A stretch of 64,000 nt of DNA from Lewinella sp. 4G2 (GTDB lineage Bacteria; Bacteroidota; Bacteroidia; Chitinophagales; Saprospiraceae). Below the pieces are notes generated by a model. The model was not told the DNA's origin and ran no database searches. It saw only the letters and a program-made list of their open reading frames with translations. Location: assembly GCF_001625015.1 (NCBI RefSeq), contig NZ_LVWJ02000019.1, positions 434,001 to 498,000 on the forward strand. Reading direction: 5' to 3'. This document shows, piece after piece, positions 1-64,000 of this stretch (position 1 is its first letter; each line of letters starts with the position of its first letter). The position numbers were made by a program, and so were the translations under genes.

Positions 1-866
1 GACCCCGTGTCTCTGCCCCCCCGATGATCGTGGTGGCCGACCAATTGAATTCCGACCCCGAAAGTGGATTCTCCACGGCGCTCGGTAACGTGATCTGGCA
101 GGACACCTCCGCCAACCTCATGATCGAGGCCGAGAACGCCCGCTACAACGAAAGCTCCGGCTACCTGAAAGCCACCGGTGGAATTCGTGGCCGCCCGCTG
201 CTGACGTCGATCCTGGACCAGGATACCATGTGGATGTCGGCGGACACCCTGCTCTCCGTCCGGTCGGACAGCGTGGATACGCAGGGTGATACGGTGCGGT
301 TCCTCTCCGCCTACAACGACGTACGCATCCTCAAATCGGATATCCAGGCCGTGTGTGACTCCCTGGGCTTCAATACGGTGGATAGCGTGCTTACCCTGTA
401 CCAAAACCCGGTCCTGTGGCAAGACACCAGCCAGCTAACGGGGGATACGATCGCCATTCTCTTTAAGGGGGAACAGCTCGACCGCGTCAAATTGCGCCGC
501 AACGCCCTGGTCCTCACTTCGCCGGACCTCGTCTTTTTCAACCAAGTGAAGGGCAAGAACATCGTGGCCACCTTTGACGAATCCAGCCTCACCCGGACGG
601 ACGTGGTGGGTAACGCCGAGGCCATCTACTACATCCAGGACAAGGTGGGCGCTTACGTGGGCGTCAACAAAACCGCCTGCAGCTCGATGTCGCTGGATTT
701 CCTGAACGGTGCCGTCCGTAAGATCCGCTTTCTGGATGCCCCGAGCGGCAAGATGGACCCGATGGGCGCGGTGAACCACGACGCCTTTAAGTTGGAAGGT
801 TTCCGGTGGGAGGTGGCGCGGCGGCCTCGGGTGCTGGGGGATTTGTTTGGGGTGTTGTTGCGGTGA
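1..866 (+). CDS. OstA-like outer-membrane/LPS-transport-related protein, 5' truncated
   Basis: The reading frame is open from position 3, seven codons before the first ATG at 24, so the gene very probably begins outside the window. The visible 287 residues alternate short beta-rich segments of the type LTGDTIAI, VVGNAEAIYY and KNIVATF, the pattern of Bacteroidota OstA-like proteins (OstA_2 type, distantly related to the LptA/LptD jelly-roll that guides lipopolysaccharide to the outer membrane). Only the C-terminal part is visible, so the signal peptide cannot be checked. The next gene starts 90 bases downstream on the same strand. The family call comes from pattern and known family behaviour and is moderately sure; the LPS role is inference. 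Confidence 0.6.
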   Translation, partial: PRVSAPPMIVVADQLNSDPESGFSTALGNVIWQDTSANLMIEAENARYNESSGYLKATGGIRGRPLLTSILDQDTMWMSADTLLSVRSDSVDTQGDTVRFLSAYNDVRILKSDIQAVCDSLGFNTVDSVLTLYQNPVLWQDTSQLTGDTIAILFKGEQLDRVKLRRNALVLTSPDLVFFNQVKGKNIVATFDESSLTRTDVVGNAEAIYYIQDKVGAYVGVNKTACSSMSLDFLNGAVRKIRFLDAPSGKMDPMGAVNHDAFKLEGFRWEVARRPRVLGDLFGVLLR

Positions 867-956
867 CGCGCAGATGCCACAGTTAGCTTGAATAACGTAG
901 CTTTGAGTTCGGCAAACATTTTTCCGCTAGCACCTTAAATACTGTAGGCAACTAAC

Positions 957-1727
957 ATGGTTTCAGCTCCTTTCCGATACCTCGTCGTGGTCGCAGTCCT
1001 ACTCTTCGGATATACCGTTGTTGGCCAAAGTAACGCACTGGTTGAAGCCCGGGAAGCACTGACTTCAGGTAATCCAAGCGAAAAGATCTCCCTGCTCGAC
1101 AGCCTCACTAAAACCAACACCCTCTCCCCCACCCTCTACCAGGCCCTGGGCAACGCCCACCACGATCGGGGAGAATACGGGAAGGCTATCCTCGCCTACG
1201 AGCGGGGGCTGCGGTTACAACCTGCCAATAAGGACCTAGCGAATAACTTGAAGTACGTCCGCGGCGAAGCGGGCATTGACCGGCCCATCATCAAAGAATT
1301 TTTCGGCGTCCGCTGGTGGCGCAGTTTTGGTGCCTGGGTGGGCGTCGCCGCCGCCAAGTGGATCGCGCTGCTGTGCTGGTCCCTCGCCGTTGCGGGAGCC
1401 GCCCTGTGGTACCTCCGCCGCGAGCAAATGGCGGAAACCCGGCGCTTCGCCCTGCTGCCCGCATCCGGTGTACTCCTGGCCCTAGCCTTCGTTTTTTACG
1501 TCCTGGGCTCCAGCCGCGCGGCTTACCTGGGAAATGACCGGGACGCCATTCTCACCGCCCGCTCCGCCGAACTCCGCGTTGCCCCCGGCCCGGACGCTAC
1601 CCTCGAAGAAACCCTCACCGAAGGCCTCAAGGTCCGGATCCTGGACGAATTTGAATCCTACGTAAAAGTCTCCCTAGAAAACGGCCGCCAGGGCTGGCTA
1701 AGATCCGACGTAGTTGACATTATTTGA
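957..1727 (+). CDS. BatE-like TPR / SH3 membrane protein
   Basis: 256 aa. A signal peptide (residues 1-23, ending VVGQ) is followed by a TPR-like stretch at about 55-95 (ALGNAHHDRGEYGKAILAYE), two membrane helices at about 130-152 and 163-185, and a C-terminal bacterial SH3 domain at about 200-256 (AELRVAPGPD, GWLRSDVVDI). This order, TPR then two helices then SH3, is that of BatE of the Bacteroidota Bat (aerotolerance-related) proteins. The bat genes that often accompany it (batA-D, moxR) are not in view, so the assignment rests on architecture. It probably sits in the inner membrane with TPR and SH3 parts in the periplasm. ATG 957 directly precedes the signal peptide. Confidence 0.6.
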   Translation: MVSAPFRYLVVVAVLLFGYTVVGQSNALVEAREALTSGNPSEKISLLDSLTKTNTLSPTLYQALGNAHHDRGEYGKAILAYERGLRLQPANKDLANNLKYVRGEAGIDRPIIKEFFGVRWWRSFGAWVGVAAAKWIALLCWSLAVAGAALWYLRREQMAETRRFALLPASGVLLALAFVFYVLGSSRAAYLGNDRDAILTARSAELRVAPGPDATLEETLTEGLKVRILDEFESYVKVSLENGRQGWLRSDVVDII

Positions 1728-1751
1728 CCACTAGTCCCGGAGGGGCGCCTA

Positions 1752-1918
1752 TTGTAGCGAGGGGATGCTTCCCCTCGTTTTCGTTGACAATCGTTGCATC
1801 GGATGCTCCCCTCGTATTCGTTAAATATTGTTGCAGGTATGCTTCCCCCCATTTTCGTTTCCCCTCTTATTCGTTGAATATTGTTGCAGGGGATGGTTCC
1901 CCTCGTTTTCGTTTCCCC
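1752..1918. repeat. Degenerate tandem repeat with hairpin units
   Basis: About four imperfect units of 37-50 bases lie between the BatE-like gene and the ABC exporter. Each begins near TTGTTGCAG and runs through GGGGATGCTTCCCCTCG into TTTTCGTT. The best unit contains the inverted repeat GAGGGGA-TGCT-TCCCCTC (about 1760-1777). Units end in TTGACAA, TTAAATA or TTGAATA. No gene is convincing in 1728-2006; reading frames through it are low-complexity. Confidence 0.7.
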
Positions 1919-2006
1919 ACATATCCGTCTCCCCTCACACACCCCCCGCAAAACTATGCCCCTCCCTCCGCGTTAACCGAGGACCAAATCACCCCACCCA
2001 CCCAGC

Positions 2007-3797
2007 GTGCGCGAACTACAATACCTCAACAAATTTTTCTGGCGCTACCGTGGCCGTTTGCTCCTGGGGATCATCTTCATTTGTACCTCTAATTATTTCC
2101 AGGTCCTGCAGCCACAGGTGATTCGGGAGGCGCTTGATCTCGTGGTCGAGCACCTGAATAATTACCAGATGTACGAAGGCTTCGGAGCGGTCCGTGACCA
2201 GTACTTTGGCGTCCTGAGTCACACGTTGATGTTGTTCGGTGGCCTTGTCTTCGTCCTCGCCTTAATGATGGGTTTTTTCCTGTACCTGACGCGGCAAACC
2301 ATCATCGTGATGTCCCGCCTCATCGAGTATGACCTGCGTGAGGTGATCTTTGACCACTACCAGGAACTGAGCCTCGACTTCTACAAACGGAACAACACCG
2401 GTGATCTGATGAACCGGATCACGGAGGACGTCAACAAGGTGCGGATGTACCTGGGGCCGGCCATCATGTATTGCGCGAATTTGATCTCTACCATCGCGCT
2501 GGTGGTCTACGCGATGCTAAAGGTTAGCCCTACTTTGACTTTATACACGCTGATACCGCTCCCATTGCTGGCCATCAGTATTTACTACGTGAGTAACATC
2601 ATCCACACTCGCTCGACCTTTATTCAGCAGCAGTTATCGAAGCTGACGAGTATTGCTCAGGAGGTGTTCAGTGGTATCCGCGTCGTAAAGAGTTACGTTC
2701 GGGAACAGCAGCAGGTGGCCTACTTCTCCGAGGAAAGTGATAAGTACAAGGAGATGAGCATGGACCTGGCTAAGGTGGATGCCTGGTTCTTTCCCCTCAT
2801 GGTATTTATGGTAGGGGCCAGCACAATTCTGACCGTTTACGTCGGTGGCCTCCAGGTGGTGGCCGGGAACATCTCAGCGGGTAACATCGCCGAGTTCGTC
2901 ATCTACGTCAATATGCTAACGTGGCCCGTCACGGCCATCGGCTGGATCGCCAGTATCGTTCAGCAAGCCGCCGCCAGCCAGAAACGGATCAACGAATTTT
3001 TGAGCTCCAAAACGAGCATCGTCGACCCCGCGCCGGAGGAGGATCACGCCCTACGTGGGGAGATCACTTTTGAGCGGGTAGCCTTTACCTACCCGGATAC
3101 GGGTATCGAAGCCATCAAGGAGGTAGATTTCCACCTGCGGGCCGGCGAAAAACTGGCCATCATTGGCCGCACCGGCTCCGGTAAAACGACCATCGCCGAC
3201 CTGCTTGTCCGCATGTACGACGTCACCAAAGGGCGTATCCTTATTGACGGCAAAGACATCCGCGAAATTGGCCTGGCCAATCTGCGCCGCCGCATCGGCC
3301 TCGTACCGCAGGACGTCTTTTTATTTTCGGACACCATCCACAACAACATCGCTTTCGGTGCCGACCACGACCCCTCACGCGAGGAAGTCACTCAGTTCGC
3401 CGAGTACGCGGCGGTCAAGGATGACATCGAAAATCTACCGTTAGGATTCGACGCCATGGTGGGCGAACGCGGCGTCACACTTTCAGGCGGCCAGAAGCAA
3501 CGCGTCAGCATTGCCCGTGCCCTCATCAAGCATCCCGATATCGTCATCCTGGATGATTCCCTTTCCGCCGTAGACACCAATACGGAGCAGCAGATCCTCG
3601 GCTACTTCAACGAAGCACTGGCGGATAAGACCTCCATCATCATCACCCACCGCATCTACGGCCACCTCAAGTTCGATAAGATCATCGTCCTGGAAGACGG
3701 CCGTATCGCCGAGATGGGTACCCACGAAGAGCTCATCGAAAATGGCGGCTACTACTCGGAGGTGGTGGAGCGGCAGATGGCGGAGGAGGTGGAATGA
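2007..3797 (+). CDS. ABC exporter, fused permease and ATPase (MsbA/multidrug type)
   Basis: 596 aa beginning with GTG at 2007; no better start is seen. Residues about 15-310 form the six-helix exporter domain, including the SxxxxFYKRNNTGDLMNRIT coupling-helix segment common to this class. Residues about 345-590 form the nucleotide-binding domain: Walker A GRTGSGKTT near 388, signature LSGGQKQR near 492, Walker B VILDD near 513, and a switch His in TSIIITHRI. Such half-transporters dimerise and export lipids, drugs or peptides; the substrate cannot be read from sequence. The gene stands alone, preceded by the tandem repeat and followed by a long inverted repeat. Confidence 0.9.
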   Translation: MRELQYLNKFFWRYRGRLLLGIIFICTSNYFQVLQPQVIREALDLVVEHLNNYQMYEGFGAVRDQYFGVLSHTLMLFGGLVFVLALMMGFFLYLTRQTIIVMSRLIEYDLREVIFDHYQELSLDFYKRNNTGDLMNRITEDVNKVRMYLGPAIMYCANLISTIALVVYAMLKVSPTLTLYTLIPLPLLAISIYYVSNIIHTRSTFIQQQLSKLTSIAQEVFSGIRVVKSYVREQQQVAYFSEESDKYKEMSMDLAKVDAWFFPLMVFMVGASTILTVYVGGLQVVAGNISAGNIAEFVIYVNMLTWPVTAIGWIASIVQQAAASQKRINEFLSSKTSIVDPAPEEDHALRGEITFERVAFTYPDTGIEAIKEVDFHLRAGEKLAIIGRTGSGKTTIADLLVRMYDVTKGRILIDGKDIREIGLANLRRRIGLVPQDVFLFSDTIHNNIAFGADHDPSREEVTQFAEYAAVKDDIENLPLGFDAMVGERGVTLSGGQKQRVSIARALIKHPDIVILDDSLSAVDTNTEQQILGYFNEALADKTSIIITHRIYGHLKFDKIIVLEDGRIAEMGTHEELIENGGYYSEVVERQMAEEVE

Positions 3798-3829
3798 TTG
3801 GCGATTTGCTTCGCAGTACTTCGTGCACT

Positions 3830-4032
3830 CGATTCTCGATAAGTGAGGACTGATTTCGCTACCGCACGGCTTTGTCGCACTGCGTGCTTCCGCCGGTATC
3901 ATAGTGAAGGTTATATCCTTACATAGTTTATCTAGGTATCGTAACCGAGCGAAGCGAGAGTAACTGCGGTAGCGCGGAGCGAAGCGACTGTAACAGCGGT
4001 AGCCAATCAGTCCTCGCCAATCGAGAATCGAG
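3830..4032. repeat. Long imperfect inverted repeat (hairpin element)
   Basis: The left arm contains CTCGATTCTCGATAAGTGAG followed by GACTGATTTCGCTACCGC. The right arm contains the complement, GCGGTAGCCAATCAGTCCTC then GCCAATCGAGAATCGAG. Arms are about 38 bases with a few mismatches, separated by about 125 bases. No transposase gene is nearby. It could be a small non-autonomous element or a palindromic spacer. Confidence 0.6.
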
Positions 4033-4046
4033 TATCGAGAATCAGA

Positions 4047-4080
4047 AAGCCCCACCTGCAAACTGCAAGCGGGGCTTTTC
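4047..4080 (-). terminator. Terminator after the cold-shock gene
   Basis: The stem AAGCCCCGCTTGCAG / CTGCAGGTGGGGCTT-like is imperfect in its inner part but has AGCCCC/GGGGCT perfect at the base, and it is followed on the minus strand by TTTC. It lies about 20 bases past the stop of the cold-shock gene. The plus strand also ends in TTTTC, so it may work in both directions. Confidence 0.7.
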
Positions 4081-4099
4081 AAATCGGATGTTATTGCTA

Positions 4100-4291
4100 T
4101 TAGACAACTTTCACATCAACTGCATTCAGACCTTTACGGCCTTCTTCCACGGTGTAGGAGACTTTGTCGCCTTCGCGGATGTCGTCGATGAGGTCATTGG
4201 CGTGAACGAACACGTCTTTGCCCCCGTCGTCGGGAGTGATGAAGCCAAAACCTTTGGCGTTGTTGAAGAATTTAACGGTTCCCTCGCTCAT
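4100..4291 (-). CDS. Cold-shock domain protein (CspA family)
   Basis: 63 aa from MSEGTVKFF at 4291; a second ATG two codons upstream at 4297 gives 65 aa. The cold-shock domain is complete, with RNP1-like [10 protein letters not shown] and RNP2-like DVFVHAND. These single-stranded RNA/DNA binders melt mRNA structure, often during cold or growth changes. A longer frame reaching 4447 only adds residues with no family counterpart and would run through the putative promoter at 4324-4331, so I reject that start. The gene is alone, convergent to the ABC exporter, with its own terminator. Confidence 0.93.
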
Positions 4292-4323
4292 GTTCATGAT
4301 ATTTAGGGGGTGACTAAGAGGCT

Positions 4324-4331
4324 GCAAGGTA
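4324..4331 (-). promoter_or_regulatory. Candidate -7 box of the cold-shock gene
   Basis: TACCTTGC on the minus strand, about 27 bases upstream of the first ATG, resembles the Bacteroidota -7 element TAnnTTTG. No clear -33 box was seen. Confidence 0.4.
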
Positions 4332-4654
4332 GGCGCAGAAAAGTCGGTAATCTCTTTATCCACCGTTTGCCAAGCTTTTACGGGCAGTATTTCCAACAAT
4401 AAATTCCCCGAAATCACGAGGCCACTTCCCTGATTATCGGCTAACACCTAGCGGGGCGGGGCTTCCCCCCGTTTGGGTTTAAGGGTAGGCCCAAGTAAAA
4501 AGATGGCTCAAAAGAAAATTGAAAATAAATATCGAAATGGCCATAAAAGAGCGGAGGCTTTACCGAATGTAGCCATTTCTGACCTGTTCCGATCATAAAA
4601 CGACATCAATTACAGCTATTTGAGTTTCAGACACTTGCAACTATGATGACTTAT

Positions 4655-4670
4655 AACGTAATTTTACGTT
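4655..4670. promoter_or_regulatory. Candidate BlaI-family operator
   Basis: A perfect inverted repeat AACGTAA-TT-TTACGTT ends 12 bases before the start of the BlaI-like repressor. BlaI/MecI repressors bind short dyads in their own promoter, so autoregulation is the natural reading. The half-site differs from the staphylococcal TACA-type site, and no experiment supports it. Confidence 0.5.
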
Positions 4671-4682
4671 AAGTAACGAATC

Positions 4683-5051
4683 ATGAATAAATTAACCACG
4701 GCTCAGGAGGAGATCATGCACCACGTCTGGTCGCTCGGTGAATGCACGGTGGGCGACGTCCGCGCCAGCGTTGCAGAAGCCAAGGGAGGCAAACAGCCTG
4801 CGCACAGTACTATTTCTACACTGATGCTTGCCCTCAAAGAACGAGGCTTTCTGCACCATAAGGCCTACGGGCGCACCTTCGTCTACCGGCCTGCCATTAC
4901 GCGCGAGGCGTACGGCAGCCGCTCCCTGGCTGGTCTGATCAAAAACTTCTTTGGCGGCTCCGCTTCCCTGGCCGTCAGCAACCTTGTGAAACGGGAAAAT
5001 CTTGACCTGGATGAGCTTAACGCCCTCGTCCGCCAACTCGAAGAAGAATGA
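4683..5051 (+). CDS. BlaI/MecI/CopY-family transcriptional repressor
   Basis: 122 aa, the usual length. The N-terminal winged helix is recognisable from LTTAQEEIMHHVWSLGE, then TVGDVRASV and HSTISTLMLALKERGFLHH, where the recognition helix lies; the C-terminal part (LKNFF-like, LDELNALVRQLEEE) is the dimerisation segment. Such proteins repress a membrane peptidase gene until a signal triggers their cleavage. Its stop overlaps the start of the BlaR1-like gene (ATGA), so the two are translationally coupled. A perfect dyad lies immediately upstream. Confidence 0.92.
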   Translation: MNKLTTAQEEIMHHVWSLGECTVGDVRASVAEAKGGKQPAHSTISTLMLALKERGFLHHKAYGRTFVYRPAITREAYGSRSLAGLIKNFFGGSASLAVSNLVKRENLDLDELNALVRQLEEE

Positions 5052-6361
5052 TGGACTACCCCGAATTCCTGTTGCGGCTGTCGGTCGTTTGGGCCGCCCT
5101 GATCGCTTACCACTGGATCGCTCTGCGCCGGGCACCGTTCCGTACGCAACGCATCTACTTGCTGTTCGCCACGTTCGCCGGCTTGGTGATCCCCACGCTA
5201 CCGACGATTTCGGGATCTGCCGTACTTCCCATACTCGTGCCCATCCAAGAAGCCTTTTCCTTCACGGTCGTGGCGGGTGAGAACTTGATTACGGCAAACC
5301 CGCAATCCATCATGCCATCGTTCTGGGTGATCGCGTATGCGTCTGGCGTTCTTTTCCTTTTGGCGCTGTCGCTGGTGCAGTGGTGGGGACGGAGGCGGTG
5401 GAATGCGACTGGAGACCAAGCCTCCCACGAAGGATATCAACTGACCATCCATCCCGACATCCCCAGCCCGTTCACCCTCTTTGGGCGGATCTACCTGCCA
5501 CAGCGTTTGGTCGGGACATCGCTAGGCGATACCGCACTACTCCACGAAACATCGCACCTGCGGCAGCGCCACCACTACGATGCGCTGCAGATGCAGATGC
5601 TGTGCACGCTGCTATGGTTCCACCCCCTCAGCTGGATACTCCGGAAGCTGCTGAGCGACGTCCACGAATACGAGGCGGACGCGCAGGTCATCAAAACCAT
5701 TCCCCGCAACGCTTACGGGCTGCAGCTATTGCGCGCCAGCCAGACATCGGGCTTCGCGCTCGGCCTATTTTCTTCACCACTTAAAAACCGTATTAACATG
5801 CTTACGAATTCATCACCCCGCCGTAACCGCCTCGAACTGGCCATCCTACCCTTATTGTTGGGGCTGCTCACCTTTACCTGTAGTGACGTGATCGCTCAGG
5901 ACGCCCCAATTAAAGCCGTTGCCGTCAGTGCCGCCGGTGTGCCTCACTTGGCTAGTCTTCCCGAAGATGCTACGGATGAAGAAGCTCTACGCGCATTCAT
6001 GAAGGCCGTGTACAGCGAAATTCGCTACCCGCAATCGGCTCGCAACTCCGGTGTCGAAGCCAGAATCTACCTATCCATGTCCGTAAGCCCGGACGGCAAA
6101 GTGCGCCAGTTTGAAGTGACGGACCGGGGTAACGGCCCTTCCTTCGGCGGCGACAACATCGTCGTGATCGGCTACGGAGATAAGGGTGCCGGCGACGCGG
6201 GAGAGCGTAATAGCGAATCGTTGATCGCTGAGGTCCGTCGCATGGTTTCCTACCTCAATCAACAGGGCGGCTTCAAATACGAAGACAGCGGTTACGCCGA
6301 CGTCCCCGTGACCTACGGCATCAGCTTCCGCTTCAAGTTGGAGCCCGAAGAGGATGAATAG
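5048..6361 (+). CDS. BlaR1-like M56 peptidase sensor with TonB-like C-terminus
   Basis: 437 aa. Membrane helices occur at about 8-25, 36-52 and 92-112, followed by the cytosolic M56 metalloprotease domain with the zinc motif HETSH (residues 166-170) and the downstream HEYEAD acidic motif (206-211). A further helix at about 268-285 leads to an extracytoplasmic part (about 320-437) with the SMSVSPDGKVRQFEV-type beta pattern of TonB C-terminal domains, rather than the penicillin-binding sensor of classical BlaR1. It probably senses an envelope signal and cleaves the BlaI-like partner (established for the family, inferred here). ATG 5048 overlaps the upstream TGA; 5051 is a possible second start. 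Confidence 0.85.
   Translation: MMDYPEFLLRLSVVWAALIAYHWIALRRAPFRTQRIYLLFATFAGLVIPTLPTISGSAVLPILVPIQEAFSFTVVAGENLITANPQSIMPSFWVIAYASGVLFLLALSLVQWWGRRRWNATGDQASHEGYQLTIHPDIPSPFTLFGRIYLPQRLVGTSLGDTALLHETSHLRQRHHYDALQMQMLCTLLWFHPLSWILRKLLSDVHEYEADAQVIKTIPRNAYGLQLLRASQTSGFALGLFSSPLKNRINMLTNSSPRRNRLELAILPLLLGLLTFTCSDVIAQDAPIKAVAVSAAGVPHLASLPEDATDEEALRAFMKAVYSEIRYPQSARNSGVEARIYLSMSVSPDGKVRQFEVTDRGNGPSFGGDNIVVIGYGDKGAGDAGERNSESLIAEVRRMVSYLNQQGGFKYEDSGYADVPVTYGISFRFKLEPEEDE
5554..5570 (-). repeat. Match to the dispersed 16-bp repeat, inside the M56 zinc motif
   Basis: The plus strand reads GCACCTGCGGCAGCGCC, identical over 17 bases to the copies at 8553 and 24745. Here it encodes His-Leu-Arg-Gln-Arg right at HETSH, a conserved part of the family, and in a different frame from the other in-gene copies. 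It may therefore be a chance match created by common codons rather than an inserted copy. Confidence 0.4.
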
Positions 6362-6415
6362 TTTACGGATTCGTTAATCCAGCCAGACCAGATCAACCCG
6401 GCCACCACGCACGCG

Positions 6416-6423
6416 TACCTTTG
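6416..6423 (+). promoter_or_regulatory. Candidate -7 box of the DUF6702 gene
   Basis: TACCTTTG, 18 bases before ATG 6442, fits the Bacteroidota -7 element TAnnTTTG. It overlaps the possible TTG start at 6421 and so argues that translation begins at 6442. Confidence 0.5.
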
Positions 6424-6441
6424 CGGTACAACCCACCCGCC

Positions 6442-6945
6442 ATGCCCCTGCTTGCTTTACTTTCTGCCTTGCTGCTCGGCTTCAATGCCCCGGTGCACGA
6501 ATACCACATCTCAAAGACCAATATCCGTTACGTAGCCGAACGGCAGCAGGTACAGGTGGAGATGCACCTCTTCGTAGAGGATCTGGAAAAGGACATGATG
6601 GCCTTCGGCGCTCCGGCCGGCCTCGAGCTCGGGACGGAACTGCAACACGACCAGGCTGAAACCCTATTAACACAATACCTGGCCGATCACTTCCGCATCA
6701 ACTGGAACGGCGATGACCTACCCTTAGAAATCATCGGCTACGAACTGGAGGATGACCTCCACGGGTTTTGGGTCTATCTCGCCGCGGAGGAGGTGGCTCC
6801 ACCCACCGAAGTTGAAGTAATGACCTCCCTCCTCACCGAGACTTACGCCGACCAGAAGAACATCGTCAAGATCTACAACGGCGAAGAACGGGGCGCGACA
6901 TTGTTGATGTCGAAACAGCGCAGTGTAGGGAGGTATAGTCTTTAG
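6442..6945 (+). CDS. DUF6702 family protein, exported
   Basis: 167 aa from MPLLALLSALLLGFNAP, a signal peptide. I chose ATG 6442 because an upstream TTG at 6421 falls inside a -7 promoter box. The body, with HEYHISKTNIRYV, EMHLFVEDLEKDM and YELEDDLHGFWVYL, matches the DUF6702 family common in Bacteroidota, whose function is unknown; its beta-rich pattern suggests a small periplasmic or lipoprotein-like fold. The final Tyr-Ser-Leu and the stop are encoded by the first unit of the TAGTCT repeat that follows. Confidence 0.75.
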   Translation: MPLLALLSALLLGFNAPVHEYHISKTNIRYVAERQQVQVEMHLFVEDLEKDMMAFGAPAGLELGTELQHDQAETLLTQYLADHFRINWNGDDLPLEIIGYELEDDLHGFWVYLAAEEVAPPTEVEVMTSLLTETYADQKNIVKIYNGEERGATLLMSKQRSVGRYSL

Positions 6946-7001
6946 TCTGCAGTCTGTAGTCTATAGTCTGGCACTACAGACTACAGACTACAGACTAAAT
7001 A
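6942..7001. repeat. TAGTCTG hairpin repeat between convergent genes
   Basis: Units of TAGTCTG or AGTCTGT run forward from 6942 to about 6970 and are mirrored by CAGACTA units from 6975 to 7000. The result is a long hairpin with about 21-base arms and a short loop near GGCA. It can act as a bidirectional terminator between the DUF6702 gene and the subtilase. A relative of the same sub-repeat lies at 15885-15921. Confidence 0.75.
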
Positions 7002-8522
7002 CTAATCCACCGCCGCCGCCGCATCAACAATCCCCCAACCGAAATTCCGATCCCGGCTCGGGTAGATGGAAGCGGCCTGCTTCATCCGGTTTAAGACTTG
7101 ACTGCGTGACTGGCCCGTATTCGTAGCCCACACCAGCGCGGCGATACCGGCCGTTGTTGCCGTTGCGGCGCTGGAGCCGCCAACGTAACCCGGTGTATTG
7201 TTGTAGCGGCTTAGCGTGAGGCTGGTCCGATCAGTAGCGTTGCGGCGTTGCATGACGGCTACGAAATCTACTTTGCTACCATCGTGGCAAGTGTTACAAC
7301 GTTGGAGGGGTGAGCCGTCCCGCACGCCCGTCACGGCTACTGTCCGGCTGAGGGAAGCGGGGAAGATGACGCCGTACCAGCTCGTCCAACTCAGCGAAGT
7401 GCCGGCTGCGGCGAAGATCATTTTGCCGCGGTTATACGCGTAGTCGATTCCGTCTTCCACCGTTCCGCTACTGAATACGTCACCGATGCTCATGCTGATG
7501 ACCTTAATGTTGGATTGCTGCCCGGCATTGACGAGGGAATTCTTCACGCCCCGCTTTTCGCGGCTGTTGTTGACGATCACGTCGCTCGTGCCGCGGTAAG
7601 TCCGCAAGTTGGCTTTGTACGCTACCCCGACGGTGGCGCCACCACTACGGCGGGGGCCGGCGGCCAGTCCGGCCATTTGGGTGCCGTGGCCACAGCGGTC
7701 ATTGGGGCCGTCAGTAGCGCTACTCCACCAGTTCGGGCGGTAGTAGCCCAACTTGCTAATGGACCGGCCCGTACTGTATCCGGAACTGAAATTTCCGTTC
7801 AGATTTGCTTGCTCAGGGTAGGTACCGCTATCAATCACGGCGATGCCGATGTTGTCGCCCTGGCTCGTGTTCCAGGCCTGCTGGATGTTCATGTAGCTAT
7901 AGTTCCACGGCACTTTTGCTCCGGGGGTGATCGTGGTGTAATCCGCGCTGTTGATGTTATTCGCCGGGGCTTCGGAACAGCCGGACCCGGAACGGAGGGA
8001 AATATCTCCGCCTTCGTAGTTGCTGGGTTCGAGGTAGCGCACGTCGGGGCGGTTCCGGAATTCATCCACCAGGCCGGCGTGCAGTAGCTTCACCTCGATG
8101 AGTGGAAGCACGCCGTCGTCCTCTACCAGCAGCAAGTCTTTTTCGGCGATGGTTTCCCCCGTAAGTCGTTCGTGGGCGGCGCGGAGGTCCGCGACGAGTT
8201 CATCACGGGTTTGCTTCCAGTCGCCACGGCTTACGTCGACGAGGTGGATTGTCTCCTTCAGGTTATCGTAACCGGCTGGTTGGTAGCCAATTACGGCGTG
8301 GTGCTCGCTCAGGTCGAGGGCACTCCACAGCATATTGCTGGGTGCTTCATTCCAGTCGAAGGGGCGGTCCGTAGCGTGCAGGTGGGCCTCCACGGCAGCG
8401 TTGATCTCGGAGCGGCTGAGCTGCTCGTCGGTGGTTTCGTTTTGGGGTGCGACGGTCGTCAAGTCATCATCACACGCAAAAAAGGTGAGCGCCAGGGCGC
8501 AGCAGAGTAAAATCTTTCTCAT
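7002..8522 (-). CDS. Subtilisin-family (S8) serine protease, lipoprotein
   Basis: 506 aa. The lipoprotein signal ends LTFFAC (Cys17). After an N-terminal pro-region (about 25-165) comes the S8 catalytic domain with Asp231 in GIAVIDSGT, His279 in GHGTQMAG and Ser451 in GGSSAATA, the spacing usual for subtilases. The Ser motif GSSAATATTAG departs from the common GTSMAxP but keeps the nucleophile. Cys409 and Cys412 in RCNTCHDG resemble a CxxCH sequence but lie inside the protease fold and are unlikely to bind haem. It is probably anchored on the outside of a membrane. Its stop adjoins the TAGTCTG hairpin, and its upstream region carries a dispersed 16-bp repeat. Confidence 0.9.
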   Translation of the reverse strand: MRKILLCCALALTFFACDDDLTTVAPQNETTDEQLSRSEINAAVEAHLHATDRPFDWNEAPSNMLWSALDLSEHHAVIGYQPAGYDNLKETIHLVDVSRGDWKQTRDELVADLRAAHERLTGETIAEKDLLLVEDDGVLPLIEVKLLHAGLVDEFRNRPDVRYLEPSNYEGGDISLRSGSGCSEAPANNINSADYTTITPGAKVPWNYSYMNIQQAWNTSQGDNIGIAVIDSGTYPEQANLNGNFSSGYSTGRSISKLGYYRPNWWSSATDGPNDRCGHGTQMAGLAAGPRRSGGATVGVAYKANLRTYRGTSDVIVNNSREKRGVKNSLVNAGQQSNIKVISMSIGDVFSSGTVEDGIDYAYNRGKMIFAAAGTSLSWTSWYGVIFPASLSRTVAVTGVRDGSPLQRCNTCHDGSKVDFVAVMQRRNATDRTSLTLSRYNNTPGYVGGSSAATATTAGIAALVWATNTGQSRSQVLNRMKQAASIYPSRDRNFGWGIVDAAAAVD

Positions 8523-8552
8523 GATCGAATAAAGGTTTGGTTTGGGGCGCCC

Positions 8553-8573
8553 GGGCGCTGCCGCAGGTGCCCC
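8553..8573 (+). repeat. Dispersed 16-bp repeat, intergenic copy
   Basis: GGGCGCTGCCGCAGGTGC followed by CCC. GGGCGCT can pair with GGTGCCC (two G-T wobbles) around the loop GCCGCA. It lies 30 bases upstream of the subtilase start. Confidence 0.75.
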
Positions 8574-8822
8574 AGAAATGGGCTAGAAAACGTAGGTAAC
8601 GGATGGCAGGCGGACCAGACCCAGTGCAACGGAAGCAACGAAAACCAAATGATTGATCGCCACCAGAGCCTCCTACCAATTATTACGGCTGTAATATAGC
8701 AAGGAACTTTTCTTTTCCATGATTTCGGACTCAGGAATAAAGAATTGAGCCATCTCGATAGTGCGCTTCAAAAAAGGAACGGACCGCTAATTTGATACCA
8801 CGAAGACCGATCCGCCTTCACT

Positions 8823-8830
8823 TACCTTTG
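8823..8830 (+). promoter_or_regulatory. Candidate -7 box of the OmpA/TSP3 gene
   Basis: TACCTTTG, 23 bases before ATG 8854, fits TAnnTTTG. A TTTG at 8791 is too far upstream for the usual -33 spacing. Confidence 0.45.
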
Positions 8831-8853
8831 TGGCCGACAGTTGAACTTTCCCC

Positions 8854-10008
8854 ATGCGTATTCTTCCAATGGCCTTGTTGCTTTTCCTGGTAGCGCTCTG
8901 CAGCCACTCAGCCAGCGCGAACGAAACGACGCCCACTACGCTGGCGGCGGGTATGGACTACGGCGGCCCTACAGACCTAAGAAAGGACACCGACGGAGAC
9001 GGCATCCGGGACCGCGATGACGACTGCCCTACCGAAGCCGGCCCCGCCTCAACGAACGGCTGCCCCGATACCGATGAGGATGGCGTCGCCGACCACGAAG
9101 ACGAATGCCCCAATCTACCAGGTACCGAAGCCCACGCCGGTTGCCCCGACCGCGATCGCGATGGCCTCGTTGATAGCCTCGACCGTTGCCCCAACCACTA
9201 CGGCCCCGCCCGCTTCAGTGGCTGCCCGGATACCGACGGGGACGGCATCGCTAACCCCGACGATAAGTGCCCCCGCGAATTTGGCTTGGCCGCCACCAAA
9301 GGCTGCCCCGACGGTGACGGGGATGGCATTATCGACCGCCGTGACCAGTGCCCCGGGGAATACGGGCTCAAAAGATTCCAGGGCTGCCCCGATCGCGATA
9401 ACGACGGCCTACCCGACGAAGCCGACCGGTGCCCGGATCTGCCAGGCAACCTCATCACCGGCTGCCCCGACGCCGACGAAGACGGCACCAACGACGCCGA
9501 TGACGAATGCCCCGACGAACCCGGCCCCCTCCGCGGTTGCCCCGATACGGACGGAGATAAGGTGGCCGACTGGGAAGACAATTGCCCCCGCAAGTCCGGG
9601 CCCGCCCTCAATGGTGGCTGCCCCGACGTACAGTTCCGAAGGCTGAGCCCCAGCGCCCTGGAACAACTCCGCCTCATCGGAGAAAACATTAAGTTCGAAA
9701 CCGGTTCCTCCGAATTAAGCGCGGCCAGTAGCCAGGAGATCCTGGATCTGGCGGAGGTCGCCCGTCGCTACCCTAATCATACCTTGGTCATCAAAGGCCA
9801 TACGGACGACGTGGGGGACGACGAAAAGAACACCCGCATCAGCCAGGAGCGAGCCGACGCTTGCCGGGACCTTCTCCTCGCTTACGGCTTTCCGGAAGAC
9901 CGCGTACGGGCCGTCGGCTACGGCGGCAGCACCCCCGTGGCGGACAACTCCACCGCCGCCGGCCGGGCCCGCAACCGCCGGGTAACCTTTGAACTCCTGG
10001 AGCGATGA
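8854..10008 (+). CDS. OmpA-family protein with eight thrombospondin type-3 repeats
   Basis: 384 aa. A signal peptide (1-22) is followed by eight calcium-binding type-3 repeats of about 26 residues (about 44-254), each of the form DxDGDGxxDxxDxCP...GCP. The OmpA C-terminal peptidoglycan-binding domain (about 268-384) shows FETGSSEL, IKGHTDDVGDD and NRRVTFELLE. There is no N-terminal barrel, so this is probably a periplasmic or outer-membrane-tethered protein gripping the cell wall, stiffened by calcium. Its last bases overlap the start of the M14 carboxypeptidase gene, which suggests a joint envelope role (inference). Confidence 0.92.
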   Translation: MRILPMALLLFLVALCSHSASANETTPTTLAAGMDYGGPTDLRKDTDGDGIRDRDDDCPTEAGPASTNGCPDTDEDGVADHEDECPNLPGTEAHAGCPDRDRDGLVDSLDRCPNHYGPARFSGCPDTDGDGIANPDDKCPREFGLAATKGCPDGDGDGIIDRRDQCPGEYGLKRFQGCPDRDNDGLPDEADRCPDLPGNLITGCPDADEDGTNDADDECPDEPGPLRGCPDTDGDKVADWEDNCPRKSGPALNGGCPDVQFRRLSPSALEQLRLIGENIKFETGSSELSAASSQEILDLAEVARRYPNHTLVIKGHTDDVGDDEKNTRISQERADACRDLLLAYGFPEDRVRAVGYGGSTPVADNSTAAGRARNRRVTFELLER

Positions 10009-11237
10009 TGCGCCACCTCGCGATCGTGCTTTGCCTCTGCGCCTGCCTTTTAGGCTGCAATCGAACCGCCCGGACCTACGACTTTCCCCGACCGGTGGAC
10101 ACCAACGATCAACCCACTGATATCCTGGAGGGTAAAGCTTGGAATTTGGGCAATGGCATCAGCCTCAGCACCAATTTTCCTTCCGCTCGGCTTACGGAGG
10201 TGAAAGTAGCCGCTCCGGGCCTCATCACCGGTTTCGTTCCTGGGGAGAACACGCCCATTAACGTCAGCCCCTGGTACGCTTTCCTACTTTCTTCCGCCGT
10301 GGATACCACCCTCCGGGTACAACTTGGCTATCCAAATACGGCCTACCACCGCTACTGGCCCAAACTGAGTAGTGATGGTGACACCTGGATGAGGATCGAT
10401 AGCACCAGATTTCGAGTGGCTCCGGACAGTAAACTGGCCACGCTTACCCTGAGATTGACTGCAGGGCAGCCACTTTGGGTAGCCGCTCAGGAACTCCACG
10501 ATGTCCGCCGGGTCGAGACATGGATCGAGAAAATTGCACGCAACCCCAACGTAAGGGTGGAATCCGTCGGAACTAGCGTTGGCGGTCTGTCGCTTCCCAA
10601 AATCACTATCCGTCGTCCGGGTGGTTCACCGCGGCGTACCATTGTTGTTTTGAGCAGACAACACCCACCGGAGGTGGCGGGCTACCTGGCCATGAAAGCC
10701 TTTGTAGAGGAGCTACTTGCCGACCCCAGGTTTTCAAATTTTATAGACCGATACCAAGTGCTGGTCTATCCACTCCTAAATCCGGATGGCGTCGAGCTTG
10801 GCCACTGGCGCCACAACCGGAATGGCGTAGACCTTAACCGGGACTGGGCCTTCTACCGCCAACCCGAAATCCGGCAGGTAGCAGACGACATTGTCCGGAC
10901 GGCTCGCAAATCAAAGGCTCCCGTCGTGTTGGGTTTGGACTTCCATTCTACCTGGAAGGATGTGTATTACACCCACGACGATTCCGTACAACCACCTTCC
11001 CTACTTGGCGATTTTAAGGACCGCTGGTTAAACACCATTGAGACCGAAATCGGAGGCAACTTCAAGATCAATGAAGAAGCGGAGCCCATCGGCAGACCTA
11101 CCTCCATGAGTTGGTTCCGGACTCAGTTTAACGCCGAAGGCATCACTTATGAGATCGGAGACGATACACCACGGGACTTCGTCCGCCGGAAGGGTCAGGT
11201 TTCCGCGCGGGCGCTCATTACGGAATTGATGAAATAG
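10005..11237 (+). CDS. M14-family zinc carboxypeptidase, lipoprotein
   Basis: 410 aa. A lipobox LLGC (Cys18) is followed by a beta-rich N-terminal domain (about 30-165) and the M14 domain. The zinc ligands are His220 and Glu223 (RQHPPE) and His314 (DFHSTW); Arg in DLNRDW and catalytic Glu383 (YEIGDD) are in place. The family removes C-terminal residues from peptides or cleaves peptidoglycan stems. ATG overlaps the TGA of the OmpA/TSP3 gene by four bases, a translational coupling that makes a cell-wall substrate attractive but unproved. A single start is supported by the lipoprotein signal. Confidence 0.88.
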   Translation: MMRHLAIVLCLCACLLGCNRTARTYDFPRPVDTNDQPTDILEGKAWNLGNGISLSTNFPSARLTEVKVAAPGLITGFVPGENTPINVSPWYAFLLSSAVDTTLRVQLGYPNTAYHRYWPKLSSDGDTWMRIDSTRFRVAPDSKLATLTLRLTAGQPLWVAAQELHDVRRVETWIEKIARNPNVRVESVGTSVGGLSLPKITIRRPGGSPRRTIVVLSRQHPPEVAGYLAMKAFVEELLADPRFSNFIDRYQVLVYPLLNPDGVELGHWRHNRNGVDLNRDWAFYRQPEIRQVADDIVRTARKSKAPVVLGLDFHSTWKDVYYTHDDSVQPPSLLGDFKDRWLNTIETEIGGNFKINEEAEPIGRPTSMSWFRTQFNAEGITYEIGDDTPRDFVRRKGQVSARALITELMK

Positions 11238-11251
11238 CCCACCAAGTGATT

Positions 11252-12295
11252 CTATACACGTTTGAGCCGGACTGGATGGGTCCGTCCGGAGTACCATTGC
11301 GGGACGTAGAGGTTACCATCTTCGTCGGCACAGACGTCGTGGGGGTTCATGAAGGTTTCTCCATCCCAATTAACGTCGTTGTAATTATCCAATCCTACTG
11401 GTGATGATCCGCCGGGGAGGGATAAAACGTTAAAGTCTTTGTCCAGTATGGCCACCATCCCATCGTAGTGCCACCAGCTGGTGGTGACGATCACAGCGAA
11501 GAGGGTTTCGGCGCCGGAAATGACCGGTCGGCAAATTTGGAGGCCGGGTAGTTCGTGGGTTTGCAGGTGCTCACCGTTCAGGCTCCAGCGTTGGAAGTTC
11601 TGGGCGGCACGGCTGGTAATGAGTAGCTCCGGGGTGCTCCGCCGCTCGTCTAAGGTGATGCCGTGGCAGCAGTCAAAGTGGTCCGGCCCGCCGAAGGAAT
11701 TTACCAGTTTGCCCTGGCCATCAAAGTGGAATATGAGGTTAGTGCCGTAACCATCCGCCACGTACACGTCTCCGTTACTGGCAACTGTTGTCTCCGTGGG
11801 TTTGAATTGCTTTCCTTCCGGAATCAGGTCGTCTGGTACGTCCAGTTCGCGAATAAGTTGGCCGTCCAGCCCAAGATTGATAACCCGGCCGCTTTCGCTG
11901 TCCGTAAGCCAGAAAGTCTGGTCGCTCCCCTCCCCTGCTTTAGTGAAACCATGTGGTTCGACCAACCCGTGTTTGAAGGAATCGAGAATCTTTCCATCCT
12001 TATTATAGACGAGTACGTCCGCCTTTTCGCTCACGGTGGAACACACCAGCCGCCCGCGGCTATCTAGGACCATTTCGTGGCAATGCATCACTGGGTGAGC
12101 GGCGGTATTACCTGAGTTCCACTTCAAGTCTGCTTCGTAGGTGAAATTACCGTGGCCAACAATTCTGCTGGGAGGTGCTGTTTTAGTCGGCGTTTTCTCT
12201 TCCTCGCAGGAAGAGTAAGCCAGGGGCAGCAGAGCGGCGGTGGCACCCAGACCGGCTTTGCGCAAAAATTGGCGGCGATTATCAGGCTTAGGCAT
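11252..12295 (-). CDS. Tat-exported beta-propeller (NHL-like) lipoprotein
   Basis: 347 aa. The N-terminus RRQFLRKAGLG is a twin-arginine signal and ends in a possible lipobox around YSSC, so the protein is exported folded and may be lipidated. The rest (about 50-347) has propeller blades of the type SRGRLVC, GFTKAGEGSD, NGDVYVADGYG and DGNLYVPQW, as in NHL/SMP-30-like proteins. His and Cys residues (MHCHEM, HFDCCHG) sit in loops. It begins 18 bases after the stop of the membrane cytochrome/LRR gene, so the two form an operon. Enzyme activity cannot be told. Confidence 0.75.
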   Translation of the reverse strand: MPKPDNRRQFLRKAGLGATAALLPLAYSSCEEEKTPTKTAPPSRIVGHGNFTYEADLKWNSGNTAAHPVMHCHEMVLDSRGRLVCSTVSEKADVLVYNKDGKILDSFKHGLVEPHGFTKAGEGSDQTFWLTDSESGRVINLGLDGQLIRELDVPDDLIPEGKQFKPTETTVASNGDVYVADGYGTNLIFHFDGQGKLVNSFGGPDHFDCCHGITLDERRSTPELLITSRAAQNFQRWSLNGEHLQTHELPGLQICRPVISGAETLFAVIVTTSWWHYDGMVAILDKDFNVLSLPGGSSPVGLDNYNDVNWDGETFMNPHDVCADEDGNLYVPQWYSGRTHPVRLKRV

Positions 12296-12313
12296 ACGTT
12301 CTTGACTAGTTAT

Positions 12314-13702
12314 TTATTTAGACGTGGGCGCGGCAACTGGCTGGTATCCAGTATTTACGGCAATACTTGGATGAGCGGCGGTGAAAGCTTCCACGGCGGC
12401 CGGGCTCACCCCCGTCTGCCACAGATAGACGCGCTTTAGTTTCGGGTAGTCCGCCAGATGCGTAAAAATGTCATCCTTCACTTGCGTTCCGTAGAGGTTC
12501 AGGCTTTCGAGATGCTGGAGCTCTTTTAGTTGCTCCACGGTGCTACCAGTTACCTGCGTACCGTTCAGGCGCAGGCGATTCAGGTTCTGGAATTGGCGCA
12601 AGGGTAGCAGGTCTGCATCGGTGACCGGCATTCTATCCAGGCTGAGGTAGACGACCTGGTCGGCGGCCACTCTGGCGAGTTCACTGATGGCTTTGGGGCT
12701 GGTGCTTTTACCGGGCTGCACTTTTGCTTCCAGAGCGCCTCCCTTCGGTTGCAGGGAACTGAGCGACCATTCCAAACCAGCGAGTTCTTCCATTTCCTGG
12801 GCGCTCAACGCGGGTGCAGTGATCGTTTCGACGAATAAGCGCGGGCGTAGGTCCAAACCATAATCCCGTTGGAGGAGAAGCTTAATGGATTCGGGCGTAT
12901 CCCTTGGGTCGAATGTAAAGAGGGTGTCCGCTCCCTGATCAATCCAATACTTCAGCAGCTCTATCTCCGTATAATCCCACGGATCACCCTGGGGGGGCAT
13001 TGCTTTGGCATTTGAGGAAGGCAGGGTGACACGTTTGGTCCACAGGCTCCCGAACGCATTACCGGGGACGAACAGGGGGCCAGTATCTCCGCCCAAGAAG
13101 GCAAAGTGAGGTTCATCCATCCGCAGGCCTCCATTTTGCTTCTGATCGTTGTGGCACTTCGCGCACGTTTCGGTGATGGCCGGCTGGAGGAAGGTGTGGT
13201 AAAGGTTGATGGAATCGGTATTGACCGTCTCCCAGTCGCGAATAGTCTCCGCCTCTCCCTCATGGCCGGCGATGCGTTGAACGATTGGCGGAGCGTGTTG
13301 GAAGAGGTATTCCTCACCGTGCGTCAGGTTGCCGCCCTGGTGACCGGCTAAGCCGAGGAGGCCGGCTACTACTATTCCGTAACCCTTAGCCAGTTTACCC
13401 CCCTTATGCGTTAAGAACACTCCAGCCACGGCCAGTACGGCTACGCTGATCCCTAACCATCGGTGCCAAAAGAGGGTATCTCCCCCACCACTCTCTTCGG
13501 CCAGTAACCAACCGAATAAGGCGGCGGCCACCGCGGAGGCGGCGCCGAGTACCCAGGCTACGCGGATGGCGGGCCTGGCTTTACTGCCCGGCCACCATTC
13601 CAGAACGGCCGCTAACAGCAAAAAGCCGATCGGCAGGTGGACGACCAAAGGGTGAAAGCGGCCAAAAAAAAGGCTCAAATCGGTTAGTAAAACGGGTGGC
13701 AT
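12314..13702 (-). CDS. Membrane cytochrome c with leucine-rich repeats (DUF2231-like N-terminus)
   Basis: 462 aa. Four membrane helices at about 15-35, 47-66, 82-98 and 105-121 start with FHPLVVHLPIGFLLL, typical of DUF2231-like anchors. A periplasmic planctomycete-type cytochrome c domain follows, with the haem motif CAKCH (180-184) and the usual GGLRMD segment, then a leucine-rich region at about 345-455 (LNRLRLNGTQVT, LESLNLYGTQV, LKRVYLWQTGV). The same layout is known in Planctomycetota and Bacteroidota proteins, where an electron-transfer role is assumed. It is first in an operon with the Tat beta-propeller. Confidence 0.82.
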   Translation of the reverse strand: MPPVLLTDLSLFFGRFHPLVVHLPIGFLLLAAVLEWWPGSKARPAIRVAWVLGAASAVAAALFGWLLAEESGGGDTLFWHRWLGISVAVLAVAGVFLTHKGGKLAKGYGIVVAGLLGLAGHQGGNLTHGEEYLFQHAPPIVQRIAGHEGEAETIRDWETVNTDSINLYHTFLQPAITETCAKCHNDQKQNGGLRMDEPHFAFLGGDTGPLFVPGNAFGSLWTKRVTLPSSNAKAMPPQGDPWDYTEIELLKYWIDQGADTLFTFDPRDTPESIKLLLQRDYGLDLRPRLFVETITAPALSAQEMEELAGLEWSLSSLQPKGGALEAKVQPGKSTSPKAISELARVAADQVVYLSLDRMPVTDADLLPLRQFQNLNRLRLNGTQVTGSTVEQLKELQHLESLNLYGTQVKDDIFTHLADYPKLKRVYLWQTGVSPAAVEAFTAAHPSIAVNTGYQPVAAPTSK

Positions 13703-14015
13703 GGTGAAATTCTTAGCCCTAAGGTATTAAACTTTGGGGCAAGCACTCACCTACCCCCACACAGTTTATTCCTTGGCATTTAGGGGCCGGAACCACTTTT
13801 ATGTCGGTCCGCAACCCAAAAGAAGCGATCCATATTTTCCCCATTGCATCATACCCGCGGAAGCGCCCAAGTGGACAGTGAAAAATTTGCAGCAAAGACT
13901 CAATGCTTACTTGCCGGCGTAAGGGTTGCGCCTTAACTTTGCGGGTCCAACGACAAAACCGACCGCCCCTTCAGGGAGGAAATCGGTACTTAACTAACCT
14001 AGATAATTTGTCCTT
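13703..14015. other. Divergent intergenic region upstream of rpsP
   Basis: Between the cytochrome gene (-) and rpsP (+). Near the cytochrome start lies a -7-like TACCTTAG (minus strand, 13719-13726); near rpsP lies the promoter at 13911-13941. A 62-codon frame at 13734-13922 has no family features and runs into the rpsP promoter, so I do not call it a gene. Confidence 0.6.
13911..13941 (+). promoter_or_regulatory. Promoter of rpsP
   Basis: TTG at 13911-13913 and TAACTTTG at 13934-13941, separated by 20 bases, fit the Bacteroidota -33/-7 pattern. The leader to ATG 14016 is about 70 bases. Confidence 0.6.
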
Positions 14016-14717
14016 ATGCCAGTTCGTCTCAGACTCCAACGCCACGGTCGCCGCAAACGTCCCTTCTACCATATCGTAGCCGCTGACTCCCGCGCCCCCC
14101 GTGACGGTAAGTTCATCGAAAAGCTCGGTACTTACAACCCAATGACCACCCCCGCTACGATCGATCTTGATCGCATGGCCGCTTACAAGTGGCTGACGAA
14201 GGGTGCTCAACCCTCTAACACCGTAGCCGCCATCCTCCGCTTCAAGGGAGTGATGTACTACAAGCACCTCATGCGGGGTGTCGCTAAAGGTGCCCTCACG
14301 CAGGAGCAAGCCAGCGAGAAGTGGGTAGCCTTCATCGAAGGAAAAGAAGGCGCCGCCGAAGCCGCCCGCCAGAAGGAAGCTCAGAAAATTGCTGACTTCC
14401 ACACGGCCATTGCCGGTGTCGCACCCGTCATCGAAGAGCCCGCTCCCGAAGAAGTTGCAGTCCCAGCCAACGCCGAAGAGCAACTCACTACGCCCGACGA
14501 TCAGCCCGAAGAAGCTGCCGCTACCGAAGCCGCCGTTGCTGAAGCTACCGGCGAGGGCGTAGAAGCTGCCGCTACCCCCGACGCTGAAGTTGAAGCCGCC
14601 AAGATCGCCGGTGAAGCCGTCGCCGAAGCCGAAGCTGCTGCCGCCGCCGAGGAAGGCCTCAAAGCCGCCGAAGAAGTTGCCCCCGAAGGCGCTTCCGACG
14701 TAGAGAAGAATGCTTAA
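14016..14717 (+). CDS. rpsP: 30S ribosomal protein S16 with long Ala/Glu-rich tail
   Basis: 233 aa. Residues 1 to about 85 are a standard S16: MPVRLRLQRHGRRKRPFYHI, then ADSRAPRDGKFIEKLGTYNP and the DRMAAYKWLTKGAQPSNTV region. After about residue 90 there is a helix-rich piece, then from about 130 to the end an Ala/Glu/Pro-rich acidic stretch (about 100 residues) absent from E. coli S16, which has about 82 residues. Extended S16 tails are known in Bacteroidota, but this one is long. The gene has its own promoter and a strong terminator. rimM and trmD, which follow rpsP in many bacteria, are not adjacent. Confidence 0.96.
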   Translation: MPVRLRLQRHGRRKRPFYHIVAADSRAPRDGKFIEKLGTYNPMTTPATIDLDRMAAYKWLTKGAQPSNTVAAILRFKGVMYYKHLMRGVAKGALTQEQASEKWVAFIEGKEGAAEAARQKEAQKIADFHTAIAGVAPVIEEPAPEEVAVPANAEEQLTTPDDQPEEAAATEAAVAEATGEGVEAAATPDAEVEAAKIAGEAVAEAEAAAAAEEGLKAAEEVAPEGASDVEKNA

Positions 14718-14737
14718 TCCAAGCAAAACTCACAATA

Positions 14738-14776
14738 AAGAGCCCCGCTTGCCAACTGGTGAGCGGGGCTTTTTCT
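14738..14776 (+). terminator. Terminator of rpsP
   Basis: Stem AGCCCCGCTTGCC / GGTGAGCGGGGCT followed by TTTTTC, starting about 22 bases after the stop. Confidence 0.85.
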
Positions 14777-14830
14777 TTGGCTTGAGTACCTAAACAGTAG
14801 CAGGTAGCTGATTGAGAATTCAGGGAGAAG

Positions 14831-15862
14831 CTACTTCGATGAATCCCAAAAGCGATTGACGTCTACCTCTGCGGGAATCGCCTGATTATTGGTGATAAAT
14901 TCAAACAACCACTTGCTGCCCAGGGGAGCCAGCGAAGCGCCCTTCGTTCCCAAGCCATTGAGGATTAATAGTCGCTTCTTTGCCGGATGGGCACCGATCA
15001 TCATCCGGCGGTCCCGAGATGTTGGGCGCACGGCAGCGGCGTGGGAAATGATCTCGTAGGGCACGGTTAGCACTTCGGATAATCGATCCTCCAGAAACTT
15101 CCGGTTAGCAGCAGTTGGCGCATCGTCCTCAAACTGATTTTCACTAGTCGCTCCCACCCAGTAAAGCTCCTCCTCAACGGGAACGAGAAATACCCGGTGC
15201 TTAAACATTCGATCCAGTTGGGGTGCGTCGGTCTTCACGAATAAGACCTCCCCCTTGTTACCGGAATGGCCGGCGAAAATGAAGTAGGGGTTATAACGAG
15301 CCCGCCAACCTTCGCAGAAAATGATACGGTCGTAGCGCTCGAGGTGTGCCGGCACCTGGTCATATTCGAAGGTGCCAGCGGTAAACCGCCTATCTCGCAA
15401 AAGGTACGCGCGGTAATCATTCACCAGGTTTTTTACGTCCACCCGTCCGGCTTGCTGAACGCCGCAGTAGGCAAAGACGGGTGCAGTAATTTCGGGAAGC
15501 TGACCCAGAGCCGGGTCGTCGTCCATATACGCTACGTAACCCTCATCCGCGGACCGCACCTCCCAGTCATTAACATCTCCCCGATTGTACAGTGTGCGAA
15601 TCAATGGTTGCGGATGCCAGTAAGTGCGCCCGAGTAAATTGGATATCCGACCGTACAAATTGATGGTCTCGGGCAAGAGCTCATCGATCTTCCAACTCTT
15701 GACGAAACGGCGCCCCGTAATGGGGTTAATGATGCCCGCTGCGATACTACTGGAAGCGGTCTGACCCGGTGCATCCATGAAGTTTACGTCGTACCCGGCT
15801 TCCGCTAACCGAAACCCCAGCAGCGTCCCCGCCAACCCCTGACCAACAATAAGCATCTTCAT
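14831..15862 (-). CDS. FAD-dependent oxidoreductase, DAO family
   Basis: 343 aa from MKMLIVGQGLAGTLLG. The N-terminal dinucleotide-binding motif GQGLAG and the following acidic loop mark a Rossmann FAD site; further on, AAGIINPITGRRFVKSW and the C-terminal LNGLGTKGASLAPLGS are typical of DAO-type amine or amino-acid oxidases. The substrate is unknown. An upstream TTG at 15880 would extend the frame through a -7 box (15867-15874), so I place the start at ATG 15862; ATG 15856 is an alternative. With the box only four bases away, the transcript must be nearly leaderless from 15862. Confidence 0.8.
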   Translation of the reverse strand: MKMLIVGQGLAGTLLGFRLAEAGYDVNFMDAPGQTASSSIAAGIINPITGRRFVKSWKIDELLPETINLYGRISNLLGRTYWHPQPLIRTLYNRGDVNDWEVRSADEGYVAYMDDDPALGQLPEITAPVFAYCGVQQAGRVDVKNLVNDYRAYLLRDRRFTAGTFEYDQVPAHLERYDRIIFCEGWRARYNPYFIFAGHSGNKGEVLFVKTDAPQLDRMFKHRVFLVPVEEELYWVGATSENQFEDDAPTAANRKFLEDRLSEVLTVPYEIISHAAAVRPTSRDRRMMIGAHPAKKRLLILNGLGTKGASLAPLGSKWLFEFITNNQAIPAEVDVNRFWDSSK

Positions 15863-15866
15863 GGAC

Positions 15867-15874
15867 CAAAGGTA
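15867..15874 (-). promoter_or_regulatory. -7 box of the FAD oxidoreductase gene
   Basis: TACCTTTG on the minus strand, ending four bases before ATG 15862. This close spacing implies an almost leaderless message, or use of the ATG at 15856. Confidence 0.5.
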
Positions 15875-15884
15875 GCTCAATGCT

Positions 15885-15921
15885 GAACTGCAGACTAAAG
15901 ACTATAGACTACAGACTAAAT
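15885..15921. repeat. AGACTA/TAGTCT sub-repeat
   Basis: CTGCAGACTAAAGACTATAG then ACTACAGACTAAAT: five AGACTA-type units, the same sub-repeat as at 6942-7001, here in a single orientation between two divergent promoters. Confidence 0.65.
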
Positions 15922-15923
15922 CC

Positions 15924-15931
15924 TACCTTCG
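15924..15931 (+). promoter_or_regulatory. Candidate -7 box of the RlmI-like gene
   Basis: TACCTTCG ends four bases before ATG 15936, a mirror of the arrangement at the divergent FAD gene. Confidence 0.45.
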
Positions 15932-15935
15932 CCCC

Positions 15936-17123
15936 ATGAAAACAGTGACCCTGAGCAAAGGCAAGGATGGAGCCATCCGCCGCCGCAACCCCTGGATCTT
16001 TTCCGGCGCCATCAAACGGGAAGATAATGGCATTGAAGACGGAGAATTGGTGGCCGTAGATGCCATCGACGGGGAGCGCCTAGGGTTTGGCCATTACGCC
16101 ACTGGAGGTATTCGTGTCCGACTGTTGGACTTTGGAGAGCACGAACTTCCGATCGAAGAACTGCTACGGGATCGCCTCGAGGATGCCATTGCCTTGCGTA
16201 AACAATTAGGCCTGAGCGAAGACCCACTCACGAATGCCTACCGCCTGGTACACGCAGCCGGTGATGGCTTGCCGGGCCTCATCGTGGACCGTTACGCGTC
16301 CGTAGCCGTCATCCAGTGCCATAGCGTGGGGATGCACCTGCTCAAGGACACCATTGCGGCCCTCCTGTTGGAATTACTTTCTGGCACCATTACTACCGTT
16401 TACGATAAGAGTAGTAGCACCCTACCGGGCCACTACCAGGCAGAAAACGGGGTACTGGCGGGTGAAGAACTTACCGAACTTGTCATCCTGGAAAATGGCC
16501 GTCGTTTTCGCGTCAACGTAGCCGACGGGCAGAAAACCGGCTTCTTCCTGGACCAGCGCGACAACCGGTGGTTACTCGGGAGCTACGCCGAGGGCAAAAA
16601 GATCCTCAATACGTTCTGCTACACCGGTGGTTTCTCCGTGTACGCACTTTTGGGCGCCGCCGCGCAGGTGCAGAGTGTGGACCTGAGTGGATCGGCCATC
16701 ACGCTGACGGAGGATAACGTTTCACGAAATGGTGACTTCGATCCCGGCCGCCACGAAGCCCACGCCGCCGACGTCATGGAGTGGCTAAAGGAGCACGCCG
16801 CGGACCAGGATTACGACATCATCGTTGTCGACCCACCGGCCTTCGCAAAGAACAAGCATAAGCGCCACAAAGCCGTCCAGGCCTACAAACGGCTCAACGC
16901 CAGGGCGATGAAAGCCATTAAACCAGGTGGGCTACTTTTTACCTTCAGTTGCAGCCGCGTTGTGGACCGGCAATTATTCTACGATACAATCGTCGCTGCG
17001 GGGTTGGAATCCGGGCGGAATTGTCGTGTACTCCACCACCTTTCGCAGGGGGCGGACCACCCCGTCAACCTCTACCACCAGGAAGGGGAATACCTGAAAG
17101 GCTTAGTCGTGAGGGTTGATTGA
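15936..17123 (+). CDS. rlmI: Class I SAM-dependent 23S rRNA methyltransferase, RlmI type
   Basis: 395 aa. The PUA domain (about 1-75: RRRNPWIFSGAI) is followed by the RlmI central domain with GLPGLIVDRY and QKTGFFLDQRDNR, and a Rossmann methyltransferase with NTFCYTGGFSVYAL (about 224), the catalytic-loop motif DPPAFAKNK (about 298) and a C-terminal Cys in FSCSRVV (about 338). RlmI makes m5C in 23S rRNA (position 1962 in E. coli). Position specificity here is assumed from the family. It is divergent from the FAD oxidoreductase. Confidence 0.85.
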   Translation: MKTVTLSKGKDGAIRRRNPWIFSGAIKREDNGIEDGELVAVDAIDGERLGFGHYATGGIRVRLLDFGEHELPIEELLRDRLEDAIALRKQLGLSEDPLTNAYRLVHAAGDGLPGLIVDRYASVAVIQCHSVGMHLLKDTIAALLLELLSGTITTVYDKSSSTLPGHYQAENGVLAGEELTELVILENGRRFRVNVADGQKTGFFLDQRDNRWLLGSYAEGKKILNTFCYTGGFSVYALLGAAAQVQSVDLSGSAITLTEDNVSRNGDFDPGRHEAHAADVMEWLKEHAADQDYDIIVVDPPAFAKNKHKRHKAVQAYKRLNARAMKAIKPGGLLFTFSCSRVVDRQLFYDTIVAAGLESGRNCRVLHHLSQGADHPVNLYHQEGEYLKGLVVRVD

Positions 17124-17191
17124 TTAGGCTGGGCAGTCGGATTAGTCCGAGCTTAAGTCAATGCTGCAAGTATTCCGATTACCAGTGGCTC

Positions 17192-17482
17192 TTACCCCAG
17201 GAAGTAGGAGAGTAGCTGCTCCAGTTCCTTACCGATCGTCGTTCCCGGGTTTTGCCTTCCGGAGCGGGCGTACCAGTAGCTGGCGTTAGCCTGGTCACCT
17301 TCCATGCGGTGTAAGAATGCGTGGATCCAGGCGAGGTCGATGCCGGGTTCCCGATCAATCAGGTCGTGAGCTTTCTCCCAGTTGGAATTGCAGAGCCACC
17401 ATAAAGCAGCTACGGCAAGCGAGGAACCAGCGGGTGGGGAGGAATCGTTTTTAAGGGAAAGATCGAATTCTGTTCGTTGCAC
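17192..17482 (-). CDS. Small conserved-looking protein, function unknown
   Basis: 96 aa if it starts at GTG 17482. The frame is open further upstream (ATG 17749), but that would overlap the antiporter start and a -7 promoter box at 17517-17524, and the extra residues look non-coding. The core, with SLAVAALWWLCNSNWEKAH, WIHAFLHRMEGD and ANASYWYARSGR, looks like a compact helical protein; similar W-x-H-A-x-L-H-R-x-E-G-D sequences occur in unknown proteins. No signal peptide. It is convergent with the RlmI-like gene. Confidence 0.6.
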   Translation of the reverse strand: MQRTEFDLSLKNDSSPPAGSSLAVAALWWLCNSNWEKAHDLIDREPGIDLAWIHAFLHRMEGDQANASYWYARSGRQNPGTTIGKELEQLLSYFLG

Positions 17483-17516
17483 TAGGTATAGAGCTTCGCT
17501 ATTAGGCGTAGCTGGA

Positions 17517-17524
17517 CAAATATA
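17517..17524 (-). promoter_or_regulatory. Candidate -7 box of the small unknown gene
   Basis: TATATTTG on the minus strand, 34 bases upstream of GTG 17482, matches TAnnTTTG and supports the short form of the gene. Confidence 0.5.
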
Positions 17525-17720
17525 GTGGCTGGCCTGCCGGCTACCGCGCTTATTTTCAGTGTGCAACCTTCTAACCTGAATGGTAGTAATCAGCCGGGAA
17601 GAGATAAACTCTTGCCGCAAGATATCATCCTTGGTGTGTGTTCCGCGAGTAGTATATTGCTTCGGAAACTTAAACCTCGGAGTACTAAGCCGCAAGGCTA
17701 CTCCCCTTCCCCCCCGGATT

Positions 17721-19658
17721 ATGTACGAAATTGGAGGACTCATCATCATTGGTATTCTCGCGCAATGGCTGGCCTGGCGCTTGCGAGTACCCGCAATCCT
17801 TCCACTAATCCTGGCGGGGCTCTGCGTTGGCCCGGGCTATGAATGGTACACTGGTCACGCCTTACTGAGCCCCACTTTTGACCCCGATGCCGGTACTGGA
17901 TTATTCCCAGGGAACCTGCTGTACAGTTTCGTTTCCCTGGCGATCGGCCTCATCCTATTTGAGGGTGGGCTGACGCTGAAGACCTCTGAAATAAAAGGGT
18001 TGACGAATAGTATTCTGCGGCTCTCCACCTACGGAGCCTTTACCACGACGATTGTGGCTGGCTTTGCGGCTCACTTCATTATTGGGTTGGATTGGCAGAT
18101 AGCCTTTCTGTTCTCCACACTGATTGTGGTGACGGGGCCAACGGTGATTGCGCCCATCATGCGGCAGATCAACGTCAAGCGGCAGATCTCTACTATTTTG
18201 AAGTGGGAAAGTATCGTCATTGACCCGGTGGGGGCATTCCTGGCCGTCCTCTTCTATAAGTTCATCATCGCCTTCTACGAACCGGACGCTACGGTCCCTG
18301 AAGCCATTATTGAATTCGCTCGTTCGGGCCTCGTCGGGATCGGACTGGGAGCGACGCTAGGTTATGGGCTTTACCTCTTGATCACTCGCCTCTACGTGCC
18401 CAAGTTTTTGCTCAACGTATTTACCCTGGCTGCAGTGATCGGAGCCTTCTTAATGTCGGATGCCATCGCTCACGAAAGTGGCCTTTTGACGACGGTGGTT
18501 ATGGGTGCCTTCTTAGCGAATCGCGATGTTCCTTTCTTGCACGATATTCTGGACTTTAAGGAGAGCCTTACGATCCTGCTTATTTCCATGCTTTTCATTT
18601 TGCTCTCGGCCAACATTACCGTGGAGCAGATCATGCTTGTCCTGGAACCTAAAGTCCTGGCCCTCTTCCTCGTCGTCGTTTTCGTTGCTCGTCCACTGGG
18701 TGTATTCTGGAGTCTGGCTGGTTCGGATCTGGATTGGCGGGATAAAGCCTTCATCAGTTGGGTTGGCCCACGAGGTATTGTTGCCGCGGGTGTCGCCTCC
18801 CTTTTCGGTCTGGAATTAGCTGAGCGGGGTATTGCCGGGGCGGAATACATCACTCCCTTAGTATTCATGATCGTCCTCGGAACCGTTTTGCTGAACGCTA
18901 CGCTGGCTGGCTTCCTCGCCAAAAAGCTACGCGTCAGCCTTCCTAAGGGAAGTGGCATCGTCATCTTTGGTGGTGGGGAAGGTGCCCGTGAACTGGCCGT
19001 TTCACTGGAGGGTAGTGGCCGCGATGTCACCATCGTCACCGATAACCAGGCAGCGGCAGATACCGCTAGGGATGCTAACCTGGCCGTAGTGGAAAGTGCC
19101 GTGAATACGGACGATTTGGATAAGGTGCTGGACCTTACCGACGTAGGCTACATCCTGGCCATGACGAGTAGTGATGAGGATAATTTCTACATCACGAATA
19201 ACTACCGGTCGCGGGAAGGCCTACGCGGCATCTACCGATTGATCACCCGCAAAGAAGTTATGCGGCACCGTTATTCCAAGCGTTCACTGTTTAGCCATTT
19301 CGCTAGCTACTTGATCTTCAACCGGACGGCGCGCACGAATAATGGCCACCACGTCTACCCCATTCATGATCCTAAATTGATTGATGAAGCCCTCGAAGCC
19401 ATCCGCTCCGTCAAGGCCATTCCCCTTTACCTAAAATGTGCCGCGTCGGGCGACATAACCTTCATCGGTGCCGATATGGACGATCTGGAGGCCTCCGTAA
19501 ATGACGAACTTTACTACCTCGGCCCTAAGGTGCACTTGGGCGATCTGGTGGACCGAGTAGACGAACCTGATGCTACTACTGCCCCACCTGTAAAAGCCGA
19601 AGTAGAGCCTGAAAGCGTCACCGTAAAACAGGATACAACGGGAGAGATTATCGAATAG
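17721..19658 (+). CDS. Na+/H+ antiporter with C-terminal RCK (TrkA-N) domain
   Basis: 645 aa from MYEIGGLIIIGIL at 17721; an in-frame ATG at 17580 adds 47 polar residues that precede the first membrane helix and cross the opposite promoter, so I do not use it. About 12 membrane helices (residues 1-395) follow the CPA-type antiporter pattern, including the IDPVGAFLAVLFY-like helix and GPRGIVAAGVASLF. Residues about 410-540 form an RCK/TrkA-N nucleotide-binding domain (IVIFGGGEGARELA), followed by a TrkA-C-like part. It probably controls sodium or pH balance, gated by a nucleotide. Confidence 0.88.
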   Translation: MYEIGGLIIIGILAQWLAWRLRVPAILPLILAGLCVGPGYEWYTGHALLSPTFDPDAGTGLFPGNLLYSFVSLAIGLILFEGGLTLKTSEIKGLTNSILRLSTYGAFTTTIVAGFAAHFIIGLDWQIAFLFSTLIVVTGPTVIAPIMRQINVKRQISTILKWESIVIDPVGAFLAVLFYKFIIAFYEPDATVPEAIIEFARSGLVGIGLGATLGYGLYLLITRLYVPKFLLNVFTLAAVIGAFLMSDAIAHESGLLTTVVMGAFLANRDVPFLHDILDFKESLTILLISMLFILLSANITVEQIMLVLEPKVLALFLVVVFVARPLGVFWSLAGSDLDWRDKAFISWVGPRGIVAAGVASLFGLELAERGIAGAEYITPLVFMIVLGTVLLNATLAGFLAKKLRVSLPKGSGIVIFGGGEGARELAVSLEGSGRDVTIVTDNQAAADTARDANLAVVESAVNTDDLDKVLDLTDVGYILAMTSSDEDNFYITNNYRSREGLRGIYRLITRKEVMRHRYSKRSLFSHFASYLIFNRTARTNNGHHVYPIHDPKLIDEALEAIRSVKAIPLYLKCAASGDITFIGADMDDLEASVNDELYYLGPKVHLGDLVDRVDEPDATTAPPVKAEVEPESVTVKQDTTGEIIE

Positions 19659-19744
19659 CCACTAACTAGAAGCAGGCGGCATTATACTTGATCTGCACTA
19701 TCCGACGATCTTACGAATAGATATAGGCTTACTTTTCGTTACCG

Positions 19745-21079
19745 TTACTCTTTCGGCGCTATTTCCAGCAATCGCTCCAGCTTGTTACCCCGGCTGCCCT
19801 TGACGAAAACGGTTTGCCCAGACCAATCCTGCTTCCAAAACCAAGTAGCTAAGTCATTGCTATTCTGGAACCACGGCCGTTCAAATTCCCGGGCTGGTTC
19901 GCGCATGGCTTCACCCACCAAAGCTACCTGCCCGGCCACCTGTCCCGCTCGAAACGCAATGCGTCGGTGGGCTTCCGCGCTGGTGCTACCTAATTCTAAC
20001 ATCTCCCCGATCACTGCGGTGGCTGCACTGAATTCAATTTCTTCCCCGAACCCATTGAGCGCTGCCATTGTACTGGAAGGGTTCGCATTGTAGGCATCCC
20101 AGTAGAACTTTACCCCACCTTGCTCCATCCACTGGCTACGATGGTTTTCGGAGCGGTATCCAGCAAGCGCCGTGGCGATCTCCCGCCCGGGTACTTTAAA
20201 GTACTTACCTACCGCAACGGCGGCCTTTACGTTTTGCAAATTATGGCGCCCACTTAGTTCGACGTCAACCGTCAATGTTTCACCGTGTCCGGAAAGGAAT
20301 TCTACCCGGATGTGGGGATGTAATTGTAGCACCTTAATCTCCATGGCGGCCACCTCCTTGCTGGGCGCGTCACTCTCGCGGAAATATATGACCCGTGCGT
20401 TGGGGTCGACCATTTCCGAAAGGTATTCCTCATCCTCGTTGACAAAGCAGACGCCGCGCTGAGTCCCCAAGTAATCGAACAGTTCTCCCTTTCCAGCAAT
20501 GACGCCAGGGATGCCACCGAATCCCTCCAGGTGCGCCTCCCCGATGTTAGTGATCAGCCCGTGGGTAGGCCGGCCGATGACGCAGAGGTCTGCAATTTCC
20601 CCCTGATGGTTGGCGCCCATTTCCAGGATCAACATTTCCGTTTCCTCCGGAGTGGACAGTACGGTGAGGGGAAGACCTAAGTGGTTATTGTAATTACCCG
20701 GCGTAGCGTGCACCCGGTATTGCCGGGACATCACCGCGTTGATCAACTCCTTCGTCGTCGTCTTACCGTTACTTCCCGTAATGGCCAGCGTGGGCATGCG
20801 CTGCTGCTTTCGGTGAGTGATGGCCAGCTCCTGGAGCGCGGCCAGGCTATCTTCCACCAGCAAGTAACGCTCGTCTCCGGCGGGGCATACCTCCGCGTTG
20901 TCGACAATCACGTAAGCGGCCCCTTGCGCCAGTGCTTTCGCAGCGTAATTGTTACCATCTACCTGCGTCCCCACAAAGCCGACAAAGAGGTCGCCACCAC
21001 TAACCTTCCGGCTATCAATCTGAATATTCGGATGCTTCCGATAAGCGGAATACAGTTCGGACGGGTCCACATATTTCAT
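19745..21079 (-). CDS. murF: UDP-MurNAc-tripeptide:D-Ala-D-Ala ligase MurF
   Basis: 444 aa, normal length. The N-terminal domain binds UDP-MurNAc-tripeptide (DSRKVSGGDLFVGFVG). The central domain has the ATP loop TGSNGKTTTKE (about 101-111), and further motifs follow: NYNNHLGLPLTVL, EMGANHQGEI, NIGEAHLEGFG and, in the C-terminal domain, DAYNANPSS. It adds D-Ala-D-Ala in the last cytoplasmic step of peptidoglycan precursor synthesis. It lies just downstream of gldJ on the same strand, as in other Bacteroidota, but a terminator separates them here. Confidence 0.97.
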   Translation of the reverse strand: MKYVDPSELYSAYRKHPNIQIDSRKVSGGDLFVGFVGTQVDGNNYAAKALAQGAAYVIVDNAEVCPAGDERYLLVEDSLAALQELAITHRKQQRMPTLAITGSNGKTTTKELINAVMSRQYRVHATPGNYNNHLGLPLTVLSTPEETEMLILEMGANHQGEIADLCVIGRPTHGLITNIGEAHLEGFGGIPGVIAGKGELFDYLGTQRGVCFVNEDEEYLSEMVDPNARVIYFRESDAPSKEVAAMEIKVLQLHPHIRVEFLSGHGETLTVDVELSGRHNLQNVKAAVAVGKYFKVPGREIATALAGYRSENHRSQWMEQGGVKFYWDAYNANPSSTMAALNGFGEEIEFSAATAVIGEMLELGSTSAEAHRRIAFRAGQVAGQVALVGEAMREPAREFERPWFQNSNDLATWFWKQDWSGQTVFVKGSRGNKLERLLEIAPKE

Positions 21080-21184
21080 GGGCTTAAAGATACACGGGGT
21101 GGCTAATTTCGATCTTCTTAACCAGCGATTTTATCTCGGCGCCGAGCCACATTAAAGGCGACATACTTTTGATGCTTGCACAAA

Positions 21185-21221
21185 AAAATCCCCTTCGGTA
21201 TTGGTAGCCGAAGGGGATTTT
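21185..21221 (-). terminator. Terminator of gldJ
   Basis: Perfect stem AAAATCCCCTTCGG / CCGAAGGGGATTTT with a TTTTTTT tract on the minus strand, about 20 bases past the gldJ stop and upstream of murF. Confidence 0.88.
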
Positions 21222-21239
21222 CACTGCTCATATTAAAGA

Positions 21240-22754
21240 TTACCGGCGCGAGCGGCGGCGCTGTTTCTTGGCATCTTTACCGAAGCGGTTCTTCTTACCA
21301 CCGGAGGCTGCTTCTGCTTCACCGCCAAGGTGAATCATTGCACAACGGAACCCGACGGAACGGCTCGCCTTGTCTTCGTCCATGAAACGACGCGTACCAG
21401 GGCTGAGCCAGTAGGCACGGTCGGCCCAAGAGCCGCCTTTGTAAACGCGCGCTTTGTCGGAGATCAAGGTGTGCTCGTTCGTAGCGTAGACAGCTTCGGA
21501 CTGCTCATCACCATCCAGGTAGTTGAAGGGGCGGCCAGTCTTGTAGTTGTCCCGCTGAGCGGCCTCTTCGTCCGTTACGTACTCGTACTGGAGGCGGCCA
21601 AGGCTATCCTTCTCCGCGATCTTTCCGGTTACTGGGTCACGCTTTACGTTCTGGAAGTTGTTACCCCGGAAGGAGTTGAGATCGTGGTTCTCGAAGTCAT
21701 TCAGCGTCTGCGTGGTGAGCGGACGGTAGAGGTCAAGTACCCATTCGTTGACGTTACCGGCCATATTGTAGAGACCGAAGTCATTCGGGTAATTCTCGGT
21801 AACGGGGGTAGTTACGGAAGCGCCATCATTTGGCTTACCGGCAATACCCATATAGTCACCACCACGGCGCTTAAAGTTGGCGTACATCTGGCCCTGGTAA
21901 CGATCGTGGCGCTGGTAACGAACGCCCGTGCCAGACCAGGGGTAAACCCGGCGGTCGGTGTAGTTCTCGTCCTTTTCGTTTTCCTGGAGGCCCTGAAGGC
22001 CGAGTGCGGCGTATTCCCATTCTGCTTCGGTTGGCAGGCGGAATTCAGGCTGGAGGATACCATCTTCCCAACGTACCTGGCGGTCACCACCGGTACGGTA
22101 GTCCTTGACGCCCTTACGGATCTCAGGTTGGTACTGGCCAGTTGTGTAGGCATCGGTAACGAACACGTTTTCGTCCTTCGGCGCGGGGTTCGGATTGATG
22201 ATTCCCTTGTCGATCAGGATGGCTTCGTTTACCCGGTCCGTCCGCCAACGAGAGTATTCGCGGGCTTGCGTCCAGGTCACACCAACTACGGGGTGGTCCT
22301 TGGTAGCGGGGTGGCGCAGGTAGTTTTGTACGTAGGGCTCGTTGAACGAAAGTTCATCGCGCCATACCAGCGTATCCGGAAGGGCATTCACGTAAACTTC
22401 GGGGTAGGATTCACCGTAAGCGAGGCGCGTCCATTCCAGGTACAACAGGTAGTTATCATTGCTGATCTCCGTCTGGTCCATGAAGAAGGTAGAGACCGTT
22501 ACGCGGCGGGGAATGTTATCCCAGTCGTAAGGCACATCCTCTTCGGTGAAACCCATCACGAAAGAACCACCGGGGATCAACACCATATTGGGCGGTGTTT
22601 CCTGGCCGTCGTAGTCTTTCTTGGATTCATACCCACCCCAATCGGTATCGTTCATCTTCCAGTTGGTCGTGGAGTCGCGGTCATTCCGCCCACAGGACGA
22701 GATGAGGAGCACGGCAAGTGCGAAGAGAGGGGTTGCTTTTAACCAGTAATTCAT
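21240..22754 (-). CDS. gldJ: Gliding motility lipoprotein GldJ
   Basis: 504 aa. A lipobox around LLISSC (Cys21) is followed by a formylglycine-generating-enzyme-like fold from about residue 56 (MVLIPGGSFVMGFTEEDV) to about 480 (KGGSWADRAYWLSPGTRRF, SVGFRCA). The segments PRRVTVSTFFMDQTEISN, RLAYGESYPEVYV and ALPDTLVWRDELSFNEPY are those of GldJ rather than its relative GldK. GldJ is needed for gliding and, through GldK stability, for type IX secretion. The last ~20 residues are basic (GKKNRFGKDAKKQRRRSRR). murF downstream repeats the synteny known in Flavobacterium. Confidence 0.9.
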   Translation of the reverse strand: MNYWLKATPLFALAVLLISSCGRNDRDSTTNWKMNDTDWGGYESKKDYDGQETPPNMVLIPGGSFVMGFTEEDVPYDWDNIPRRVTVSTFFMDQTEISNDNYLLYLEWTRLAYGESYPEVYVNALPDTLVWRDELSFNEPYVQNYLRHPATKDHPVVGVTWTQAREYSRWRTDRVNEAILIDKGIINPNPAPKDENVFVTDAYTTGQYQPEIRKGVKDYRTGGDRQVRWEDGILQPEFRLPTEAEWEYAALGLQGLQENEKDENYTDRRVYPWSGTGVRYQRHDRYQGQMYANFKRRGGDYMGIAGKPNDGASVTTPVTENYPNDFGLYNMAGNVNEWVLDLYRPLTTQTLNDFENHDLNSFRGNNFQNVKRDPVTGKIAEKDSLGRLQYEYVTDEEAAQRDNYKTGRPFNYLDGDEQSEAVYATNEHTLISDKARVYKGGSWADRAYWLSPGTRRFMDEDKASRSVGFRCAMIHLGGEAEAASGGKKNRFGKDAKKQRRRSRR

Positions 22755-22791
22755 AGAGCTGAGGTAAGCCGATTATTCAGATTAGGGGCCG

Positions 22792-22799
22792 CAAATATA
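22792..22799 (-). promoter_or_regulatory. Candidate -7 box of gldJ
   Basis: TATATTTG on the minus strand, 37 bases upstream of ATG 22754. A TTTG about 16 bases further upstream could be the -33 box, slightly closer than usual. Confidence 0.5.
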
Positions 22800-22954
22800 A
22801 CGCCAATTCAGCACCCAAAGCGGGGCTTAACGTTTGCCGGGCGGCCACGCTAAGGTAAACCCTTATTCCCATCCGTCTATTGTGCGTTAAAGCTTAAAGT
22901 TTCCGCACCGCTGTCGGATTTGAACGCCCTGACTATCTGCGCAGCGTACTGCGA

Positions 22955-22971
22955 GGCGCTGCCGCAGGTGC
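22955..22971 (+). repeat. Dispersed 16-bp repeat, intergenic copy
   Basis: GGCGCTGCCGCAGGTGC between two genes on the minus strand; the strand reading GCACC is the sense strand of both neighbours. Confidence 0.75.
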
Positions 22972-23116
22972 AAAGTTTGTGGGGACGGGAAACCGAGCCT
23001 TGGAGTGATGTAGTAGCTGACTGTAATAGGGACAACCACCAAGATCCGACCGGGAGTGGGTTCGGTCGGACGGTCACCTCAACGCTTGTCAATAGTGCAG
23101 ACGACTAAAGACCAAC

Positions 23117-23731
23117 TTAGATAGTCCGTGGCCCTTGAGTCCGTTTGTTGAGTTCGTCCTGAAGCTGGCGGCGGAGATTCTGCTCCACTTCCAGCCGGCG
23201 GCGTTTAGAGGTTTCCAATTCCTCCGTCAGTTTGGCGGCTTTCTCGTTGGCTTCCGTTGCCGTGCCCGTAGCGTAGCGCATGCGGAATAAGGCTAACAGC
23301 AATGCACCAAAGAGCACGAGGATGGTCGTCCACATGATCGTGCTGTAGGTATCCTTGGAGAGGGGCATTCCAAGTAGGTTAATGCTTTCCTTGTCTTCCT
23401 CCAGACCGACGATCGTGCCATCACGCTCCGCAATGCTGGCCGTCTGCTCCTGAATCTTACTCGCCTGAGTGGAAATAGTAGAATTGAGCTCCTTAATTTC
23501 CGTAGTGTAGGTGCTGATGGAATCCTGCACGTTGGCCATAAATGCCCGCAAGAATGGTTCTCGGACCACCTTATAAGTTTGGAAGCGATTCGACACCCGC
23601 AACATCTCATCGAATTGCTTTTGCAGGGAAGCCGAATCCGCCCTGGCAGGATTACCTACCTGAGCGCTTACGTTAACACTGACTAGGAGCAGGAACGCTC
23701 CGAGTAATATGGAGAAAAAATTACGCATCAA
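23117..23731 (-). CDS. Exported coiled-coil protein with one membrane helix, function unknown
   Basis: 204 aa. A signal peptide (1-23, VNVSAQ) is followed by a coiled-coil region at about 65-115 (TEIKELNSTISTQASKIQEQ), one membrane helix at about 130-149 (TIMWTTILVLFGALLLALF), and a second, basic coiled-coil at about 157-200. The signal peptide before the helix suggests a periplasmic coil anchored in the inner membrane with a cytoplasmic tail. Similar proteins in Bacteroidota databases carry unhelpful names; I do not assign a function. Divergent from the penicillin acylase gene, each side having its own -7 box. Confidence 0.75.
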   Translation of the reverse strand: MMRNFFSILLGAFLLLVSVNVSAQVGNPARADSASLQKQFDEMLRVSNRFQTYKVVREPFLRAFMANVQDSISTYTTEIKELNSTISTQASKIQEQTASIAERDGTIVGLEEDKESINLLGMPLSKDTYSTIMWTTILVLFGALLLALFRMRYATGTATEANEKAAKLTEELETSKRRRLEVEQNLRRQLQDELNKRTQGPRTI

Positions 23732-23774
23732 TCTTTAGTCTTGTGGGATCTAGGGCGCCCGTAGCGCCAAGGCT

Positions 23775-23782
23775 CAAAGATA
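23775..23782 (-). promoter_or_regulatory. -7 box of the coiled-coil membrane protein gene
   Basis: TATCTTTG on the minus strand, 43 bases upstream of ATG 23731; fits TAnnTTTG. Confidence 0.5.
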
Positions 23783-23893
23783 CTTAGCCCGAATGGCTAA
23801 ACGTGGCCCGGATTACAATTATTCCCGCATTATAGAACAAAGCCAGCCACGGACCACTATCCATTTCTTATCCGACAAGCAATGGCCCCGCCG

Positions 23894-23901
23894 TACCTTG
23901 C
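23894..23901 (+). promoter_or_regulatory. Candidate -7 box of the penicillin acylase gene
   Basis: TACCTTGC, six bases before ATG 23908, the same close spacing as at the RlmI-like gene. Confidence 0.35.
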
Positions 23902-23907
23902 TTACCT

Positions 23908-26436
23908 ATGAAACTGCCAGCACTCGTACTCTCCATATTGCTACTTTTTCTCTGGGTGCTGGTCGGCAGCGCGGAAGGCATCATGGGGTCTCCCTTACCC
24001 CGCTTGGGTACATTTTTCAACCCACCGACCGGCTTCTGGACGAATGCCGCTACGGCGGATTGGACGAGAGGTCAAATTTCCAAAGTTCAACTCGAGCATC
24101 CACTGGCAAAAGGGACGATCTTTTTTGATCGGCGGGGTGTACCACACATTTTCGCGAACACGCTCAGCGAAGCCAGTTTTCTCCAGGGTTACGTACACGC
24201 CGCCGACCGGCTGTGGCAAATGGACGTCAGCACCCGCGCTACGGATGGTACGCTGAGCGCCGTCCTTGGGGACAGAACTTACGCGCGGGACCTTGACCAA
24301 ATCCGCAAGGGTTACCGGCGGAGCGCCCAACAGGAAGTAGATACCATCTACCAAAATTTTCCGGAGGATGCAGAACAGATATCCGCTTACAGCGCAGGCA
24401 TCAACACGTATATCAACCAGTTAGCTCCTTCGGACTACCCCGTAGAATATAAGCTGTTGGGCCACTCACCACAAAAGTGGTCCCCTTACCGGACGATGCT
24501 TCTCCTCAAGGGGATGTCGCAGGCGCTTAGCAGCAGATTTGCGGACGCCGAGCGAGCAGCTACGGTTAAAACCCTTTCTCCGGATACCTATCGCCTACTG
24601 TACCCCGATCATTCCGCGGGTGAAGAGCCCGTCATTCCTGACGCTTCCTCCGTTGCCCAATTACCTAAATCACGAAAGGGCCAACCTCAACCGGTTGGCA
24701 GGTTCAGCTCAAATAGTGAGGTTAAGCCCCAGCCCCTTTTCTCTGCACCTGCGGCAGCGCCCCAGAACATATCTGCCCCGTCCAAACCACTACTTGCAGA
24801 TCTTCATACATTTCCACACGCCTTCACGCTAATGCCACCCGACCCCGGAAATGGATCGAACAACTGGGCGGTGAACGCAAGACTATCCAACACCGGCTAC
24901 CCTATGCTGGCCAGCGACCCGCACTTAACGTTAACCCTGCCAAGTATCTGGCACGAAATCCAAATCCACCTACCAGAAATGAATGCGCGGGGCGTGAGTT
25001 TGCCGGGTTCCCCGGGCATCATGATTGGGTATAATGACCATATCGCCTACGGGGAAACCAACGTTGGGCAAGACGTCACTGACTGGTTTAAAATTGAATG
25101 GACGGACGAATCCCGCACTGCATACGTGCTCGACGGCGCAACCGTTGCGGCCGAAATTGTGCGCGATACGCTGTTTGTAAAAGGCCGCGAGGTTGAGATC
25201 ATCGAAACGCCGTATACCATCTTCGGGCCGGTTCCCTACACGGAGGGACCCTACGCTGACCACGCTATGCGCTACCTGGGTCACGTAGCAGTCGGTGGTC
25301 AGCAGCGTAAACACAGCAGTGTTGGCACCTTCCTACAACTGATGCGAGCGGAAGGGCATGCGGACTACGAAACGGCGCTCCGCGGACACGTAGACCCAGC
25401 CCAAAACTTCGCCTACGCGGATCGTTACGATAACATTGCCATGCGGCCAAATGGATTCTTTCCCGTCCGGAGTAGCGGAGATGGAGGCCGCCCCTACGAC
25501 GGAAGCGTTTCGGCTAATAACTGGCGGGGATTCATTCCTTTTGAGCAACGGCCCGGCCAACTTAATCCTCGACGGGGGTTCGTTTCTTCGGCTAACCAGG
25601 TCACGACCGGGCCGGCCTTCCCCTACCCTTATACCGGTAAATTTGCGCAGTACCGAGGCCGCTACATTAACCGCCACCTGGAGCGTGAAGGGGTGATGAA
25701 TCAACGCTCCATGAAAGAACTGCAGTTAGACAGCCGCTCGCTACTCGCCGAGGAGTTGACGCCACTGCTACTGGCGCGCTTGAACCGCAGCCAACTGAGT
25801 GACGACGGGAAAAGATTACTACGCCTGGTAGCTGACTGGGACTATGACTACCAAGGCAATAGCCAGGCCACTACTGTATTCGAGCGATGGAAAAATCGCG
25901 TCTTTGAACTCACTTTTGATGAATTAAAGGCGGAGGATCGCGACTTCCTCCTACCGGGAAAGCGTGCCTGGACTCAGCTGATCCGCAAACAACCGCAACA
26001 CGAAATTTTTGACATCGTCGCTACCACCGAGTTTCGGGAAACCGCCGCTACGTTAGTACAACGTGCTTTTGATGAGATCCTGGAAGGTTTAGAGGGCGGC
26101 GAACCCGAAGAATGGGCCGTTGTCCGCAATAGTCGGGTAAGGCACCTAGGGGCCATCCCGGGGCTCGGCTCAGACCTGATCACTACGGCGGGCGGAGGCA
26201 CTTCCCCACGCGTGCTCCGGGGAGGCCACGGCGCGAGTTGGCGAATGGTCGTTGAACTCGGGAAATATCCGCGGGCCTGGGGTGCCATCCCCGGTGGGTC
26301 TTCCGGACATCCCGGCAGCGAAGCTTACGATAATGGATTGGAGGACTGGACCAACGGGCGCTACCACGAACTCGTACGGTGGCGAGACTGGGAAGAGGCG
26401 GAGAACAAATCCGTAGGCCGTTGGGAATTTGAGTAG
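23908..26436 (+). CDS. Penicillin acylase-family (Ntn) amidase precursor
   Basis: 842 aa. A signal anchor (1-24) is followed by the alpha-chain start (DRRGVPHIFANTLSEASFLQGYVHAADRLWQMD), then a Pro/Ser-rich stretch at about 245-300, then the beta-chain start GNGSNNWAV with the N-terminal nucleophile Ser317. Downstream, ASDPHLTLTLPSIWHEI and NEVGQ-like GETNVGQDVTDWF are typical. The enzyme matures by cutting out a spacer before Ser317; substrates may be acyl-homoserine lactones or other amides (family knowledge, not shown). The spacer region carries an in-frame dispersed repeat read as Ala-Pro-Ala-Ala-Ala-Pro at 280-285. Confidence 0.9.
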   Translation: MKLPALVLSILLLFLWVLVGSAEGIMGSPLPRLGTFFNPPTGFWTNAATADWTRGQISKVQLEHPLAKGTIFFDRRGVPHIFANTLSEASFLQGYVHAADRLWQMDVSTRATDGTLSAVLGDRTYARDLDQIRKGYRRSAQQEVDTIYQNFPEDAEQISAYSAGINTYINQLAPSDYPVEYKLLGHSPQKWSPYRTMLLLKGMSQALSSRFADAERAATVKTLSPDTYRLLYPDHSAGEEPVIPDASSVAQLPKSRKGQPQPVGRFSSNSEVKPQPLFSAPAAAPQNISAPSKPLLADLHTFPHAFTLMPPDPGNGSNNWAVNARLSNTGYPMLASDPHLTLTLPSIWHEIQIHLPEMNARGVSLPGSPGIMIGYNDHIAYGETNVGQDVTDWFKIEWTDESRTAYVLDGATVAAEIVRDTLFVKGREVEIIETPYTIFGPVPYTEGPYADHAMRYLGHVAVGGQQRKHSSVGTFLQLMRAEGHADYETALRGHVDPAQNFAYADRYDNIAMRPNGFFPVRSSGDGGRPYDGSVSANNWRGFIPFEQRPGQLNPRRGFVSSANQVTTGPAFPYPYTGKFAQYRGRYINRHLEREGVMNQRSMKELQLDSRSLLAEELTPLLLARLNRSQLSDDGKRLLRLVADWDYDYQGNSQATTVFERWKNRVFELTFDELKAEDRDFLLPGKRAWTQLIRKQPQHEIFDIVATTEFRETAATLVQRAFDEILEGLEGGEPEEWAVVRNSRVRHLGAIPGLGSDLITTAGGGTSPRVLRGGHGASWRMVVELGKYPRAWGAIPGGSSGHPGSEAYDNGLEDWTNGRYHELVRWRDWEEAENKSVGRWEFE
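24745..24762 (-). repeat. Dispersed 16-bp repeat inside the penicillin acylase spacer
   Basis: GCACCTGCGGCAGCGCCC, read in frame as APAAAP (residues 280-285), about 32 residues before the nucleophile Ser317, in the low-complexity segment expected to be removed during maturation. Confidence 0.75.
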
Positions 26437-26476
26437 GTCAGCATTGCCGTAAACGCTTAGTTAATCTCACCAACAC

Positions 26477-26513
26477 AAAAGGCCAGTCGCGGATCTACTG
26501 CGACTGGCCTTCT
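26477..26513. terminator. Bidirectional terminator
   Basis: Perfect stem GGCCAGTCGC / GCGACTGGCC, with AAAAGG on one side and CCTTCT on the other. It lies between the convergent penicillin acylase and gcvT genes and can serve both. Confidence 0.8.
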
Positions 26514-26536
26514 GCGAGGGCTGTAAAGTTTTGACG

Positions 26537-27649
26537 TTAAGGCAGAAATGGAAGCTTTACGACTTCCGCCTCCATCGTTTTACGGCCAAGATCAACCTGA
26601 ATTTTCGTGCCCGGCCGGTGATTGCCAATCGCTACGTAACCCATACCGATGGGGTAATCGAGGCTGGGTGCATGGGTGCCACTAGTGACTTCCCCAATTG
26701 GATTACCTTCCGCATCTAGTAGGCCGTGGCCATTTCGGGGCGAACGCCGACCATTGACCTTGAAGCCTACCAGACGGCGACCGAGGCCGGCTTCCTTTTG
26801 TTGGACGAGATGATCCTTACCCACAAAATCGTCTCCCGCCAGTTTGGTGATCCATCCAAGGCCCGCCTCCAGTGGCGTGGTCGTATCATTAATGTCGTTA
26901 CCGTAGAGACAGTAACCTTTCTCCAGCCGAAGGGTATCGCGCGCGCCGAGGCCGCAAGGTATCAGACCTTCTTCTTTTCCGGCCTTGAGGATGGCGGACC
27001 AAACTTCGGTAGCTTTATCCGCTTGGAGGTAAAGCTCAAAGCCACCCGACCCGGTATACCCCGTGGCGGAGAGAATCACATTGTCTACTCCAGCCAGGCT
27101 CCCCCGTTTGAATTGATAGTAAGGGATAGCAGTTAGGTCATGCTGCGTCAATGTTTGAAGGATAGCGGTCGCCTTTGGACCCTGAACGGCAAGGAGCGCC
27201 GTATCCGCGGAGATGTCAATCATCTCAGCACCGAATGTGTTGTGCTGCTCAATCCACTGCCAATCCTTTACGATGTTACCAGCGTTCACCACCAGCATGT
27301 AGGCGGGGTGTTCGCCAGACATACCCATCTTAGGGTTGGGGGGAAGACGGTAGACCAGGAGGTCGTCCACAATACCACCTGCAGGGCGAGGCAGGCAACT
27401 GTACTGCGCCTGCCCTTCGGCTAGCTTATCTACGTCGTTACTGGTCACGTACTGAACGAGATCCCGAGCACCAGCTCCGCGGATGATGAACTCGCCCATG
27501 TGGGAGACGTCAAACATTCCCGCAGCTTCCCGAACGGCTTGGTGTTCCTCCTTAAGACTAGTATAGGTAAGGGGCATTTCGAAGCCCGCAAAATCGACCA
27601 GTTTAGCACCAAGTTCCCGGTGGACGTTCGTAAGGGGAGTAGTTTGCAT
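26537..27649 (-). CDS. gcvT: Aminomethyltransferase (glycine cleavage T protein)
   Basis: 370 aa, normal length. The folate-binding fold is clear from LVDFAGFEMPLTYTSLKEEH, FDVSHMGEF, YSCLPRPAGGIVDDLLVYR, ATGYTGSGGFELY and LGARDTLRLEKGYCLYGND, with the C-terminal SPRNGHGLL and GEVTSGTHAPSLDYPIGMGYV. It moves the aminomethyl group of glycine to tetrahydrofolate, releasing ammonia. The other cleavage-system genes are not in view. It starts 45 bases after the histidine kinase stop and has its own -7 box, so co-transcription is uncertain. Confidence 0.96.
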   Translation of the reverse strand: MQTTPLTNVHRELGAKLVDFAGFEMPLTYTSLKEEHQAVREAAGMFDVSHMGEFIIRGAGARDLVQYVTSNDVDKLAEGQAQYSCLPRPAGGIVDDLLVYRLPPNPKMGMSGEHPAYMLVVNAGNIVKDWQWIEQHNTFGAEMIDISADTALLAVQGPKATAILQTLTQHDLTAIPYYQFKRGSLAGVDNVILSATGYTGSGGFELYLQADKATEVWSAILKAGKEEGLIPCGLGARDTLRLEKGYCLYGNDINDTTTPLEAGLGWITKLAGDDFVGKDHLVQQKEAGLGRRLVGFKVNGRRSPRNGHGLLDAEGNPIGEVTSGTHAPSLDYPIGMGYVAIGNHRPGTKIQVDLGRKTMEAEVVKLPFLP

Positions 27650-27670
27650 AATGACGTATTTCGTAGGGCC

Positions 27671-27678
27671 CGAAGGTA
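27671..27678 (-). promoter_or_regulatory. Candidate -7 box of gcvT
   Basis: TACCTTCG on the minus strand, 21 bases upstream of ATG 27649. Confidence 0.4.
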
Positions 27679-27694
27679 GGTAGAGCGGTTCAAC

Positions 27695-28693
27695 TCAACC
27701 TTTGATTGTTGGGAGAAAGATTTTAAATACCGTGCCACCTTCAGGGTTGTCCGACAATTCTAATTGTCCTCCGTGAAGTTCAACGAGTTGGCGAACGATA
27801 AAGAGACCGAGGCCCGTCCCTTTTGTTGTCCGGGTATCTTCACTACCGACGCGGTAAAATTTAGTGAAGACTTTTCTTTTCTCTTTATCGGTAATTCCCA
27901 TGCCATTGTCTTTGACCTCCCAAACTAGTTCCGTGGAGCCACCACGCTGCACCGAGGTGTGAATTACCGGATTGGGTTGGCTGTACTTGGCAGCATTTTC
28001 GAGGAGATTGACAGCGACACTCATCATACCCATTCTGTCACCGTTGATGGGGGGGAGGTCTGGCTCGATATCTACGTGCAAATTCGCAGATCGATACTTT
28101 ACGGCTACCCGGTCGGCGGCATCCTGAATGATATCTCCAAGCTGCAATTCTTCTTTGTTGAGTTGGTAAGCCGTTTCCAGTTTAGCGCTCAGCAGTAAGT
28201 CATTGACTAGCGCGGTGAGGCGGTCGGTTTCTGCCAATGCGTTAGTGCTCAGTTTTTCTTGAATGGTTGGCTTTAATTCCTTCCTTTTTTGGAATGTCTC
28301 GAGGATGAGGCGGATGCCAGCGAGTGGGGACTTCAGTTCGTGAGTGATGCTTAACAAAAAATTACGTTGCTGCTCGGCGGCACTGATCTCCCTCTTTAGG
28401 TTGCGGAACAGTACGACCAAACCGATGATCAGCAGTGTAGCCAGTAAAAGCGCTTCCCCAATTACCATGTACTGCTGCCGCTCGAGTTGCCGCGTCATGG
28501 TGGCGTATTCAGGGGTAAGCTTGAAGTCCTTAGGCTGCTCAATTCGCTGCTCTACCGCCATGCGTAGGGCTAATTTCTCTACCTGAGCATTGTAGACCTC
28601 CGTGTTTTTCCGCATTAACAGGATCGTCCACCAGCCGAAGGCCAGGAACATGTATACCAGAATGAGGTAGATAATGGGGGGAAGCTTGCGCAT
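27695..28693 (-). CDS. Two-helix membrane sensor histidine kinase
   Basis: 332 aa. Membrane helices at about 7-27 and 76-97 enclose a short periplasmic loop of about 50 residues. HisKA follows with the phospho-acceptor His118 in LSITHELKSPL, then the ATPase domain with the N box LLENAAKYS, G1 DNGMGI and G2 GTGLGLFIV. The small loop suggests it senses something in or near the membrane. No response regulator adjoins it; the next gene upstream, beyond a terminator, is the PspA-like gene. The kinase is an orphan in this window. Confidence 0.9.
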   Translation of the reverse strand: MRKLPPIIYLILVYMFLAFGWWTILLMRKNTEVYNAQVEKLALRMAVEQRIEQPKDFKLTPEYATMTRQLERQQYMVIGEALLLATLLIIGLVVLFRNLKREISAAEQQRNFLLSITHELKSPLAGIRLILETFQKRKELKPTIQEKLSTNALAETDRLTALVNDLLLSAKLETAYQLNKEELQLGDIIQDAADRVAVKYRSANLHVDIEPDLPPINGDRMGMMSVAVNLLENAAKYSQPNPVIHTSVQRGGSTELVWEVKDNGMGITDKEKRKVFTKFYRVGSEDTRTTKGTGLGLFIVRQLVELHGGQLELSDNPEGGTVFKIFLPTIKG

Positions 28694-28769
28694 TCGGGCG
28701 GATGGCTACAGTGAGATGATCTTAATAGGTACGAGAGTAAAGTATAGTAGTAGCCAGGGCCTTTGCTAA

Positions 28770-28817
28770 AAAGAAACCCAGGATGCCAGGTCTTGCGACT
28801 CCGACATCCTGGGTTGA
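28770..28817 (-). terminator. Terminator of the PspA-like gene
   Basis: Perfect stem AACCCAGGATG / CATCCTGGGTT followed on the minus strand by TTTCTTTTT. Confidence 0.85.
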
Positions 28818-28884
28818 GAGACTAATCTATGTTCAACGCTGTACGTTGCGACTACCACCTTACGAAGTAGTGCTCCCGCAGCAG

Positions 28885-29904
28885 TTAGTCAAAGAAAGAA
28901 TCGTACTGATTCTTCGATCCGGACTGCCGCGCTCTTTCGGGAATGGGTGCATCCAGGTCGAGTACGTCGGTGTTGGATTCCGCCTTGAGGAGGAGAGTGC
29001 CTTTTTCTTCGCCGAGCAGGAGGCTTGTGGATTCCTTTTCCCACTGCTCAAGCATTTGCATGCCTTCTTCTTCGAAAACACCGTTCTGGAGGTCAACGGA
29101 ATCCATGAAGTTGGCGGACATTTCCATGAAGCGCTCCATTTCTCCCACTTTGTTCGCTACGTCCTCGGTAATGTTCTCCATGGCCATATCGAACATGGCG
29201 CGTTGGTCGGGATCTCCGTTGATGACACTCATTGCGGACTTCATTGCACCGTGGCTGGCGTGGATCGCTTTGCGTTCTTGCTCTTTGACCATCACCTGAT
29301 CCTTGATGTCCTCACTCAGGATCTGGCTGTTCTCGTACATTTTGGTGAGCACCCGGTAAAGCACCTCCATTTTTTGGTAGAGCGTTTCCAGGCGAATGTT
29401 GCTGTCCTTCAGGCGGCCGGCGCGGCGGCTTTTCAGGATCATCACGTTGCGCTTATTAGTTTCCTTCGCTTTACCCGCAAGTTTCAGGTTACTACTGATT
29501 TCGCGTTCGTTGTTTACGATGACTTCCTTGAGCTTGTGCATTTGCGCACGCAACTGAGAAATTTGCTTGTTCATCTTCCGCAGATTGTTCTGCAGTTCTT
29601 CAACGTAAGTTTTGAGGATGCCAATCGGATCGATCTGGACGAACATTCCGGTGATGGCCCGCATCACGGACTTATACATGTAGTAGACGAGGTTCCTCAT
29701 TTTTGGGTCGAGGACCATGTAGACCAGGATACCCAGAACGGCGATGACACCCGCCATGTACAGCGTGTTGGCTAAAATAGCCGCCCAGGGTAATGATACC
29801 GCGAGGAACCCAATGCCTCCTAAGATGGCGACGAGGAATATAAGTCCGGTCACCCCTTCCGGCCGTTGCCAGAAGGACTTTGGTTTCATTTGAGGTGCAT
29901 CCAT
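28885..29904 (-). CDS. Membrane-anchored PspA-like coiled-coil protein
   Basis: 339 aa. Two membrane helices at about 17-37 and 42-65 are followed by a long helical region (about 75-280) with the sequence IDPIGILKTYVEELQNNL and many Lys/Glu heptads. The segment resembles the opening of PspA/IM30 (a DP-x-x-L-x-x-x-x-x-E-L pattern followed by long coils), proteins related to ESCRT-III that protect membranes; here it is tied to the membrane by two helices. This similarity is by eye. The last ~60 residues are acidic. A related-looking coiled-coil gene lies upstream, 124 bases away, in the same direction. It has its own -7 box and terminator. Confidence 0.7.
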   Translation of the reverse strand: MDAPQMKPKSFWQRPEGVTGLIFLVAILGGIGFLAVSLPWAAILANTLYMAGVIAVLGILVYMVLDPKMRNLVYYMYKSVMRAITGMFVQIDPIGILKTYVEELQNNLRKMNKQISQLRAQMHKLKEVIVNNEREISSNLKLAGKAKETNKRNVMILKSRRAGRLKDSNIRLETLYQKMEVLYRVLTKMYENSQILSEDIKDQVMVKEQERKAIHASHGAMKSAMSVINGDPDQRAMFDMAMENITEDVANKVGEMERFMEMSANFMDSVDLQNGVFEEEGMQMLEQWEKESTSLLLGEEKGTLLLKAESNTDVLDLDAPIPERARQSGSKNQYDSFFD

Positions 29905-29939
29905 AATTGATTACGCTTTAGTCGGTCAGTTGATCGTAC

Positions 29940-29947
29940 CAAAGATA
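29940..29947 (-). promoter_or_regulatory. -7 box of the PspA-like gene
   Basis: TATCTTTG on the minus strand, 36 bases upstream of ATG 29904. Confidence 0.5.
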
Positions 29948-30028
29948 CAGAATCCCTGGTGCGTAGATAAAAGGCTTCGGGAGGAGTTTTTGTTACCGGG
30001 CTATCGACGAACATCCCATGGATATCGA

Positions 30029-30703
30029 CTACTTAAGGTAATTTTTAATGTTCTCCACGTCCACCTTGATACTTTCGGTAATGACCTTGAAGGTCGCTTC
30101 AAAGTCTGCCTGTGTTTTTGCCAGTTTGCCCATACTCTGTTGAATAGAGCCACGGAGGCGCTGTTGCTCCGTTTTAGTTTTTTTAATCTTCTCCTGCAGC
30201 TCCTTGATCTTGGCTTCTTGCTGAGCGACACTCTCGTCGAGCTGCTTTAATCGTTGTTGTTTATCGTTGACTTGTTGTGATTTCTGGCCACTTAGTGCCT
30301 GACCAAATTTCGTCTGCTCCTTATTCAAAGCACTTACGTAGTGCTCGGCGGACTTTAGCAAATCCTGAGGAGATACCCCCATGCTTTGAGCGGCAGCGAA
30401 GGCAGTCTGATAGCGTACGTCATCCGTGAAGTTCATCTTCTTCAGGTTTTGGAGGCTCTTCTTGTACTCCAGGTAGTCAAAACCAGGAAGATTGGCCTTT
30501 TCCATAGCCTCCATCAGAATCTTGACGAATTTATCATTGACCGCTCCGGAGGCATCCTGAGTACCACCAACTGGTACCGATGCGGGTTGCCCCGTTGCAG
30601 AGTGTTGGGGAGAGGGGGCGGGTTTGACTACTCCCGTTCCCTTTTTGGCTTTATTTCCATCTTCTTCATCGACGATGAAATATCCCTTAAGATTCTTCCA
30701 CAT
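30029..30703 (-). CDS. Soluble coiled-coil protein, partner candidate of the PspA-like gene
   Basis: 224 aa with no signal peptide or membrane helix. A variable Pro/Gly/Ser-rich N-terminus (20-55) leads to a conserved-looking helical domain at about 56-115 (FVKILMEAMEKANLPGFDYLEY, with a motif around GVSPQDLLKSAEHYV) and a long coiled coil at about 120-224 (QQRLKQLDESVAQQEAKIKE). Bacteroidota homologues are usually unnamed or misnamed. The combination with the next gene, which has two helices and a coil, suggests that they act together at the inner membrane (inference). Confidence 0.7.
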   Translation of the reverse strand: MWKNLKGYFIVDEEDGNKAKKGTGVVKPAPSPQHSATGQPASVPVGGTQDASGAVNDKFVKILMEAMEKANLPGFDYLEYKKSLQNLKKMNFTDDVRYQTAFAAAQSMGVSPQDLLKSAEHYVSALNKEQTKFGQALSGQKSQQVNDKQQRLKQLDESVAQQEAKIKELQEKIKKTKTEQQRLRGSIQQSMGKLAKTQADFEATFKVITESIKVDVENIKNYLK

Positions 30704-30849
30704 ACTTCTAAGGTTTCAGTTGTGCCGCAAGCTACAAATTTTCTTTTTGGCCCGTACGCTATGACGTATCGCTGAAATGTTACCTCTCTTCGAAGTGGGA
30801 CTGTCAGTTGAACTCTACTTGGAATCTCCCACACAACTCACTTAAATAG

Positions 30850-30888
30850 CAAAAGGCCCCGCCGGTAGATTACCGATGGGGCCTTTGC
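30850..30888 (-). terminator. Terminator of the 1746-aa T9SS protein gene
   Basis: Stem AAAGGCCCC / GGGGCCTTT with a partly paired GCCGGTAG / TACCGAT interior, followed by TTTTGC on the minus strand. Confidence 0.8.
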
Positions 30889-30929
30889 CTTCCACAATTT
30901 AATGTGGGTCAATCAATGATTGGTTTCGC

Positions 30930-33900
30930 TTAGCGAACAACAACCATCTTCTTCGTAGCGGAGAAGTCACCAGCAACGAGCGTGTACGTGAGGACGCCAG
31001 TAGCGCCGTTCAGGTCAGCAACGTTGATCAGCTCACCGTTTACACCAGCAGTACCGCGGAGGTTACGTACGAGGATCGTACGGCCCTGAACGTCCTGGAT
31101 GCTCAGCGTTACGTCGCTGTCAGCAGCGAGCGTGTAGTTGATCATGGTAGACTCAACAACTGGGTTTGGCGTAGCCTCACCGAGCGTAGTTACAGCCTCA
31201 CCAGCGGCAACAGCGCCGAAGGTCAGGTTAATAGCACCAGAAGCGCCGTTAGCCGCAACACCTTCGCGAACAGCGATGGCGTCAGTCAGCGTAACGTAGT
31301 CGCTAAGGTTACCAGCTTCAGTAGCACGTACCTCGAGGGATACGGAACCACCAAGAAGAGCAACAGCGATCTGGCCCTGAGCAGCGTAGTTCAGGTTCAG
31401 TGCACCTTCGCCAGCGTAGTCAGCAGCAACGAGTTCGAGGCCAGCGGCCAGTTCGATCGTGCCCTGGAAACCAGCAAGCTCAGCAGCGTCGATAGTCAGC
31501 GTGTGCGTCTCACCAGCGGCGAGAGCAGCATCAGCAGCTTCGATGGTCATTGCCGTACGGCCTTCACCGGTTACGTTACCGTAAGCGAAGGCTACGAAGT
31601 CAGCGTCGAGGACATTTGCTTCGAGGTCGTTAGCATTGATTACTTCTGGGAATGCAGTAGCGTAAGGGTTGCTTACGTCAACGTCAGCAGGAACAAAGCC
31701 CCAAGACTCGCCAGTAGCGAAGTTGTCGTCAAGACCAAGGATTACACGCTGGATACCTACCATATCGAGAACGTTGAGGTTCTGATCCTGGTTAACATCG
31801 GCAGCGAGGTAGTCGTAGTCAGACTCGAACTGAGCCGTACCGAGGATTACGCTGGAGATCATGACAACGTCAGAGATCTTCACTTCCTGGAGGTTTACGG
31901 GCTCCTGGTAAGCAGGAGTCAGCGTGTAGTCACCACCCAGTGGGAGGTTTACGAAGCTGAAGGAACCGTTGTCGTCGCTCATGTCCATTACGTCCATGTC
32001 GTCAGCACCGGTGAGGGTTACCTCAACGTTGCCCATAGCAGAGCTGCTGTTGGTTACGATCGTACCGGAGATGTTACCACCACCGCCACAGTCAACACCG
32101 TCGCCTTCGTCAACCTGGATGAGAACGCTACAGAATGCTGGAGCTACGTCATCGCTTACGTTGTCAGAGAAAGCGTACACTTCAACGGCTACGAGTTCAC
32201 CGGCGTCAGCACAGGTTACGTCGAGACCGATCATGTCAGCAGTAGCTGGGCCTTCGCCAGCGCGTACGATACCGTACTTGGTTACGTCGTCACCGAAACA
32301 GTCAACGAGTGGGGAGTTGGTGAGGAAGTCGGTTGCCCATACTTCAGCAACACCACCACCGTTTCCATCATCCTGGAGGGTAGCGATCAGCGTACCGATA
32401 CACAGTGGAACTGGTGCAACATCACCACATACGCTCACCTGTACGATAGCAGGAGTAGCGTTACCACAACCGTCGATGGCCGTGATGCGGATAGCGTGGT
32501 CACCAGCAGGTACGCCGGTAGCATTGATTACGTAGTTACCGTTGTCAGCGTCAGTAGCGTCAAGCGTGATTACCACACCGTCAACAGTTGCAGCTTCGAA
32601 GGTACCCGTGAAGTTAGGATCGAGCTCAAGCTGGATGCGAGGAGCAAGACACTCATCAGTAGCCGTGAATGGCAGGCTGAGGTCAGCCGTACAACCAGGC
32701 ACACAAGCAGTAGGAGCAGCAGCTTCTACAACTGGGCTGGTGCGGTCGAATACGTTGATGTTCTGAACGTACGTGAAGTTACCACGGCCAGCAGAGGCAG
32801 CGTAACCAACGAGTTCGAGGTCATCATCGTCGTTTGGCGTGAACTGAACGTTGTCAGAACCAGAAACGAAAGCGAGGTCATCACCTTCAGTAGCAGCGTT
32901 GTTGCTTACTACGTTAAGGTAGATAGGATCGCTGTCGGAAACGTCAAGACCATCGCGAGAGATTTCGGTAGTACCGCCAGTCGCAGGGTCAAATTCACAA
33001 GTGTTAACGATCGTGTACGTAGTACGGATCTGGTAGCACTCTTCACCAGCAGTGTTGAAGATCTCTTCGGTTACCGGAGTAACAACGGGGAGGTCACAAG
33101 CACCACCAACGATCTCAAGCTCATCAGCTTCGAATTCGTCCATACAGTCGTTCGTGCGGGCGTTGCCAGGAAGAACGATCTGGTAGTCGTAGATACCTAC
33201 GATAGTGATCAACTGCGTACAAGTGTTCTGAGAAACGCCACCCTGTGGGTCAGTCGCCTGGTATTCACGTACAGCGGTACCGATACCACACTCGTTGAGG
33301 TTGTTTACTACAAACTCACCAGTAACTTCAGCACCACAAGTACCAACACCGGTAGCTACACCGAAGGCAGCGTTCAGCTCTTCGTCAGTAGCCTCTTCGA
33401 GGTTGCCGGGAAGTGCAGTGGTGAATTCAGAACAAGTCAGTGTTACAGCGCTAGGAGCGATACAAGTTGGCGTGTCACCAACTTTGAGTTCTACGAGGAC
33501 GGTTGTCCAACAGTAGTTTACGTTCTCCTCTTCGTCAGTGATTTCGAGGGTTACGAACTGAGTGCCGAGGTCATCACAAGTGAAAACGATCTCGTCAGAG
33601 AATTCCGTAGGAATAGAGGTCATGTCTTCGCCAACACCCAACTGGTAGGTGAGCTCAGAAGAACAGTCATCGAAAGAACCTTTGTCGATCTGCTGTGGGG
33701 TTACCACTGCAAGACCAGCAGGGCGGCTCAGGCCGATGTTGAGGCCATCTTCACAGAAGGCAGCTGGGCCATTGCCGTCAACAACCTGGAAAGGAACGGT
33801 AGAAACGGTCTGGTTGCCACACTCATCAGTAGAGGTGTAAACGAAAGCGTAGTCACCAACTTCCAGTGGGTCAGACATTTCAGGAGCACCGTTGCTCAGC

Positions 33901-36170
33901 ATTACAGGGTAAGCACCGAAAGGAGCCTGCGTGATGTCACCATCAGGGTAGATAGCAACGCTGATGTCTACGGTAGAACCGGAACACTCATCAAGAGCGC
34001 CAACACCGGGGCCGTCAAGGCGAACCATAGCAGCACACTCACCACCTACGTTAGTGCGGTAAGTAAGGGTAGCGTCAAGGTTACCTTCACCGTCGATAGT
34101 AGCAGATGGGCTAGAGAACGTTGGGCCGGTGGTGTCACCAACTTTTACGAACTGGCTGAAAGTCTGTACTTCCGTAGGGTTACACCAGTCAACGACGGTG
34201 TAAGTACGCTGGAACTTAACCGTGAATGGGCAAGTCTGGATGGGCGTCTCGTTGTTAGAGAACGTCGTAGCGATCATGGAACAAGCAGCTTCGTTGCTAG
34301 CCAGAGAGAACGTACGCTCACCAAGCTGCAGGAAGGGGAAGTCCTCCTCTTCGGGAAGGAATTCAAGGGCAGAGTTAGCGTTACCACAAGCCTCGATCTC
34401 AACAACTGGGTTGATGTTCTGAGGATTCAGGCTGTCGAGCGTAGGACGGTCGAAAGCGATGGTGAAGCTGGTTACGATTTCAGTGTCAGCACCGGCTTCG
34501 TCTTCGTTCAGTGGCGTACAAGCGTTCTGCTCGTTAGCACGGAAAGTACGGGTGATAACCGTCTGGCCACAACCGTCGGTAGAAGACTCAACAACGTCAG
34601 ATACACATACTTCGATGATACCGGCACAGCCGTCAAAGAAAGTAGGTACGAGCGCCGTGTCGGGAGATACGTCATCGAACATGTCGGGGCTAAGAACTGC
34701 ACGCAATTCAGGAGCCATAGAACCTGGGATGGTAGCACCAGTTACGGAGTTAGCGAGGTAACAACGGCTCACGGTTGGAGCGAGGTTGTTCAGGTTGTTA
34801 GCGTCAACGTCAACACAGAGAAGACCGGAGAGGATGTCATCAACACCTTCTACGAGAACGGGTGGCGTCTTGTCTTCGGCGTTAACCGTACCCCAGCCAG
34901 TGGTGAAGTTTACGATTTCCAGTGGCGGTCCGGGAGGAGTCGCGATGAACTGGAAGTCAGTGATTTCGAAGGTAGAAGTCTCCTGCGTGCTCACTACGTT
35001 GTTACCCTGAAGGATGAACGTAAGCGTATTACCGGGAGCAACTTCGATGTCGGTGATCTTACCGTCGTCCTGAAGGAGTGAGGTAGTTACCTGAGGAAGC
35101 TGGTAAAGAACGTTACCCTCGAAGTCGATTACCGCGAAGTCAAACGTACCGTCAGTTTCTTCGAGGAGTACTTCGTAGCCGAAGCTTACGAAACCAGTCT
35201 CGATGAACATGATGTCAACAACAGCGTCGTCGTCAGCAAGCTCGGTAGAACCGCTACCGGTAGAAGTCATCGTCAGCGTAGCGCCGTCGAATTCAGCCGT
35301 TGCGTCAGGACCAACAGTAGTAGTTACGTTGGGGCCGTCTGGATCGAACTGGTCAACGAAACCGCTGGTGATGTCAAAGTCAGGCTCGAGTGCGTTCACC
35401 ATGAAGGTGTAAGAACCACAACCGTCAACAACGGGACCGTTAGACTGGTCTTCGTCAAGAACGATTACTTCGAAGAAGTCAGGATCAACAGCAATGCTGT
35501 CACCGTCGTCGTCGAAATCACCCGTGAGGACCATTTCAGGAATTACGAGACCCTGGCAGTCATCGTTGAGCGTCAGGTTGATCTCAGAGATGGTTGCGAG
35601 GTTTACGCGCTGCATGTTGGTAGGCGTAAGGTCAGTCTGTGGGCCGAAAGCAAGGCTAGCGCCTACGAACGTACCGGTGTCGCCACCGAACTGGTCGTAA
35701 ACGTTAAGCTTCCACGTTCCCGTTACGTCGTCACCACCGAACATGGTGTTGAAGGGGAAGAGTGGGCGAGCAGAAAGAGTGAGGGCGTCCGTACCGGGAA
35801 CACCACCTTCAACGGCGATAGAGGCCGTGTCCGCGTAGATGTAACCGTTGTAGCCATCATTATCACCACCGGAACCGGTCGTGACTACAGTTTCGATACC
35901 GTCAGGATTAACGAGTACCAGGAAAAGATCGCCCACGAAAGTGTGGTCGATGAAAAGCTGAAGGCTCTGGATCTCGATGTCTTCACCGAGGGTACCCTCA
36001 GCGTCTACGTCGAAGTTGAAGGATTGGAAGTTGCCTTCGTATCCTCCACCACCGGTGCCTTCCAGCGGGATGATTTCCCCCACGCCGTCGGCCTGGTAGG
36101 TTTGTGCTGTCAACCCGATACTGCAGAGGCAGCATAGAGCTAACATAAGCAAATGTTTTGTTTGCTTCAT
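30930..36170 (-). CDS. Giant T9SS-exported protein: P domain, Ig-like modules, dockerin-like module
   Basis: 1746 aa from MKQTKHLLMLALCCLCSIG at 36170; the longer frame to 36215 places residues before the signal peptide. After the signal peptide (1-23) comes a proprotein-convertase P-like domain at about 35-170 (LQLFIDHTFVGDLFLVLVNP, TGTWKLNVYD). About 1,200 residues of repeated beta modules with paired Cys follow. Near 1450-1500 comes a dockerin-like segment (AADVNQDQNLNVLDMVGIQR), then a cohesin-like or adhesion part, and a T9SS type A tail (VTLSIQDVQGRTILV, ATKKMVVVR). It is probably released or attached to the surface and may bind host or matrix. Terminator at 30850. Confidence 0.85.
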   Translation of the reverse strand: MKQTKHLLMLALCCLCSIGLTAQTYQADGVGEIIPLEGTGGGGYEGNFQSFNFDVDAEGTLGEDIEIQSLQLFIDHTFVGDLFLVLVNPDGIETVVTTGSGGDNDGYNGYIYADTASIAVEGGVPGTDALTLSARPLFPFNTMFGGDDVTGTWKLNVYDQFGGDTGTFVGASLAFGPQTDLTPTNMQRVNLATISEINLTLNDDCQGLVIPEMVLTGDFDDDGDSIAVDPDFFEVIVLDEDQSNGPVVDGCGSYTFMVNALEPDFDITSGFVDQFDPDGPNVTTTVGPDATAEFDGATLTMTSTGSGSTELADDDAVVDIMFIETGFVSFGYEVLLEETDGTFDFAVIDFEGNVLYQLPQVTTSLLQDDGKITDIEVAPGNTLTFILQGNNVVSTQETSTFEITDFQFIATPPGPPLEIVNFTTGWGTVNAEDKTPPVLVEGVDDILSGLLCVDVDANNLNNLAPTVSRCYLANSVTGATIPGSMAPELRAVLSPDMFDDVSPDTALVPTFFDGCAGIIEVCVSDVVESSTDGCGQTVITRTFRANEQNACTPLNEDEAGADTEIVTSFTIAFDRPTLDSLNPQNINPVVEIEACGNANSALEFLPEEEDFPFLQLGERTFSLASNEAACSMIATTFSNNETPIQTCPFTVKFQRTYTVVDWCNPTEVQTFSQFVKVGDTTGPTFSSPSATIDGEGNLDATLTYRTNVGGECAAMVRLDGPGVGALDECSGSTVDISVAIYPDGDITQAPFGAYPVMLSNGAPEMSDPLEVGDYAFVYTSTDECGNQTVSTVPFQVVDGNGPAAFCEDGLNIGLSRPAGLAVVTPQQIDKGSFDDCSSELTYQLGVGEDMTSIPTEFSDEIVFTCDDLGTQFVTLEITDEEENVNYCWTTVLVELKVGDTPTCIAPSAVTLTCSEFTTALPGNLEEATDEELNAAFGVATGVGTCGAEVTGEFVVNNLNECGIGTAVREYQATDPQGGVSQNTCTQLITIVGIYDYQIVLPGNARTNDCMDEFEADELEIVGGACDLPVVTPVTEEIFNTAGEECYQIRTTYTIVNTCEFDPATGGTTEISRDGLDVSDSDPIYLNVVSNNAATEGDDLAFVSGSDNVQFTPNDDDDLELVGYAASAGRGNFTYVQNINVFDRTSPVVEAAAPTACVPGCTADLSLPFTATDECLAPRIQLELDPNFTGTFEAATVDGVVITLDATDADNGNYVINATGVPAGDHAIRITAIDGCGNATPAIVQVSVCGDVAPVPLCIGTLIATLQDDGNGGGVAEVWATDFLTNSPLVDCFGDDVTKYGIVRAGEGPATADMIGLDVTCADAGELVAVEVYAFSDNVSDDVAPAFCSVLIQVDEGDGVDCGGGGNISGTIVTNSSSAMGNVEVTLTGADDMDVMDMSDDNGSFSFVNLPLGGDYTLTPAYQEPVNLQEVKISDVVMISSVILGTAQFESDYDYLAADVNQDQNLNVLDMVGIQRVILGLDDNFATGESWGFVPADVDVSNPYATAFPEVINANDLEANVLDADFVAFAYGNVTGEGRTAMTIEAADAALAAGETHTLTIDAAELAGFQGTIELAAGLELVAADYAGEGALNLNYAAQGQIAVALLGGSVSLEVRATEAGNLSDYVTLTDAIAVREGVAANGASGAINLTFGAVAAGEAVTTLGEATPNPVVESTMINYTLAADSDVTLSIQDVQGRTILVRNLRGTAGVNGELINVADLNGATGVLTYTLVAGDFSATKKMVVVR

Positions 36171-36434
36171 AAGATTACGATTTAATTGAAAAGATTGAAA
36201 GCCCAAATCAGGCATGTATTAAAGGTTATCGGTTAGCTACGCACAGGGCATAGCAGTGTCTTTTGGTCGATTTTATCACGTAAAGCTAATATGTCTCAGC
36301 ACTTGCACAAAACTTGCGGGCACTTTTATGATTTATTCACCGTTATCGTCAACTCAGAGAAGAGGCCGATCCGCCGTTAGTCCCCGCTCTCTATAGGTTT
36401 ACGGCCCGTCCGTGTTCACTTGCCCCTTGCCCTG

Positions 36435-36452
36435 GCACCCGCGGCAGCGCCC
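36435..36452 (-). repeat. Dispersed 16-bp repeat, intergenic copy
   Basis: GCACCCGCGGCAGCGCCC on the plus strand, G/A variant in the middle. It lies about 55 bases from a terminator hairpin. Confidence 0.72.
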
Positions 36453-36504
36453 GGAGAATGGGTATGAAAAGCGCGAATACATTAGGAACACCAGGGCTGA
36501 AAGC

Positions 36505-36540
36505 AAAAAATGCCCCGCCAGTTAGACCGACGGGGCATTC
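36505..36540 (-). terminator. Terminator of the coaX / OMP / TPR run
   Basis: Stem ATGCCCCG / CGGGGCAT with TTTTTTGC on the minus strand, 20 bases past the TPR gene stop. Confidence 0.88.
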
Positions 36541-36559
36541 TACAAACAATTGTTTGATC

Positions 36560-37954
36560 TTAGTTGAAGCGCAGCTTCACTTTCTCGTTGATTCCACAGC
36601 CAACGGTGAGTACCTGACCTTCCGAATGGCTCCGGCTAAAGGCATCTGCTTTGATGGGCATTGAGTTAGAGTAGTTGGCGATCCGGCTGCTGGCCGTTCC
36701 GGCTACTTCGCTATCAATGCTGCGGGCGTAAGCGTACTTGTCGATGGCGGCAAGTACGGCAAGGCGCTGGTCGTAAGCATCGCCACAGTTGCGGCTCATG
36801 CGGCCGTAGATGTCACCGATGAGGATGTAGGGCTTACCCCATCCACCCTTGAGGGACGCGGCTTTGTTGGCGTTGACGCGGGCGGAACCGTACTGACCAA
36901 GCTTGGCGTTCTGGATGGAAGCAATCTGGTAGTAGACTTGCGCTTTCTTCTCGTTGTCGTCGATGAGGTCGATTGCCTTTTCGTATTCAGCGACAGCACA
37001 AGCGTAATCCTCGGCGTCGTAACACTCACGAGCGGTATAGGTAGGATCGTTCTTGCGGCGCTCCTCCTCGTACTCTTCGGCGCGGGAGGCGTATACGACA
37101 TCGTAACGAGCCTGTACTTTCTGGACGAATGCGTCGCTCTCGTCACAACCCTGAGCTTTCGCCTTGGCTACTACGTAAAGGAGCATTTTAAGATCATCCT
37201 GGTTCTCTTCGAACGTGGGGAGCAGCTGCTGCTTGAAGTACTCACAGTCAAAGATCTGGTCTTCGTACTTCTTGATGGCCGCTACGAGGTTGGCTTTTGC
37301 ATCACCGTAGTACTGCGCGTAATCGCTACCGGTGTTGGCATCGGCAAGTGCGACGCCCTTTTCGTAGAGGGAGCGAACGCGGTCAGCGTCAATTTGCTCT
37401 TTCTCGAAGTAGTAGCCTAACAACTGGCCGAGTGGCGGGAGCACGATGTACTCCGTCTTGTCACCCCCTTTTTCCATGGCGGCTTCAATCACATCGATGG
37501 CCTGAAGGCTGTAACCGTTGAGGTAGAACATATCGTAACCCTTACGGCCGAGGATGTAAGCTTCCTCCTCGGGGTAACAGGCGAGTTGCTCGTCGTAAAG
37601 TTCCACGAGGCGCTGACCGTATTCCTTTTTCTTGGCGGCATCAGTCGTTTTTTGAATCATGGCGCGGTAGAGAAGGCGGCCATCGCGGTAGTGCGTAGCA
37701 CGCTTGCCATCGGCAGCGGGAGCAATATCGTAAACGGTCTTCCAGCTATTAAAAGCGGCGTCGAAGTCGGATTGGGGCATCGCGGCTACCTGTTCGGCCG
37801 TTTTGTCCTTCACGAAGTTGCGGTAAGAGACGTGAGCATCGGTGGCCTTATCCATCTGGGGAGAGTCCACCCAAGTGGCACACTGAGCGTTTGCCGTGGC
37901 GGCCGTAGCGCAGAGAACCAGCAGCAGGGTTAGTTTTCTTAGTAAGTTTTGCAT
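36560..37954 (-). CDS. Exported TPR protein
   Basis: 464 aa. The signal peptide ends TANAQ (about residue 23). Helical repeats run through the chain; clear TPR-like units occur at about 310-345 (ARECYDAEDYACAVAEYEKA) and 355-390 (QVYYQIASIQNAKLGQYGSARVNA split by short links). Near the C-terminus is GVKNDYG-like RSHSEGQVLTVGCGINEKVK. It begins nine bases after the stop of the outer-membrane-protein gene, forming an operon with it and coaX. Proteins of this position in Bacteroidota coaX operons are common, and their role is undefined; envelope assembly is a guess. Confidence 0.82.
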   Translation of the reverse strand: MQNLLRKLTLLLVLCATAATANAQCATWVDSPQMDKATDAHVSYRNFVKDKTAEQVAAMPQSDFDAAFNSWKTVYDIAPAADGKRATHYRDGRLLYRAMIQKTTDAAKKKEYGQRLVELYDEQLACYPEEEAYILGRKGYDMFYLNGYSLQAIDVIEAAMEKGGDKTEYIVLPPLGQLLGYYFEKEQIDADRVRSLYEKGVALADANTGSDYAQYYGDAKANLVAAIKKYEDQIFDCEYFKQQLLPTFEENQDDLKMLLYVVAKAKAQGCDESDAFVQKVQARYDVVYASRAEEYEEERRKNDPTYTARECYDAEDYACAVAEYEKAIDLIDDNEKKAQVYYQIASIQNAKLGQYGSARVNANKAASLKGGWGKPYILIGDIYGRMSRNCGDAYDQRLAVLAAIDKYAYARSIDSEVAGTASSRIANYSNSMPIKADAFSRSHSEGQVLTVGCGINEKVKLRFN

Positions 37955-37963
37955 GTTGGCTTA

Positions 37964-39343
37964 TTAATTGAGTTTACGTTTAAAGAACCATGAGTTATCG
38001 TTTAACGAGAAGCCCAGGGTGAGTTGTATGTAGTTTTCGTCCAGCACGTCCTTGACGCCGAACTGTCCGGCTTCCACGGCGAAGTCTACGAAAGACACCT
38101 GGTTGCGGGGGAGGCGGAGCGGAAAACCCGCACCGAGGGTAACGGCGTTGCGGCGAACCTGTTGGCCATCCACGGAACGCGGATCATCCTCCAGGCGCAG
38201 GCCCGCACGGTACCTTACTCTTTTCCAATAGCTGTTGAAGCTAGCAATGTTCGGTATGTACTGGATGCCAAAAGCGATCCGGTTGGCGTCCAGCAACCGA
38301 TCCGGGTTGACGGTATTGACGTATTCGCTGCCGTTCTGCATCCCGAACTCTACGCCGACGTAAAGGCGGTTGATTTGCTCATAAGCTATTCCTGCATTCA
38401 GCGTGCTGGGCATCGTGACGGTGCCAAAGGTCTCCTGCACTCCCCCACCGATCGTGTCGGATAGGAATAATTGGCCGTTGGGGCTAAAGCGACGAAGCAC
38501 GCTGGTTGCGTCCACCTCCACGTCTCCACCAAACTGGCCGCTCAAGCCCAGTAAGATGCGTTTGCCGTTGGGCACTAACTCTCCATCATCGTTGGTCATC
38601 TTGAAGTTATAGGCGTACTGCACGCCGTATCCAAAGGTGAGCCCATCCAGCGCACTTTCCTGCAGCAGTTCACTGGCCAGCGATTCTTCCACTTCATCAA
38701 AAATGACCAGGCGGCTGTTGGTCGTCTTGCCAAAGTTGTAGTTCAGGTTCACACCAGCGCTCAAGGACTTGTAGCGGAAGGCATTTGACCAGGTGAATCG
38801 GTATGCGCCACCCTTACCTCGTAGGATATTGGTCGTGCGACCAAATTGATCACTCTCACCGTCCAAGGCCAGGTCGTAGCCCACAACCGTTGTGGGTGCT
38901 ACTGAGAAAGCCATGCCGGCATTCCAGTTGTCGTCCTGCCGGTCGATGCTCTGCGTAATTGGGCTGCGGAGTGGGAATCCCAGCGCGAGGTAGCGGAGGT
39001 TACCCTGGTCCGTAGTAGCCGATCCGCTGGCATCCGTCAGGTCTGCGCGGCGGGCGTAGATACCCAGTTCAAAGCTGGCGCTCCGCAGGCTAGCCAGGGA
39101 GGCCGGGTTCTGGATATTCAGGTGGAAAGCATTTTGGTACGTCGTGTACATCGCTCCCATTCCGGAGTTGGCGGCGTGGACCTGATCCAACGGGTTGCCC
39201 AAACCAGTACGTGAGAGGGGGCTATTCAGCTTCGGCCGAATTTCCGACACGTCCGAAAGCACGCTCTGCCCGCACAATGGCGCACCACTCAGGAGGAGTA
39301 GCGCGTAGAGGAGCAGACTTGATTTACGATTCGTTGGGTACAT
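37964..39343 (-). CDS. Outer-membrane beta-barrel protein of the coaX operon
   Basis: 459 aa from MYPTNRKSSLLLYALLLL at 39343, which overlaps the coaX end by 20 bases; longer frames to 39439 add only residues read through coaX. A signal peptide (about 1-27) is followed by alternating hydrophobic strands ending in aromatic residues (NAFRYKSLSAGVNLNYNFGK, FGYGVQYAYNFKM, YVGVEFGMQNG) and a final VDFAVEAGQFG...LTLGFSL strand, as expected for a barrel of the FadL/PorV-like type. No function is assigned. The coaX / OMP / TPR order recurs in Bacteroidota. Confidence 0.78.
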   Translation of the reverse strand: MYPTNRKSSLLLYALLLLSGAPLCGQSVLSDVSEIRPKLNSPLSRTGLGNPLDQVHAANSGMGAMYTTYQNAFHLNIQNPASLASLRSASFELGIYARRADLTDASGSATTDQGNLRYLALGFPLRSPITQSIDRQDDNWNAGMAFSVAPTTVVGYDLALDGESDQFGRTTNILRGKGGAYRFTWSNAFRYKSLSAGVNLNYNFGKTTNSRLVIFDEVEESLASELLQESALDGLTFGYGVQYAYNFKMTNDDGELVPNGKRILLGLSGQFGGDVEVDATSVLRRFSPNGQLFLSDTIGGGVQETFGTVTMPSTLNAGIAYEQINRLYVGVEFGMQNGSEYVNTVNPDRLLDANRIAFGIQYIPNIASFNSYWKRVRYRAGLRLEDDPRSVDGQQVRRNAVTLGAGFPLRLPRNQVSFVDFAVEAGQFGVKDVLDENYIQLTLGFSLNDNSWFFKRKLN

Positions 39344-40118
39344 AAGTTGACGTGATTTCGATAAGGCCGCGCAGGACCAGGTTAGGGCGATAGGAACAAG
39401 GCACGGACAATTGTTCAGCAAGCCACTCACCATCTCCACCGGTCAGAATTAATTCCAGACCGGGGTAGGTGGCAGCCAGGCGGTGGTACAAACCTTCCAG
39501 TTCATAAACCAATCCGCGCATGGCACCGTGGCGCAGCGCCGCAACCGTTGCATCCCCTACCGTACCCGAAGGCGTAAGGGGATCCGGCAGCGGAAGGCGC
39601 GCGGTAAACTCGTGCATGGCCCGCAACCGCATCCGCATCCCGGGGCTAATGTTGCCGCCGTGGTGCAGACCATTTGCGTCCACCAAATCACTCGTTACGC
39701 AAGTTCCGGCGTCCACAATCAGATAAGCGGTTGTTGGGTTGGGCGCTGCCGCGGGTGCAGGGTGAGTGGGTAAATCCGCCCGCATACCGAGGATGGCCGC
39801 GATCCGGTCCTGACCCAACGTTTCCGGAGTAGTGTAAACGGAAGGGAAAGGGAGGGGCGAGCCGGGCTGCAGTGAATAGAGGCGGATGCCTGCTGTTGTC
39901 CATTTGTCCAGAACCTCTTGAGGTGGCTCGTTCGCCACTGAGGAATAGACGATGTTCCTGACGCGATGGTTGGTCACCAATTCGTCCGCAACGTGCCAAT
40001 CGGCGTAGTCGAAGCGAACCGGCGGGCTGATCAGTTCCCCCTCCCGGAATACACCCGCTTTCGCGGAAGAATTCCCCATGTCAATGGCCAGGGTGGACGA
40101 TTTGATCGGCGTTTCCAT
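39324..40118 (-). CDS. coaX: Type III pantothenate kinase CoaX, with in-frame repeat insertion
   Basis: 264 aa. The acetate/sugar-kinase-type ATP motif is LAIDMGNSSAKAG (about 9-21), the base-binding and catalytic motif is IVDAGTCVTSDLV (about 133-145) with HHGGNISPG, and GDATVAALRHGAM and LTGGDG complete the fold. CoaX phosphorylates pantothenate, the first step to coenzyme A. Between RADLP and the catalytic DAGT is an unusual segment THPAPAAAPNPTT that contains a copy of the dispersed repeat (residues 121-126); most CoaX proteins have a short turn there. It is about 68 bases from purH upstream. Confidence 0.93.
   Translation of the reverse strand: METPIKSSTLAIDMGNSSAKAGVFREGELISPPVRFDYADWHVADELVTNHRVRNIVYSSVANEPPQEVLDKWTTAGIRLYSLQPGSPLPFPSVYTTPETLGQDRIAAILGMRADLPTHPAPAAAPNPTTAYLIVDAGTCVTSDLVDANGLHHGGNISPGMRMRLRAMHEFTARLPLPDPLTPSGTVGDATVAALRHGAMRGLVYELEGLYHRLAATYPGLELILTGGDGEWLAEQLSVPCSYRPNLVLRGLIEITSTYVPNES
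39741..39758 (+). repeat. Dispersed 16-bp repeat inside coaX
   Basis: GGGCGCTGCCGCGGGTGC on the plus strand; on the coding strand it is read GCA CCC GCG GCA GCG CCC (APAAAP, residues 121-126), just before the catalytic DAGT segment. Confidence 0.75.
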
Positions 40119-40187
40119 ATCGTAAAGTCGGCGATAAGACGCTCGGGGCGGGCCCGGGGGTTCTTAAGCCGGCGTTAAATATTTTGA

Positions 40188-41720
40188 TTAATGCTTGAAG
40201 TGCCGAACGCCGGTAGTGACCATGGCCATACCACGCTCATTACATGCGGCAATTGAGTCCTTATCCCGAATTGAACCACCCGGCTGGACGACGGCTTTGA
40301 TGCCCGCTTCGTGGGCGATCTCAACGCAATCGCTAAAGGGGAAGAAAGCGTCGGAGGCCATTACGGCACCCTCCGTCGTAAAACCGAAGGCGCCCGCCTT
40401 GTGGATGGCCTGCTTGAGCGCATCCACCCGGCTCGTTTGCCCACAACCCATGGAGATCAGCTGGTTATCGCGCACCAGAGCGATGGTGTTGGACTTCAGA
40501 TGCTTCGCACACTTATTAGCGAATACCAAATCCTCCACCTCCGCTTGCGTAGGCTCCCGATCGGTGACGACGGTGAAGTCAGCGGCCGTTTCCGTTTTGC
40601 GGTCGGTATCCTGAGCGACTACGCCGTTGAGGAGGGTCTTGAAACTGCGGTGCTGCTGCTCCAGGTGGTGGTACTGCAGGAGGATCCGTTTTTTCTTCTT
40701 GCTGAGAAGTTCGCGGGCGGCGTCGGTAAAGTCCGGGGCGATGAGTACTTCGTAGAAGAGCTTATCGATTTCCTGCGCCGTGGTGAGTTCCACCGGCTTG
40801 TTGGTGATCAGAATGCCACCAAAGGCAGAAACGTTGTCGGCAGCAAGGGCAGCATTCCAGGCTTCCAATTGGGAATCCCGGACGGCAACGCCACAGGCAT
40901 TGGTGTGCTTCAGGATGGCGAAAGCGGGCTTACCGTGCTCGAACTCAGCCATCAGCCCAACTGCGGCGTCGATGTCGACGAGGTTGTTGTAGCTGACATC
41001 CTTACCATTCAGCTTGGTGAACATCTGTTCGAAGTGACCGTAGAAGGTCGCTTTCTGGTGAGGGTTTTCGCCGTAGCGGAGGGGCGTGGCGTGTAGCTCA
41101 CTCACTTTCAGGACGTCTAATCCTTCGTCCTCGTTAAAGTAATTGAAGATCGCCGTATCGTAGTGGCTGCTCACCGCAAAAGCACGGCGGGCCAGGTTGC
41201 GGCGGTCGGCCAGATCGGTGGTGCCTTCCTTCTCGTCGAGGATGGTCTGCAGGGTAGCGTAGTCATCCTGGCTGGGCACGATCACCACGTCGTTGTAGTT
41301 CTTCGCCGCGGCGCGGATAAGGGCGATCCCGCCGATGTCGATCTTCTCGATGATGAGTTCCTCTTCTTCCGTGTTGGCGACGGTTTCTTCGAAGGGGTAA
41401 AGGTCAACAATGATGAGGTCGATCTCCGGAATGTCGTACTTCTCCAGTTGGCCGAGGTGGTCGGCTTCCCGGCGGGCTAGGATTCCCCCGTGCACCTTTG
41501 GGTGGAGGGTCTTAACACGGCCGTCCAGGATGGAAGGGTAACCCGTCAGGTCCTCTACGGGTACGACGCCGATACCGCGGTCGCGGATGAACGTTTCGGT
41601 GCCACCGGTGCTGTAGATTGTGACGCCCAGTTTATCCAGCGCATCCACAATGGGCCCGAGGCCGTCTTTATGGTACACGGAAACTAGGGCGGATTTGATT
41701 TTCCTCTCGGTCATAGCCAC
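40188..41720 (-). CDS. purH: Bifunctional AICAR transformylase / IMP cyclohydrolase
   Basis: 510 aa, normal length. The N-terminal IMP cyclohydrolase (MGS-like) domain shows ALVSVYHKDGLGPIV, STGGTETFI and LDGRVKTLHPKVHGGIL. The C-terminal transformylase has LRYGENPHQKA, KHTNACGVAV, AFGGILITN and the closing SDAFFPFSD, GGSIRDKDSI and GVRHFKH. It carries out the last two steps of de novo IMP synthesis. Start at ATG 41720; ATG 41714 is also possible. A -7 box and the TTGCGAGT repeat lie upstream. Confidence 0.97.
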   Translation of the reverse strand: MAMTERKIKSALVSVYHKDGLGPIVDALDKLGVTIYSTGGTETFIRDRGIGVVPVEDLTGYPSILDGRVKTLHPKVHGGILARREADHLGQLEKYDIPEIDLIIVDLYPFEETVANTEEEELIIEKIDIGGIALIRAAAKNYNDVVIVPSQDDYATLQTILDEKEGTTDLADRRNLARRAFAVSSHYDTAIFNYFNEDEGLDVLKVSELHATPLRYGENPHQKATFYGHFEQMFTKLNGKDVSYNNLVDIDAAVGLMAEFEHGKPAFAILKHTNACGVAVRDSQLEAWNAALAADNVSAFGGILITNKPVELTTAQEIDKLFYEVLIAPDFTDAARELLSKKKKRILLQYHHLEQQHRSFKTLLNGVVAQDTDRKTETAADFTVVTDREPTQAEVEDLVFANKCAKHLKSNTIALVRDNQLISMGCGQTSRVDALKQAIHKAGAFGFTTEGAVMASDAFFPFSDCVEIAHEAGIKAVVQPGGSIRDKDSIAACNERGMAMVTTGVRHFKH

Positions 41721-41738
41721 TTGGTCATTTTGAGGGCG

Positions 41739-41746
41739 CGAAGGTA
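41739..41746 (-). promoter_or_regulatory. -7 box of purH
   Basis: TACCTTCG on the minus strand, 18 bases upstream of ATG 41720. Confidence 0.45.
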
Positions 41747-41755
41747 GGGGTTTTT

Positions 41756-41853
41756 GAGTTGCGAGTGTCGAGTTGCAAGTATCGAGTTACGAGTTGCACA
41801 ACTTGCTACTTGCTACTTGCTACTTGCTACTCGCTACTGATTACTCGCAACTC
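41756..41853. repeat. Hairpin repeat of GAGTTGC and TTGCTAC sub-units
   Basis: The outer arms GAGTTGCGAGT (41756-41766) and ACTCGCAACTC (41843-41853) are perfectly complementary. Inside are GAGTTGC/TCGAGTT units followed by about five tandem TTGCTAC heptamers. The right arm encodes the last residues (GVASN) of the unknown gene at 41834-42820 and supplies its stop codon. Confidence 0.75.
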
Positions 41854-42820
41854 CTAACACCCAGCCTTCGTGGCGGACGGCTTGCTTGCGTTCTTTTTCC
41901 GTCAAGTCGGTTGGGGCGGCCAGGATACCCGTGAGCTTTTCGCTTTGCTGGGACGATCGGAGCCATTTTAGGTAGGTGCGGACTTGTTCCCGATCCACGA
42001 TCTTATCCTTTTTAGGCAGGGACAGCATACTGGGGTAGATCTCGGCGTGGAGGATCAAGGGTCCCACTGCTGGGAGGTCGCGGTCAAAGTCGGTCTGGAA
42101 AGGCCATACTCGCGTGTTCTCCTGGAGTTGCTCGTCGTTCACCAACTGGCAGAGGCGGGGGATACCGAGCAGGGATTGGCCACCAACGCTACCGGTGTAG
42201 GCCAGCTTCCAGGGTGGCTGCATTTTGGGTGCGCGCAGTTCCACCAGCCGCCGTTCTTTCAAAGAGACCCGTTTATTTTTTACCGGATAGGTGAAATCCT
42301 TTTTTGACCCCAAGAACACACCACTTTGTCCGGCGGGTACGCCCCAAAAAGGCCCGCTCCCTCCGGTAATTCGCCGGTTCAGGTCACCTCCGACAGTAAA
42401 GCGGTTGTTGGCGTTATCTTTTTTATCCCTGATAAGACTATTGAGTAGTTTCCAGATGGACGGCCAAGGTGCTTTCTTCCCAAGCCGTAGGGCTTTGGCA
42501 AAGCCCTTGGGGTAGCCGAAGGCAAAGTCCCACCCCACCAGAACGCGATGTTTCTTTTTGTGGAGATACCGCAAGCGGCGGCGCACGTAGGTCTGGCATT
42601 CGGCCCGCGTGCGAAAGTACTTGGTCACCGTGCGCCCCTCCGCTGGTCCTTCCGCTACCCAGATGGCGTCCTTCGCCGGCTTGGCCGGGCTGGGTTTGGA
42701 GCGGGAACTCCAGTCGATAACGAGGAAGTGGTCGAAGGGCTGCAAGGGGTGTACGTTGGCTGGGGCGCTGTCTACGTGCGTCCGGATTACTCTGGTATAA
42801 AGAGTGATTTCAATGATCAC
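41834..42820 (-). CDS. Unknown protein, possible RNase H-like fold
   Basis: 328 aa. FLVIDWSSRSKPSPAKPAKD, then AIWVAEG near residues 32-57, and RVLVGWDFAFGYPKGFA near 91-108, resemble proteins that databases call molybdopterin-guanine dinucleotide related or DUF429-like; the acidic DWSS and WDFAFGYP motifs recall an RNase H-like core. Basic patches (RRRLRYLHKKKHR) suggest nucleic-acid contact. No signal peptide. The start is uncertain: ATG 42820 gives about 30 residues before the first motif, and a TTG at about residue 26 is also possible. Its C-terminus lies in a hairpin repeat. I do not assign a function. Confidence 0.55.
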   Translation of the reverse strand: MIIEITLYTRVIRTHVDSAPANVHPLQPFDHFLVIDWSSRSKPSPAKPAKDAIWVAEGPAEGRTVTKYFRTRAECQTYVRRRLRYLHKKKHRVLVGWDFAFGYPKGFAKALRLGKKAPWPSIWKLLNSLIRDKKDNANNRFTVGGDLNRRITGGSGPFWGVPAGQSGVFLGSKKDFTYPVKNKRVSLKERRLVELRAPKMQPPWKLAYTGSVGGQSLLGIPRLCQLVNDEQLQENTRVWPFQTDFDRDLPAVGPLILHAEIYPSMLSLPKKDKIVDREQVRTYLKWLRSSQQSEKLTGILAAPTDLTEKERKQAVRHEGWVLGVASNQ

Positions 42821-42926
42821 ACATCTACCGGCAAGGTAGCTGTCCGTACCCTGGGTGCCAAGCTTTTCGAGTGGAGTATTTCCCGATCCGCTAATTATAT
42901 CCGGAACTCCTCGATAGAGTTCTACC

Positions 42927-44561
42927 CTACGCTACGGCCTCGCCAAACAACGCGAGCCGCTTCTCCTTGATCTCATCCGACTCCAGGTATTCGGAGTAGC
43001 TCAGCAGGCTATCGATCGTACCGCCGGGGCCGATCTCAATGATGCGGTTACAGGAGGTTTGTACCAATTCGTGGTCGTGAGAGCTCATGATGAAGTCCCC
43101 CTTGAATTCCTTCAGGGCGTTGTTCAGTGCCGTGATGGATTCCAGGTCAAGGTGGTTCGTCGGCTCGTCCAGCAAGAGGAAGTTCGGGCTGTTCAGCATC
43201 ATTTTACTGAGCATACACCGGACCTTTTCTCCACCGGAGAGTACGCTGCTGTCCTTGTGCACTTCCTCACCGGTAAAGAGCATCCGCCCGAGGAAGCCAC
43301 GGATAAACTGCTCATCCTTATTCTGGGAGTACTGCCGCAGCCACTCCACCAGGTCGAGACCGTTGGATGCTTGGAAATACTCAGCATTTTCGTTGGGAAG
43401 GTGCTGAACGGTGATCGTCTGCCCCCACTCTACCGTACCGCTATCGGCTTCGGTTTCTCCCGCCAGGATCTCGTAAAAGGCCGTCAGGGCCGTCGCTTCC
43501 TGCGCCAGGAGGGCAATCTTGTCCTTGCTGTTCATGGTGAAGGACACGTTGTCGAACAGTACGGTGCCTTCGGGCGACTTCTTGCTCAGGTTGGTCACCT
43601 TCAAGATCTGGTCTCCCGGCTCTCGCTCCGGCTGGAAAGCGATAAAAGGATACTTCCGCGAGCTGGGCTTGATTTCTTCGATATTGAGCTTCTCCAACGC
43701 CTTCTTCCGGCTCGTAGCCTGCTTGGACTTCGAGGCATTGGCGGAGAACCGGGCAATGAACTCTTGCATCTCGGCCCGCTTTTGCTCCATCTTCTTATTC
43801 TTGTTGGCCGCCTGTTGCAGCGCCAACTGGCTGGATTGGTACCAGAAGGTGTAATTACCCGTATAGATGTTGGCTTGCTGCCGGTCAATGTCCACAATGT
43901 GGGTACACACCATGTCCAAGAAGTAACGATCGTGGCTCACGATGATGATCGTGTTGGGGAAGTCCGCCAGGAAGTCGGCCAGCCAGTGTACCGTCGGTGC
44001 GTCCAGGTCGTTCGTCGGCTCATCGAGCAGGAGGATATCCGGGTTACCGAATAGCGCCTGGGCGAGGAGGACCTTTACCTTTTCGGGGCCGCTGAGTTCC
44101 TCCATCATCTTGTAGTGGAGGTCTTCCTTGATGCCCATATTCGAGAGCAGTTCGGCGGCGTCGGAGTCGGCCGTCCAGCCACCCATTTCGCCGTAGGTGT
44201 TTTCGAGTTCGGCGGCGCGCATCCCGTCGGCTTCGGTTGCCTCGGGGTTCATGTAGATGGCATTCTTCTCCTGCTCCATCGCGTAGAGCACTCCGTGGCC
44301 CATTTTGACGGTGTCGAGCACGGTGTGTTCCTCAAAACCGAAGTGGTTCTGGCTGAGGACGGCCATCCGGTTTCCCGGCTCGAGGCTGACGTGGCCGCGG
44401 GTGGGGTCCAACTCCCCGGAGATTACCTTCAGGAAAGTTGATTTACCGGCGCCGTTCGCACCAATGATACCATAACAGTTACCGTGAGTAAACTGGAGGC
44501 TGACTTCGTTGAAAAGTACGCGTTTACCGAACTGTACGGTAAGATCCTGGACGTTGAGCAT
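42927..44561 (-). CDS. ABC-F ATPase of the YbiT type, with a degenerate second site
   Basis: 544 aa, with two nucleotide-binding domains and the linker region (KSKQATSRKKALEKL, about 278-292). NBD1 has an intact Walker A, GANGAGKST (34-42), Walker B LLLDEP near 176, but signature LSGPE (156-160). NBD2 has AQEATALT (353-360) where GxxGxGKT is expected, while LSGGE (441-445) and LLLDEP near 461 are intact. One composite site (Walker A of NBD1 with the NBD2 signature) is therefore complete and the other lacks key residues on both sides. Family members act on ribosomes. Bacteroidota YbiT-like proteins appear to share this loss (memory of the family, not checked). Confidence 0.88.
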   Translation of the reverse strand: MLNVQDLTVQFGKRVLFNEVSLQFTHGNCYGIIGANGAGKSTFLKVISGELDPTRGHVSLEPGNRMAVLSQNHFGFEEHTVLDTVKMGHGVLYAMEQEKNAIYMNPEATEADGMRAAELENTYGEMGGWTADSDAAELLSNMGIKEDLHYKMMEELSGPEKVKVLLAQALFGNPDILLLDEPTNDLDAPTVHWLADFLADFPNTIIIVSHDRYFLDMVCTHIVDIDRQQANIYTGNYTFWYQSSQLALQQAANKNKKMEQKRAEMQEFIARFSANASKSKQATSRKKALEKLNIEEIKPSSRKYPFIAFQPEREPGDQILKVTNLSKKSPEGTVLFDNVSFTMNSKDKIALLAQEATALTAFYEILAGETEADSGTVEWGQTITVQHLPNENAEYFQASNGLDLVEWLRQYSQNKDEQFIRGFLGRMLFTGEEVHKDSSVLSGGEKVRCMLSKMMLNSPNFLLLDEPTNHLDLESITALNNALKEFKGDFIMSSHDHELVQTSCNRIIEIGPGGTIDSLLSYSEYLESDEIKEKRLALFGEAVA

Positions 44562-44706
44562 GGCGGAAGGGCTTGTAATTGCGGCCGCAAAATTACGGAA
44601 AATTGCGTTGGCGTGTTGTAGCTCTAGTAAACGCTGCCAGGGGAGGTTGGGTTGAGGGTTTGGCAGGTCAAAAGCACCGCCGGGATTGAGTTAAAGATTA
44701 GGTCTT

Positions 44707-44723
44707 GGCGCTGCCGCGGATGT
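44707..44723 (+). repeat. Dispersed 16-bp repeat, degenerate copy
   Basis: GGCGCTGCCGCGGATGT: matches the core except that the 3' part reads GGATGT in place of GGGTGC. It is at the edge of the AT-rich islet. Confidence 0.5.
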
Positions 44724-44764
44724 AGAGCTTGTGGGGTAAACTGTGTCAAAACATACTCATACAT

Positions 44765-45091
44765 TTAATACGGTGGGTTTGTGGTAACACCTAGCACCCC
44801 TATACTGACTACGAGAATAAAGCAAAGACAGAAAAATGTCAGCACGTTTAAGGTCAGACTTAGTATTCCAGAGGCAAAAAACAGAGGCTTTTTATGTTGC
44901 GCTGACTTAAAAAATGACCTTAGGATTAATACTACTCTAAATAACCATACTACAATTAAAAATAATGATGCGTATGTATACATCATTACATCTTGCCACA
45001 TATTGGGCATATCATTAAATAGGGCAGCCATTGAAATAAAGAACATCAAATCAAAGAACAACCAAATCAATTGCGCTAAAATGGTTTTCAT
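44765..45091 (-). CDS. Small membrane protein, unknown
   Basis: 108 aa with about four hydrophobic segments: LIWLFFDLMFFISMAALF, YTYASLFLIVVWLF, KPLFFASGILSLTL and FFCLCFILVVSIGVLGV. Base composition is clearly poorer in GC than neighbouring genes. The downstream neighbour in transcription order is the end of the islet. It starts 45 bases after the stop of the lipoprotein gene, so the two could be one transcript. No family recognised; possibly acquired by transfer. Confidence 0.55.
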   Translation of the reverse strand: MKTILAQLIWLFFDLMFFISMAALFNDMPNMWQDVMMYTYASLFLIVVWLFRVVLILRSFFKSAQHKKPLFFASGILSLTLNVLTFFCLCFILVVSIGVLGVTTNPPY

Positions 45092-45136
45092 TGTTCAGCA
45101 TTTAAATTCTTAAAATCTCAACCATTTTCACACCTC

Positions 45137-45649
45137 CTATTTCTTGTTTAGCTCCGGTTCAATCATATTGCACAGAGTTCTTAAGTTAAACAAACCTTCA
45201 GTAGACGTAGACCAATCATACTCATCTGGATACTGGTAAAACGTATCGTGCATGTAATAAACAAAGGAAGTAGCTACTTGCCCATCTCGCTTAATGCCGT
45301 GGGGCCTGAAATTTTCCCGCTCACTGGAAACCCAGGTGCCATTGTGGTTTCTGAGGTAGCACTCTCCAACGTATACTGTTAAAGCATTTAAAAAGAAATG
45401 CGTAGCGTGTTCATAAGGATCAAATTCTTTGGCAAGATATAATTTTGCCAATTCAGCTTGAATGGAATCTAATGATTCTACCGTGAAGTTTAATAAAACA
45501 TCATTTAGGCTAGTGTCAGCCCGCAGGTGTTCGATATAAGAATCTACAGTGTATTCCCCCTCTGAATTGTAGGGATATACAGACTCAGAATCCATAGAAC
45601 AACCTTGTAGAATTAATAATAGCGGCAGAAGCAGTAGGCATAGTTTCAT
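45137..45649 (-). CDS. Small lipoprotein, unknown
   Basis: 170 aa. A lipobox LQGC (Cys17) follows MKLCLLLLPLLLI. The body has a helical part with ATHFFLNALTVYVGECYLRN and NHNGTWVSSE. This L-x-x-x-Y-x-G-E-x-x-R...G-x-W-V pattern is seen in small proteins tied to immunity or stress in other bacteria, but I cannot make the call. GC content is low, as in the next gene downstream. It could be a membrane-side immunity protein; no toxin gene is visible here. Confidence 0.6.
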   Translation of the reverse strand: MKLCLLLLPLLLILQGCSMDSESVYPYNSEGEYTVDSYIEHLRADTSLNDVLLNFTVESLDSIQAELAKLYLAKEFDPYEHATHFFLNALTVYVGECYLRNHNGTWVSSERENFRPHGIKRDGQVATSFVYYMHDTFYQYPDEYDWSTSTEGLFNLRTLCNMIEPELNKK

Positions 45650-45794
45650 AAACTTTTAGAGTAGAAAAGCCGAATTGAGATAATCTATTTTAAATAGTAT
45701 AAATCACATCAGTTAAGTGGGACGGCAATACTTTAAACTATCAGACATCAATATAAGGATTAAATATTGACACCTCTTTGCCCCCAAAAACCCG

Positions 45795-45810
45795 GCACCC
45801 GCGCCAGCGC
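45795..45810 (-). repeat. Dispersed 16-bp repeat, copy beside a terminator
   Basis: GCACCCGCGCCAGCGC, one mismatch from the consensus (C for G in the centre), directly followed by an A9 tract and the next terminator hairpin. Confidence 0.6.
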
Positions 45811-45850
45811 AAAAAAAAATGCCCCGCCAAGCAAAAAACCTGACGGGGCA
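45811..45850 (-). terminator. Terminator of the 820-aa T9SS protein gene
   Basis: Stem TGCCCCG / CGGGGCA with a TTTTTTTTT tract on the minus strand, 26 bases past the stop. Confidence 0.88.
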
Positions 45851-45875
45851 ACTCTTTTCAAAAGTAAAGCAAAGC

Positions 45876-48338
45876 TTACTTGACCAGCAACAGACTCTCT
45901 CCGTTAACGCGGAGGAGGTAGCGGCCAGCGGGTAAGTCCGCCGTAGCGATCTCGGTGCGCTGGAAGCCGGCGGCCAGGCGGCCACTGCGGAGTTCACGGC
46001 CGAGGGCATCGTACAGGCTGTAGTTCGTCGTTTCGGCAAACTCCGTTTCTACCGTAAAGGCATTCCCGATGGGGTTGGGGTAGGCGGAAAGCGTAACACC
46101 CGAAGCCCGCTCGATGCGGATGACGTCGGACAACTGTGTAGCACCGTCAAAATCAACGGAACGGAGGCGGTAGTAGGAAGCACCGAGCGGCTGCTCGTCC
46201 ATGGCTTCGTAAGCTACTTCGCGGTCGCTATTGCCAGCGGCGTTCACCGTTGCAATTTCCGTCCAGGCGTCGACACCGTTGCGGCTGCGCTCGAGGTAGA
46301 ACATCTCCGTATTTTCTTCGGAAGAAGTAGACCAGGTGATTTTGTTGGCTTTATTCATGGCTACCCCGCGGAAGTCGCTGAGGGTCACGGGGAGGGCCGT
46401 TACGTTGACAATAGAGATGTTGTCAACGGTAATGTAACCTTCACCACTTCCCCGCTCTACCTGTAGTTGAAGGGTGGCCGAACCGGGAGGAGCGATGTAC
46501 GTGTATTCGGAACGAACGTAATCTTCACCCTGAGGGATGTTATTGTCGACGCGTCCACCATCATCTCCATCTACGTCCAGGATAGCACCGGCAGCATCGC
46601 GGAAGGTGTAGTTTACTTTAGCAAAGTCCAGTGAACCAGCATATTTGCTATCGAAGGAGGTCATAATTTCGGCACCTTCGCTAACTGCATACTCCGGAGT
46701 GGAAGCTGTTGCGTACTCGCCGGATGGATCATTAAACGTCAAAGCCATCACGCCAGTGGCGGGATCCTGCACCAACTCGTTGCGGAAGGTCGCTTCGGTA
46801 AGCGCGGAACCGGCTTCAAAGTCACCATTTACAACCAGTTCTCCTTCGGGCGTCATCGGAGCTTCAACCGTGTAAGGCAGGAAGCAGACATCATCTACAA
46901 CGTAGTCGACGCCAGGGTTACCATTGAACTGTACGGCGAAGTGGGCAATATCGGGGTCTGTAGCCTCAGCAATAAGACGGTAACCGATCAACTCATTACC
47001 CTCAATCTTGATGGACACCATACTCAGGGTTGAGGAGTAATCGTCGTTGAAGAACTTAATTTCAGCATTCGGGAAACCACCATCTACAAGCGTCTTGGCC
47101 ACAAAGTTGAGTTCGTAAGCGCCACCGGGGCCGATGTCACCGTAAGTCGCCGTACCACAGCCGTTGGCGGCACACGCAACGCGGAGCGCACCACTATTTA
47201 GGGTACCCTGATCAGCGGACCAGGTGATGTCCATATCATCACCAAAAGCCGTTGAGTAATTGGAGATATTAGCATCGAAGGTCTGGTTACTCACCAAGCC
47301 GTCAGGGCAAAAATCTACGGGGGGTTGAGGATCAGTCATGGATAAACACCAGTTATCCGCAATGGATGAGGCGCTTTCTCCGCCTACAATTGTTACGCGG
47401 ACTTCATTAGCTTCCGGTGGGCAAATACCACTGAAGTTGAAGGTTTCGAAGTCAGCGGAGGTAAGGTCCATGGACTGCTCACCGTAGCGGGTAAAGGTGG
47501 TGTTGTCCACAAACGCAAAACGAACCTGAGCGTAACCAGCTGTCGCCAAACGCTTAGCGTCTACCTGGCCGTAAAAGACCTCGCCGTTGCTGGCTGGTTT
47601 TGCCTGGTAGAATTCGAAGTAGGTATCGGGCAGCGGACCAACCTGTACGGCGCCGGATCCACCAACACCGCCGGTAGCTGAGGCAGTACCCACCGGTGAA
47701 CCGCCGGCGTTAGCGAAAGAACCGTAAGCACTCAGATCACCATCGTCAAGAAGTGGGTTCGTGAACAGGTTATTTTCACATACGGGGGTGACGGGTGCCG
47801 TCGTCAGATCAAAACACCAGTTATCCGTGCGGAAAACGCCGTCTCCCTGTACGGCTAACTGAACTTGTGCAGTACCTGCAGGCGACACCAAGGTGCGGCT
47901 AATGGTTTGCCAATCCATATTCTCGTCGGCAAATACGGTAAAGTCCGCAGCACCGATGTCCGCACCGTTCATATCCCGGTAGTAAATAGCAATGCCAACG
48001 TAGTCGGCTTCCGTCGGTAAACGGAGGATGTCGACCGCAAAAGTGTATTCCGTGTTTTCGGCAATACCTCCTACCGTTTGCGCAATGGCACCAAAACCAG
48101 TAGAATTGATCTCTGCGGAGTTAGCCGAACCATCTCCGGTGTTGCTTGACAGACCAGTGAAAGCTGCACCGCTGAAAAGGTAGTAGCTATTCGGAAGACC
48201 AGTTCCGCCATCTAAACCGCCTTCAAAATCGGCGTTATTGGCCAGCGTGGAGGCACACTGTGCCTGAAGGGCACCCACCGATAACAGGAGGGCCAGCAAG
48301 GTCAGGCCCTTGCGAAAATAAGTAAAGTCTAATTGCAT
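45876..48338 (-). CDS. T9SS-exported protein with carbohydrate-binding-like modules
   Basis: 820 aa from MQLDFTYFRKGLTLLALLLS at 48338; the longer frame to 48452 has no signal sense. After the signal peptide (about 1-27) come three or four beta-sandwich modules of about 150 residues, each with the pattern NPLLDDGDLSAYGSF / TDNWCF / NADFEGGL, as in carbohydrate-binding modules that begin with a phrase like N-x-D-F-E. The C-terminal end has a domain with PLGASYYRLRSVD and a T9SS tail (LSAYPNPIGNAFTVE...GRYLLRVNG). It probably acts on the surface. It follows the SprB-repeat gene after a terminator. Confidence 0.85.
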   Translation of the reverse strand: MQLDFTYFRKGLTLLALLLSVGALQAQCASTLANNADFEGGLDGGTGLPNSYYLFSGAAFTGLSSNTGDGSANSAEINSTGFGAIAQTVGGIAENTEYTFAVDILRLPTEADYVGIAIYYRDMNGADIGAADFTVFADENMDWQTISRTLVSPAGTAQVQLAVQGDGVFRTDNWCFDLTTAPVTPVCENNLFTNPLLDDGDLSAYGSFANAGGSPVGTASATGGVGGSGAVQVGPLPDTYFEFYQAKPASNGEVFYGQVDAKRLATAGYAQVRFAFVDNTTFTRYGEQSMDLTSADFETFNFSGICPPEANEVRVTIVGGESASSIADNWCLSMTDPQPPVDFCPDGLVSNQTFDANISNYSTAFGDDMDITWSADQGTLNSGALRVACAANGCGTATYGDIGPGGAYELNFVAKTLVDGGFPNAEIKFFNDDYSSTLSMVSIKIEGNELIGYRLIAEATDPDIAHFAVQFNGNPGVDYVVDDVCFLPYTVEAPMTPEGELVVNGDFEAGSALTEATFRNELVQDPATGVMALTFNDPSGEYATASTPEYAVSEGAEIMTSFDSKYAGSLDFAKVNYTFRDAAGAILDVDGDDGGRVDNNIPQGEDYVRSEYTYIAPPGSATLQLQVERGSGEGYITVDNISIVNVTALPVTLSDFRGVAMNKANKITWSTSSEENTEMFYLERSRNGVDAWTEIATVNAAGNSDREVAYEAMDEQPLGASYYRLRSVDFDGATQLSDVIRIERASGVTLSAYPNPIGNAFTVETEFAETTNYSLYDALGRELRSGRLAAGFQRTEIATADLPAGRYLLRVNGESLLLVK

Positions 48339-48463
48339 GATTGGTAGGTTTTTGCGACTGGAATCAAGCCCGGAATCGCAGGCTTTAACTGGCCAAGGAT
48401 AAGGAGATATAGCGTTAAGGCGAGCAAAAAAGGCGGCTAAATGTCCTAACAATACATAGTAAA

Positions 48464-48502
48464 AACCAGCAAACCCCGCCGGCTATGGGGCCTGGCGGGG
48501 TC
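48464..48502 (-). terminator. Terminator of the SprB-repeat gene
   Basis: Stem ACCCCGCC / GGCGGGGT followed by TTGCTGGTTTTTAC on the minus strand, about 55 bases past the stop. Confidence 0.75.
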
Positions 48503-48555
48503 TGCAATCCATTGTAGGTTATCCGGCCAATTTTAGCCGGGAACTGGCGTTCAAC

Positions 48556-51500
48556 TTAGTTAATTACTACGCGAATCGTCTCCTGCTCGCCTCCAACCGT
48601 CAGTTGAAGAACGTAGATGCCGGCCTGGAGACCGCGTACGTCCACGTCCGCCGCCACCGTTCCGGCGGGAAGCTTGAGTGAAGTGCCGGCGGCGCGGCCC
48701 TGAGCGTCGAAGAGGCGGATGCCTACACCTTCGCTCACGTCGGCGCGGTCACTGAGTTCAACGTGGACAAAGCCATTGTTGGAAGGGTTCGGGAACACCC
48801 GGCCGAGGGTCGTTACCCCAGCGGCGAAGTTCAATTCCACTACGTTCGACATCAGGTCACCAAACTCGGCGTCGATGAGGCGGATGCGGTAGAAGTTGCG
48901 GCCGTTGACCGGCGAGACGTCCGACTGGCGGTAGATCGCATCGCTACCGGACATAAACGCCGCCTCGGTGAGGCCTTCCCGCACCATCTCGAAATCGACT
49001 CCGTTGGTAGAGCGCTCCAGTTCGAACTGGTAGAAGCTACCGTCATTAGGCACCGTCCATTCAATCGTCACTTCCCGGTTGGCTAGGTTGTTCATTACGC
49101 CGGTTGCCGTCAGGTTGCCGCCACAGCTGGCGGGGTTAGCGATGACGTTGACGAGGAAGGGATCACGGCTCACGCAACCGCCGCCGGAAGCGGTCAGGTT
49201 GGCGTTGTAGAGGCCGGTTTCCGTCCAGGAATTCGTCACTACTGGGCCGTTCAGGACGGCTGCTTCGGCGGGGCCGCCGAAGTTCCACGTCAGCAGGTTA
49301 CCCGGAGTTGGGTTCAGGGCCGTGAAGGTGGCATCCTCACCAACGCAAACGCGGGTGGTTCCGGATACCTGAGCATTCGCGGCGTCACCAACGGTGATCA
49401 GGACGGGTTCGGTCTCCCGGTAGCGGCAGAGGCCGCGGCGGACACAGCGCGCGAAGTAAGTATTCTCGTAGATCGCGCCGGGCTGGTAGTTCTCCGTGTT
49501 GGTATTCGGGATCGGCGTCCAGAAATCAATGTCCAGATCGGGGCCGACGGTCGTCATCATCCATAGGTACTGGAGCTCACCCTGGCCACCGGTAGCGGGG
49601 GCGGTTTCGACGAGTTCATCCGGTACGTTGCCAGGGCCGCAAAGGGTTTGGTTGCCGCTGATCGCTCCTGGGTCGTCCACGTTGTCGATACAGGGGCTCG
49701 TAAAGCCGGCGTCGATCGTTGGGATTCGACCGTTAGGCCCAACCGTGTAGAAGGGCGTCATCAGCATCTGCGGGTCCACGTCGCTGTCGTCGCCGTCGTT
49801 ACCCATATTCTGTTGCGTTGCCGTCAGGTCGGCGGGTTGCTCGAAGGTCAGTTTGTAGGTACCGGGGTTGACCATGAACATGTACATCCCGTTTTCGTCG
49901 GTGAACTGCATGTCCATGAAGCTGCCGTCCTGGCTATTTACGGTGACTTTTACGCCTTCAATACCGGGTTCACCGGGGTCCTGCATACCGTTGCCGTTGA
50001 GGTCTTCCCAGACGAAATCGCCGAGTTTCGCCATACAGTCATCGGTGATTTCAATGGTTCTTTCCAAATCCACGGTACAACCGTTGGCGCTGCCGCTGGT
50101 GTAAACTGCGGACAGTACGTACGTACCGGGCGCCAGCGTAGAGGGGTCCAGTTCCGTAACGACGACGTCGTTGATCGTATAGGTGATATTGGCCGTGGTA
50201 GCTACGCCACCCTCAATAGCGACGGCGTTGAGCGCCACGGCACTATCGAACGTACAGAGTAAGGACGGTGGCTCCGGCTGGAAACTCAACGTCGGGTAAT
50301 CACACTGGTTGGCGAAGGAAAGGCTGGATAATCCATTGGAGACCGTCGCGCTGAAGGCCTGCCCATCAATTACCCGGAAGGTGATGACGTAGAGGGATTG
50401 GTTGGCGTTGTCCGGGTCCGGCGTTTCGGTGAGCTCCGTCCCGATGGGGAGGGGAGCCGTCGGGGTACCGAGGTTGGTGAACATTCCGGTGCGGTCGGTG
50501 ACCGTCCAGGTTTGTCCCGGGCTGGCCGTCACGGTGATGGTTTGCTGGAACTGTCCGTTGCCGGGGTTCGAGGCATTGCTCAGGCAGTTACACTCATCGA
50601 GCTCGCCGGTAGGGACCGGTACAAATCCTGCATCGACGGTGGGGTCGAACTCACCCGCTTCCAAATTATAAATGCCGGTCATTCCGTTCATGGCAGGGTC
50701 GGCGTCACTATCACCTGCGTCAGCGCCCTGATTGGCTTCCGTACGGATGTTGCCGGGCAACTCGGGGAAGAGGACGCTGTAATCTCCGGGCACGAGGCCG
50801 TTGAATGCATACATTCCGTTGGCGTCGGTTACCGTTTCGTCGATGATATCACCGTTCGCGTTCTTCAGGAAGACGGTGTAACCAGCCACACCGGGCTCGT
50901 TAGGATCTTGCTGCCCGTCGGCGTCGTAATCGAGCCAGACGAAGTTACCGAGGCCCGCAAAGGCCGCCAGCGTTTCGCTACAAACCGTCGTACAGCCGTT
51001 TGCATCGGTGACGGTAGCGGAGTAAGTGCCAGGAGCGAGATCGGAGATTGTTTGAGTAGTCGCGCCGGTATTCCACAGGTAGGTGTAAGCACCCGTACCG
51101 CCCGTTCCGGTAACGCTTAGCGAGCCGTTATCTCCAAGGGTAGATTCCTGCAGCACGTTGACGGTACAGGTGAGCGCATCTGGCTCGGTGATGGTGAAAG
51201 GCGCCACCGCCGTACAGCCATTGGCGTCGGTAACGGTGACGGATTCGGTGCCGGCGGGTAAACCGACGATGGGGGTTCCCACCGCTCCGTTGCTCCAGGT
51301 AATTTCGTAGGGCTGCGTGCCGCCGGAAACGAGGACGGATGCCGTGCCGTTAGCGTCGCCGTTACAGTCGTTATCCGTGGTTTGTACGCTCAGGTCGATC
51401 GCGTCAGGCTCGGTAACCGTGAAATTGGCGACCGCGGCGCAGGCGTTGGCGTCCATAACGGTGACGGAATAATTGCCGGCAGTGAGACCGTCCAGGTCCG

Positions 51501-53502
51501 CCGTCGTGGCACCCGTACTCCAGGCGTAGCTGATGGTAGCCATATCACCTCCCATGACGGAAGTAGTGATGGCGCCCGTGGCGTCGCCATTACAGTTGAT
51601 GTCAGTAACTACTCCGGTTACGACGAGGGCCGTATTGGTATTGATGGTGTAAGTAGCCTCGGCCGTACAGTTGTTAGCGTCCGTAACGGTAACCGTGTAG
51701 TTACCGGCCTCGAGATCATCGATATCCTGGCTGGTGGCGCCGTTGCTCCAAGCGTAGGTGTAGCCCGGGGTACCGCCACCGACGCTGAGGTCGATGCTGC
51801 CGTCATTGTCACCAAAACAGTTGATGTTGGTGACTTCGGCGGAGAGTTCGATGGCATCCGGAGCCGTGAGGGTGACGGACATGCTACCGAAACAGCCGTT
51901 ACCGTCGGTGACTTCCACGAGATAGGTGCCGGCGCTGACGTTGTTGAGGGTGCCGTCATTTGCTTCCCCGTTAACCGTGATCGTAAAGGGCATGGTGCCG
52001 TTGACGATACCGATCAGGACGATACCATCGTCGCTATCCGAACAGGTGGGGTTGGTGGGAGAAAGATTGACGACGAGCGCGTCGGGTTCTTCCACGGTGT
52101 AACTCGCTTCTGTGGTACAGTCATTGCCGTCCGTAGCGGTAATGGAGTAGGTACCAGCGGCGAGGCCCGTGCGGTCTTCGGTGGTGGCGCCGTCGTTCCA
52201 CAGGTAATCATAGTCACCGTCGCCACCGCTGACGTCGATATTGATGACGCCGCTACTGTCGCCTTCACAAGTCAAATCGATGACCGTCCCAACGATGGAA
52301 AGAGCGTCATTTTGCTCGATGGCAAAGGTGGAGGTGCCGACACAACCTTCAATGTCCGTGACCGTAAGGGAGTAGTCTCCGGCGGCCAGGTCATTAATAA
52401 AGGAGGTAGTCGCGCCCGTGGACCAGGCGTAGGTGTAAGGGGGCATGCCGCCGCTGACCGTGGTTGCGATGGAGCCATTTTCCTGACCGAAACAGGCGAT
52501 GTCTTCTACACTGCCGACGATTTCAATGGGGGGAGATTCGACGATGGTGTAGGAATCAACGAGGGTACAGCCGTTCTCATCAGTCACCGTGATGGAGTAA
52601 ACGCCGGGGCCGATGGGGCCGATGCCCTGCGCCTCCTGGCCCATAAAACTCCAGACGTAGGAGTATTCACCGGTACCACCGGTTGGGGCAATGCGTAAGA
52701 AAGCATCCCGCACGCCGGGGCAAACGGTGGAGTCACCGAAGATGAATCCCTCGATGGGGTCGGGTTCGTTAACGGTGGCCGTTGCCTCGTCCGTACAGCC
52801 GCGGCTGTCGGTCAGGGTGACGGTGTAGTCGCCGGGGGCTAGGTCGTCCAAGGTGGGCCCAGTTGCACCGTTGCTCCAGGCGTAGGTGTAGGGAGGGGTA
52901 CCGGCCGTGGCTGTAGCGTCAAGGCTACCGTCATCATTACCGGGGCAGGTGACGTCGACGGACGCAACGGTAACCAGTGGATTGTTCGGTGCCACTCTAC
53001 GGCAGGTGACGAAACCACAGAGGTTATTATCTACCAGGGTCACGCAGTAATTGCCGGAGGGCACGGTGATCGACTCGGTCGTCTCACCGGTGGACCAGGT
53101 CCAATCGTAAGGTGCCGTGCCACCGGAGGCGACGATAGATATCTCGAAGGGTTCGTCACACTCCACCGGCTCGGTGATGCTGACGTTGAGGCGGTCCGGT
53201 TCGTTGAGGGTGACGGATCCGACTACCGTATTGTTAGCCGCATCCGTGACCGTAACGGTGTATTCTCCGGCCGTCAGGTTAGTGATGGCGCTGGTCGTTT
53301 CGCCGTTGCTCCAGGCGTAAGCGTAAGGGGCAGTGCCGCCATCGGCAGTGGCTACGGCGATACCTTGAGGGATGGAGTTACAGGTCAGGTCCTGCCCGGT
53401 CACCTCAACGTTGAGCTGGCCGTAGGCGGCGAAGGAACAGACCGTAAATAATAGGAGTAGAGCCCGGCGCACGCCGAACAAGCTGGGTCGAAGTATTTGC
53501 AT
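48556..53502 (-). CDS. Large surface adhesin with 11 SprB-type repeats, two SdrD-B domains and a T9SS tail
   Basis: 1648 aa. The signal peptide (1-28) is followed by 11 repeats of about 75 residues (about 29-850), each near GGTPPYTYAWSNGAT...LAAGDYTVTVTDANGC...EPD, the SprB type. Two SdrD-B-like domains (LGNFVWLDYDADGQQDPNEP near 860, LGDFVWEDLNGNGMQDPGEP near 1160) add calcium-stabilised stalks. A PKD-like domain (TWNFGGPAEA-like LLTWNFGGPAE) and a T9SS type A tail (NPSNNGFVHVEL, GIYVLQLTV) end the protein. SprB repeats mark mobile surface adhesins used in gliding; GldJ at 21240 fits the same machinery. Confidence 0.92.
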   Translation of the reverse strand: MQILRPSLFGVRRALLLLFTVCSFAAYGQLNVEVTGQDLTCNSIPQGIAVATADGGTAPYAYAWSNGETTSAITNLTAGEYTVTVTDAANNTVVGSVTLNEPDRLNVSITEPVECDEPFEISIVASGGTAPYDWTWSTGETTESITVPSGNYCVTLVDNNLCGFVTCRRVAPNNPLVTVASVDVTCPGNDDGSLDATATAGTPPYTYAWSNGATGPTLDDLAPGDYTVTLTDSRGCTDEATATVNEPDPIEGFIFGDSTVCPGVRDAFLRIAPTGGTGEYSYVWSFMGQEAQGIGPIGPGVYSITVTDENGCTLVDSYTIVESPPIEIVGSVEDIACFGQENGSIATTVSGGMPPYTYAWSTGATTSFINDLAAGDYSLTVTDIEGCVGTSTFAIEQNDALSIVGTVIDLTCEGDSSGVINIDVSGGDGDYDYLWNDGATTEDRTGLAAGTYSITATDGNDCTTEASYTVEEPDALVVNLSPTNPTCSDSDDGIVLIGIVNGTMPFTITVNGEANDGTLNNVSAGTYLVEVTDGNGCFGSMSVTLTAPDAIELSAEVTNINCFGDNDGSIDLSVGGGTPGYTYAWSNGATSQDIDDLEAGNYTVTVTDANNCTAEATYTINTNTALVVTGVVTDINCNGDATGAITTSVMGGDMATISYAWSTGATTADLDGLTAGNYSVTVMDANACAAVANFTVTEPDAIDLSVQTTDNDCNGDANGTASVLVSGGTQPYEITWSNGAVGTPIVGLPAGTESVTVTDANGCTAVAPFTITEPDALTCTVNVLQESTLGDNGSLSVTGTGGTGAYTYLWNTGATTQTISDLAPGTYSATVTDANGCTTVCSETLAAFAGLGNFVWLDYDADGQQDPNEPGVAGYTVFLKNANGDIIDETVTDANGMYAFNGLVPGDYSVLFPELPGNIRTEANQGADAGDSDADPAMNGMTGIYNLEAGEFDPTVDAGFVPVPTGELDECNCLSNASNPGNGQFQQTITVTASPGQTWTVTDRTGMFTNLGTPTAPLPIGTELTETPDPDNANQSLYVITFRVIDGQAFSATVSNGLSSLSFANQCDYPTLSFQPEPPSLLCTFDSAVALNAVAIEGGVATTANITYTINDVVVTELDPSTLAPGTYVLSAVYTSGSANGCTVDLERTIEITDDCMAKLGDFVWEDLNGNGMQDPGEPGIEGVKVTVNSQDGSFMDMQFTDENGMYMFMVNPGTYKLTFEQPADLTATQQNMGNDGDDSDVDPQMLMTPFYTVGPNGRIPTIDAGFTSPCIDNVDDPGAISGNQTLCGPGNVPDELVETAPATGGQGELQYLWMMTTVGPDLDIDFWTPIPNTNTENYQPGAIYENTYFARCVRRGLCRYRETEPVLITVGDAANAQVSGTTRVCVGEDATFTALNPTPGNLLTWNFGGPAEAAVLNGPVVTNSWTETGLYNANLTASGGGCVSRDPFLVNVIANPASCGGNLTATGVMNNLANREVTIEWTVPNDGSFYQFELERSTNGVDFEMVREGLTEAAFMSGSDAIYRQSDVSPVNGRNFYRIRLIDAEFGDLMSNVVELNFAAGVTTLGRVFPNPSNNGFVHVELSDRADVSEGVGIRLFDAQGRAAGTSLKLPAGTVAADVDVRGLQAGIYVLQLTVGGEQETIRVVIN

Positions 53503-53854
53503 AAGATTATGATTGGACCGATCGGGTCAAAAAAAATTGGAGAGACGTAAAGTGGTTGAAAACGAAGAGCTGCAGGCCGGCCTGATGGTAGAAAGTAGGT
53601 CGTCAGATTATCAAGTTTAGTTACTGGCCGGCAACCCTGCGTGCTACAAGTTAAGGCCACAACCACCGGTTGATCAAATTTGAAAGGTGCAATGATGTTC
53701 GCTCCCGATTAAAAATTAGTTCATCACCAGTAAACAGCAGCGTGTTTTCGGACTGCTTCGTCTTCTCCCAAAATAACGAAAGGCAAGTGTAGCCTTCTAG
53801 CCACACTTGCCCTCACGCAAATCGTAATCTCAAAATAGAAAATCAGCTGAAGCA
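53503..53854. other. Intergenic region with the di-heme operon terminator
   Basis: Leader of the SprB-repeat gene (ending AATCATAATCTT before ATG), an unremarkable AT-richer middle, and the terminator of the di-heme operon at 53770-53812. No gene is seen. Confidence 0.6.
53770..53812 (-). terminator. Terminator of the MbnP/MbnH operon
   Basis: Stem GGCAAGTGT / ACACTTGCC, extended by GGCT/AGCC, followed by TTTCGTTATTTT on the minus strand. It lies about 43 bases past the small membrane gene, not directly after the last di-heme gene, which supports that small gene. Confidence 0.75.
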
Positions 53855-54088
53855 TCAGTGATGCTTTAACATCAATGGACCCGGATCTTTCCTTCCCGTT
53901 CCCATCAACAATACAATGATCGTCATCCCACCCGCAAAACCCAATGACACAAAATTGAATTTGTGAAAAATTTTGGCCTGCAAGAGGAATAGCAGCATCC
54001 AAAATACTAGTATCACCCTCAAAAACTCTATGCTATACCGGCGTTTTCGAATGGAATCCAATCCAACATTGTGAAACATAATGCTCAC
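53855..54088 (-). CDS. Small two-helix membrane protein in the di-heme operon
   Basis: 77 aa from GTG 54088, five bases after the stop of the second di-heme gene, or 74 aa from ATG 54079. Two hydrophobic segments (VILVFWMLLFLLQ and FVSLGFAGGMTIIVLLM) are joined by a basic turn (AKIFHKFNF). GC content is low. The close spacing and the terminator past it suggest co-transcription with mbnP and mbnH-like genes. No family is recognised. An overlapping frame (53724-54002) is less gene-like. Confidence 0.5.
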   Translation of the reverse strand: MSIMFHNVGLDSIRKRRYSIEFLRVILVFWMLLFLLQAKIFHKFNFVSLGFAGGMTIIVLLMGTGRKDPGPLMLKHH

Positions 54089-54093
54089 GCGGA

Positions 54094-55251
54094 CTACTGA
54101 AAAGGATCAGAAAAATTTGGATTATTTATCAGCGTCTCATCCGTCAGGGATTCCAGAAAGGCTACCAGGGCTGCTTTCTGCCGGTCGGTGATGGGAAAGC
54201 CCGTGATATTGGGGTCCTCATTCTCCACCCCGTGCCCACCGGCCGCGTAGTGATCGATGACTTCCTCCAGGGTTGCGAAACGACCATCGTGCATGTAGGG
54301 CGCCGTCAAGGCAATATTTCGGAGTGTGGGCGTGCGGAATTTTCCGTTATCGAAGCGGCTACCGGATACGTCACCAAAGCCTTTGTCGGGGAAGTCGTCC
54401 AGGTTGGCCACGTCATCCAGGCCGTTATTCTTGAACCGGTCATCACCGAAAGCCGGGGCGTTGTGGCAGTGCCCACAACCGGGGTGGAGGGCACCGAGAG
54501 GCACGTCCTCCACGAAGAAAAGGCTGTCCGCGCCCAACTGCTCTTCTTCGGTAAAGAACTCGGTATTCTGATAGACTACCCGGTCGAAATGACTATCCGC
54601 CGAGATAATGGTGGACTCAAATTGGGCGATGGCTTTAGCCACCATCTCGCGGTTCAGTTCACTCGGCCGGTCGATACCAAAGGCCGCCCGGAAGCGCCGG
54701 CGGTAATCCTCGTGCTTTCGCAAACGGGTAAGGACGTTTTCCCACTCTTCATCCATCTCCAGCATGTTCTCTACCGGGTGAATGGCCTGTTCCCACAATT
54801 TACCGGAGCTACCGTCCCAGTTGAATCCGTTGCCATTGAAGACGAGGTTGACCAGCGACATCGCGCTACGGCGCCCTACCCGCCCGTCGATTCCTTCGGC
54901 CAGCGCCCGGCCGTCGGTAAAGGCCAGCTCCTGTTTGTGGCATTCGGAGCAGGAGAAGGCGCTATCCCGACCCATGATCTTATCGTAGAATAGTCGGCGA
55001 CCGAGCTCAATGCCTTCTACCGTCAGTGGATTATCGGCGTCCAGCACCGGCCGGGGCAGGTAGTCGGGGACGTCAACGGCGAAAGCAGTCGGCACGGATG
55101 GCCCTTCAATCAACGGGTCGGGATCGGTCACCGGGCAATTCGCGCACGGCACCGGTTCTCCGCCGTTGTCATCGTCATCCGGCCCGCAGGCGGTTACGCT
55201 AGCGATGACGAAAAAACCCGCGAAAAGCAGCAGAATCCGGAAGGGCATCAC
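54094..55251 (-). CDS. MbnH/cytochrome-c-peroxidase-like di-heme lipoprotein, second copy
   Basis: 385 aa. A lipobox (SVTAC, Cys22) is followed by two CxxCH haem motifs, CSECH (101-105) and CGHCH (259-263), in the order of bacterial di-heme peroxidases and MauG/MbnH. The segment KFRTPTLRNIALTAPYMHDG is diagnostic of the family. An extra Cys pair, CANC (36-39), lies in the N-terminal linker. It probably works at the periplasmic side of the envelope, with high-valent haems. It overlaps the previous gene by four bases (ATGA). Compared with the first copy, the linker between the haems is longer and carries more acidic residues. Confidence 0.9.
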   Translation of the reverse strand: MMPFRILLLFAGFFVIASVTACGPDDDDNGGEPVPCANCPVTDPDPLIEGPSVPTAFAVDVPDYLPRPVLDADNPLTVEGIELGRRLFYDKIMGRDSAFSCSECHKQELAFTDGRALAEGIDGRVGRRSAMSLVNLVFNGNGFNWDGSSGKLWEQAIHPVENMLEMDEEWENVLTRLRKHEDYRRRFRAAFGIDRPSELNREMVAKAIAQFESTIISADSHFDRVVYQNTEFFTEEEQLGADSLFFVEDVPLGALHPGCGHCHNAPAFGDDRFKNNGLDDVANLDDFPDKGFGDVSGSRFDNGKFRTPTLRNIALTAPYMHDGRFATLEEVIDHYAAGGHGVENEDPNITGFPITDRQKAALVAFLESLTDETLINNPNFSDPFQ

Positions 55252-56327
55252 TTGAGTTGAAGTGGTTGGTAAGCGGGATTAGTAACAAAGCTACTGTCCG
55301 TCAGGGTTTGCAGGAAGGCGACCAAACCCGCTTTTTCTTCGGGTTTGAGGCCGATGGGCATCACGTTAGCACTTCGGTTTTCGGCGTACCGGCCACCGGT
55401 ATCGTAATGGTCCACCACTTCCTCGAGGTTGGCCATCCGGCCGTCGTGCATGTAGGGCGCGGTCAGGGCAACGTTGCGGAGGCTGGGCGCCCGAAACAAT
55501 CCATTTTCGTAGGGGTTGGCGGTGACGGCTCCCCGCCCCTTGTCCTTAAACTTAGTCAGGTCGATCACCTCATCGAGGCCATTATTGAAAAAGCGTTGGT
55601 TCGTGAAGTGGGGGGCGGTATGGCAGTGGGCGCACTCTCCGGTGGGGATCTTCCCGAACCACTTCGGTTCTTCGGGCTGGTCACCAAAATCAAAGAAGAT
55701 GGCGGCGCCCAGTGCTTCGGCCTCCGTGTAGGTAGCCTCGCCCCGCTGTACCCGGTCGTACTTGCTATCGGCGGAAATGAGGCTGCGTTGGAACTGCGCC
55801 AGTGCCTTCCCGACGTGGTCCGGGTTTAGCCGGTTAATGTCCGCCAACCCAAAAGCTTCGCGGAAGGCATCCGCGTAAACGGGGTGTCGCCGCAGTTTGG
55901 AGATGACGACTGGCCAGCTGCCGCCCATTTCGTTGGGGTCGGCAATGGGGTGCAGGGCCTGGGCCTCGAGGTTGGAAGCCCGGCCGTCCCAAAAGAGGGT
56001 TTCGTGGAGGTAGCCGACGTTCGCCAGCCCCGGGCTGTTTCGCCGCCCTACCCTACCGTCAATTCCAATACTACGGGCCTGCCCATCCGCAAAGGCTAAC
56101 GCTGGCTCGTGGCAACTTCCACAACTGATCGTTGAATCGGACGAAAGGATGGGGTCAAAAAATAAGCGTCTCCCGAGCGCCAGCCCTTCCCGCGTGGTGG
56201 GGTTGTCGGCGGGGTAAATGATCTTGGCGAAAGCGTCCGGCTCGGGAATATGCAGTGGGGTAGCCTCCGGCAGCGGTTCACCGCAACCTACCAAGACCAA
56301 CAGTAATAGACCAAAAGCACCACGCAT
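55248..56327 (-). CDS. MbnH/cytochrome-c-peroxidase-like di-heme lipoprotein, first copy
   Basis: 359 aa. A lipobox (LVGC, Cys15) leads into the di-heme fold with haem motifs CGSCH (69-73) and CAHCH (232-236). FRAPSLRNVALTAPYMHDGR and FLQTLTDSSFV match the family end. MbnH is known to oxidise a tryptophan of its partner MbnP to kynurenine; MauG similarly modifies its partner. The gene starts two bases after the MbnP-like gene ends and overlaps the second di-heme gene, so the three are one operon. Lipoprotein signals on both MbnH-like copies imply membrane anchoring. Confidence 0.9.
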   Translation of the reverse strand: MRGAFGLLLLVLVGCGEPLPEATPLHIPEPDAFAKIIYPADNPTTREGLALGRRLFFDPILSSDSTISCGSCHEPALAFADGQARSIGIDGRVGRRNSPGLANVGYLHETLFWDGRASNLEAQALHPIADPNEMGGSWPVVISKLRRHPVYADAFREAFGLADINRLNPDHVGKALAQFQRSLISADSKYDRVQRGEATYTEAEALGAAIFFDFGDQPEEPKWFGKIPTGECAHCHTAPHFTNQRFFNNGLDEVIDLTKFKDKGRGAVTANPYENGLFRAPSLRNVALTAPYMHDGRMANLEEVVDHYDTGGRYAENRSANVMPIGLKPEEKAGLVAFLQTLTDSSFVTNPAYQPLQLK

Positions 56328-56329
56328 CC

Positions 56330-57091
56330 CTAGCGTTCGAGGGTAAATTCATCCGCCAAGCCACTAAATACACTGGTCGCTAAAGCTTGATTACCCCCGT
56401 GGACGCGGCGATTGGCCTCCACAGTGATGTCGTAGGTGTCATCGCTGCCACCTAAGGCTTCGAGAATGTCCGTCACAACGGTAAGTTCCTCGGCCCCGTT
56501 ACCGGTTAGGCGGAAGTCACGGTCCAAGGTCACGGTGCGGTACAGGTCATTGCTTCCCATGTGGATTGTAACGGGGATGTCGAAAATGTCATCTCCCAAC
56601 AGGTCCGCATTCGCTTCAATTTTGGCGAATACGTAGCGAGTAGCTGCCGTCCAGAACTCGTTGGCGTTCAGTGGGTCGGTGGCGGCGAAATTATTGGGGT
56701 CCACGGCGTTCAGCTCCGGTTTCACGCCCAGGCCAAATCGTACCCCAGTGTATTCACCCGTTGGCACGGTAAACGTCCGCGTATCCACATTATCCTCGGT
56801 TGCGCTGGCGTAGCGGATCAACTCAATTTCACTGAGCAGCACGGGGTCACCACCATCCGCCGGCAGGAGTTGGAGGTCAGATACGTAGTACTGGAACAGT
56901 TGCATTTTTAGCCGGTCACCACCGGGGTAATCGTACGCCTCGCTCTGGATGGCCAGGTCTTCCCCACCAAACTCAGCCGCAAAGTTGATGCTCAGTTCCG
57001 TATCGCCGGCCACAATCGGATCCTCATCATCCTCGCAGGATACGAAGGTAAAGGCAAGGGCAAAGAGTAGTAAATAGGTTAGGTGCTTCAT
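56330..57091 (-). CDS. MbnP-family copper-binding lipoprotein with a single Trp
   Basis: 253 aa. A lipobox (FVSC, Cys19) is followed by a mainly beta protein with the MbnP signs: LSINFAAEFGGEDLA near 33, MQLFQYYVSDLQL near 63, EYTGVRFGLGV near 113, NEFWTAATRYVFAKIE near 144, and TIHMGSNDLY and RVHGGNQA late. The only tryptophan is Trp147. In characterised MbnP, a Trp in the equivalent region is converted to kynurenine by MbnH and takes part in copper binding. Here this is inference. It is first in the operon. Confidence 0.85.
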   Translation of the reverse strand: MKHLTYLLLFALAFTFVSCEDDEDPIVAGDTELSINFAAEFGGEDLAIQSEAYDYPGGDRLKMQLFQYYVSDLQLLPADGGDPVLLSEIELIRYASATEDNVDTRTFTVPTGEYTGVRFGLGVKPELNAVDPNNFAATDPLNANEFWTAATRYVFAKIEANADLLGDDIFDIPVTIHMGSNDLYRTVTLDRDFRLTGNGAEELTVVTDILEALGGSDDTYDITVEANRRVHGGNQALATSVFSGLADEFTLER

Positions 57092-57158
57092 AATTTGTTT
57101 TGGTTCTGGGTTTAGTTGCGGGTAATACTCCAGTACGTTCTATTACGTCACCATTCGT

Positions 57159-57176
57159 GGGCGCTGCCGCAGGTGC
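57159..57176 (+). repeat. Dispersed 16-bp repeat, intergenic copy
   Basis: GGGCGCTGCCGCAGGTGC in the leader between the MbnP-like gene (-) and the flavin reductase (+), about 70 bases from the MbnP start. Confidence 0.75.
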
Positions 57177-57384
57177 ACAGGAGAAGGGTGAGTAACGAGA
57201 CTGAACACCAACCAAAGGTAGGCCGTCCCACGAATGACACACCATGAGCAACGGACCAATACCTCGTAATATTGGCAGGAAAGGCCGTTGTGCCGCCCGT
57301 AAGACGAATAGCTGGATACGAACATCAGCTCAGTAAACCCAGTTACAATTGGGCATCACATCAGTAAATTATCAAATCCAAACC

Positions 57385-57918
57385 ATGAGCAACCAGACCA
57401 ATAAAGACCTCAACGAAGCCCTGAAACAACTCACCTACGGCTACTACCTACTCGCCACCCGTGCGGACAGCTCCGAACTCAAGACCCGCGACGAAGACTG
57501 GGTCAGCGCCGGCACCGTAAGCTGGGCCACGCAGTCCAGTTTTGAGCCTCCCTACATCACGGTCGCCATCCAGAAGGACAGCAACCTGAACGAAACCATC
57601 CAGAAGAGCCAGGTATTCTCCCTCACCGTCCTTGGTAAGGACGAGCGGGAACTAATCGAACGCTTCGCCGAGAATACGGACGTCGACTACTCCAACAACA
57701 AAGTAAATGGCATCAGCTACCGCGAAGGTGAATCTGGCGCTCCCCTCCTCGACTGCGGCGTAGCTACCCTCGAATGTAAATTGGAGGACGCCCTTACCAC
57801 GAGTGGCGACCATTTACTCTTCGTCGGCCGCGTGGTAAACGCCAGCACCAACGGTAAGGACCCCATCACCGAACGGGAAGCCCGTTTCGAGTATGCCGGC
57901 GTCTCCCCCCGCAGCTAA
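57385..57918 (+). CDS. Flavin reductase-like (FMN-binding split-barrel) protein
   Basis: 177 aa from MSNQTNKDLNEALKQL at 57385; an upstream TTG at 57349 would add 12 residues, and I prefer the ATG. The split barrel shows YGYYLLATRADS, AGTVSWATQSSFEPPYITVAIQ and VFSLTVLGKDERELIERFA, followed by GAPLLDCGVATLECKLEDAL and HLLFVGRVV, typical of flavin reductases and related FMN proteins. It may supply reduced flavin or reduce a small molecule; the partner is unknown. It has a strong terminator. Confidence 0.85.
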   Translation: MSNQTNKDLNEALKQLTYGYYLLATRADSSELKTRDEDWVSAGTVSWATQSSFEPPYITVAIQKDSNLNETIQKSQVFSLTVLGKDERELIERFAENTDVDYSNNKVNGISYREGESGAPLLDCGVATLECKLEDALTTSGDHLLFVGRVVNASTNGKDPITEREARFEYAGVSPRS

Positions 57919-57946
57919 GACTGATTAAGTTGATTAGCGATCAATT

Positions 57947-57998
57947 GGCCGCGCAAATTCATTCTCTTGGAGGGTGGAATTTGCGCGGCCTTTTTTGT
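57947..57998 (+). terminator. Terminator of the flavin reductase gene
   Basis: Perfect stem GGCCGCGCAAATTC / GAATTTGCGCGGCC followed by TTTTTTGTTTT. Confidence 0.93.
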
Positions 57999-58108
57999 TT
58001 TCTAGGATAGGACTTTCCGGCAGGAGGGGACTCTAGATGTTAGATTTTAGAAGAAAGACCGCACCGGACACAGACAACCGGTGCCATTATAGGTAATGCT
58101 TCGGTCGC

Positions 58109-58606
58109 CTAAATCATCCGTAGCCGCAGCGTTGTAGTTTCCAGGTCCTCCTCCATCCGGAACTTCGTTTCGCTGAAGGTGGGCAGCCGCAAGCGAGTGA
58201 TGGCTTCGCCACTGAAGGCCCAGGGTTCGGAGGGCAAACCCAGCCAGTTGCGGTTCATTTCGCCGTCGTTATCCACGTCATGGAAGATCGCCAGGGAGTA
58301 TTCCTGACCAATCGTAAGGGCGGGGAGGTCGATGTACGTTGTCCCCGACGCTGTCACTTTTACGCCGACCAATTCGGCTTTCTCCTTGATTAGGAAGTTG
58401 TCATCCCCCGTGTAGATGCCCACCCAGATCATGCCCGTCTTTTCTTTCACGTTCGTCACCTCGAGACGCAAGGGTTGTGAGCGGGGAGGGTCCACGGCAA
58501 TCATATCATTAGGCTGAGCCGCACCCGAAAGCAGGGGAAGGAATACAGACCAACAAAGCAGGAGGATCAATTTTTTCACGGTACTGGAAGGACGCTTATT
58601 CAGCAA
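58109..58606 (-). CDS. DUF2141 family exported protein
   Basis: 165 aa. The signal peptide ends around LLSGAAQ (about residue 30). The DUF2141 pattern, LRLEVTNVKEKTGMIWVGIY and LAIFHDVDNDGEMNRNWLGLP then EPWAFS, is complete. The family is a small periplasmic beta protein, function unknown, frequent in Bacteroidota and Proteobacteria. It sits alone downstream of the HtrA gene and beyond its terminator. Confidence 0.85.
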   Translation of the reverse strand: MLNKRPSSTVKKLILLLCWSVFLPLLSGAAQPNDMIAVDPPRSQPLRLEVTNVKEKTGMIWVGIYTGDDNFLIKEKAELVGVKVTASGTTYIDLPALTIGQEYSLAIFHDVDNDGEMNRNWLGLPSEPWAFSGEAITRLRLPTFSETKFRMEEDLETTTLRLRMI

Positions 58607-58656
58607 GGAGAGTTGCGGACAAATGGTTCATCCGCCAGCCTTATGTCTTGGTACGA

Positions 58657-58698
58657 CAAAATAAAAGTAGCCACCCCCAATTATTTGGAGATGGCTAC
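58657..58698 (-). terminator. Terminator of the HtrA gene
   Basis: Stem GTAGCCATCTCCAA / TTGGGGGTGGCTAC followed by TTTTATTTTG on the minus strand, about 60 bases past the stop. Confidence 0.8.
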
Positions 58699-58756
58699 AA
58701 ACATAATAGCGAGCTATTGAATCGGGTTGACCTGCGGCCGCCCTTAGAACAGTCCG

Positions 58757-60274
58757 TTACTTGATCACGGCAAATTGTTCCTTGCGGTTGGGAGTATCCT
58801 GGTGCACCCCTTCCAGCGAGATCGGTCCGCTCGCTCCAGAGAGGGCACGATCCACATCCTTAATACTACGAACAGTCCGGCCGTCAATTTTTTGTACGAC
58901 GAAGCCGGGTCGGATGCGCGTCTGCTCAGCCACCAGACCTTCGTTGATCTTACGGATAACCACGCCGCCGTCAATACCCAGGTCTTCGGCCTGACCTTCG
59001 CTTAGTTCAACGAATTCGGCGCCCAGTTTCTGCGTTTCGCGGGCGGCTACCGGACGGCTCACCGAGCCGGACCCACCTTCCGTGTTTTGCAGTTTCGCCT
59101 GGGCGGTGCGAGCATCGCCATCCCGTTCGTAGCTTAGGGTGACGACGTCACCGGGGCGGCGGCGGCCCAATTGCTCGAGGAGTTCGCTGTTGCGGAGGGT
59201 CGTGACACCGTCAACACCAACGATGACGTCGCCTTCCTGCAGGCCAGCTTCTTCGGCGGCGCTACCGGAGATGACGTCGGATACGTACACACCATTGTCG
59301 CGGTCAATACCCAGTTCTTTGGCAAAACCAGTATTCAGCTCACGAATCTTGGCACCGAGGAGGCCCCGCTGTACGATGCCGAACTCGCGCAAGTCTTCGG
59401 TCACCTTCTTCACGATGGCGGAGGGGACGGCAAAACTGTAGCCCGCGAATACACCCGTAGGGCTAGAGATGGCCGTATTGATACCCACCAGGTTTCCGTT
59501 GATGTCGACCAAAGCGCCACCGGAGTTACCGGGGTTTACAACGGCATCCGTTTGGATGAAGGATTCGATGGCGAGGTCGCCACCACTCTGGCGGACGATG
59601 TCGATGCTCCGACCTTTTGCGGATACGATGCCGGCGGTGACGGTGCTCGTCAGGCTGAAGGGGTTGCCTACGGCTACTACCCAATCACCAATTTTGAGGG
59701 CATCACTATTGGCAAAATCTACCGTAGGAAGTTGGTCGGCATCAATTTTAATCAAAGCGATATCCGTCGTTGGGTCAACGCCAATGATCTCGGCGTCGTA
59801 GGTCCGCTGATCGTTGAGGACGACCTCAAGCTCTTCGGCGTCCTCTACCACGTGGTTATTGGTAGCGATGTAGCCATCCGCGCTGATGATAACGCCGGAG
59901 CCGGAGCCCTGCTGCAGGCGGTCGGGCATCTGCCCGCCACCACGGGGGCCACCGAAGAGATCCCGGAAGCCGGGAGGTAGCTGATTGGGGTCGATCTGCA
60001 TTTCGCCGCGGCTACCGCTTGCTTTCTTACTGGCTTTGATGTGGACGACTGCGGGAAGTGTTTTCTCGGCGGCTACGCTAAATCCTGCGGCGGGGGCAGG
60101 TGCCACGGTGCCGGAGTTGCCGGAGGGATCTGCGTAGCGGGCAAAATTAGTCGCCGGCTTACTTTCCAGTTCAACGTATTTAACGGATTGGTTCCAGCCA
60201 AAATACTGGGCGCCGCCGAGTGCAGCAAGGCCACCCACAATGGCGGCCAGCACGACGAAGAGTAGCTTTTTCAT
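58757..60274 (-). CDS. HtrA/Deg-family serine protease with two PDZ domains
   Basis: 505 aa from MKKLLFVVLAAIVGGLAALG at 60274; the longer frame to 60340 puts 22 odd residues before the signal anchor. The protease domain has His141 (ATNNHVVED), Asp171 (TTDIALI) and Ser251 (NPGNSGGAL). Two PDZ domains follow (about 305-395 with GLLGAKIREL, and about 415-500 with GGVVIRKINEGLV). It degrades or refolds damaged envelope proteins. A Pro/Ala-rich linker (VAPAPAAGF) near residue 60 resembles, but is not, the dispersed repeat. Terminator at 58657. Confidence 0.94.
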   Translation of the reverse strand: MKKLLFVVLAAIVGGLAALGGAQYFGWNQSVKYVELESKPATNFARYADPSGNSGTVAPAPAAGFSVAAEKTLPAVVHIKASKKASGSRGEMQIDPNQLPPGFRDLFGGPRGGGQMPDRLQQGSGSGVIISADGYIATNNHVVEDAEELEVVLNDQRTYDAEIIGVDPTTDIALIKIDADQLPTVDFANSDALKIGDWVVAVGNPFSLTSTVTAGIVSAKGRSIDIVRQSGGDLAIESFIQTDAVVNPGNSGGALVDINGNLVGINTAISSPTGVFAGYSFAVPSAIVKKVTEDLREFGIVQRGLLGAKIRELNTGFAKELGIDRDNGVYVSDVISGSAAEEAGLQEGDVIVGVDGVTTLRNSELLEQLGRRRPGDVVTLSYERDGDARTAQAKLQNTEGGSGSVSRPVAARETQKLGAEFVELSEGQAEDLGIDGGVVIRKINEGLVAEQTRIRPGFVVQKIDGRTVRSIKDVDRALSGASGPISLEGVHQDTPNRKEQFAVIK

Positions 60275-60493
60275 GTTGATAGTTTTGGGGTAAAAGGAAG
60301 GAATTATTGGAACGCATACGCAGTGGTCATTCGTTCGCAATTCACGCTTCTAAGACGATCTACCCTTTGATTTGGTTGGCCCGCTTAACTTTCGTTAACG
60401 CTGCTTAACCCGGATTGCGGCAAGGACCAGCTGAATAGTGGTATAGCCTGCCTTCACGGCCTCAATTGGTACGTTGTATTTAAGACCAGACCA

Positions 60494-61384
60494 TTACAAA
60501 ACAATCCACGGATAAGCCTCCGCAAATGACTGGCGCCAGGTGATGTGCCAGTGCCCCAACCCTTCGTAGACGGTCAACTTGCGGTTATCCGCCGAAATGC
60601 CTGCTGCGGCGAGCCGATCATGGGCCTTCTGCGCCAGTGGCACCATTGGTGCTTCCAATTCTCCCACGGAGACGAAGACTTTCTTGTTGCTCAGGTCGCC
60701 ATTGGGCTCCATCGCCAAAAGGCGCTCTTCGTCGACCCACATGGAGGGGGACTGAATTAGGGCGACGCCGAAAGTTTCGGGGTGGCTCATGATGGCGTAG
60801 TAGGCCATCATACCACTGCGGGAAATACCTCCAATGGTAGTGTGTTCGGGTGCCGGGAGGGTGCGGAAATTGGCATCTACCCAGGGTTTGAACTCCTTAC
60901 AGAACCAATTCATGTAAGCTTCTCCGTGGGCCTGAGGGATATCGCTGGTTGGCCAGGGCGTGTATTCCCCGTCGCGGTCCTCGGCGGATTCCAGGCCAAT
61001 TACGATGGCTCCGCGCCCACCGGCGTTCACGGTGGAGTCGATCACCTCATCTACCCGCCATTCTTCGGATTCATTCTCCAGCTCATTGAATGCACCGTCA
61101 CCATCCATGAAATAGATTACCGGGTAGCTGATGGAGTCGTTTTCGCGGTACCCCGGTGGGAGGTATACGTGAACCGTCCGTTTGCTGTTCTGATAGGGGA
61201 TCAGGATGGAATCCCGTAGGACGGTTACGTTTTCGGAAGCGGTATTAGTGGCCTGCGCCATGAATTCAGCGTGGCTGCGTTCCCACTGGTAGTCGTGGTA
61301 TTTACGTTGCCCGTACCGAAAAGCAAAGTAGCTGAGTGCAGGAATGACTACAAAAAACAGGAGAAGGCGAAGCGTCTTTTTCAT
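60494..61384 (-). CDS. Esterase of the alpha/beta-hydrolase (EstD/Fes-like) family, membrane-anchored
   Basis: 296 aa. An N-terminal hydrophobic anchor (about 5-22) is followed by the esterase fold with the strand YPVIYFMDGDGAFNE, oxyanion region GAIVIGLES, nucleophile elbow GGISRSGM (Ser after GGIS-R), and C-terminal GLGHWHITWRQSF with a catalytic His. Family members release acyl groups from siderophores, polysaccharides or other esters. The substrate is not shown. It is divergent from the M1 peptidase gene. Confidence 0.83.
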   Translation of the reverse strand: MKKTLRLLLFFVVIPALSYFAFRYGQRKYHDYQWERSHAEFMAQATNTASENVTVLRDSILIPYQNSKRTVHVYLPPGYRENDSISYPVIYFMDGDGAFNELENESEEWRVDEVIDSTVNAGGRGAIVIGLESAEDRDGEYTPWPTSDIPQAHGEAYMNWFCKEFKPWVDANFRTLPAPEHTTIGGISRSGMMAYYAIMSHPETFGVALIQSPSMWVDEERLLAMEPNGDLSNKKVFVSVGELEAPMVPLAQKAHDRLAAAGISADNRKLTVYEGLGHWHITWRQSFAEAYPWIVL

Positions 61385-61505
61385 TAGGTGGTTGATTACA
61401 ATGGAAAGAATACAAGTTATACCGTCAAACCCAAAGACCTAGCATTAGCAATAGGGTTGCATCCTACTCCGAGATTAGACTAACCTGCCCTCAGCACCTA
61501 CACCC

Positions 61506-61513
61506 TATTTTCG
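61506..61513 (+). promoter_or_regulatory. Candidate -7 box of the M1 peptidase gene
   Basis: TATTTTCG, 19 bases before ATG 61533, resembles TAnnTTTG. Confidence 0.4.
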
Positions 61514-61532
61514 CCCTACCAAAATCCGACGC

Positions 61533-64000
61533 ATGCGCCTGTTTTCGTTTCTTTTCATCTGGGCCTGGGCCCTTCCCCTATTCGGCCAGGCCTACTTCCA
61601 GCAGGACGTAGCCTACGACATCAAGGTGACGCTCAACGACGAAACGGATGAGTTGAACGGGCAACTTACCCTCGAGTATACCAATAATTCGCCCGACGTC
61701 CTGGCGGCGATCCCTTTCCACATTTGGCCCAACGCCTACTCCAGCGATGCCTCGGCGTTTGCCAAACAAATGCTGCGCAACGGCAACACGAAGTTTCACT
61801 TTGCCGACGCCAGCAAGCGCGGTGAACTGGATGGCCTCAATTTTACCGTCGACGGCCAACCCGCTCCGCACCGCCCGGATGAGGAACACCTCGATATTGT
61901 ACACCTCCCCCTCCCCTCCCCCCTCGCGCCCGGGGCAAGGGCGACCATCCGTACACCCTTCCGCGTCAACATCCCCAACAGTTTTTCTCGCCTGGGTCAC
62001 GTTGGGGATTCCTACCAGATGACGCAGTGGTACCCCAAGCCGGCCGTCTACGATCGGGACGGCTGGCACGCCATGCCCTACCTGGATCAGGGAGAATTCT
62101 ACTCCGAATTCGGCTCCTTTCGCGTCAGCATCACCTTACCGGAAAACTACGTCGTTGGAGCAACCGGCACACTAGTGGAAGCCAGCGAAAGAACCTGGCT
62201 ACTCGCCCGGGCGAACGACGGTCTTGAACGAATGCTTCAATCCAACTACGGAATCACCCGCAGCGAGGAGGAGAGCGAACCCTTCCCCCCTTCTTCGGAC
62301 CGTACCAAGACCATTACTTACGTCGCGGACCGCGTCCACGATTTCGCCTGGTTTGCGGATAAACGCTTCAACGTATTGCACGATACGCTCCACCTGCCCG
62401 GGGTGGAGGAGCCCATCGACGTTTGGTCCATGTTCACCGAAACGGAGATCGATCTTTGGTCGCGGAGCATCGAATACCTTAAGCGGTCCACCCGCTTCTA
62501 CTCCGAGAAAGTGGGCACTTACCCTTACCCCCAGGTTACCGGCGTTCAATCCGCTCTTTCCGCCGGCGCGGGGATGGAGTACCCGATGATCACCGTCATC
62601 GGCTTGAGCTACAGTGGCCGCTCGCTCGACGAGGTGCTGGCCCACGAGGTCGGCCACAACTGGTTCTACGGCATCCTCGGCAGCAATGAGCGGGACAGCC
62701 CCTGGATGGACGAGGGCTTCAACAGCTACTACGAAGCCCGCTACATGGATACCTTTTACGAACCGAACGACGTCGAACTTCCGCTCGTCGGATCACTTGA
62801 CCTTAACCGGACGGGTTACCAGTACCTCGCCCGCCAGGGCCGGGACCAGGCACCGGACACCGATTCCGACAGCCTCAGCCAGTTCAATTATTGGATCCAG
62901 GCCTACAGCAAGCCCGCCATGGCGTTGCAGGAGTTGGAGGCCTTCATCGGGCGGGAACGGCTTGACGAAGCGATGCGGACCTATTTCGACCGCTGGTCCT
63001 TCCGCCATCCCCAGCCGGAGGATGTCTTTTCGGTATTCGAAGAAGTCCTCGGCCCGGAGGTATCGCCGTGGTTCACCCAGGCGATGACCACCACGCTGAC
63101 GTCCGATTGGAAGGTAAGCAGGTTGGCCGATGGGCAATCCGCGCTGTCCCATTCCGGTCCTCGCTCCGCACCCGCGGCAGCGCAAAAAGAGACACTGACG
63201 GGAGAAAAAATTGGGCTTCCTCCAGTGCTCCCAAAAAATGATGCTGTGTTGGAAGCCGGTGAAGACGCAGTGGCGGTCGTGCTTCCCGCAGATGACAACC
63301 CGCTTGATCTGAAGATTGGTAATAACCGCTCCGGAGCCCGAAAATTGGCTCTCGGATTAGGGATTGGCGCTGAGAGCGCCGAGCGGGCCCGGGTGTACCT
63401 GCTACCCATTATAGGGTACAACATTCACGATGGCGTGCAGGCAGGATTGGTGGCGCACAACCGTGGTTTTGAGCCGAAGACCTTCGAGTGGATGGTTGCG
63501 CCGCTGTACGGGTTCGGGAGTAGCCAACTCAATGGTTTTGGCGGAGGGCGCTACCGGATCACGCGGCCCTTCAATGGCGTCCGGCAGGTACTCCTGAGCG
63601 CGGGGACGCAGCGGTTTAGCGACTTCACGCTGGCCCGAACGGAGGAGGCTTATAGCTACCAACGCACCGCGCTGAAGGCCGCATTTGAGTTCGACAATCC
63701 TCCCATTACCCAGCGAGAATCCTCCGTATTTGCCCAGGCCATCTACCTAGCCAAAGACCGGGCGGAATTCGATGGTTCGCCGGAACCCGCAGGCATGCGT
63801 ACGGAGACCAACCTCTTTCTACGCCTCGGTTATCAGGCGGAGATCAAACGAGAAATCACGCCCCTCGCCTACGCGCTGACGCTGGAGTATAAAGACCGCG
63901 ATGACCAGCAGCCGGAAGCCTTTGAGACCGACCATTTACGGTTGGACCTGACGGTGGAGGGTGGCTACCAGTACGAGGCCAACCACTTCTTCCGCTGGCG
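61533..64000 (+). CDS. M1-family metallopeptidase fused to a beta-barrel-like part, 3' truncated
   Basis: The frame is open to the window end (822 codons). A signal peptide ends at about residue 19 (LFGQA). The N-terminal M1 domain shows AGAGMEYPMITVIG in place of GAMEN, and the zinc motif HEVGH (371-375) with Glu394 in WMDEGFNSYYE. After about residue 520 the peptidase ends, and a Pro-rich linker with an in-frame dispersed repeat (546-550) leads to a beta-rich part with GYNIHDGVQAGLVAHNRGF and FEWMVAPLYGFGSSQLNGFG, which looks like outer-membrane barrel strands. The protein would be an outer-membrane aminopeptidase; such fusions occur in Bacteroidota. Confidence 0.88.
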   Translation, partial: MRLFSFLFIWAWALPLFGQAYFQQDVAYDIKVTLNDETDELNGQLTLEYTNNSPDVLAAIPFHIWPNAYSSDASAFAKQMLRNGNTKFHFADASKRGELDGLNFTVDGQPAPHRPDEEHLDIVHLPLPSPLAPGARATIRTPFRVNIPNSFSRLGHVGDSYQMTQWYPKPAVYDRDGWHAMPYLDQGEFYSEFGSFRVSITLPENYVVGATGTLVEASERTWLLARANDGLERMLQSNYGITRSEEESEPFPPSSDRTKTITYVADRVHDFAWFADKRFNVLHDTLHLPGVEEPIDVWSMFTETEIDLWSRSIEYLKRSTRFYSEKVGTYPYPQVTGVQSALSAGAGMEYPMITVIGLSYSGRSLDEVLAHEVGHNWFYGILGSNERDSPWMDEGFNSYYEARYMDTFYEPNDVELPLVGSLDLNRTGYQYLARQGRDQAPDTDSDSLSQFNYWIQAYSKPAMALQELEAFIGRERLDEAMRTYFDRWSFRHPQPEDVFSVFEEVLGPEVSPWFTQAMTTTLTSDWKVSRLADGQSALSHSGPRSAPAAAQKETLTGEKIGLPPVLPKNDAVLEAGEDAVAVVLPADDNPLDLKIGNNRSGARKLALGLGIGAESAERARVYLLPIIGYNIHDGVQAGLVAHNRGFEPKTFEWMVAPLYGFGSSQLNGFGGGRYRITRPFNGVRQVLLSAGTQRFSDFTLARTEEAYSYQRTALKAAFEFDNPPITQRESSVFAQAIYLAKDRAEFDGSPEPAGMRTETNLFLRLGYQAEIKREITPLAYALTLEYKDRDDQQPEAFETDHLRLDLTVEGGYQYEANHFFRW
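63168..63183 (-). repeat. Dispersed 16-bp repeat inside the M1 peptidase linker
   Basis: GCACCCGCGGCAGCGC is read in frame as Ala-Pro-Ala-Ala-Ala (residues 546-550), in the linker between the peptidase and the barrel-like part. Confidence 0.75.

Follow-up and report, generated by a model that had tools for sequence, protein, structure and literature searches.

Strong uptake sequence preference is described for two families, the Pasteurellaceae and the Neisseriaceae, in the excerpts of PMC7811141 used here. In both, uptake begins with a type IV pilus. The DUS of the Neisseriaceae resemble the dispersed motif of Lewinella sp. 4G2 reported below in their hundreds of copies, phylogeny-following dialects and inverted pairs, as well as in high conservation at permissive sites and many in-gene copies (passages of PMC3630211 and PMC2397512). 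However, DUS measure 10-12 bp as compared to about 28 bp for the Lewinella motif and belong to a different phylum (same passages of PMC3630211 and PMC2397512), and many new DUS copies are argued to arrive by recombination (excerpts of PMC2397512), whereas one copy studied here was built by substitution. Moreover, a pilus motor was not found in the genomes searched here, for which uptake is a prediction. With the USS of the Pasteurellaceae, the motif shares a conserved core with flanking segments over about 30 bp, evolution by point mutation rather than as an inserted element, and under-representation in coding sequence, while USS are denser, at about 1 kb as compared to one copy per about 5.5 kb here (excerpts of PMC7811141); the two sequences are unrelated, and USS differ as well in the pilus motor, for which we found no counterpart.

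Within the Bacteroidota, species-preferring transformation is described for Riemerella, which shares with the genus studied here the phylum, ComEC and DprA (passages of PMC8459023 and PMC7965970). R. columbina prefers its own DNA, and the surface proteins of R. anatipestifer are unlike known uptake machinery; these passages report no comparable long motif, but over-represented k-mers of up to 10 bp, A-rich in the passage concerned, whose role is left open (PMC8459023, PMC7965970). Of the 21 genus genomes searched, 20 lack the Riemerella-type DUF5689. REP elements, which are associated with RAYT transposases, are short, dispersed and lineage-specific and form inverted pairs. The Lewinella motif has all these features in common with them, yet its hairpin is not conserved, the four inspected Y1 genes are not closely flanked by it, and its copies often lie inside genes and are built by substitution.

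Copies in the window and the genome

The window, i.e., the whole 64-kb stretch of DNA analysed, contains 8 exact copies of a 16-mer on the two strands, 1 match with one mismatch (45795, minus strand), 4 with two (5363, 44708 and 50087, plus strand; 50711, minus strand) and 4 with three. These 17 matches with up to three mismatches compare with a mean of 1.79 and a largest value of 8 in 100 dinucleotide shuffles. Ten copies are given below, with genes called by a simple purpose-made finder and families assigned from Pfam.

5542..5571, minus strand: motif copy, core 5554-5569 exact; inside gene 5048-6361 (M56 peptidase family)
8553..8582, plus strand: motif copy, core 8555-8570 exact; between the divergent genes 7002-8522 (minus) and 8869-10008 (plus)
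22954..22983, plus strand: motif copy, core 22956-22971 exact; intergenic
24733..24762, minus strand: motif copy, core 24745-24760 exact; in the penicillin amidase gene 23908-26436, residues 280-285
36423..36452, minus strand: motif copy, core 36435-36450 exact; intergenic, downstream of gene 36560-37954
39741..39770, plus strand: motif copy, core 39743-39758 exact; in the type III pantothenate kinase gene 39324-40118 (minus strand)
44706..44735, plus strand: degenerate motif copy, 2 core mismatches; between called genes, upstream of the ABC protein gene 42927-44561
45783..45812, minus strand: motif copy, one mismatch at free position 7; between called genes
57159..57188, plus strand: motif copy, core 57161-57176 exact; between the divergent genes 56330-57091 (minus) and 57385-57918 (plus)
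63156..63185, minus strand: motif copy, core 63168-63183 exact; in the small ORF 62981-63424, which is without family support; the flank fits the extended motif poorly

A sequence-only reading had listed these ten positions as a dispersed repeat in both orientations, and the window scan placed all of them within 2 bp. Its description of eight copies as matching at all 16 positions apart from the A/G position, of 45795 as carrying one mismatch and of 44707 as degenerate agrees with our scan, and its division into six copies between genes and the remainder inside genes is borne out with three or four genic copies, the one at 63168 lying in the unsupported ORF. The repeat is genuine and more extensive than first described: the whole genome (5,213,657 bp) holds 667 exact 16-mers, 329 and 338 on the two strands, compared to 0 for the reversed control, and 944 copies of the generalised 17-mer GGCGSDGNCGCRGGTGC, compared to 1 for its control. 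The earlier expectation that such a sequence should not recur by chance was likewise confirmed, as codon-preserving gene shuffles combined with intergenic shuffles (462,648 bp, n = 40) gave a mean of 0.025 and at most 1 copy versus 82 exact copies observed, and the window, treated in the same way, gave 0 in every shuffle versus 8.

The full motif is asymmetric and spans about 28-30 bp, GGGCGCTGnCGCRGGTGCnRRGnAAKGGG, extending approximately 12 bp downstream of the 16-mer, with core position 7 being free (profile computed without 2 of the 82 copies, located near ends); the sequence-only reading had missed both the extension and the free position. Besides the 82 perfect copies, 13 vary at the free position and 4 have another single mismatch; decayed copies form little of a tail. 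Near-miss copies are rarer here than would be expected for USS, a point against an uptake signal. The weak core hairpin noted in the sequence-only reading is not preserved among species versions: the G006 version (GCGCGGCCGCAGGTGC) lacks pair 5-12, and the version shared by G009 and G012 (GCGGGGCCGCRGGTGC) lacks pair 4-13.

Copies favour intergenic DNA: 47 of the 82 are intergenic and 29 genic, with the remaining 6, at stretch edges, left out of this placement, although about 80% of the sequence is predicted to be coding. The 29 in-gene copies occupy four of the six frames, and both Cys-containing frames are empty. All close pairs (up to 400 bp apart) in three genomes are inverted (8/8, 3/3 and 5/5, i.e., 16/16). 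Genome-wide, there is one copy per about 5-8 kb. Copies are spaced more evenly than expected at random, with a coefficient of variation of 0.68 versus 0.90 (P 0.005) in a simulation that places copies uniformly, without the intergenic preference. This result discriminates only weakly, because one passage of PMC7811141 calls the USS distribution uneven and another relatively even. Contig C14 carries 34 plus- and 29 minus-strand copies in 320 kb. Local GC skew at 5 kb is negative for 25 and positive for 21 plus-strand copies, and negative for 12 and positive for 24 minus-strand copies, a weak trend that is absent at 10 kb.

Versions in relatives and the origin of individual copies

Among 16 sampled genomes of the genus, at least eight motif versions can be distinguished (G003, G008, G010, G014 and G018 having no k-mer sample). 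The version in G011 is wholly different and A+T-rich (CAAAGTAGCARnG, 1,222 copies), and G013, G015 and G016 have few copies and no sharp version. The form of Lewinella sp. 4G2 is poorly represented in G001, G007 and G011, while G018 is rich in it. Elsewhere in the family, 74 of the 78 genomes searched from other genera lack the motif, and each of the remaining 4 contains one or two copies; among the genomes searched, this form is confined to the genus. Samples of G021, G022 and G023 (50-94 kb each) showed no comparable dispersed 12-mer, in a survey that omitted G024, which has under 9 kb of sequence. In a scan of named contigs, used only to place the host close to Neolewinella/Lewinella, at least eight of the matching stretches, among the 80 of 119 listed, come from Neolewinella or Lewinella, the other listed ones being mostly single matches in varied, often GC-rich genomes. 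The count across genome and relatives that the sequence-only reading had suggested as a check thus yields 667 exact copies here, versions in relatives and near-absence in other genera.

How copies arise can be followed in kynureninase, for which 19 sequences, excluding G010 and a fragmented match in G012, align without gaps. Mismatches to the motif number 0 in Lewinella sp. 4G2, 3 in G002 and 6-10 in 16 others, and G019, placed as sister with support of 1.0 in a four-protein tree, has its own motif version at the same codons. The alignment indicates that substitutions, with no indels, gave rise to this copy. Furthermore, comparisons with solved structures revealed no insertion at the copy in kynureninase and four further genes; for the L008 gene the solved-structure search returned nothing, and for penicillin amidase the alignment at the copy is too weak to use. 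The ABC gene 42927-44561 has orthologues in clade A, and the 400 bp upstream of each contain a copy in the form typical of that species (9 of 9 relatives).

The pantothenate kinase copy is the exception to in-place origin without insertion. It lies in a loop that is lengthened in 10 of 20 aligned species (G008 without data), by 6-17 residues relative to G013 and with no one fixed unit. This gene first suggested a general mobile-element reading, which was abandoned after the kynureninase alignment. Accordingly, the miniature mobile sequence offered in the sequence-only reading is unsupported in general, given copies in conserved genes that arose by substitution without insertion and few decayed copies. 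Three clade-B species have copies in gene 41834-42820; these fall within a variable-length loop and are uninformative.

Candidate functions of the motif

An explanation by chance, by codon usage or by conservation of a protein motif draws on the 13 of 29 in-gene copies that encode APAAA; it is refuted by the whole-genome count, the codon-preserving shuffles (0.025 versus 82) and the 47 of 82 copies that are intergenic, and in-gene copies use four frames in both directions, leaving it a negligible probability. Mobilisation of the motif as a REP-like miniature element by a Y1 (RAYT-type) transposase would accommodate the inverted pairs, the pantothenate kinase loop, 6-17 residues longer than in G013, and the Y1_Tnp genes, which occur in 20 of 21 genomes of the genus, with 6 matches in Lewinella sp. 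4G2. However, copies arose by substitution, the motif has no conserved hairpin, and G018 is motif-rich without a Y1_Tnp match while G011, G001 and G007 are poor in this motif form but have such matches. Of the 6 Y1 genes of Lewinella sp. 4G2, the 4 inspected have their nearest motif at a distance of 269-2,054 bp, with close flanking on both sides seen at none of them. This reading is already disfavoured and seems very unlikely to us. Chi and KOPS are far shorter than this motif. An asymmetric, G-rich motif at one copy per about 5-8 kb could suggest a recombination hotspot like Chi or a polar sequence like KOPS, a role that is comparably improbable considering this difference in length, the strand balance (329/338) and the A+T-rich G011 version; orientation shows no consistent link to local GC skew, the weak 5-kb trend being gone at 10 kb.

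Less readily dismissed, while still doubtful, is a binding site of an abundant chromosomal protein (nucleoid organiser, condensin loader) with drifting recognition and direct selection on each copy. It would suit a motif that is long, asymmetric and interrupted at intervals by free positions, the strong conservation, the fairly even spacing and the same-site retention in relatives, but requires selection at some 940 sites, including coding copies in unrelated enzymes at a cost to protein sequence. We favour, at a probability of roughly 60%, a signal for the uptake of self-DNA that is maintained by biased transformation, the first of its kind in the Bacteroidota if so; among the three options of the sequence-only reading (mobile sequence, protein-binding site, recombination or uptake signal), an uptake signal is best supported. 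The motif combines over-representation on both strands, in-place evolution, dialects and close inverted pairs, the same traits that are described for USS and DUS (passages of PMC7811141, PMC3630211 and PMC2397512).

For the machinery, we found ComEC in 21 of 21 genus genomes and DprA in 20 of 21. Both are common in bacteria, and their presence says little. A PF00437 profile search of the 21 genomes yielded no convincing motor for a pilus or for type II secretion, but only partial matches of up to approximately 25 bits, in 11 of 21 genomes at the cut-off, mostly in ORFs of approximately 950 aa and covering profile positions of about 109-222 of 370. The known DUS/USS machinery is thus probably absent. 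Therefore, the receptor would be new, and the motif is likened to DUS and USS in its working rather than classed as a member. DUF5689 (DUESSURFACE family, known from Riemerella) was rejected as a general receptor, since it occurs only in G011.

We infer that the motif is read in DNA uptake, that a receptor for it exists and that this receptor is something other than a type IV pilin. A surface DNA receptor of the genus would bind the asymmetric motif of approximately 28 bp in double-stranded DNA, and motif-bearing fragments would enter preferentially, pass through ComEC and recombine. Motif alleles would thereby spread through the population more often than motif-less alleles, so that biased transformation would build and repair copies in place and keep them near perfect, while the motif would drift into species versions as the receptor changes. 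With slightly less confidence, we lean towards a further independent origin of uptake signals in the Bacteroidota, with a receptor other than type IV pilin, at least eight versions in one genus and one full switch (G011).

The uptake reading predicts natural competence in the Lewinella/Neolewinella group, of which we found no report in the literature. If true, self-tagging would have arisen anew in a different phylum, in bacteria that have no recognisable pilus motor, and would rely on other machinery. Graded versions and one full switch within a single genus would make receptor-motif co-evolution directly testable, and the question of drive versus selection could likewise be tested in this genus.

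Abundance and form of the repeat

The sequence-only reading had described a dispersed 16-bp repeat, and the positions that it gave for the copies proved correct, off by at most 2 bp. The 16-mer, GCGCTGCCGCRGGTGC, occurs in 8 exact copies in the window, where 17 sites lie within 3 mismatches of it (8, 1, 4 and 4 with 0, 1, 2 and 3 mismatches, respectively); dinucleotide-shuffled versions of the window (100) average 1.8 such sites. The codon-use shuffles and the genome-wide count that this reading had proposed extend the excess well beyond the window: 82 exact copies were found in 462,648 bp of the Lewinella sp. 4G2 genome, compared to a mean of 0.025 in 40 codon-preserving shuffles, and 667 in the whole genome (strands 329/338), compared to 0 for the reversed motif. 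A relaxed, generalised 17-mer has 944 genomic copies (control 1). The repeat is therefore real and exceeds what had been stated for it.

When 80 of the 82 copies are aligned, the resulting profile extends the core by, mostly, GG at the 5' side and nRRGnAAKGGG at the 3' side, giving an asymmetric motif of about 28-30 bp in total. Position 7 of the core is nearly free, since 13 of the 17 one-mismatch copies differ there. Decayed copies are few (82 perfect, compared to 4 with one mismatch outside position 7 and, at two mismatches, 13 where the control has 3), and the sites are therefore either actively kept or young.

The 82 copies are distributed over intergenic DNA (47), predicted genes (29) and the edges of the stretches (6), in DNA that is itself about 80% predicted coding. 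Four of the six frames are used by the 29 in-gene copies (APAAA 13, GAAAGA 6, ALPQV 5, HLRQR 5), and none of them is read in either cysteine-containing frame. Judged from the proteins, two in-gene copies (L019 5727 and L020 16356, both in this genome) lie at apparent signal-peptide ends. The spacing of copies has a CV of 0.68 with position 7 free (75 intervals, 424 kb), compared to 0.90 under uniform placement (P 0.005), and of 0.70 with the exact core (64 intervals, P 0.011). Copies less than 400 bp apart are invariably inverted, in this genome (8/8) as well as in the relatives G006 (3/3) and G011 (5/5). A convergent intergenic pair, 68 bp apart, is found at L013 17058-17141 of this genome; such inverted pairs could serve as terminators, as reported for the DNA uptake sequence (DUS) of Neisseriaceae.

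Short arrays of 7-8 bp units also recur at several places in this genome, and similar arrays with the unit TTAGTCTTTTAGT are present in the relative G007.

Arrays of the AGTCTATA / AGTCTGTA type
Window, 6951-6996
Window, 15903-15917
L005, 18372-18432
L011, 1880-1961
L012, 837-904

Versions of the motif in the genus

With 2 mismatches allowed, 18 of the 21 Neolewinella/Lewinella genomes contain 105-1,355 matches (controls 11-98), while G001, G007 and G011 have near-control numbers. In a scan of named contigs, 8 of 80 among the matches listed are from Neolewinella or Lewinella, 4 of them from N. lacunae. De novo k-mer searches in samples from 16 genomes, of about 92-100 kb for each relative and 280 kb in the case of G007, yielded the versions below; the samples of G013, G015 and G016 contained few copies and no sharp version.

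Versions of the motif in genus genomes
G006: GCGCGGnCGCAGGTGC, with G002 and G005 close to this form
G019, sister of Lewinella sp. 4G2: mostly GCGCGGTCGCGGGTGC
G009 and G012: GCGGGGnCGCRGGTGC
G004, in part: GCGGGGnCGCGGGAGC
G007: GCGCCGGRGCGCRGGWG
G001: GGCGGAGCGCAGGTA
G011: TTTGGCTWACAAAGTAGCARTG

The G011 core, CAAAGTAGCARNG, has 1,222 copies in that genome (strands 603/619, control 2), whereas the remaining 20 genomes have 0-3 copies apiece. For the family's other genera, a search that tests the generalised form only gave no copy in 74 of 78 genomes and one or two in the other 4; three of the 78 were also searched de novo (50-94 kb each).

Three copies in G006 run directly into a C-run/G-run, hairpin-like stretch (tccccccc...ggggggag) that replaces the usual tail.

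G006 copies with the hairpin-like tail
L180, about 13252
L216, 18530 region, reverse strand
L218, about 9993

Substitution or insertion at individual copies

Kynureninase is the clearest case for deciding between substitution and insertion. Its alignment is gap-free across the motif site in 19 genus sequences, with a perfect copy in Lewinella sp. 4G2 and, in G019, the sister genome (support 1.0 in a four-protein tree), one that has the form general to the genus (GCGCGGACGCGGGTGC). The site in G002 is 3 mismatches off, possibly a copy in decay or in the making; the remaining 16 sequences are 6-10 off. Compared to solved structures, no insertion was found at the copy in kynureninase, dihydroorotase, a TrkA-type potassium channel protein (3-residue gap in one of two domain alignments), a thioredoxin-domain protein (gaps nearby, off the copy) or an amidohydrolase (one residue shorter). 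The suggestion of a miniature mobile sequence is not supported in these five genes. The window copy in pantothenate kinase counts against an origin by substitution only: of 20 species aligned, 10 have a longer version of the loop bearing it, which exceeds that of G013 by 6-17 residues and, in Lewinella sp. 4G2, that of the best solved relative by 9 residues. Allowing up to 3 mismatches, the motif can be recognised in 7 of the 10 long loops. All 10 use GCA for the first alanine codon of APA, and this suggests constraint at the DNA level. In the 400 bp upstream of an ABC gene, all 9 relatives of clade A, a subset of the genus, carry a copy, each in its own version; in a further 9 genomes, a copy was seen in G009 alone, and that one is partial.

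Proposed uptake signal and alternative explanations

A self-DNA uptake signal would best explain the motif (probability roughly 0.6), because its traits match those published for DUS and for the uptake signal sequence (USS) of Pasteurellaceae. Among known processes, biased transformation can multiply a motif in situ over hundreds of unrelated sites, even when not every copy is of use. USS are described as arising by point mutation rather than from inserted elements (PMC7811141), and the kynureninase copy likewise lacks an insertion; species dialects and frequent inverted pairs, described for DUS (PMC3630211), have their likeness in the species versions and close inverted pairs seen here. That gap-free kynureninase alignment disfavours a REP/RAYT element, and so does the distribution of Y1 transposase genes, which gave no match in motif-rich G018 but are present in G011, G001 and G007, all poor in this form of the motif. 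In Lewinella sp. 4G2, moreover, the motif nearest to each of the 4 Y1 genes inspected (of 6) is 269-2,054 bp distant. A Chi or KOPS sequence seems disfavoured by the balance of strands (329/338 genome-wide, counted irrespective of the replication origin). The site of a chromosomal binding protein would account for both conservation and spacing but would require selection at some 940 sites, and we consider it rather unlikely. Nothing relevant on uptake sequences in this genus or phylum was found in the open-access papers searched.

Concerning machinery for uptake, ComEC is encoded in 21/21 genus genomes and DprA in 20/21, with no match in one genome that is 55% complete; as both are widespread, their presence is only compatible with the uptake reading. 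PF00437, the family of the motors for pili and type II secretion, gave weak partial matches only in the 21 genomes, which makes Neisseria-type uptake unlikely in the genus. Its cut-off was reached in 11 of them, where scores of about 25 bits come from roughly 84 of the 370 profile positions, mostly within ORFs of about 950 residues, which probably represent UvrA. Transformation of Riemerella anatipestifer requires ComEC, DprA, ComF and RecA together with four proteins without known counterparts, one of which has DUF5689 and another of which is predicted to lie in the outer membrane (PMC8459023). A preference for own DNA is described for R. columbina, where a search for over-represented k-mers of up to 10 bp did not settle on a signal (PMC7965970). 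Because of these transformation proteins and this preference, a non-pilus DNA receptor in Bacteroidota is plausible. Among the 21 genus genomes, DUF5689 was found in G011 only, with three matches in one ORF.

DUF5689 protein in the genus
G011, contig C115, 8691-10592: 708-residue ORF with three DUF5689 matches

G011 is also the sole genus member with a switched, CAAAGTAGCA-type motif, and this coincidence provides a lead, from a single case, to such a receptor.
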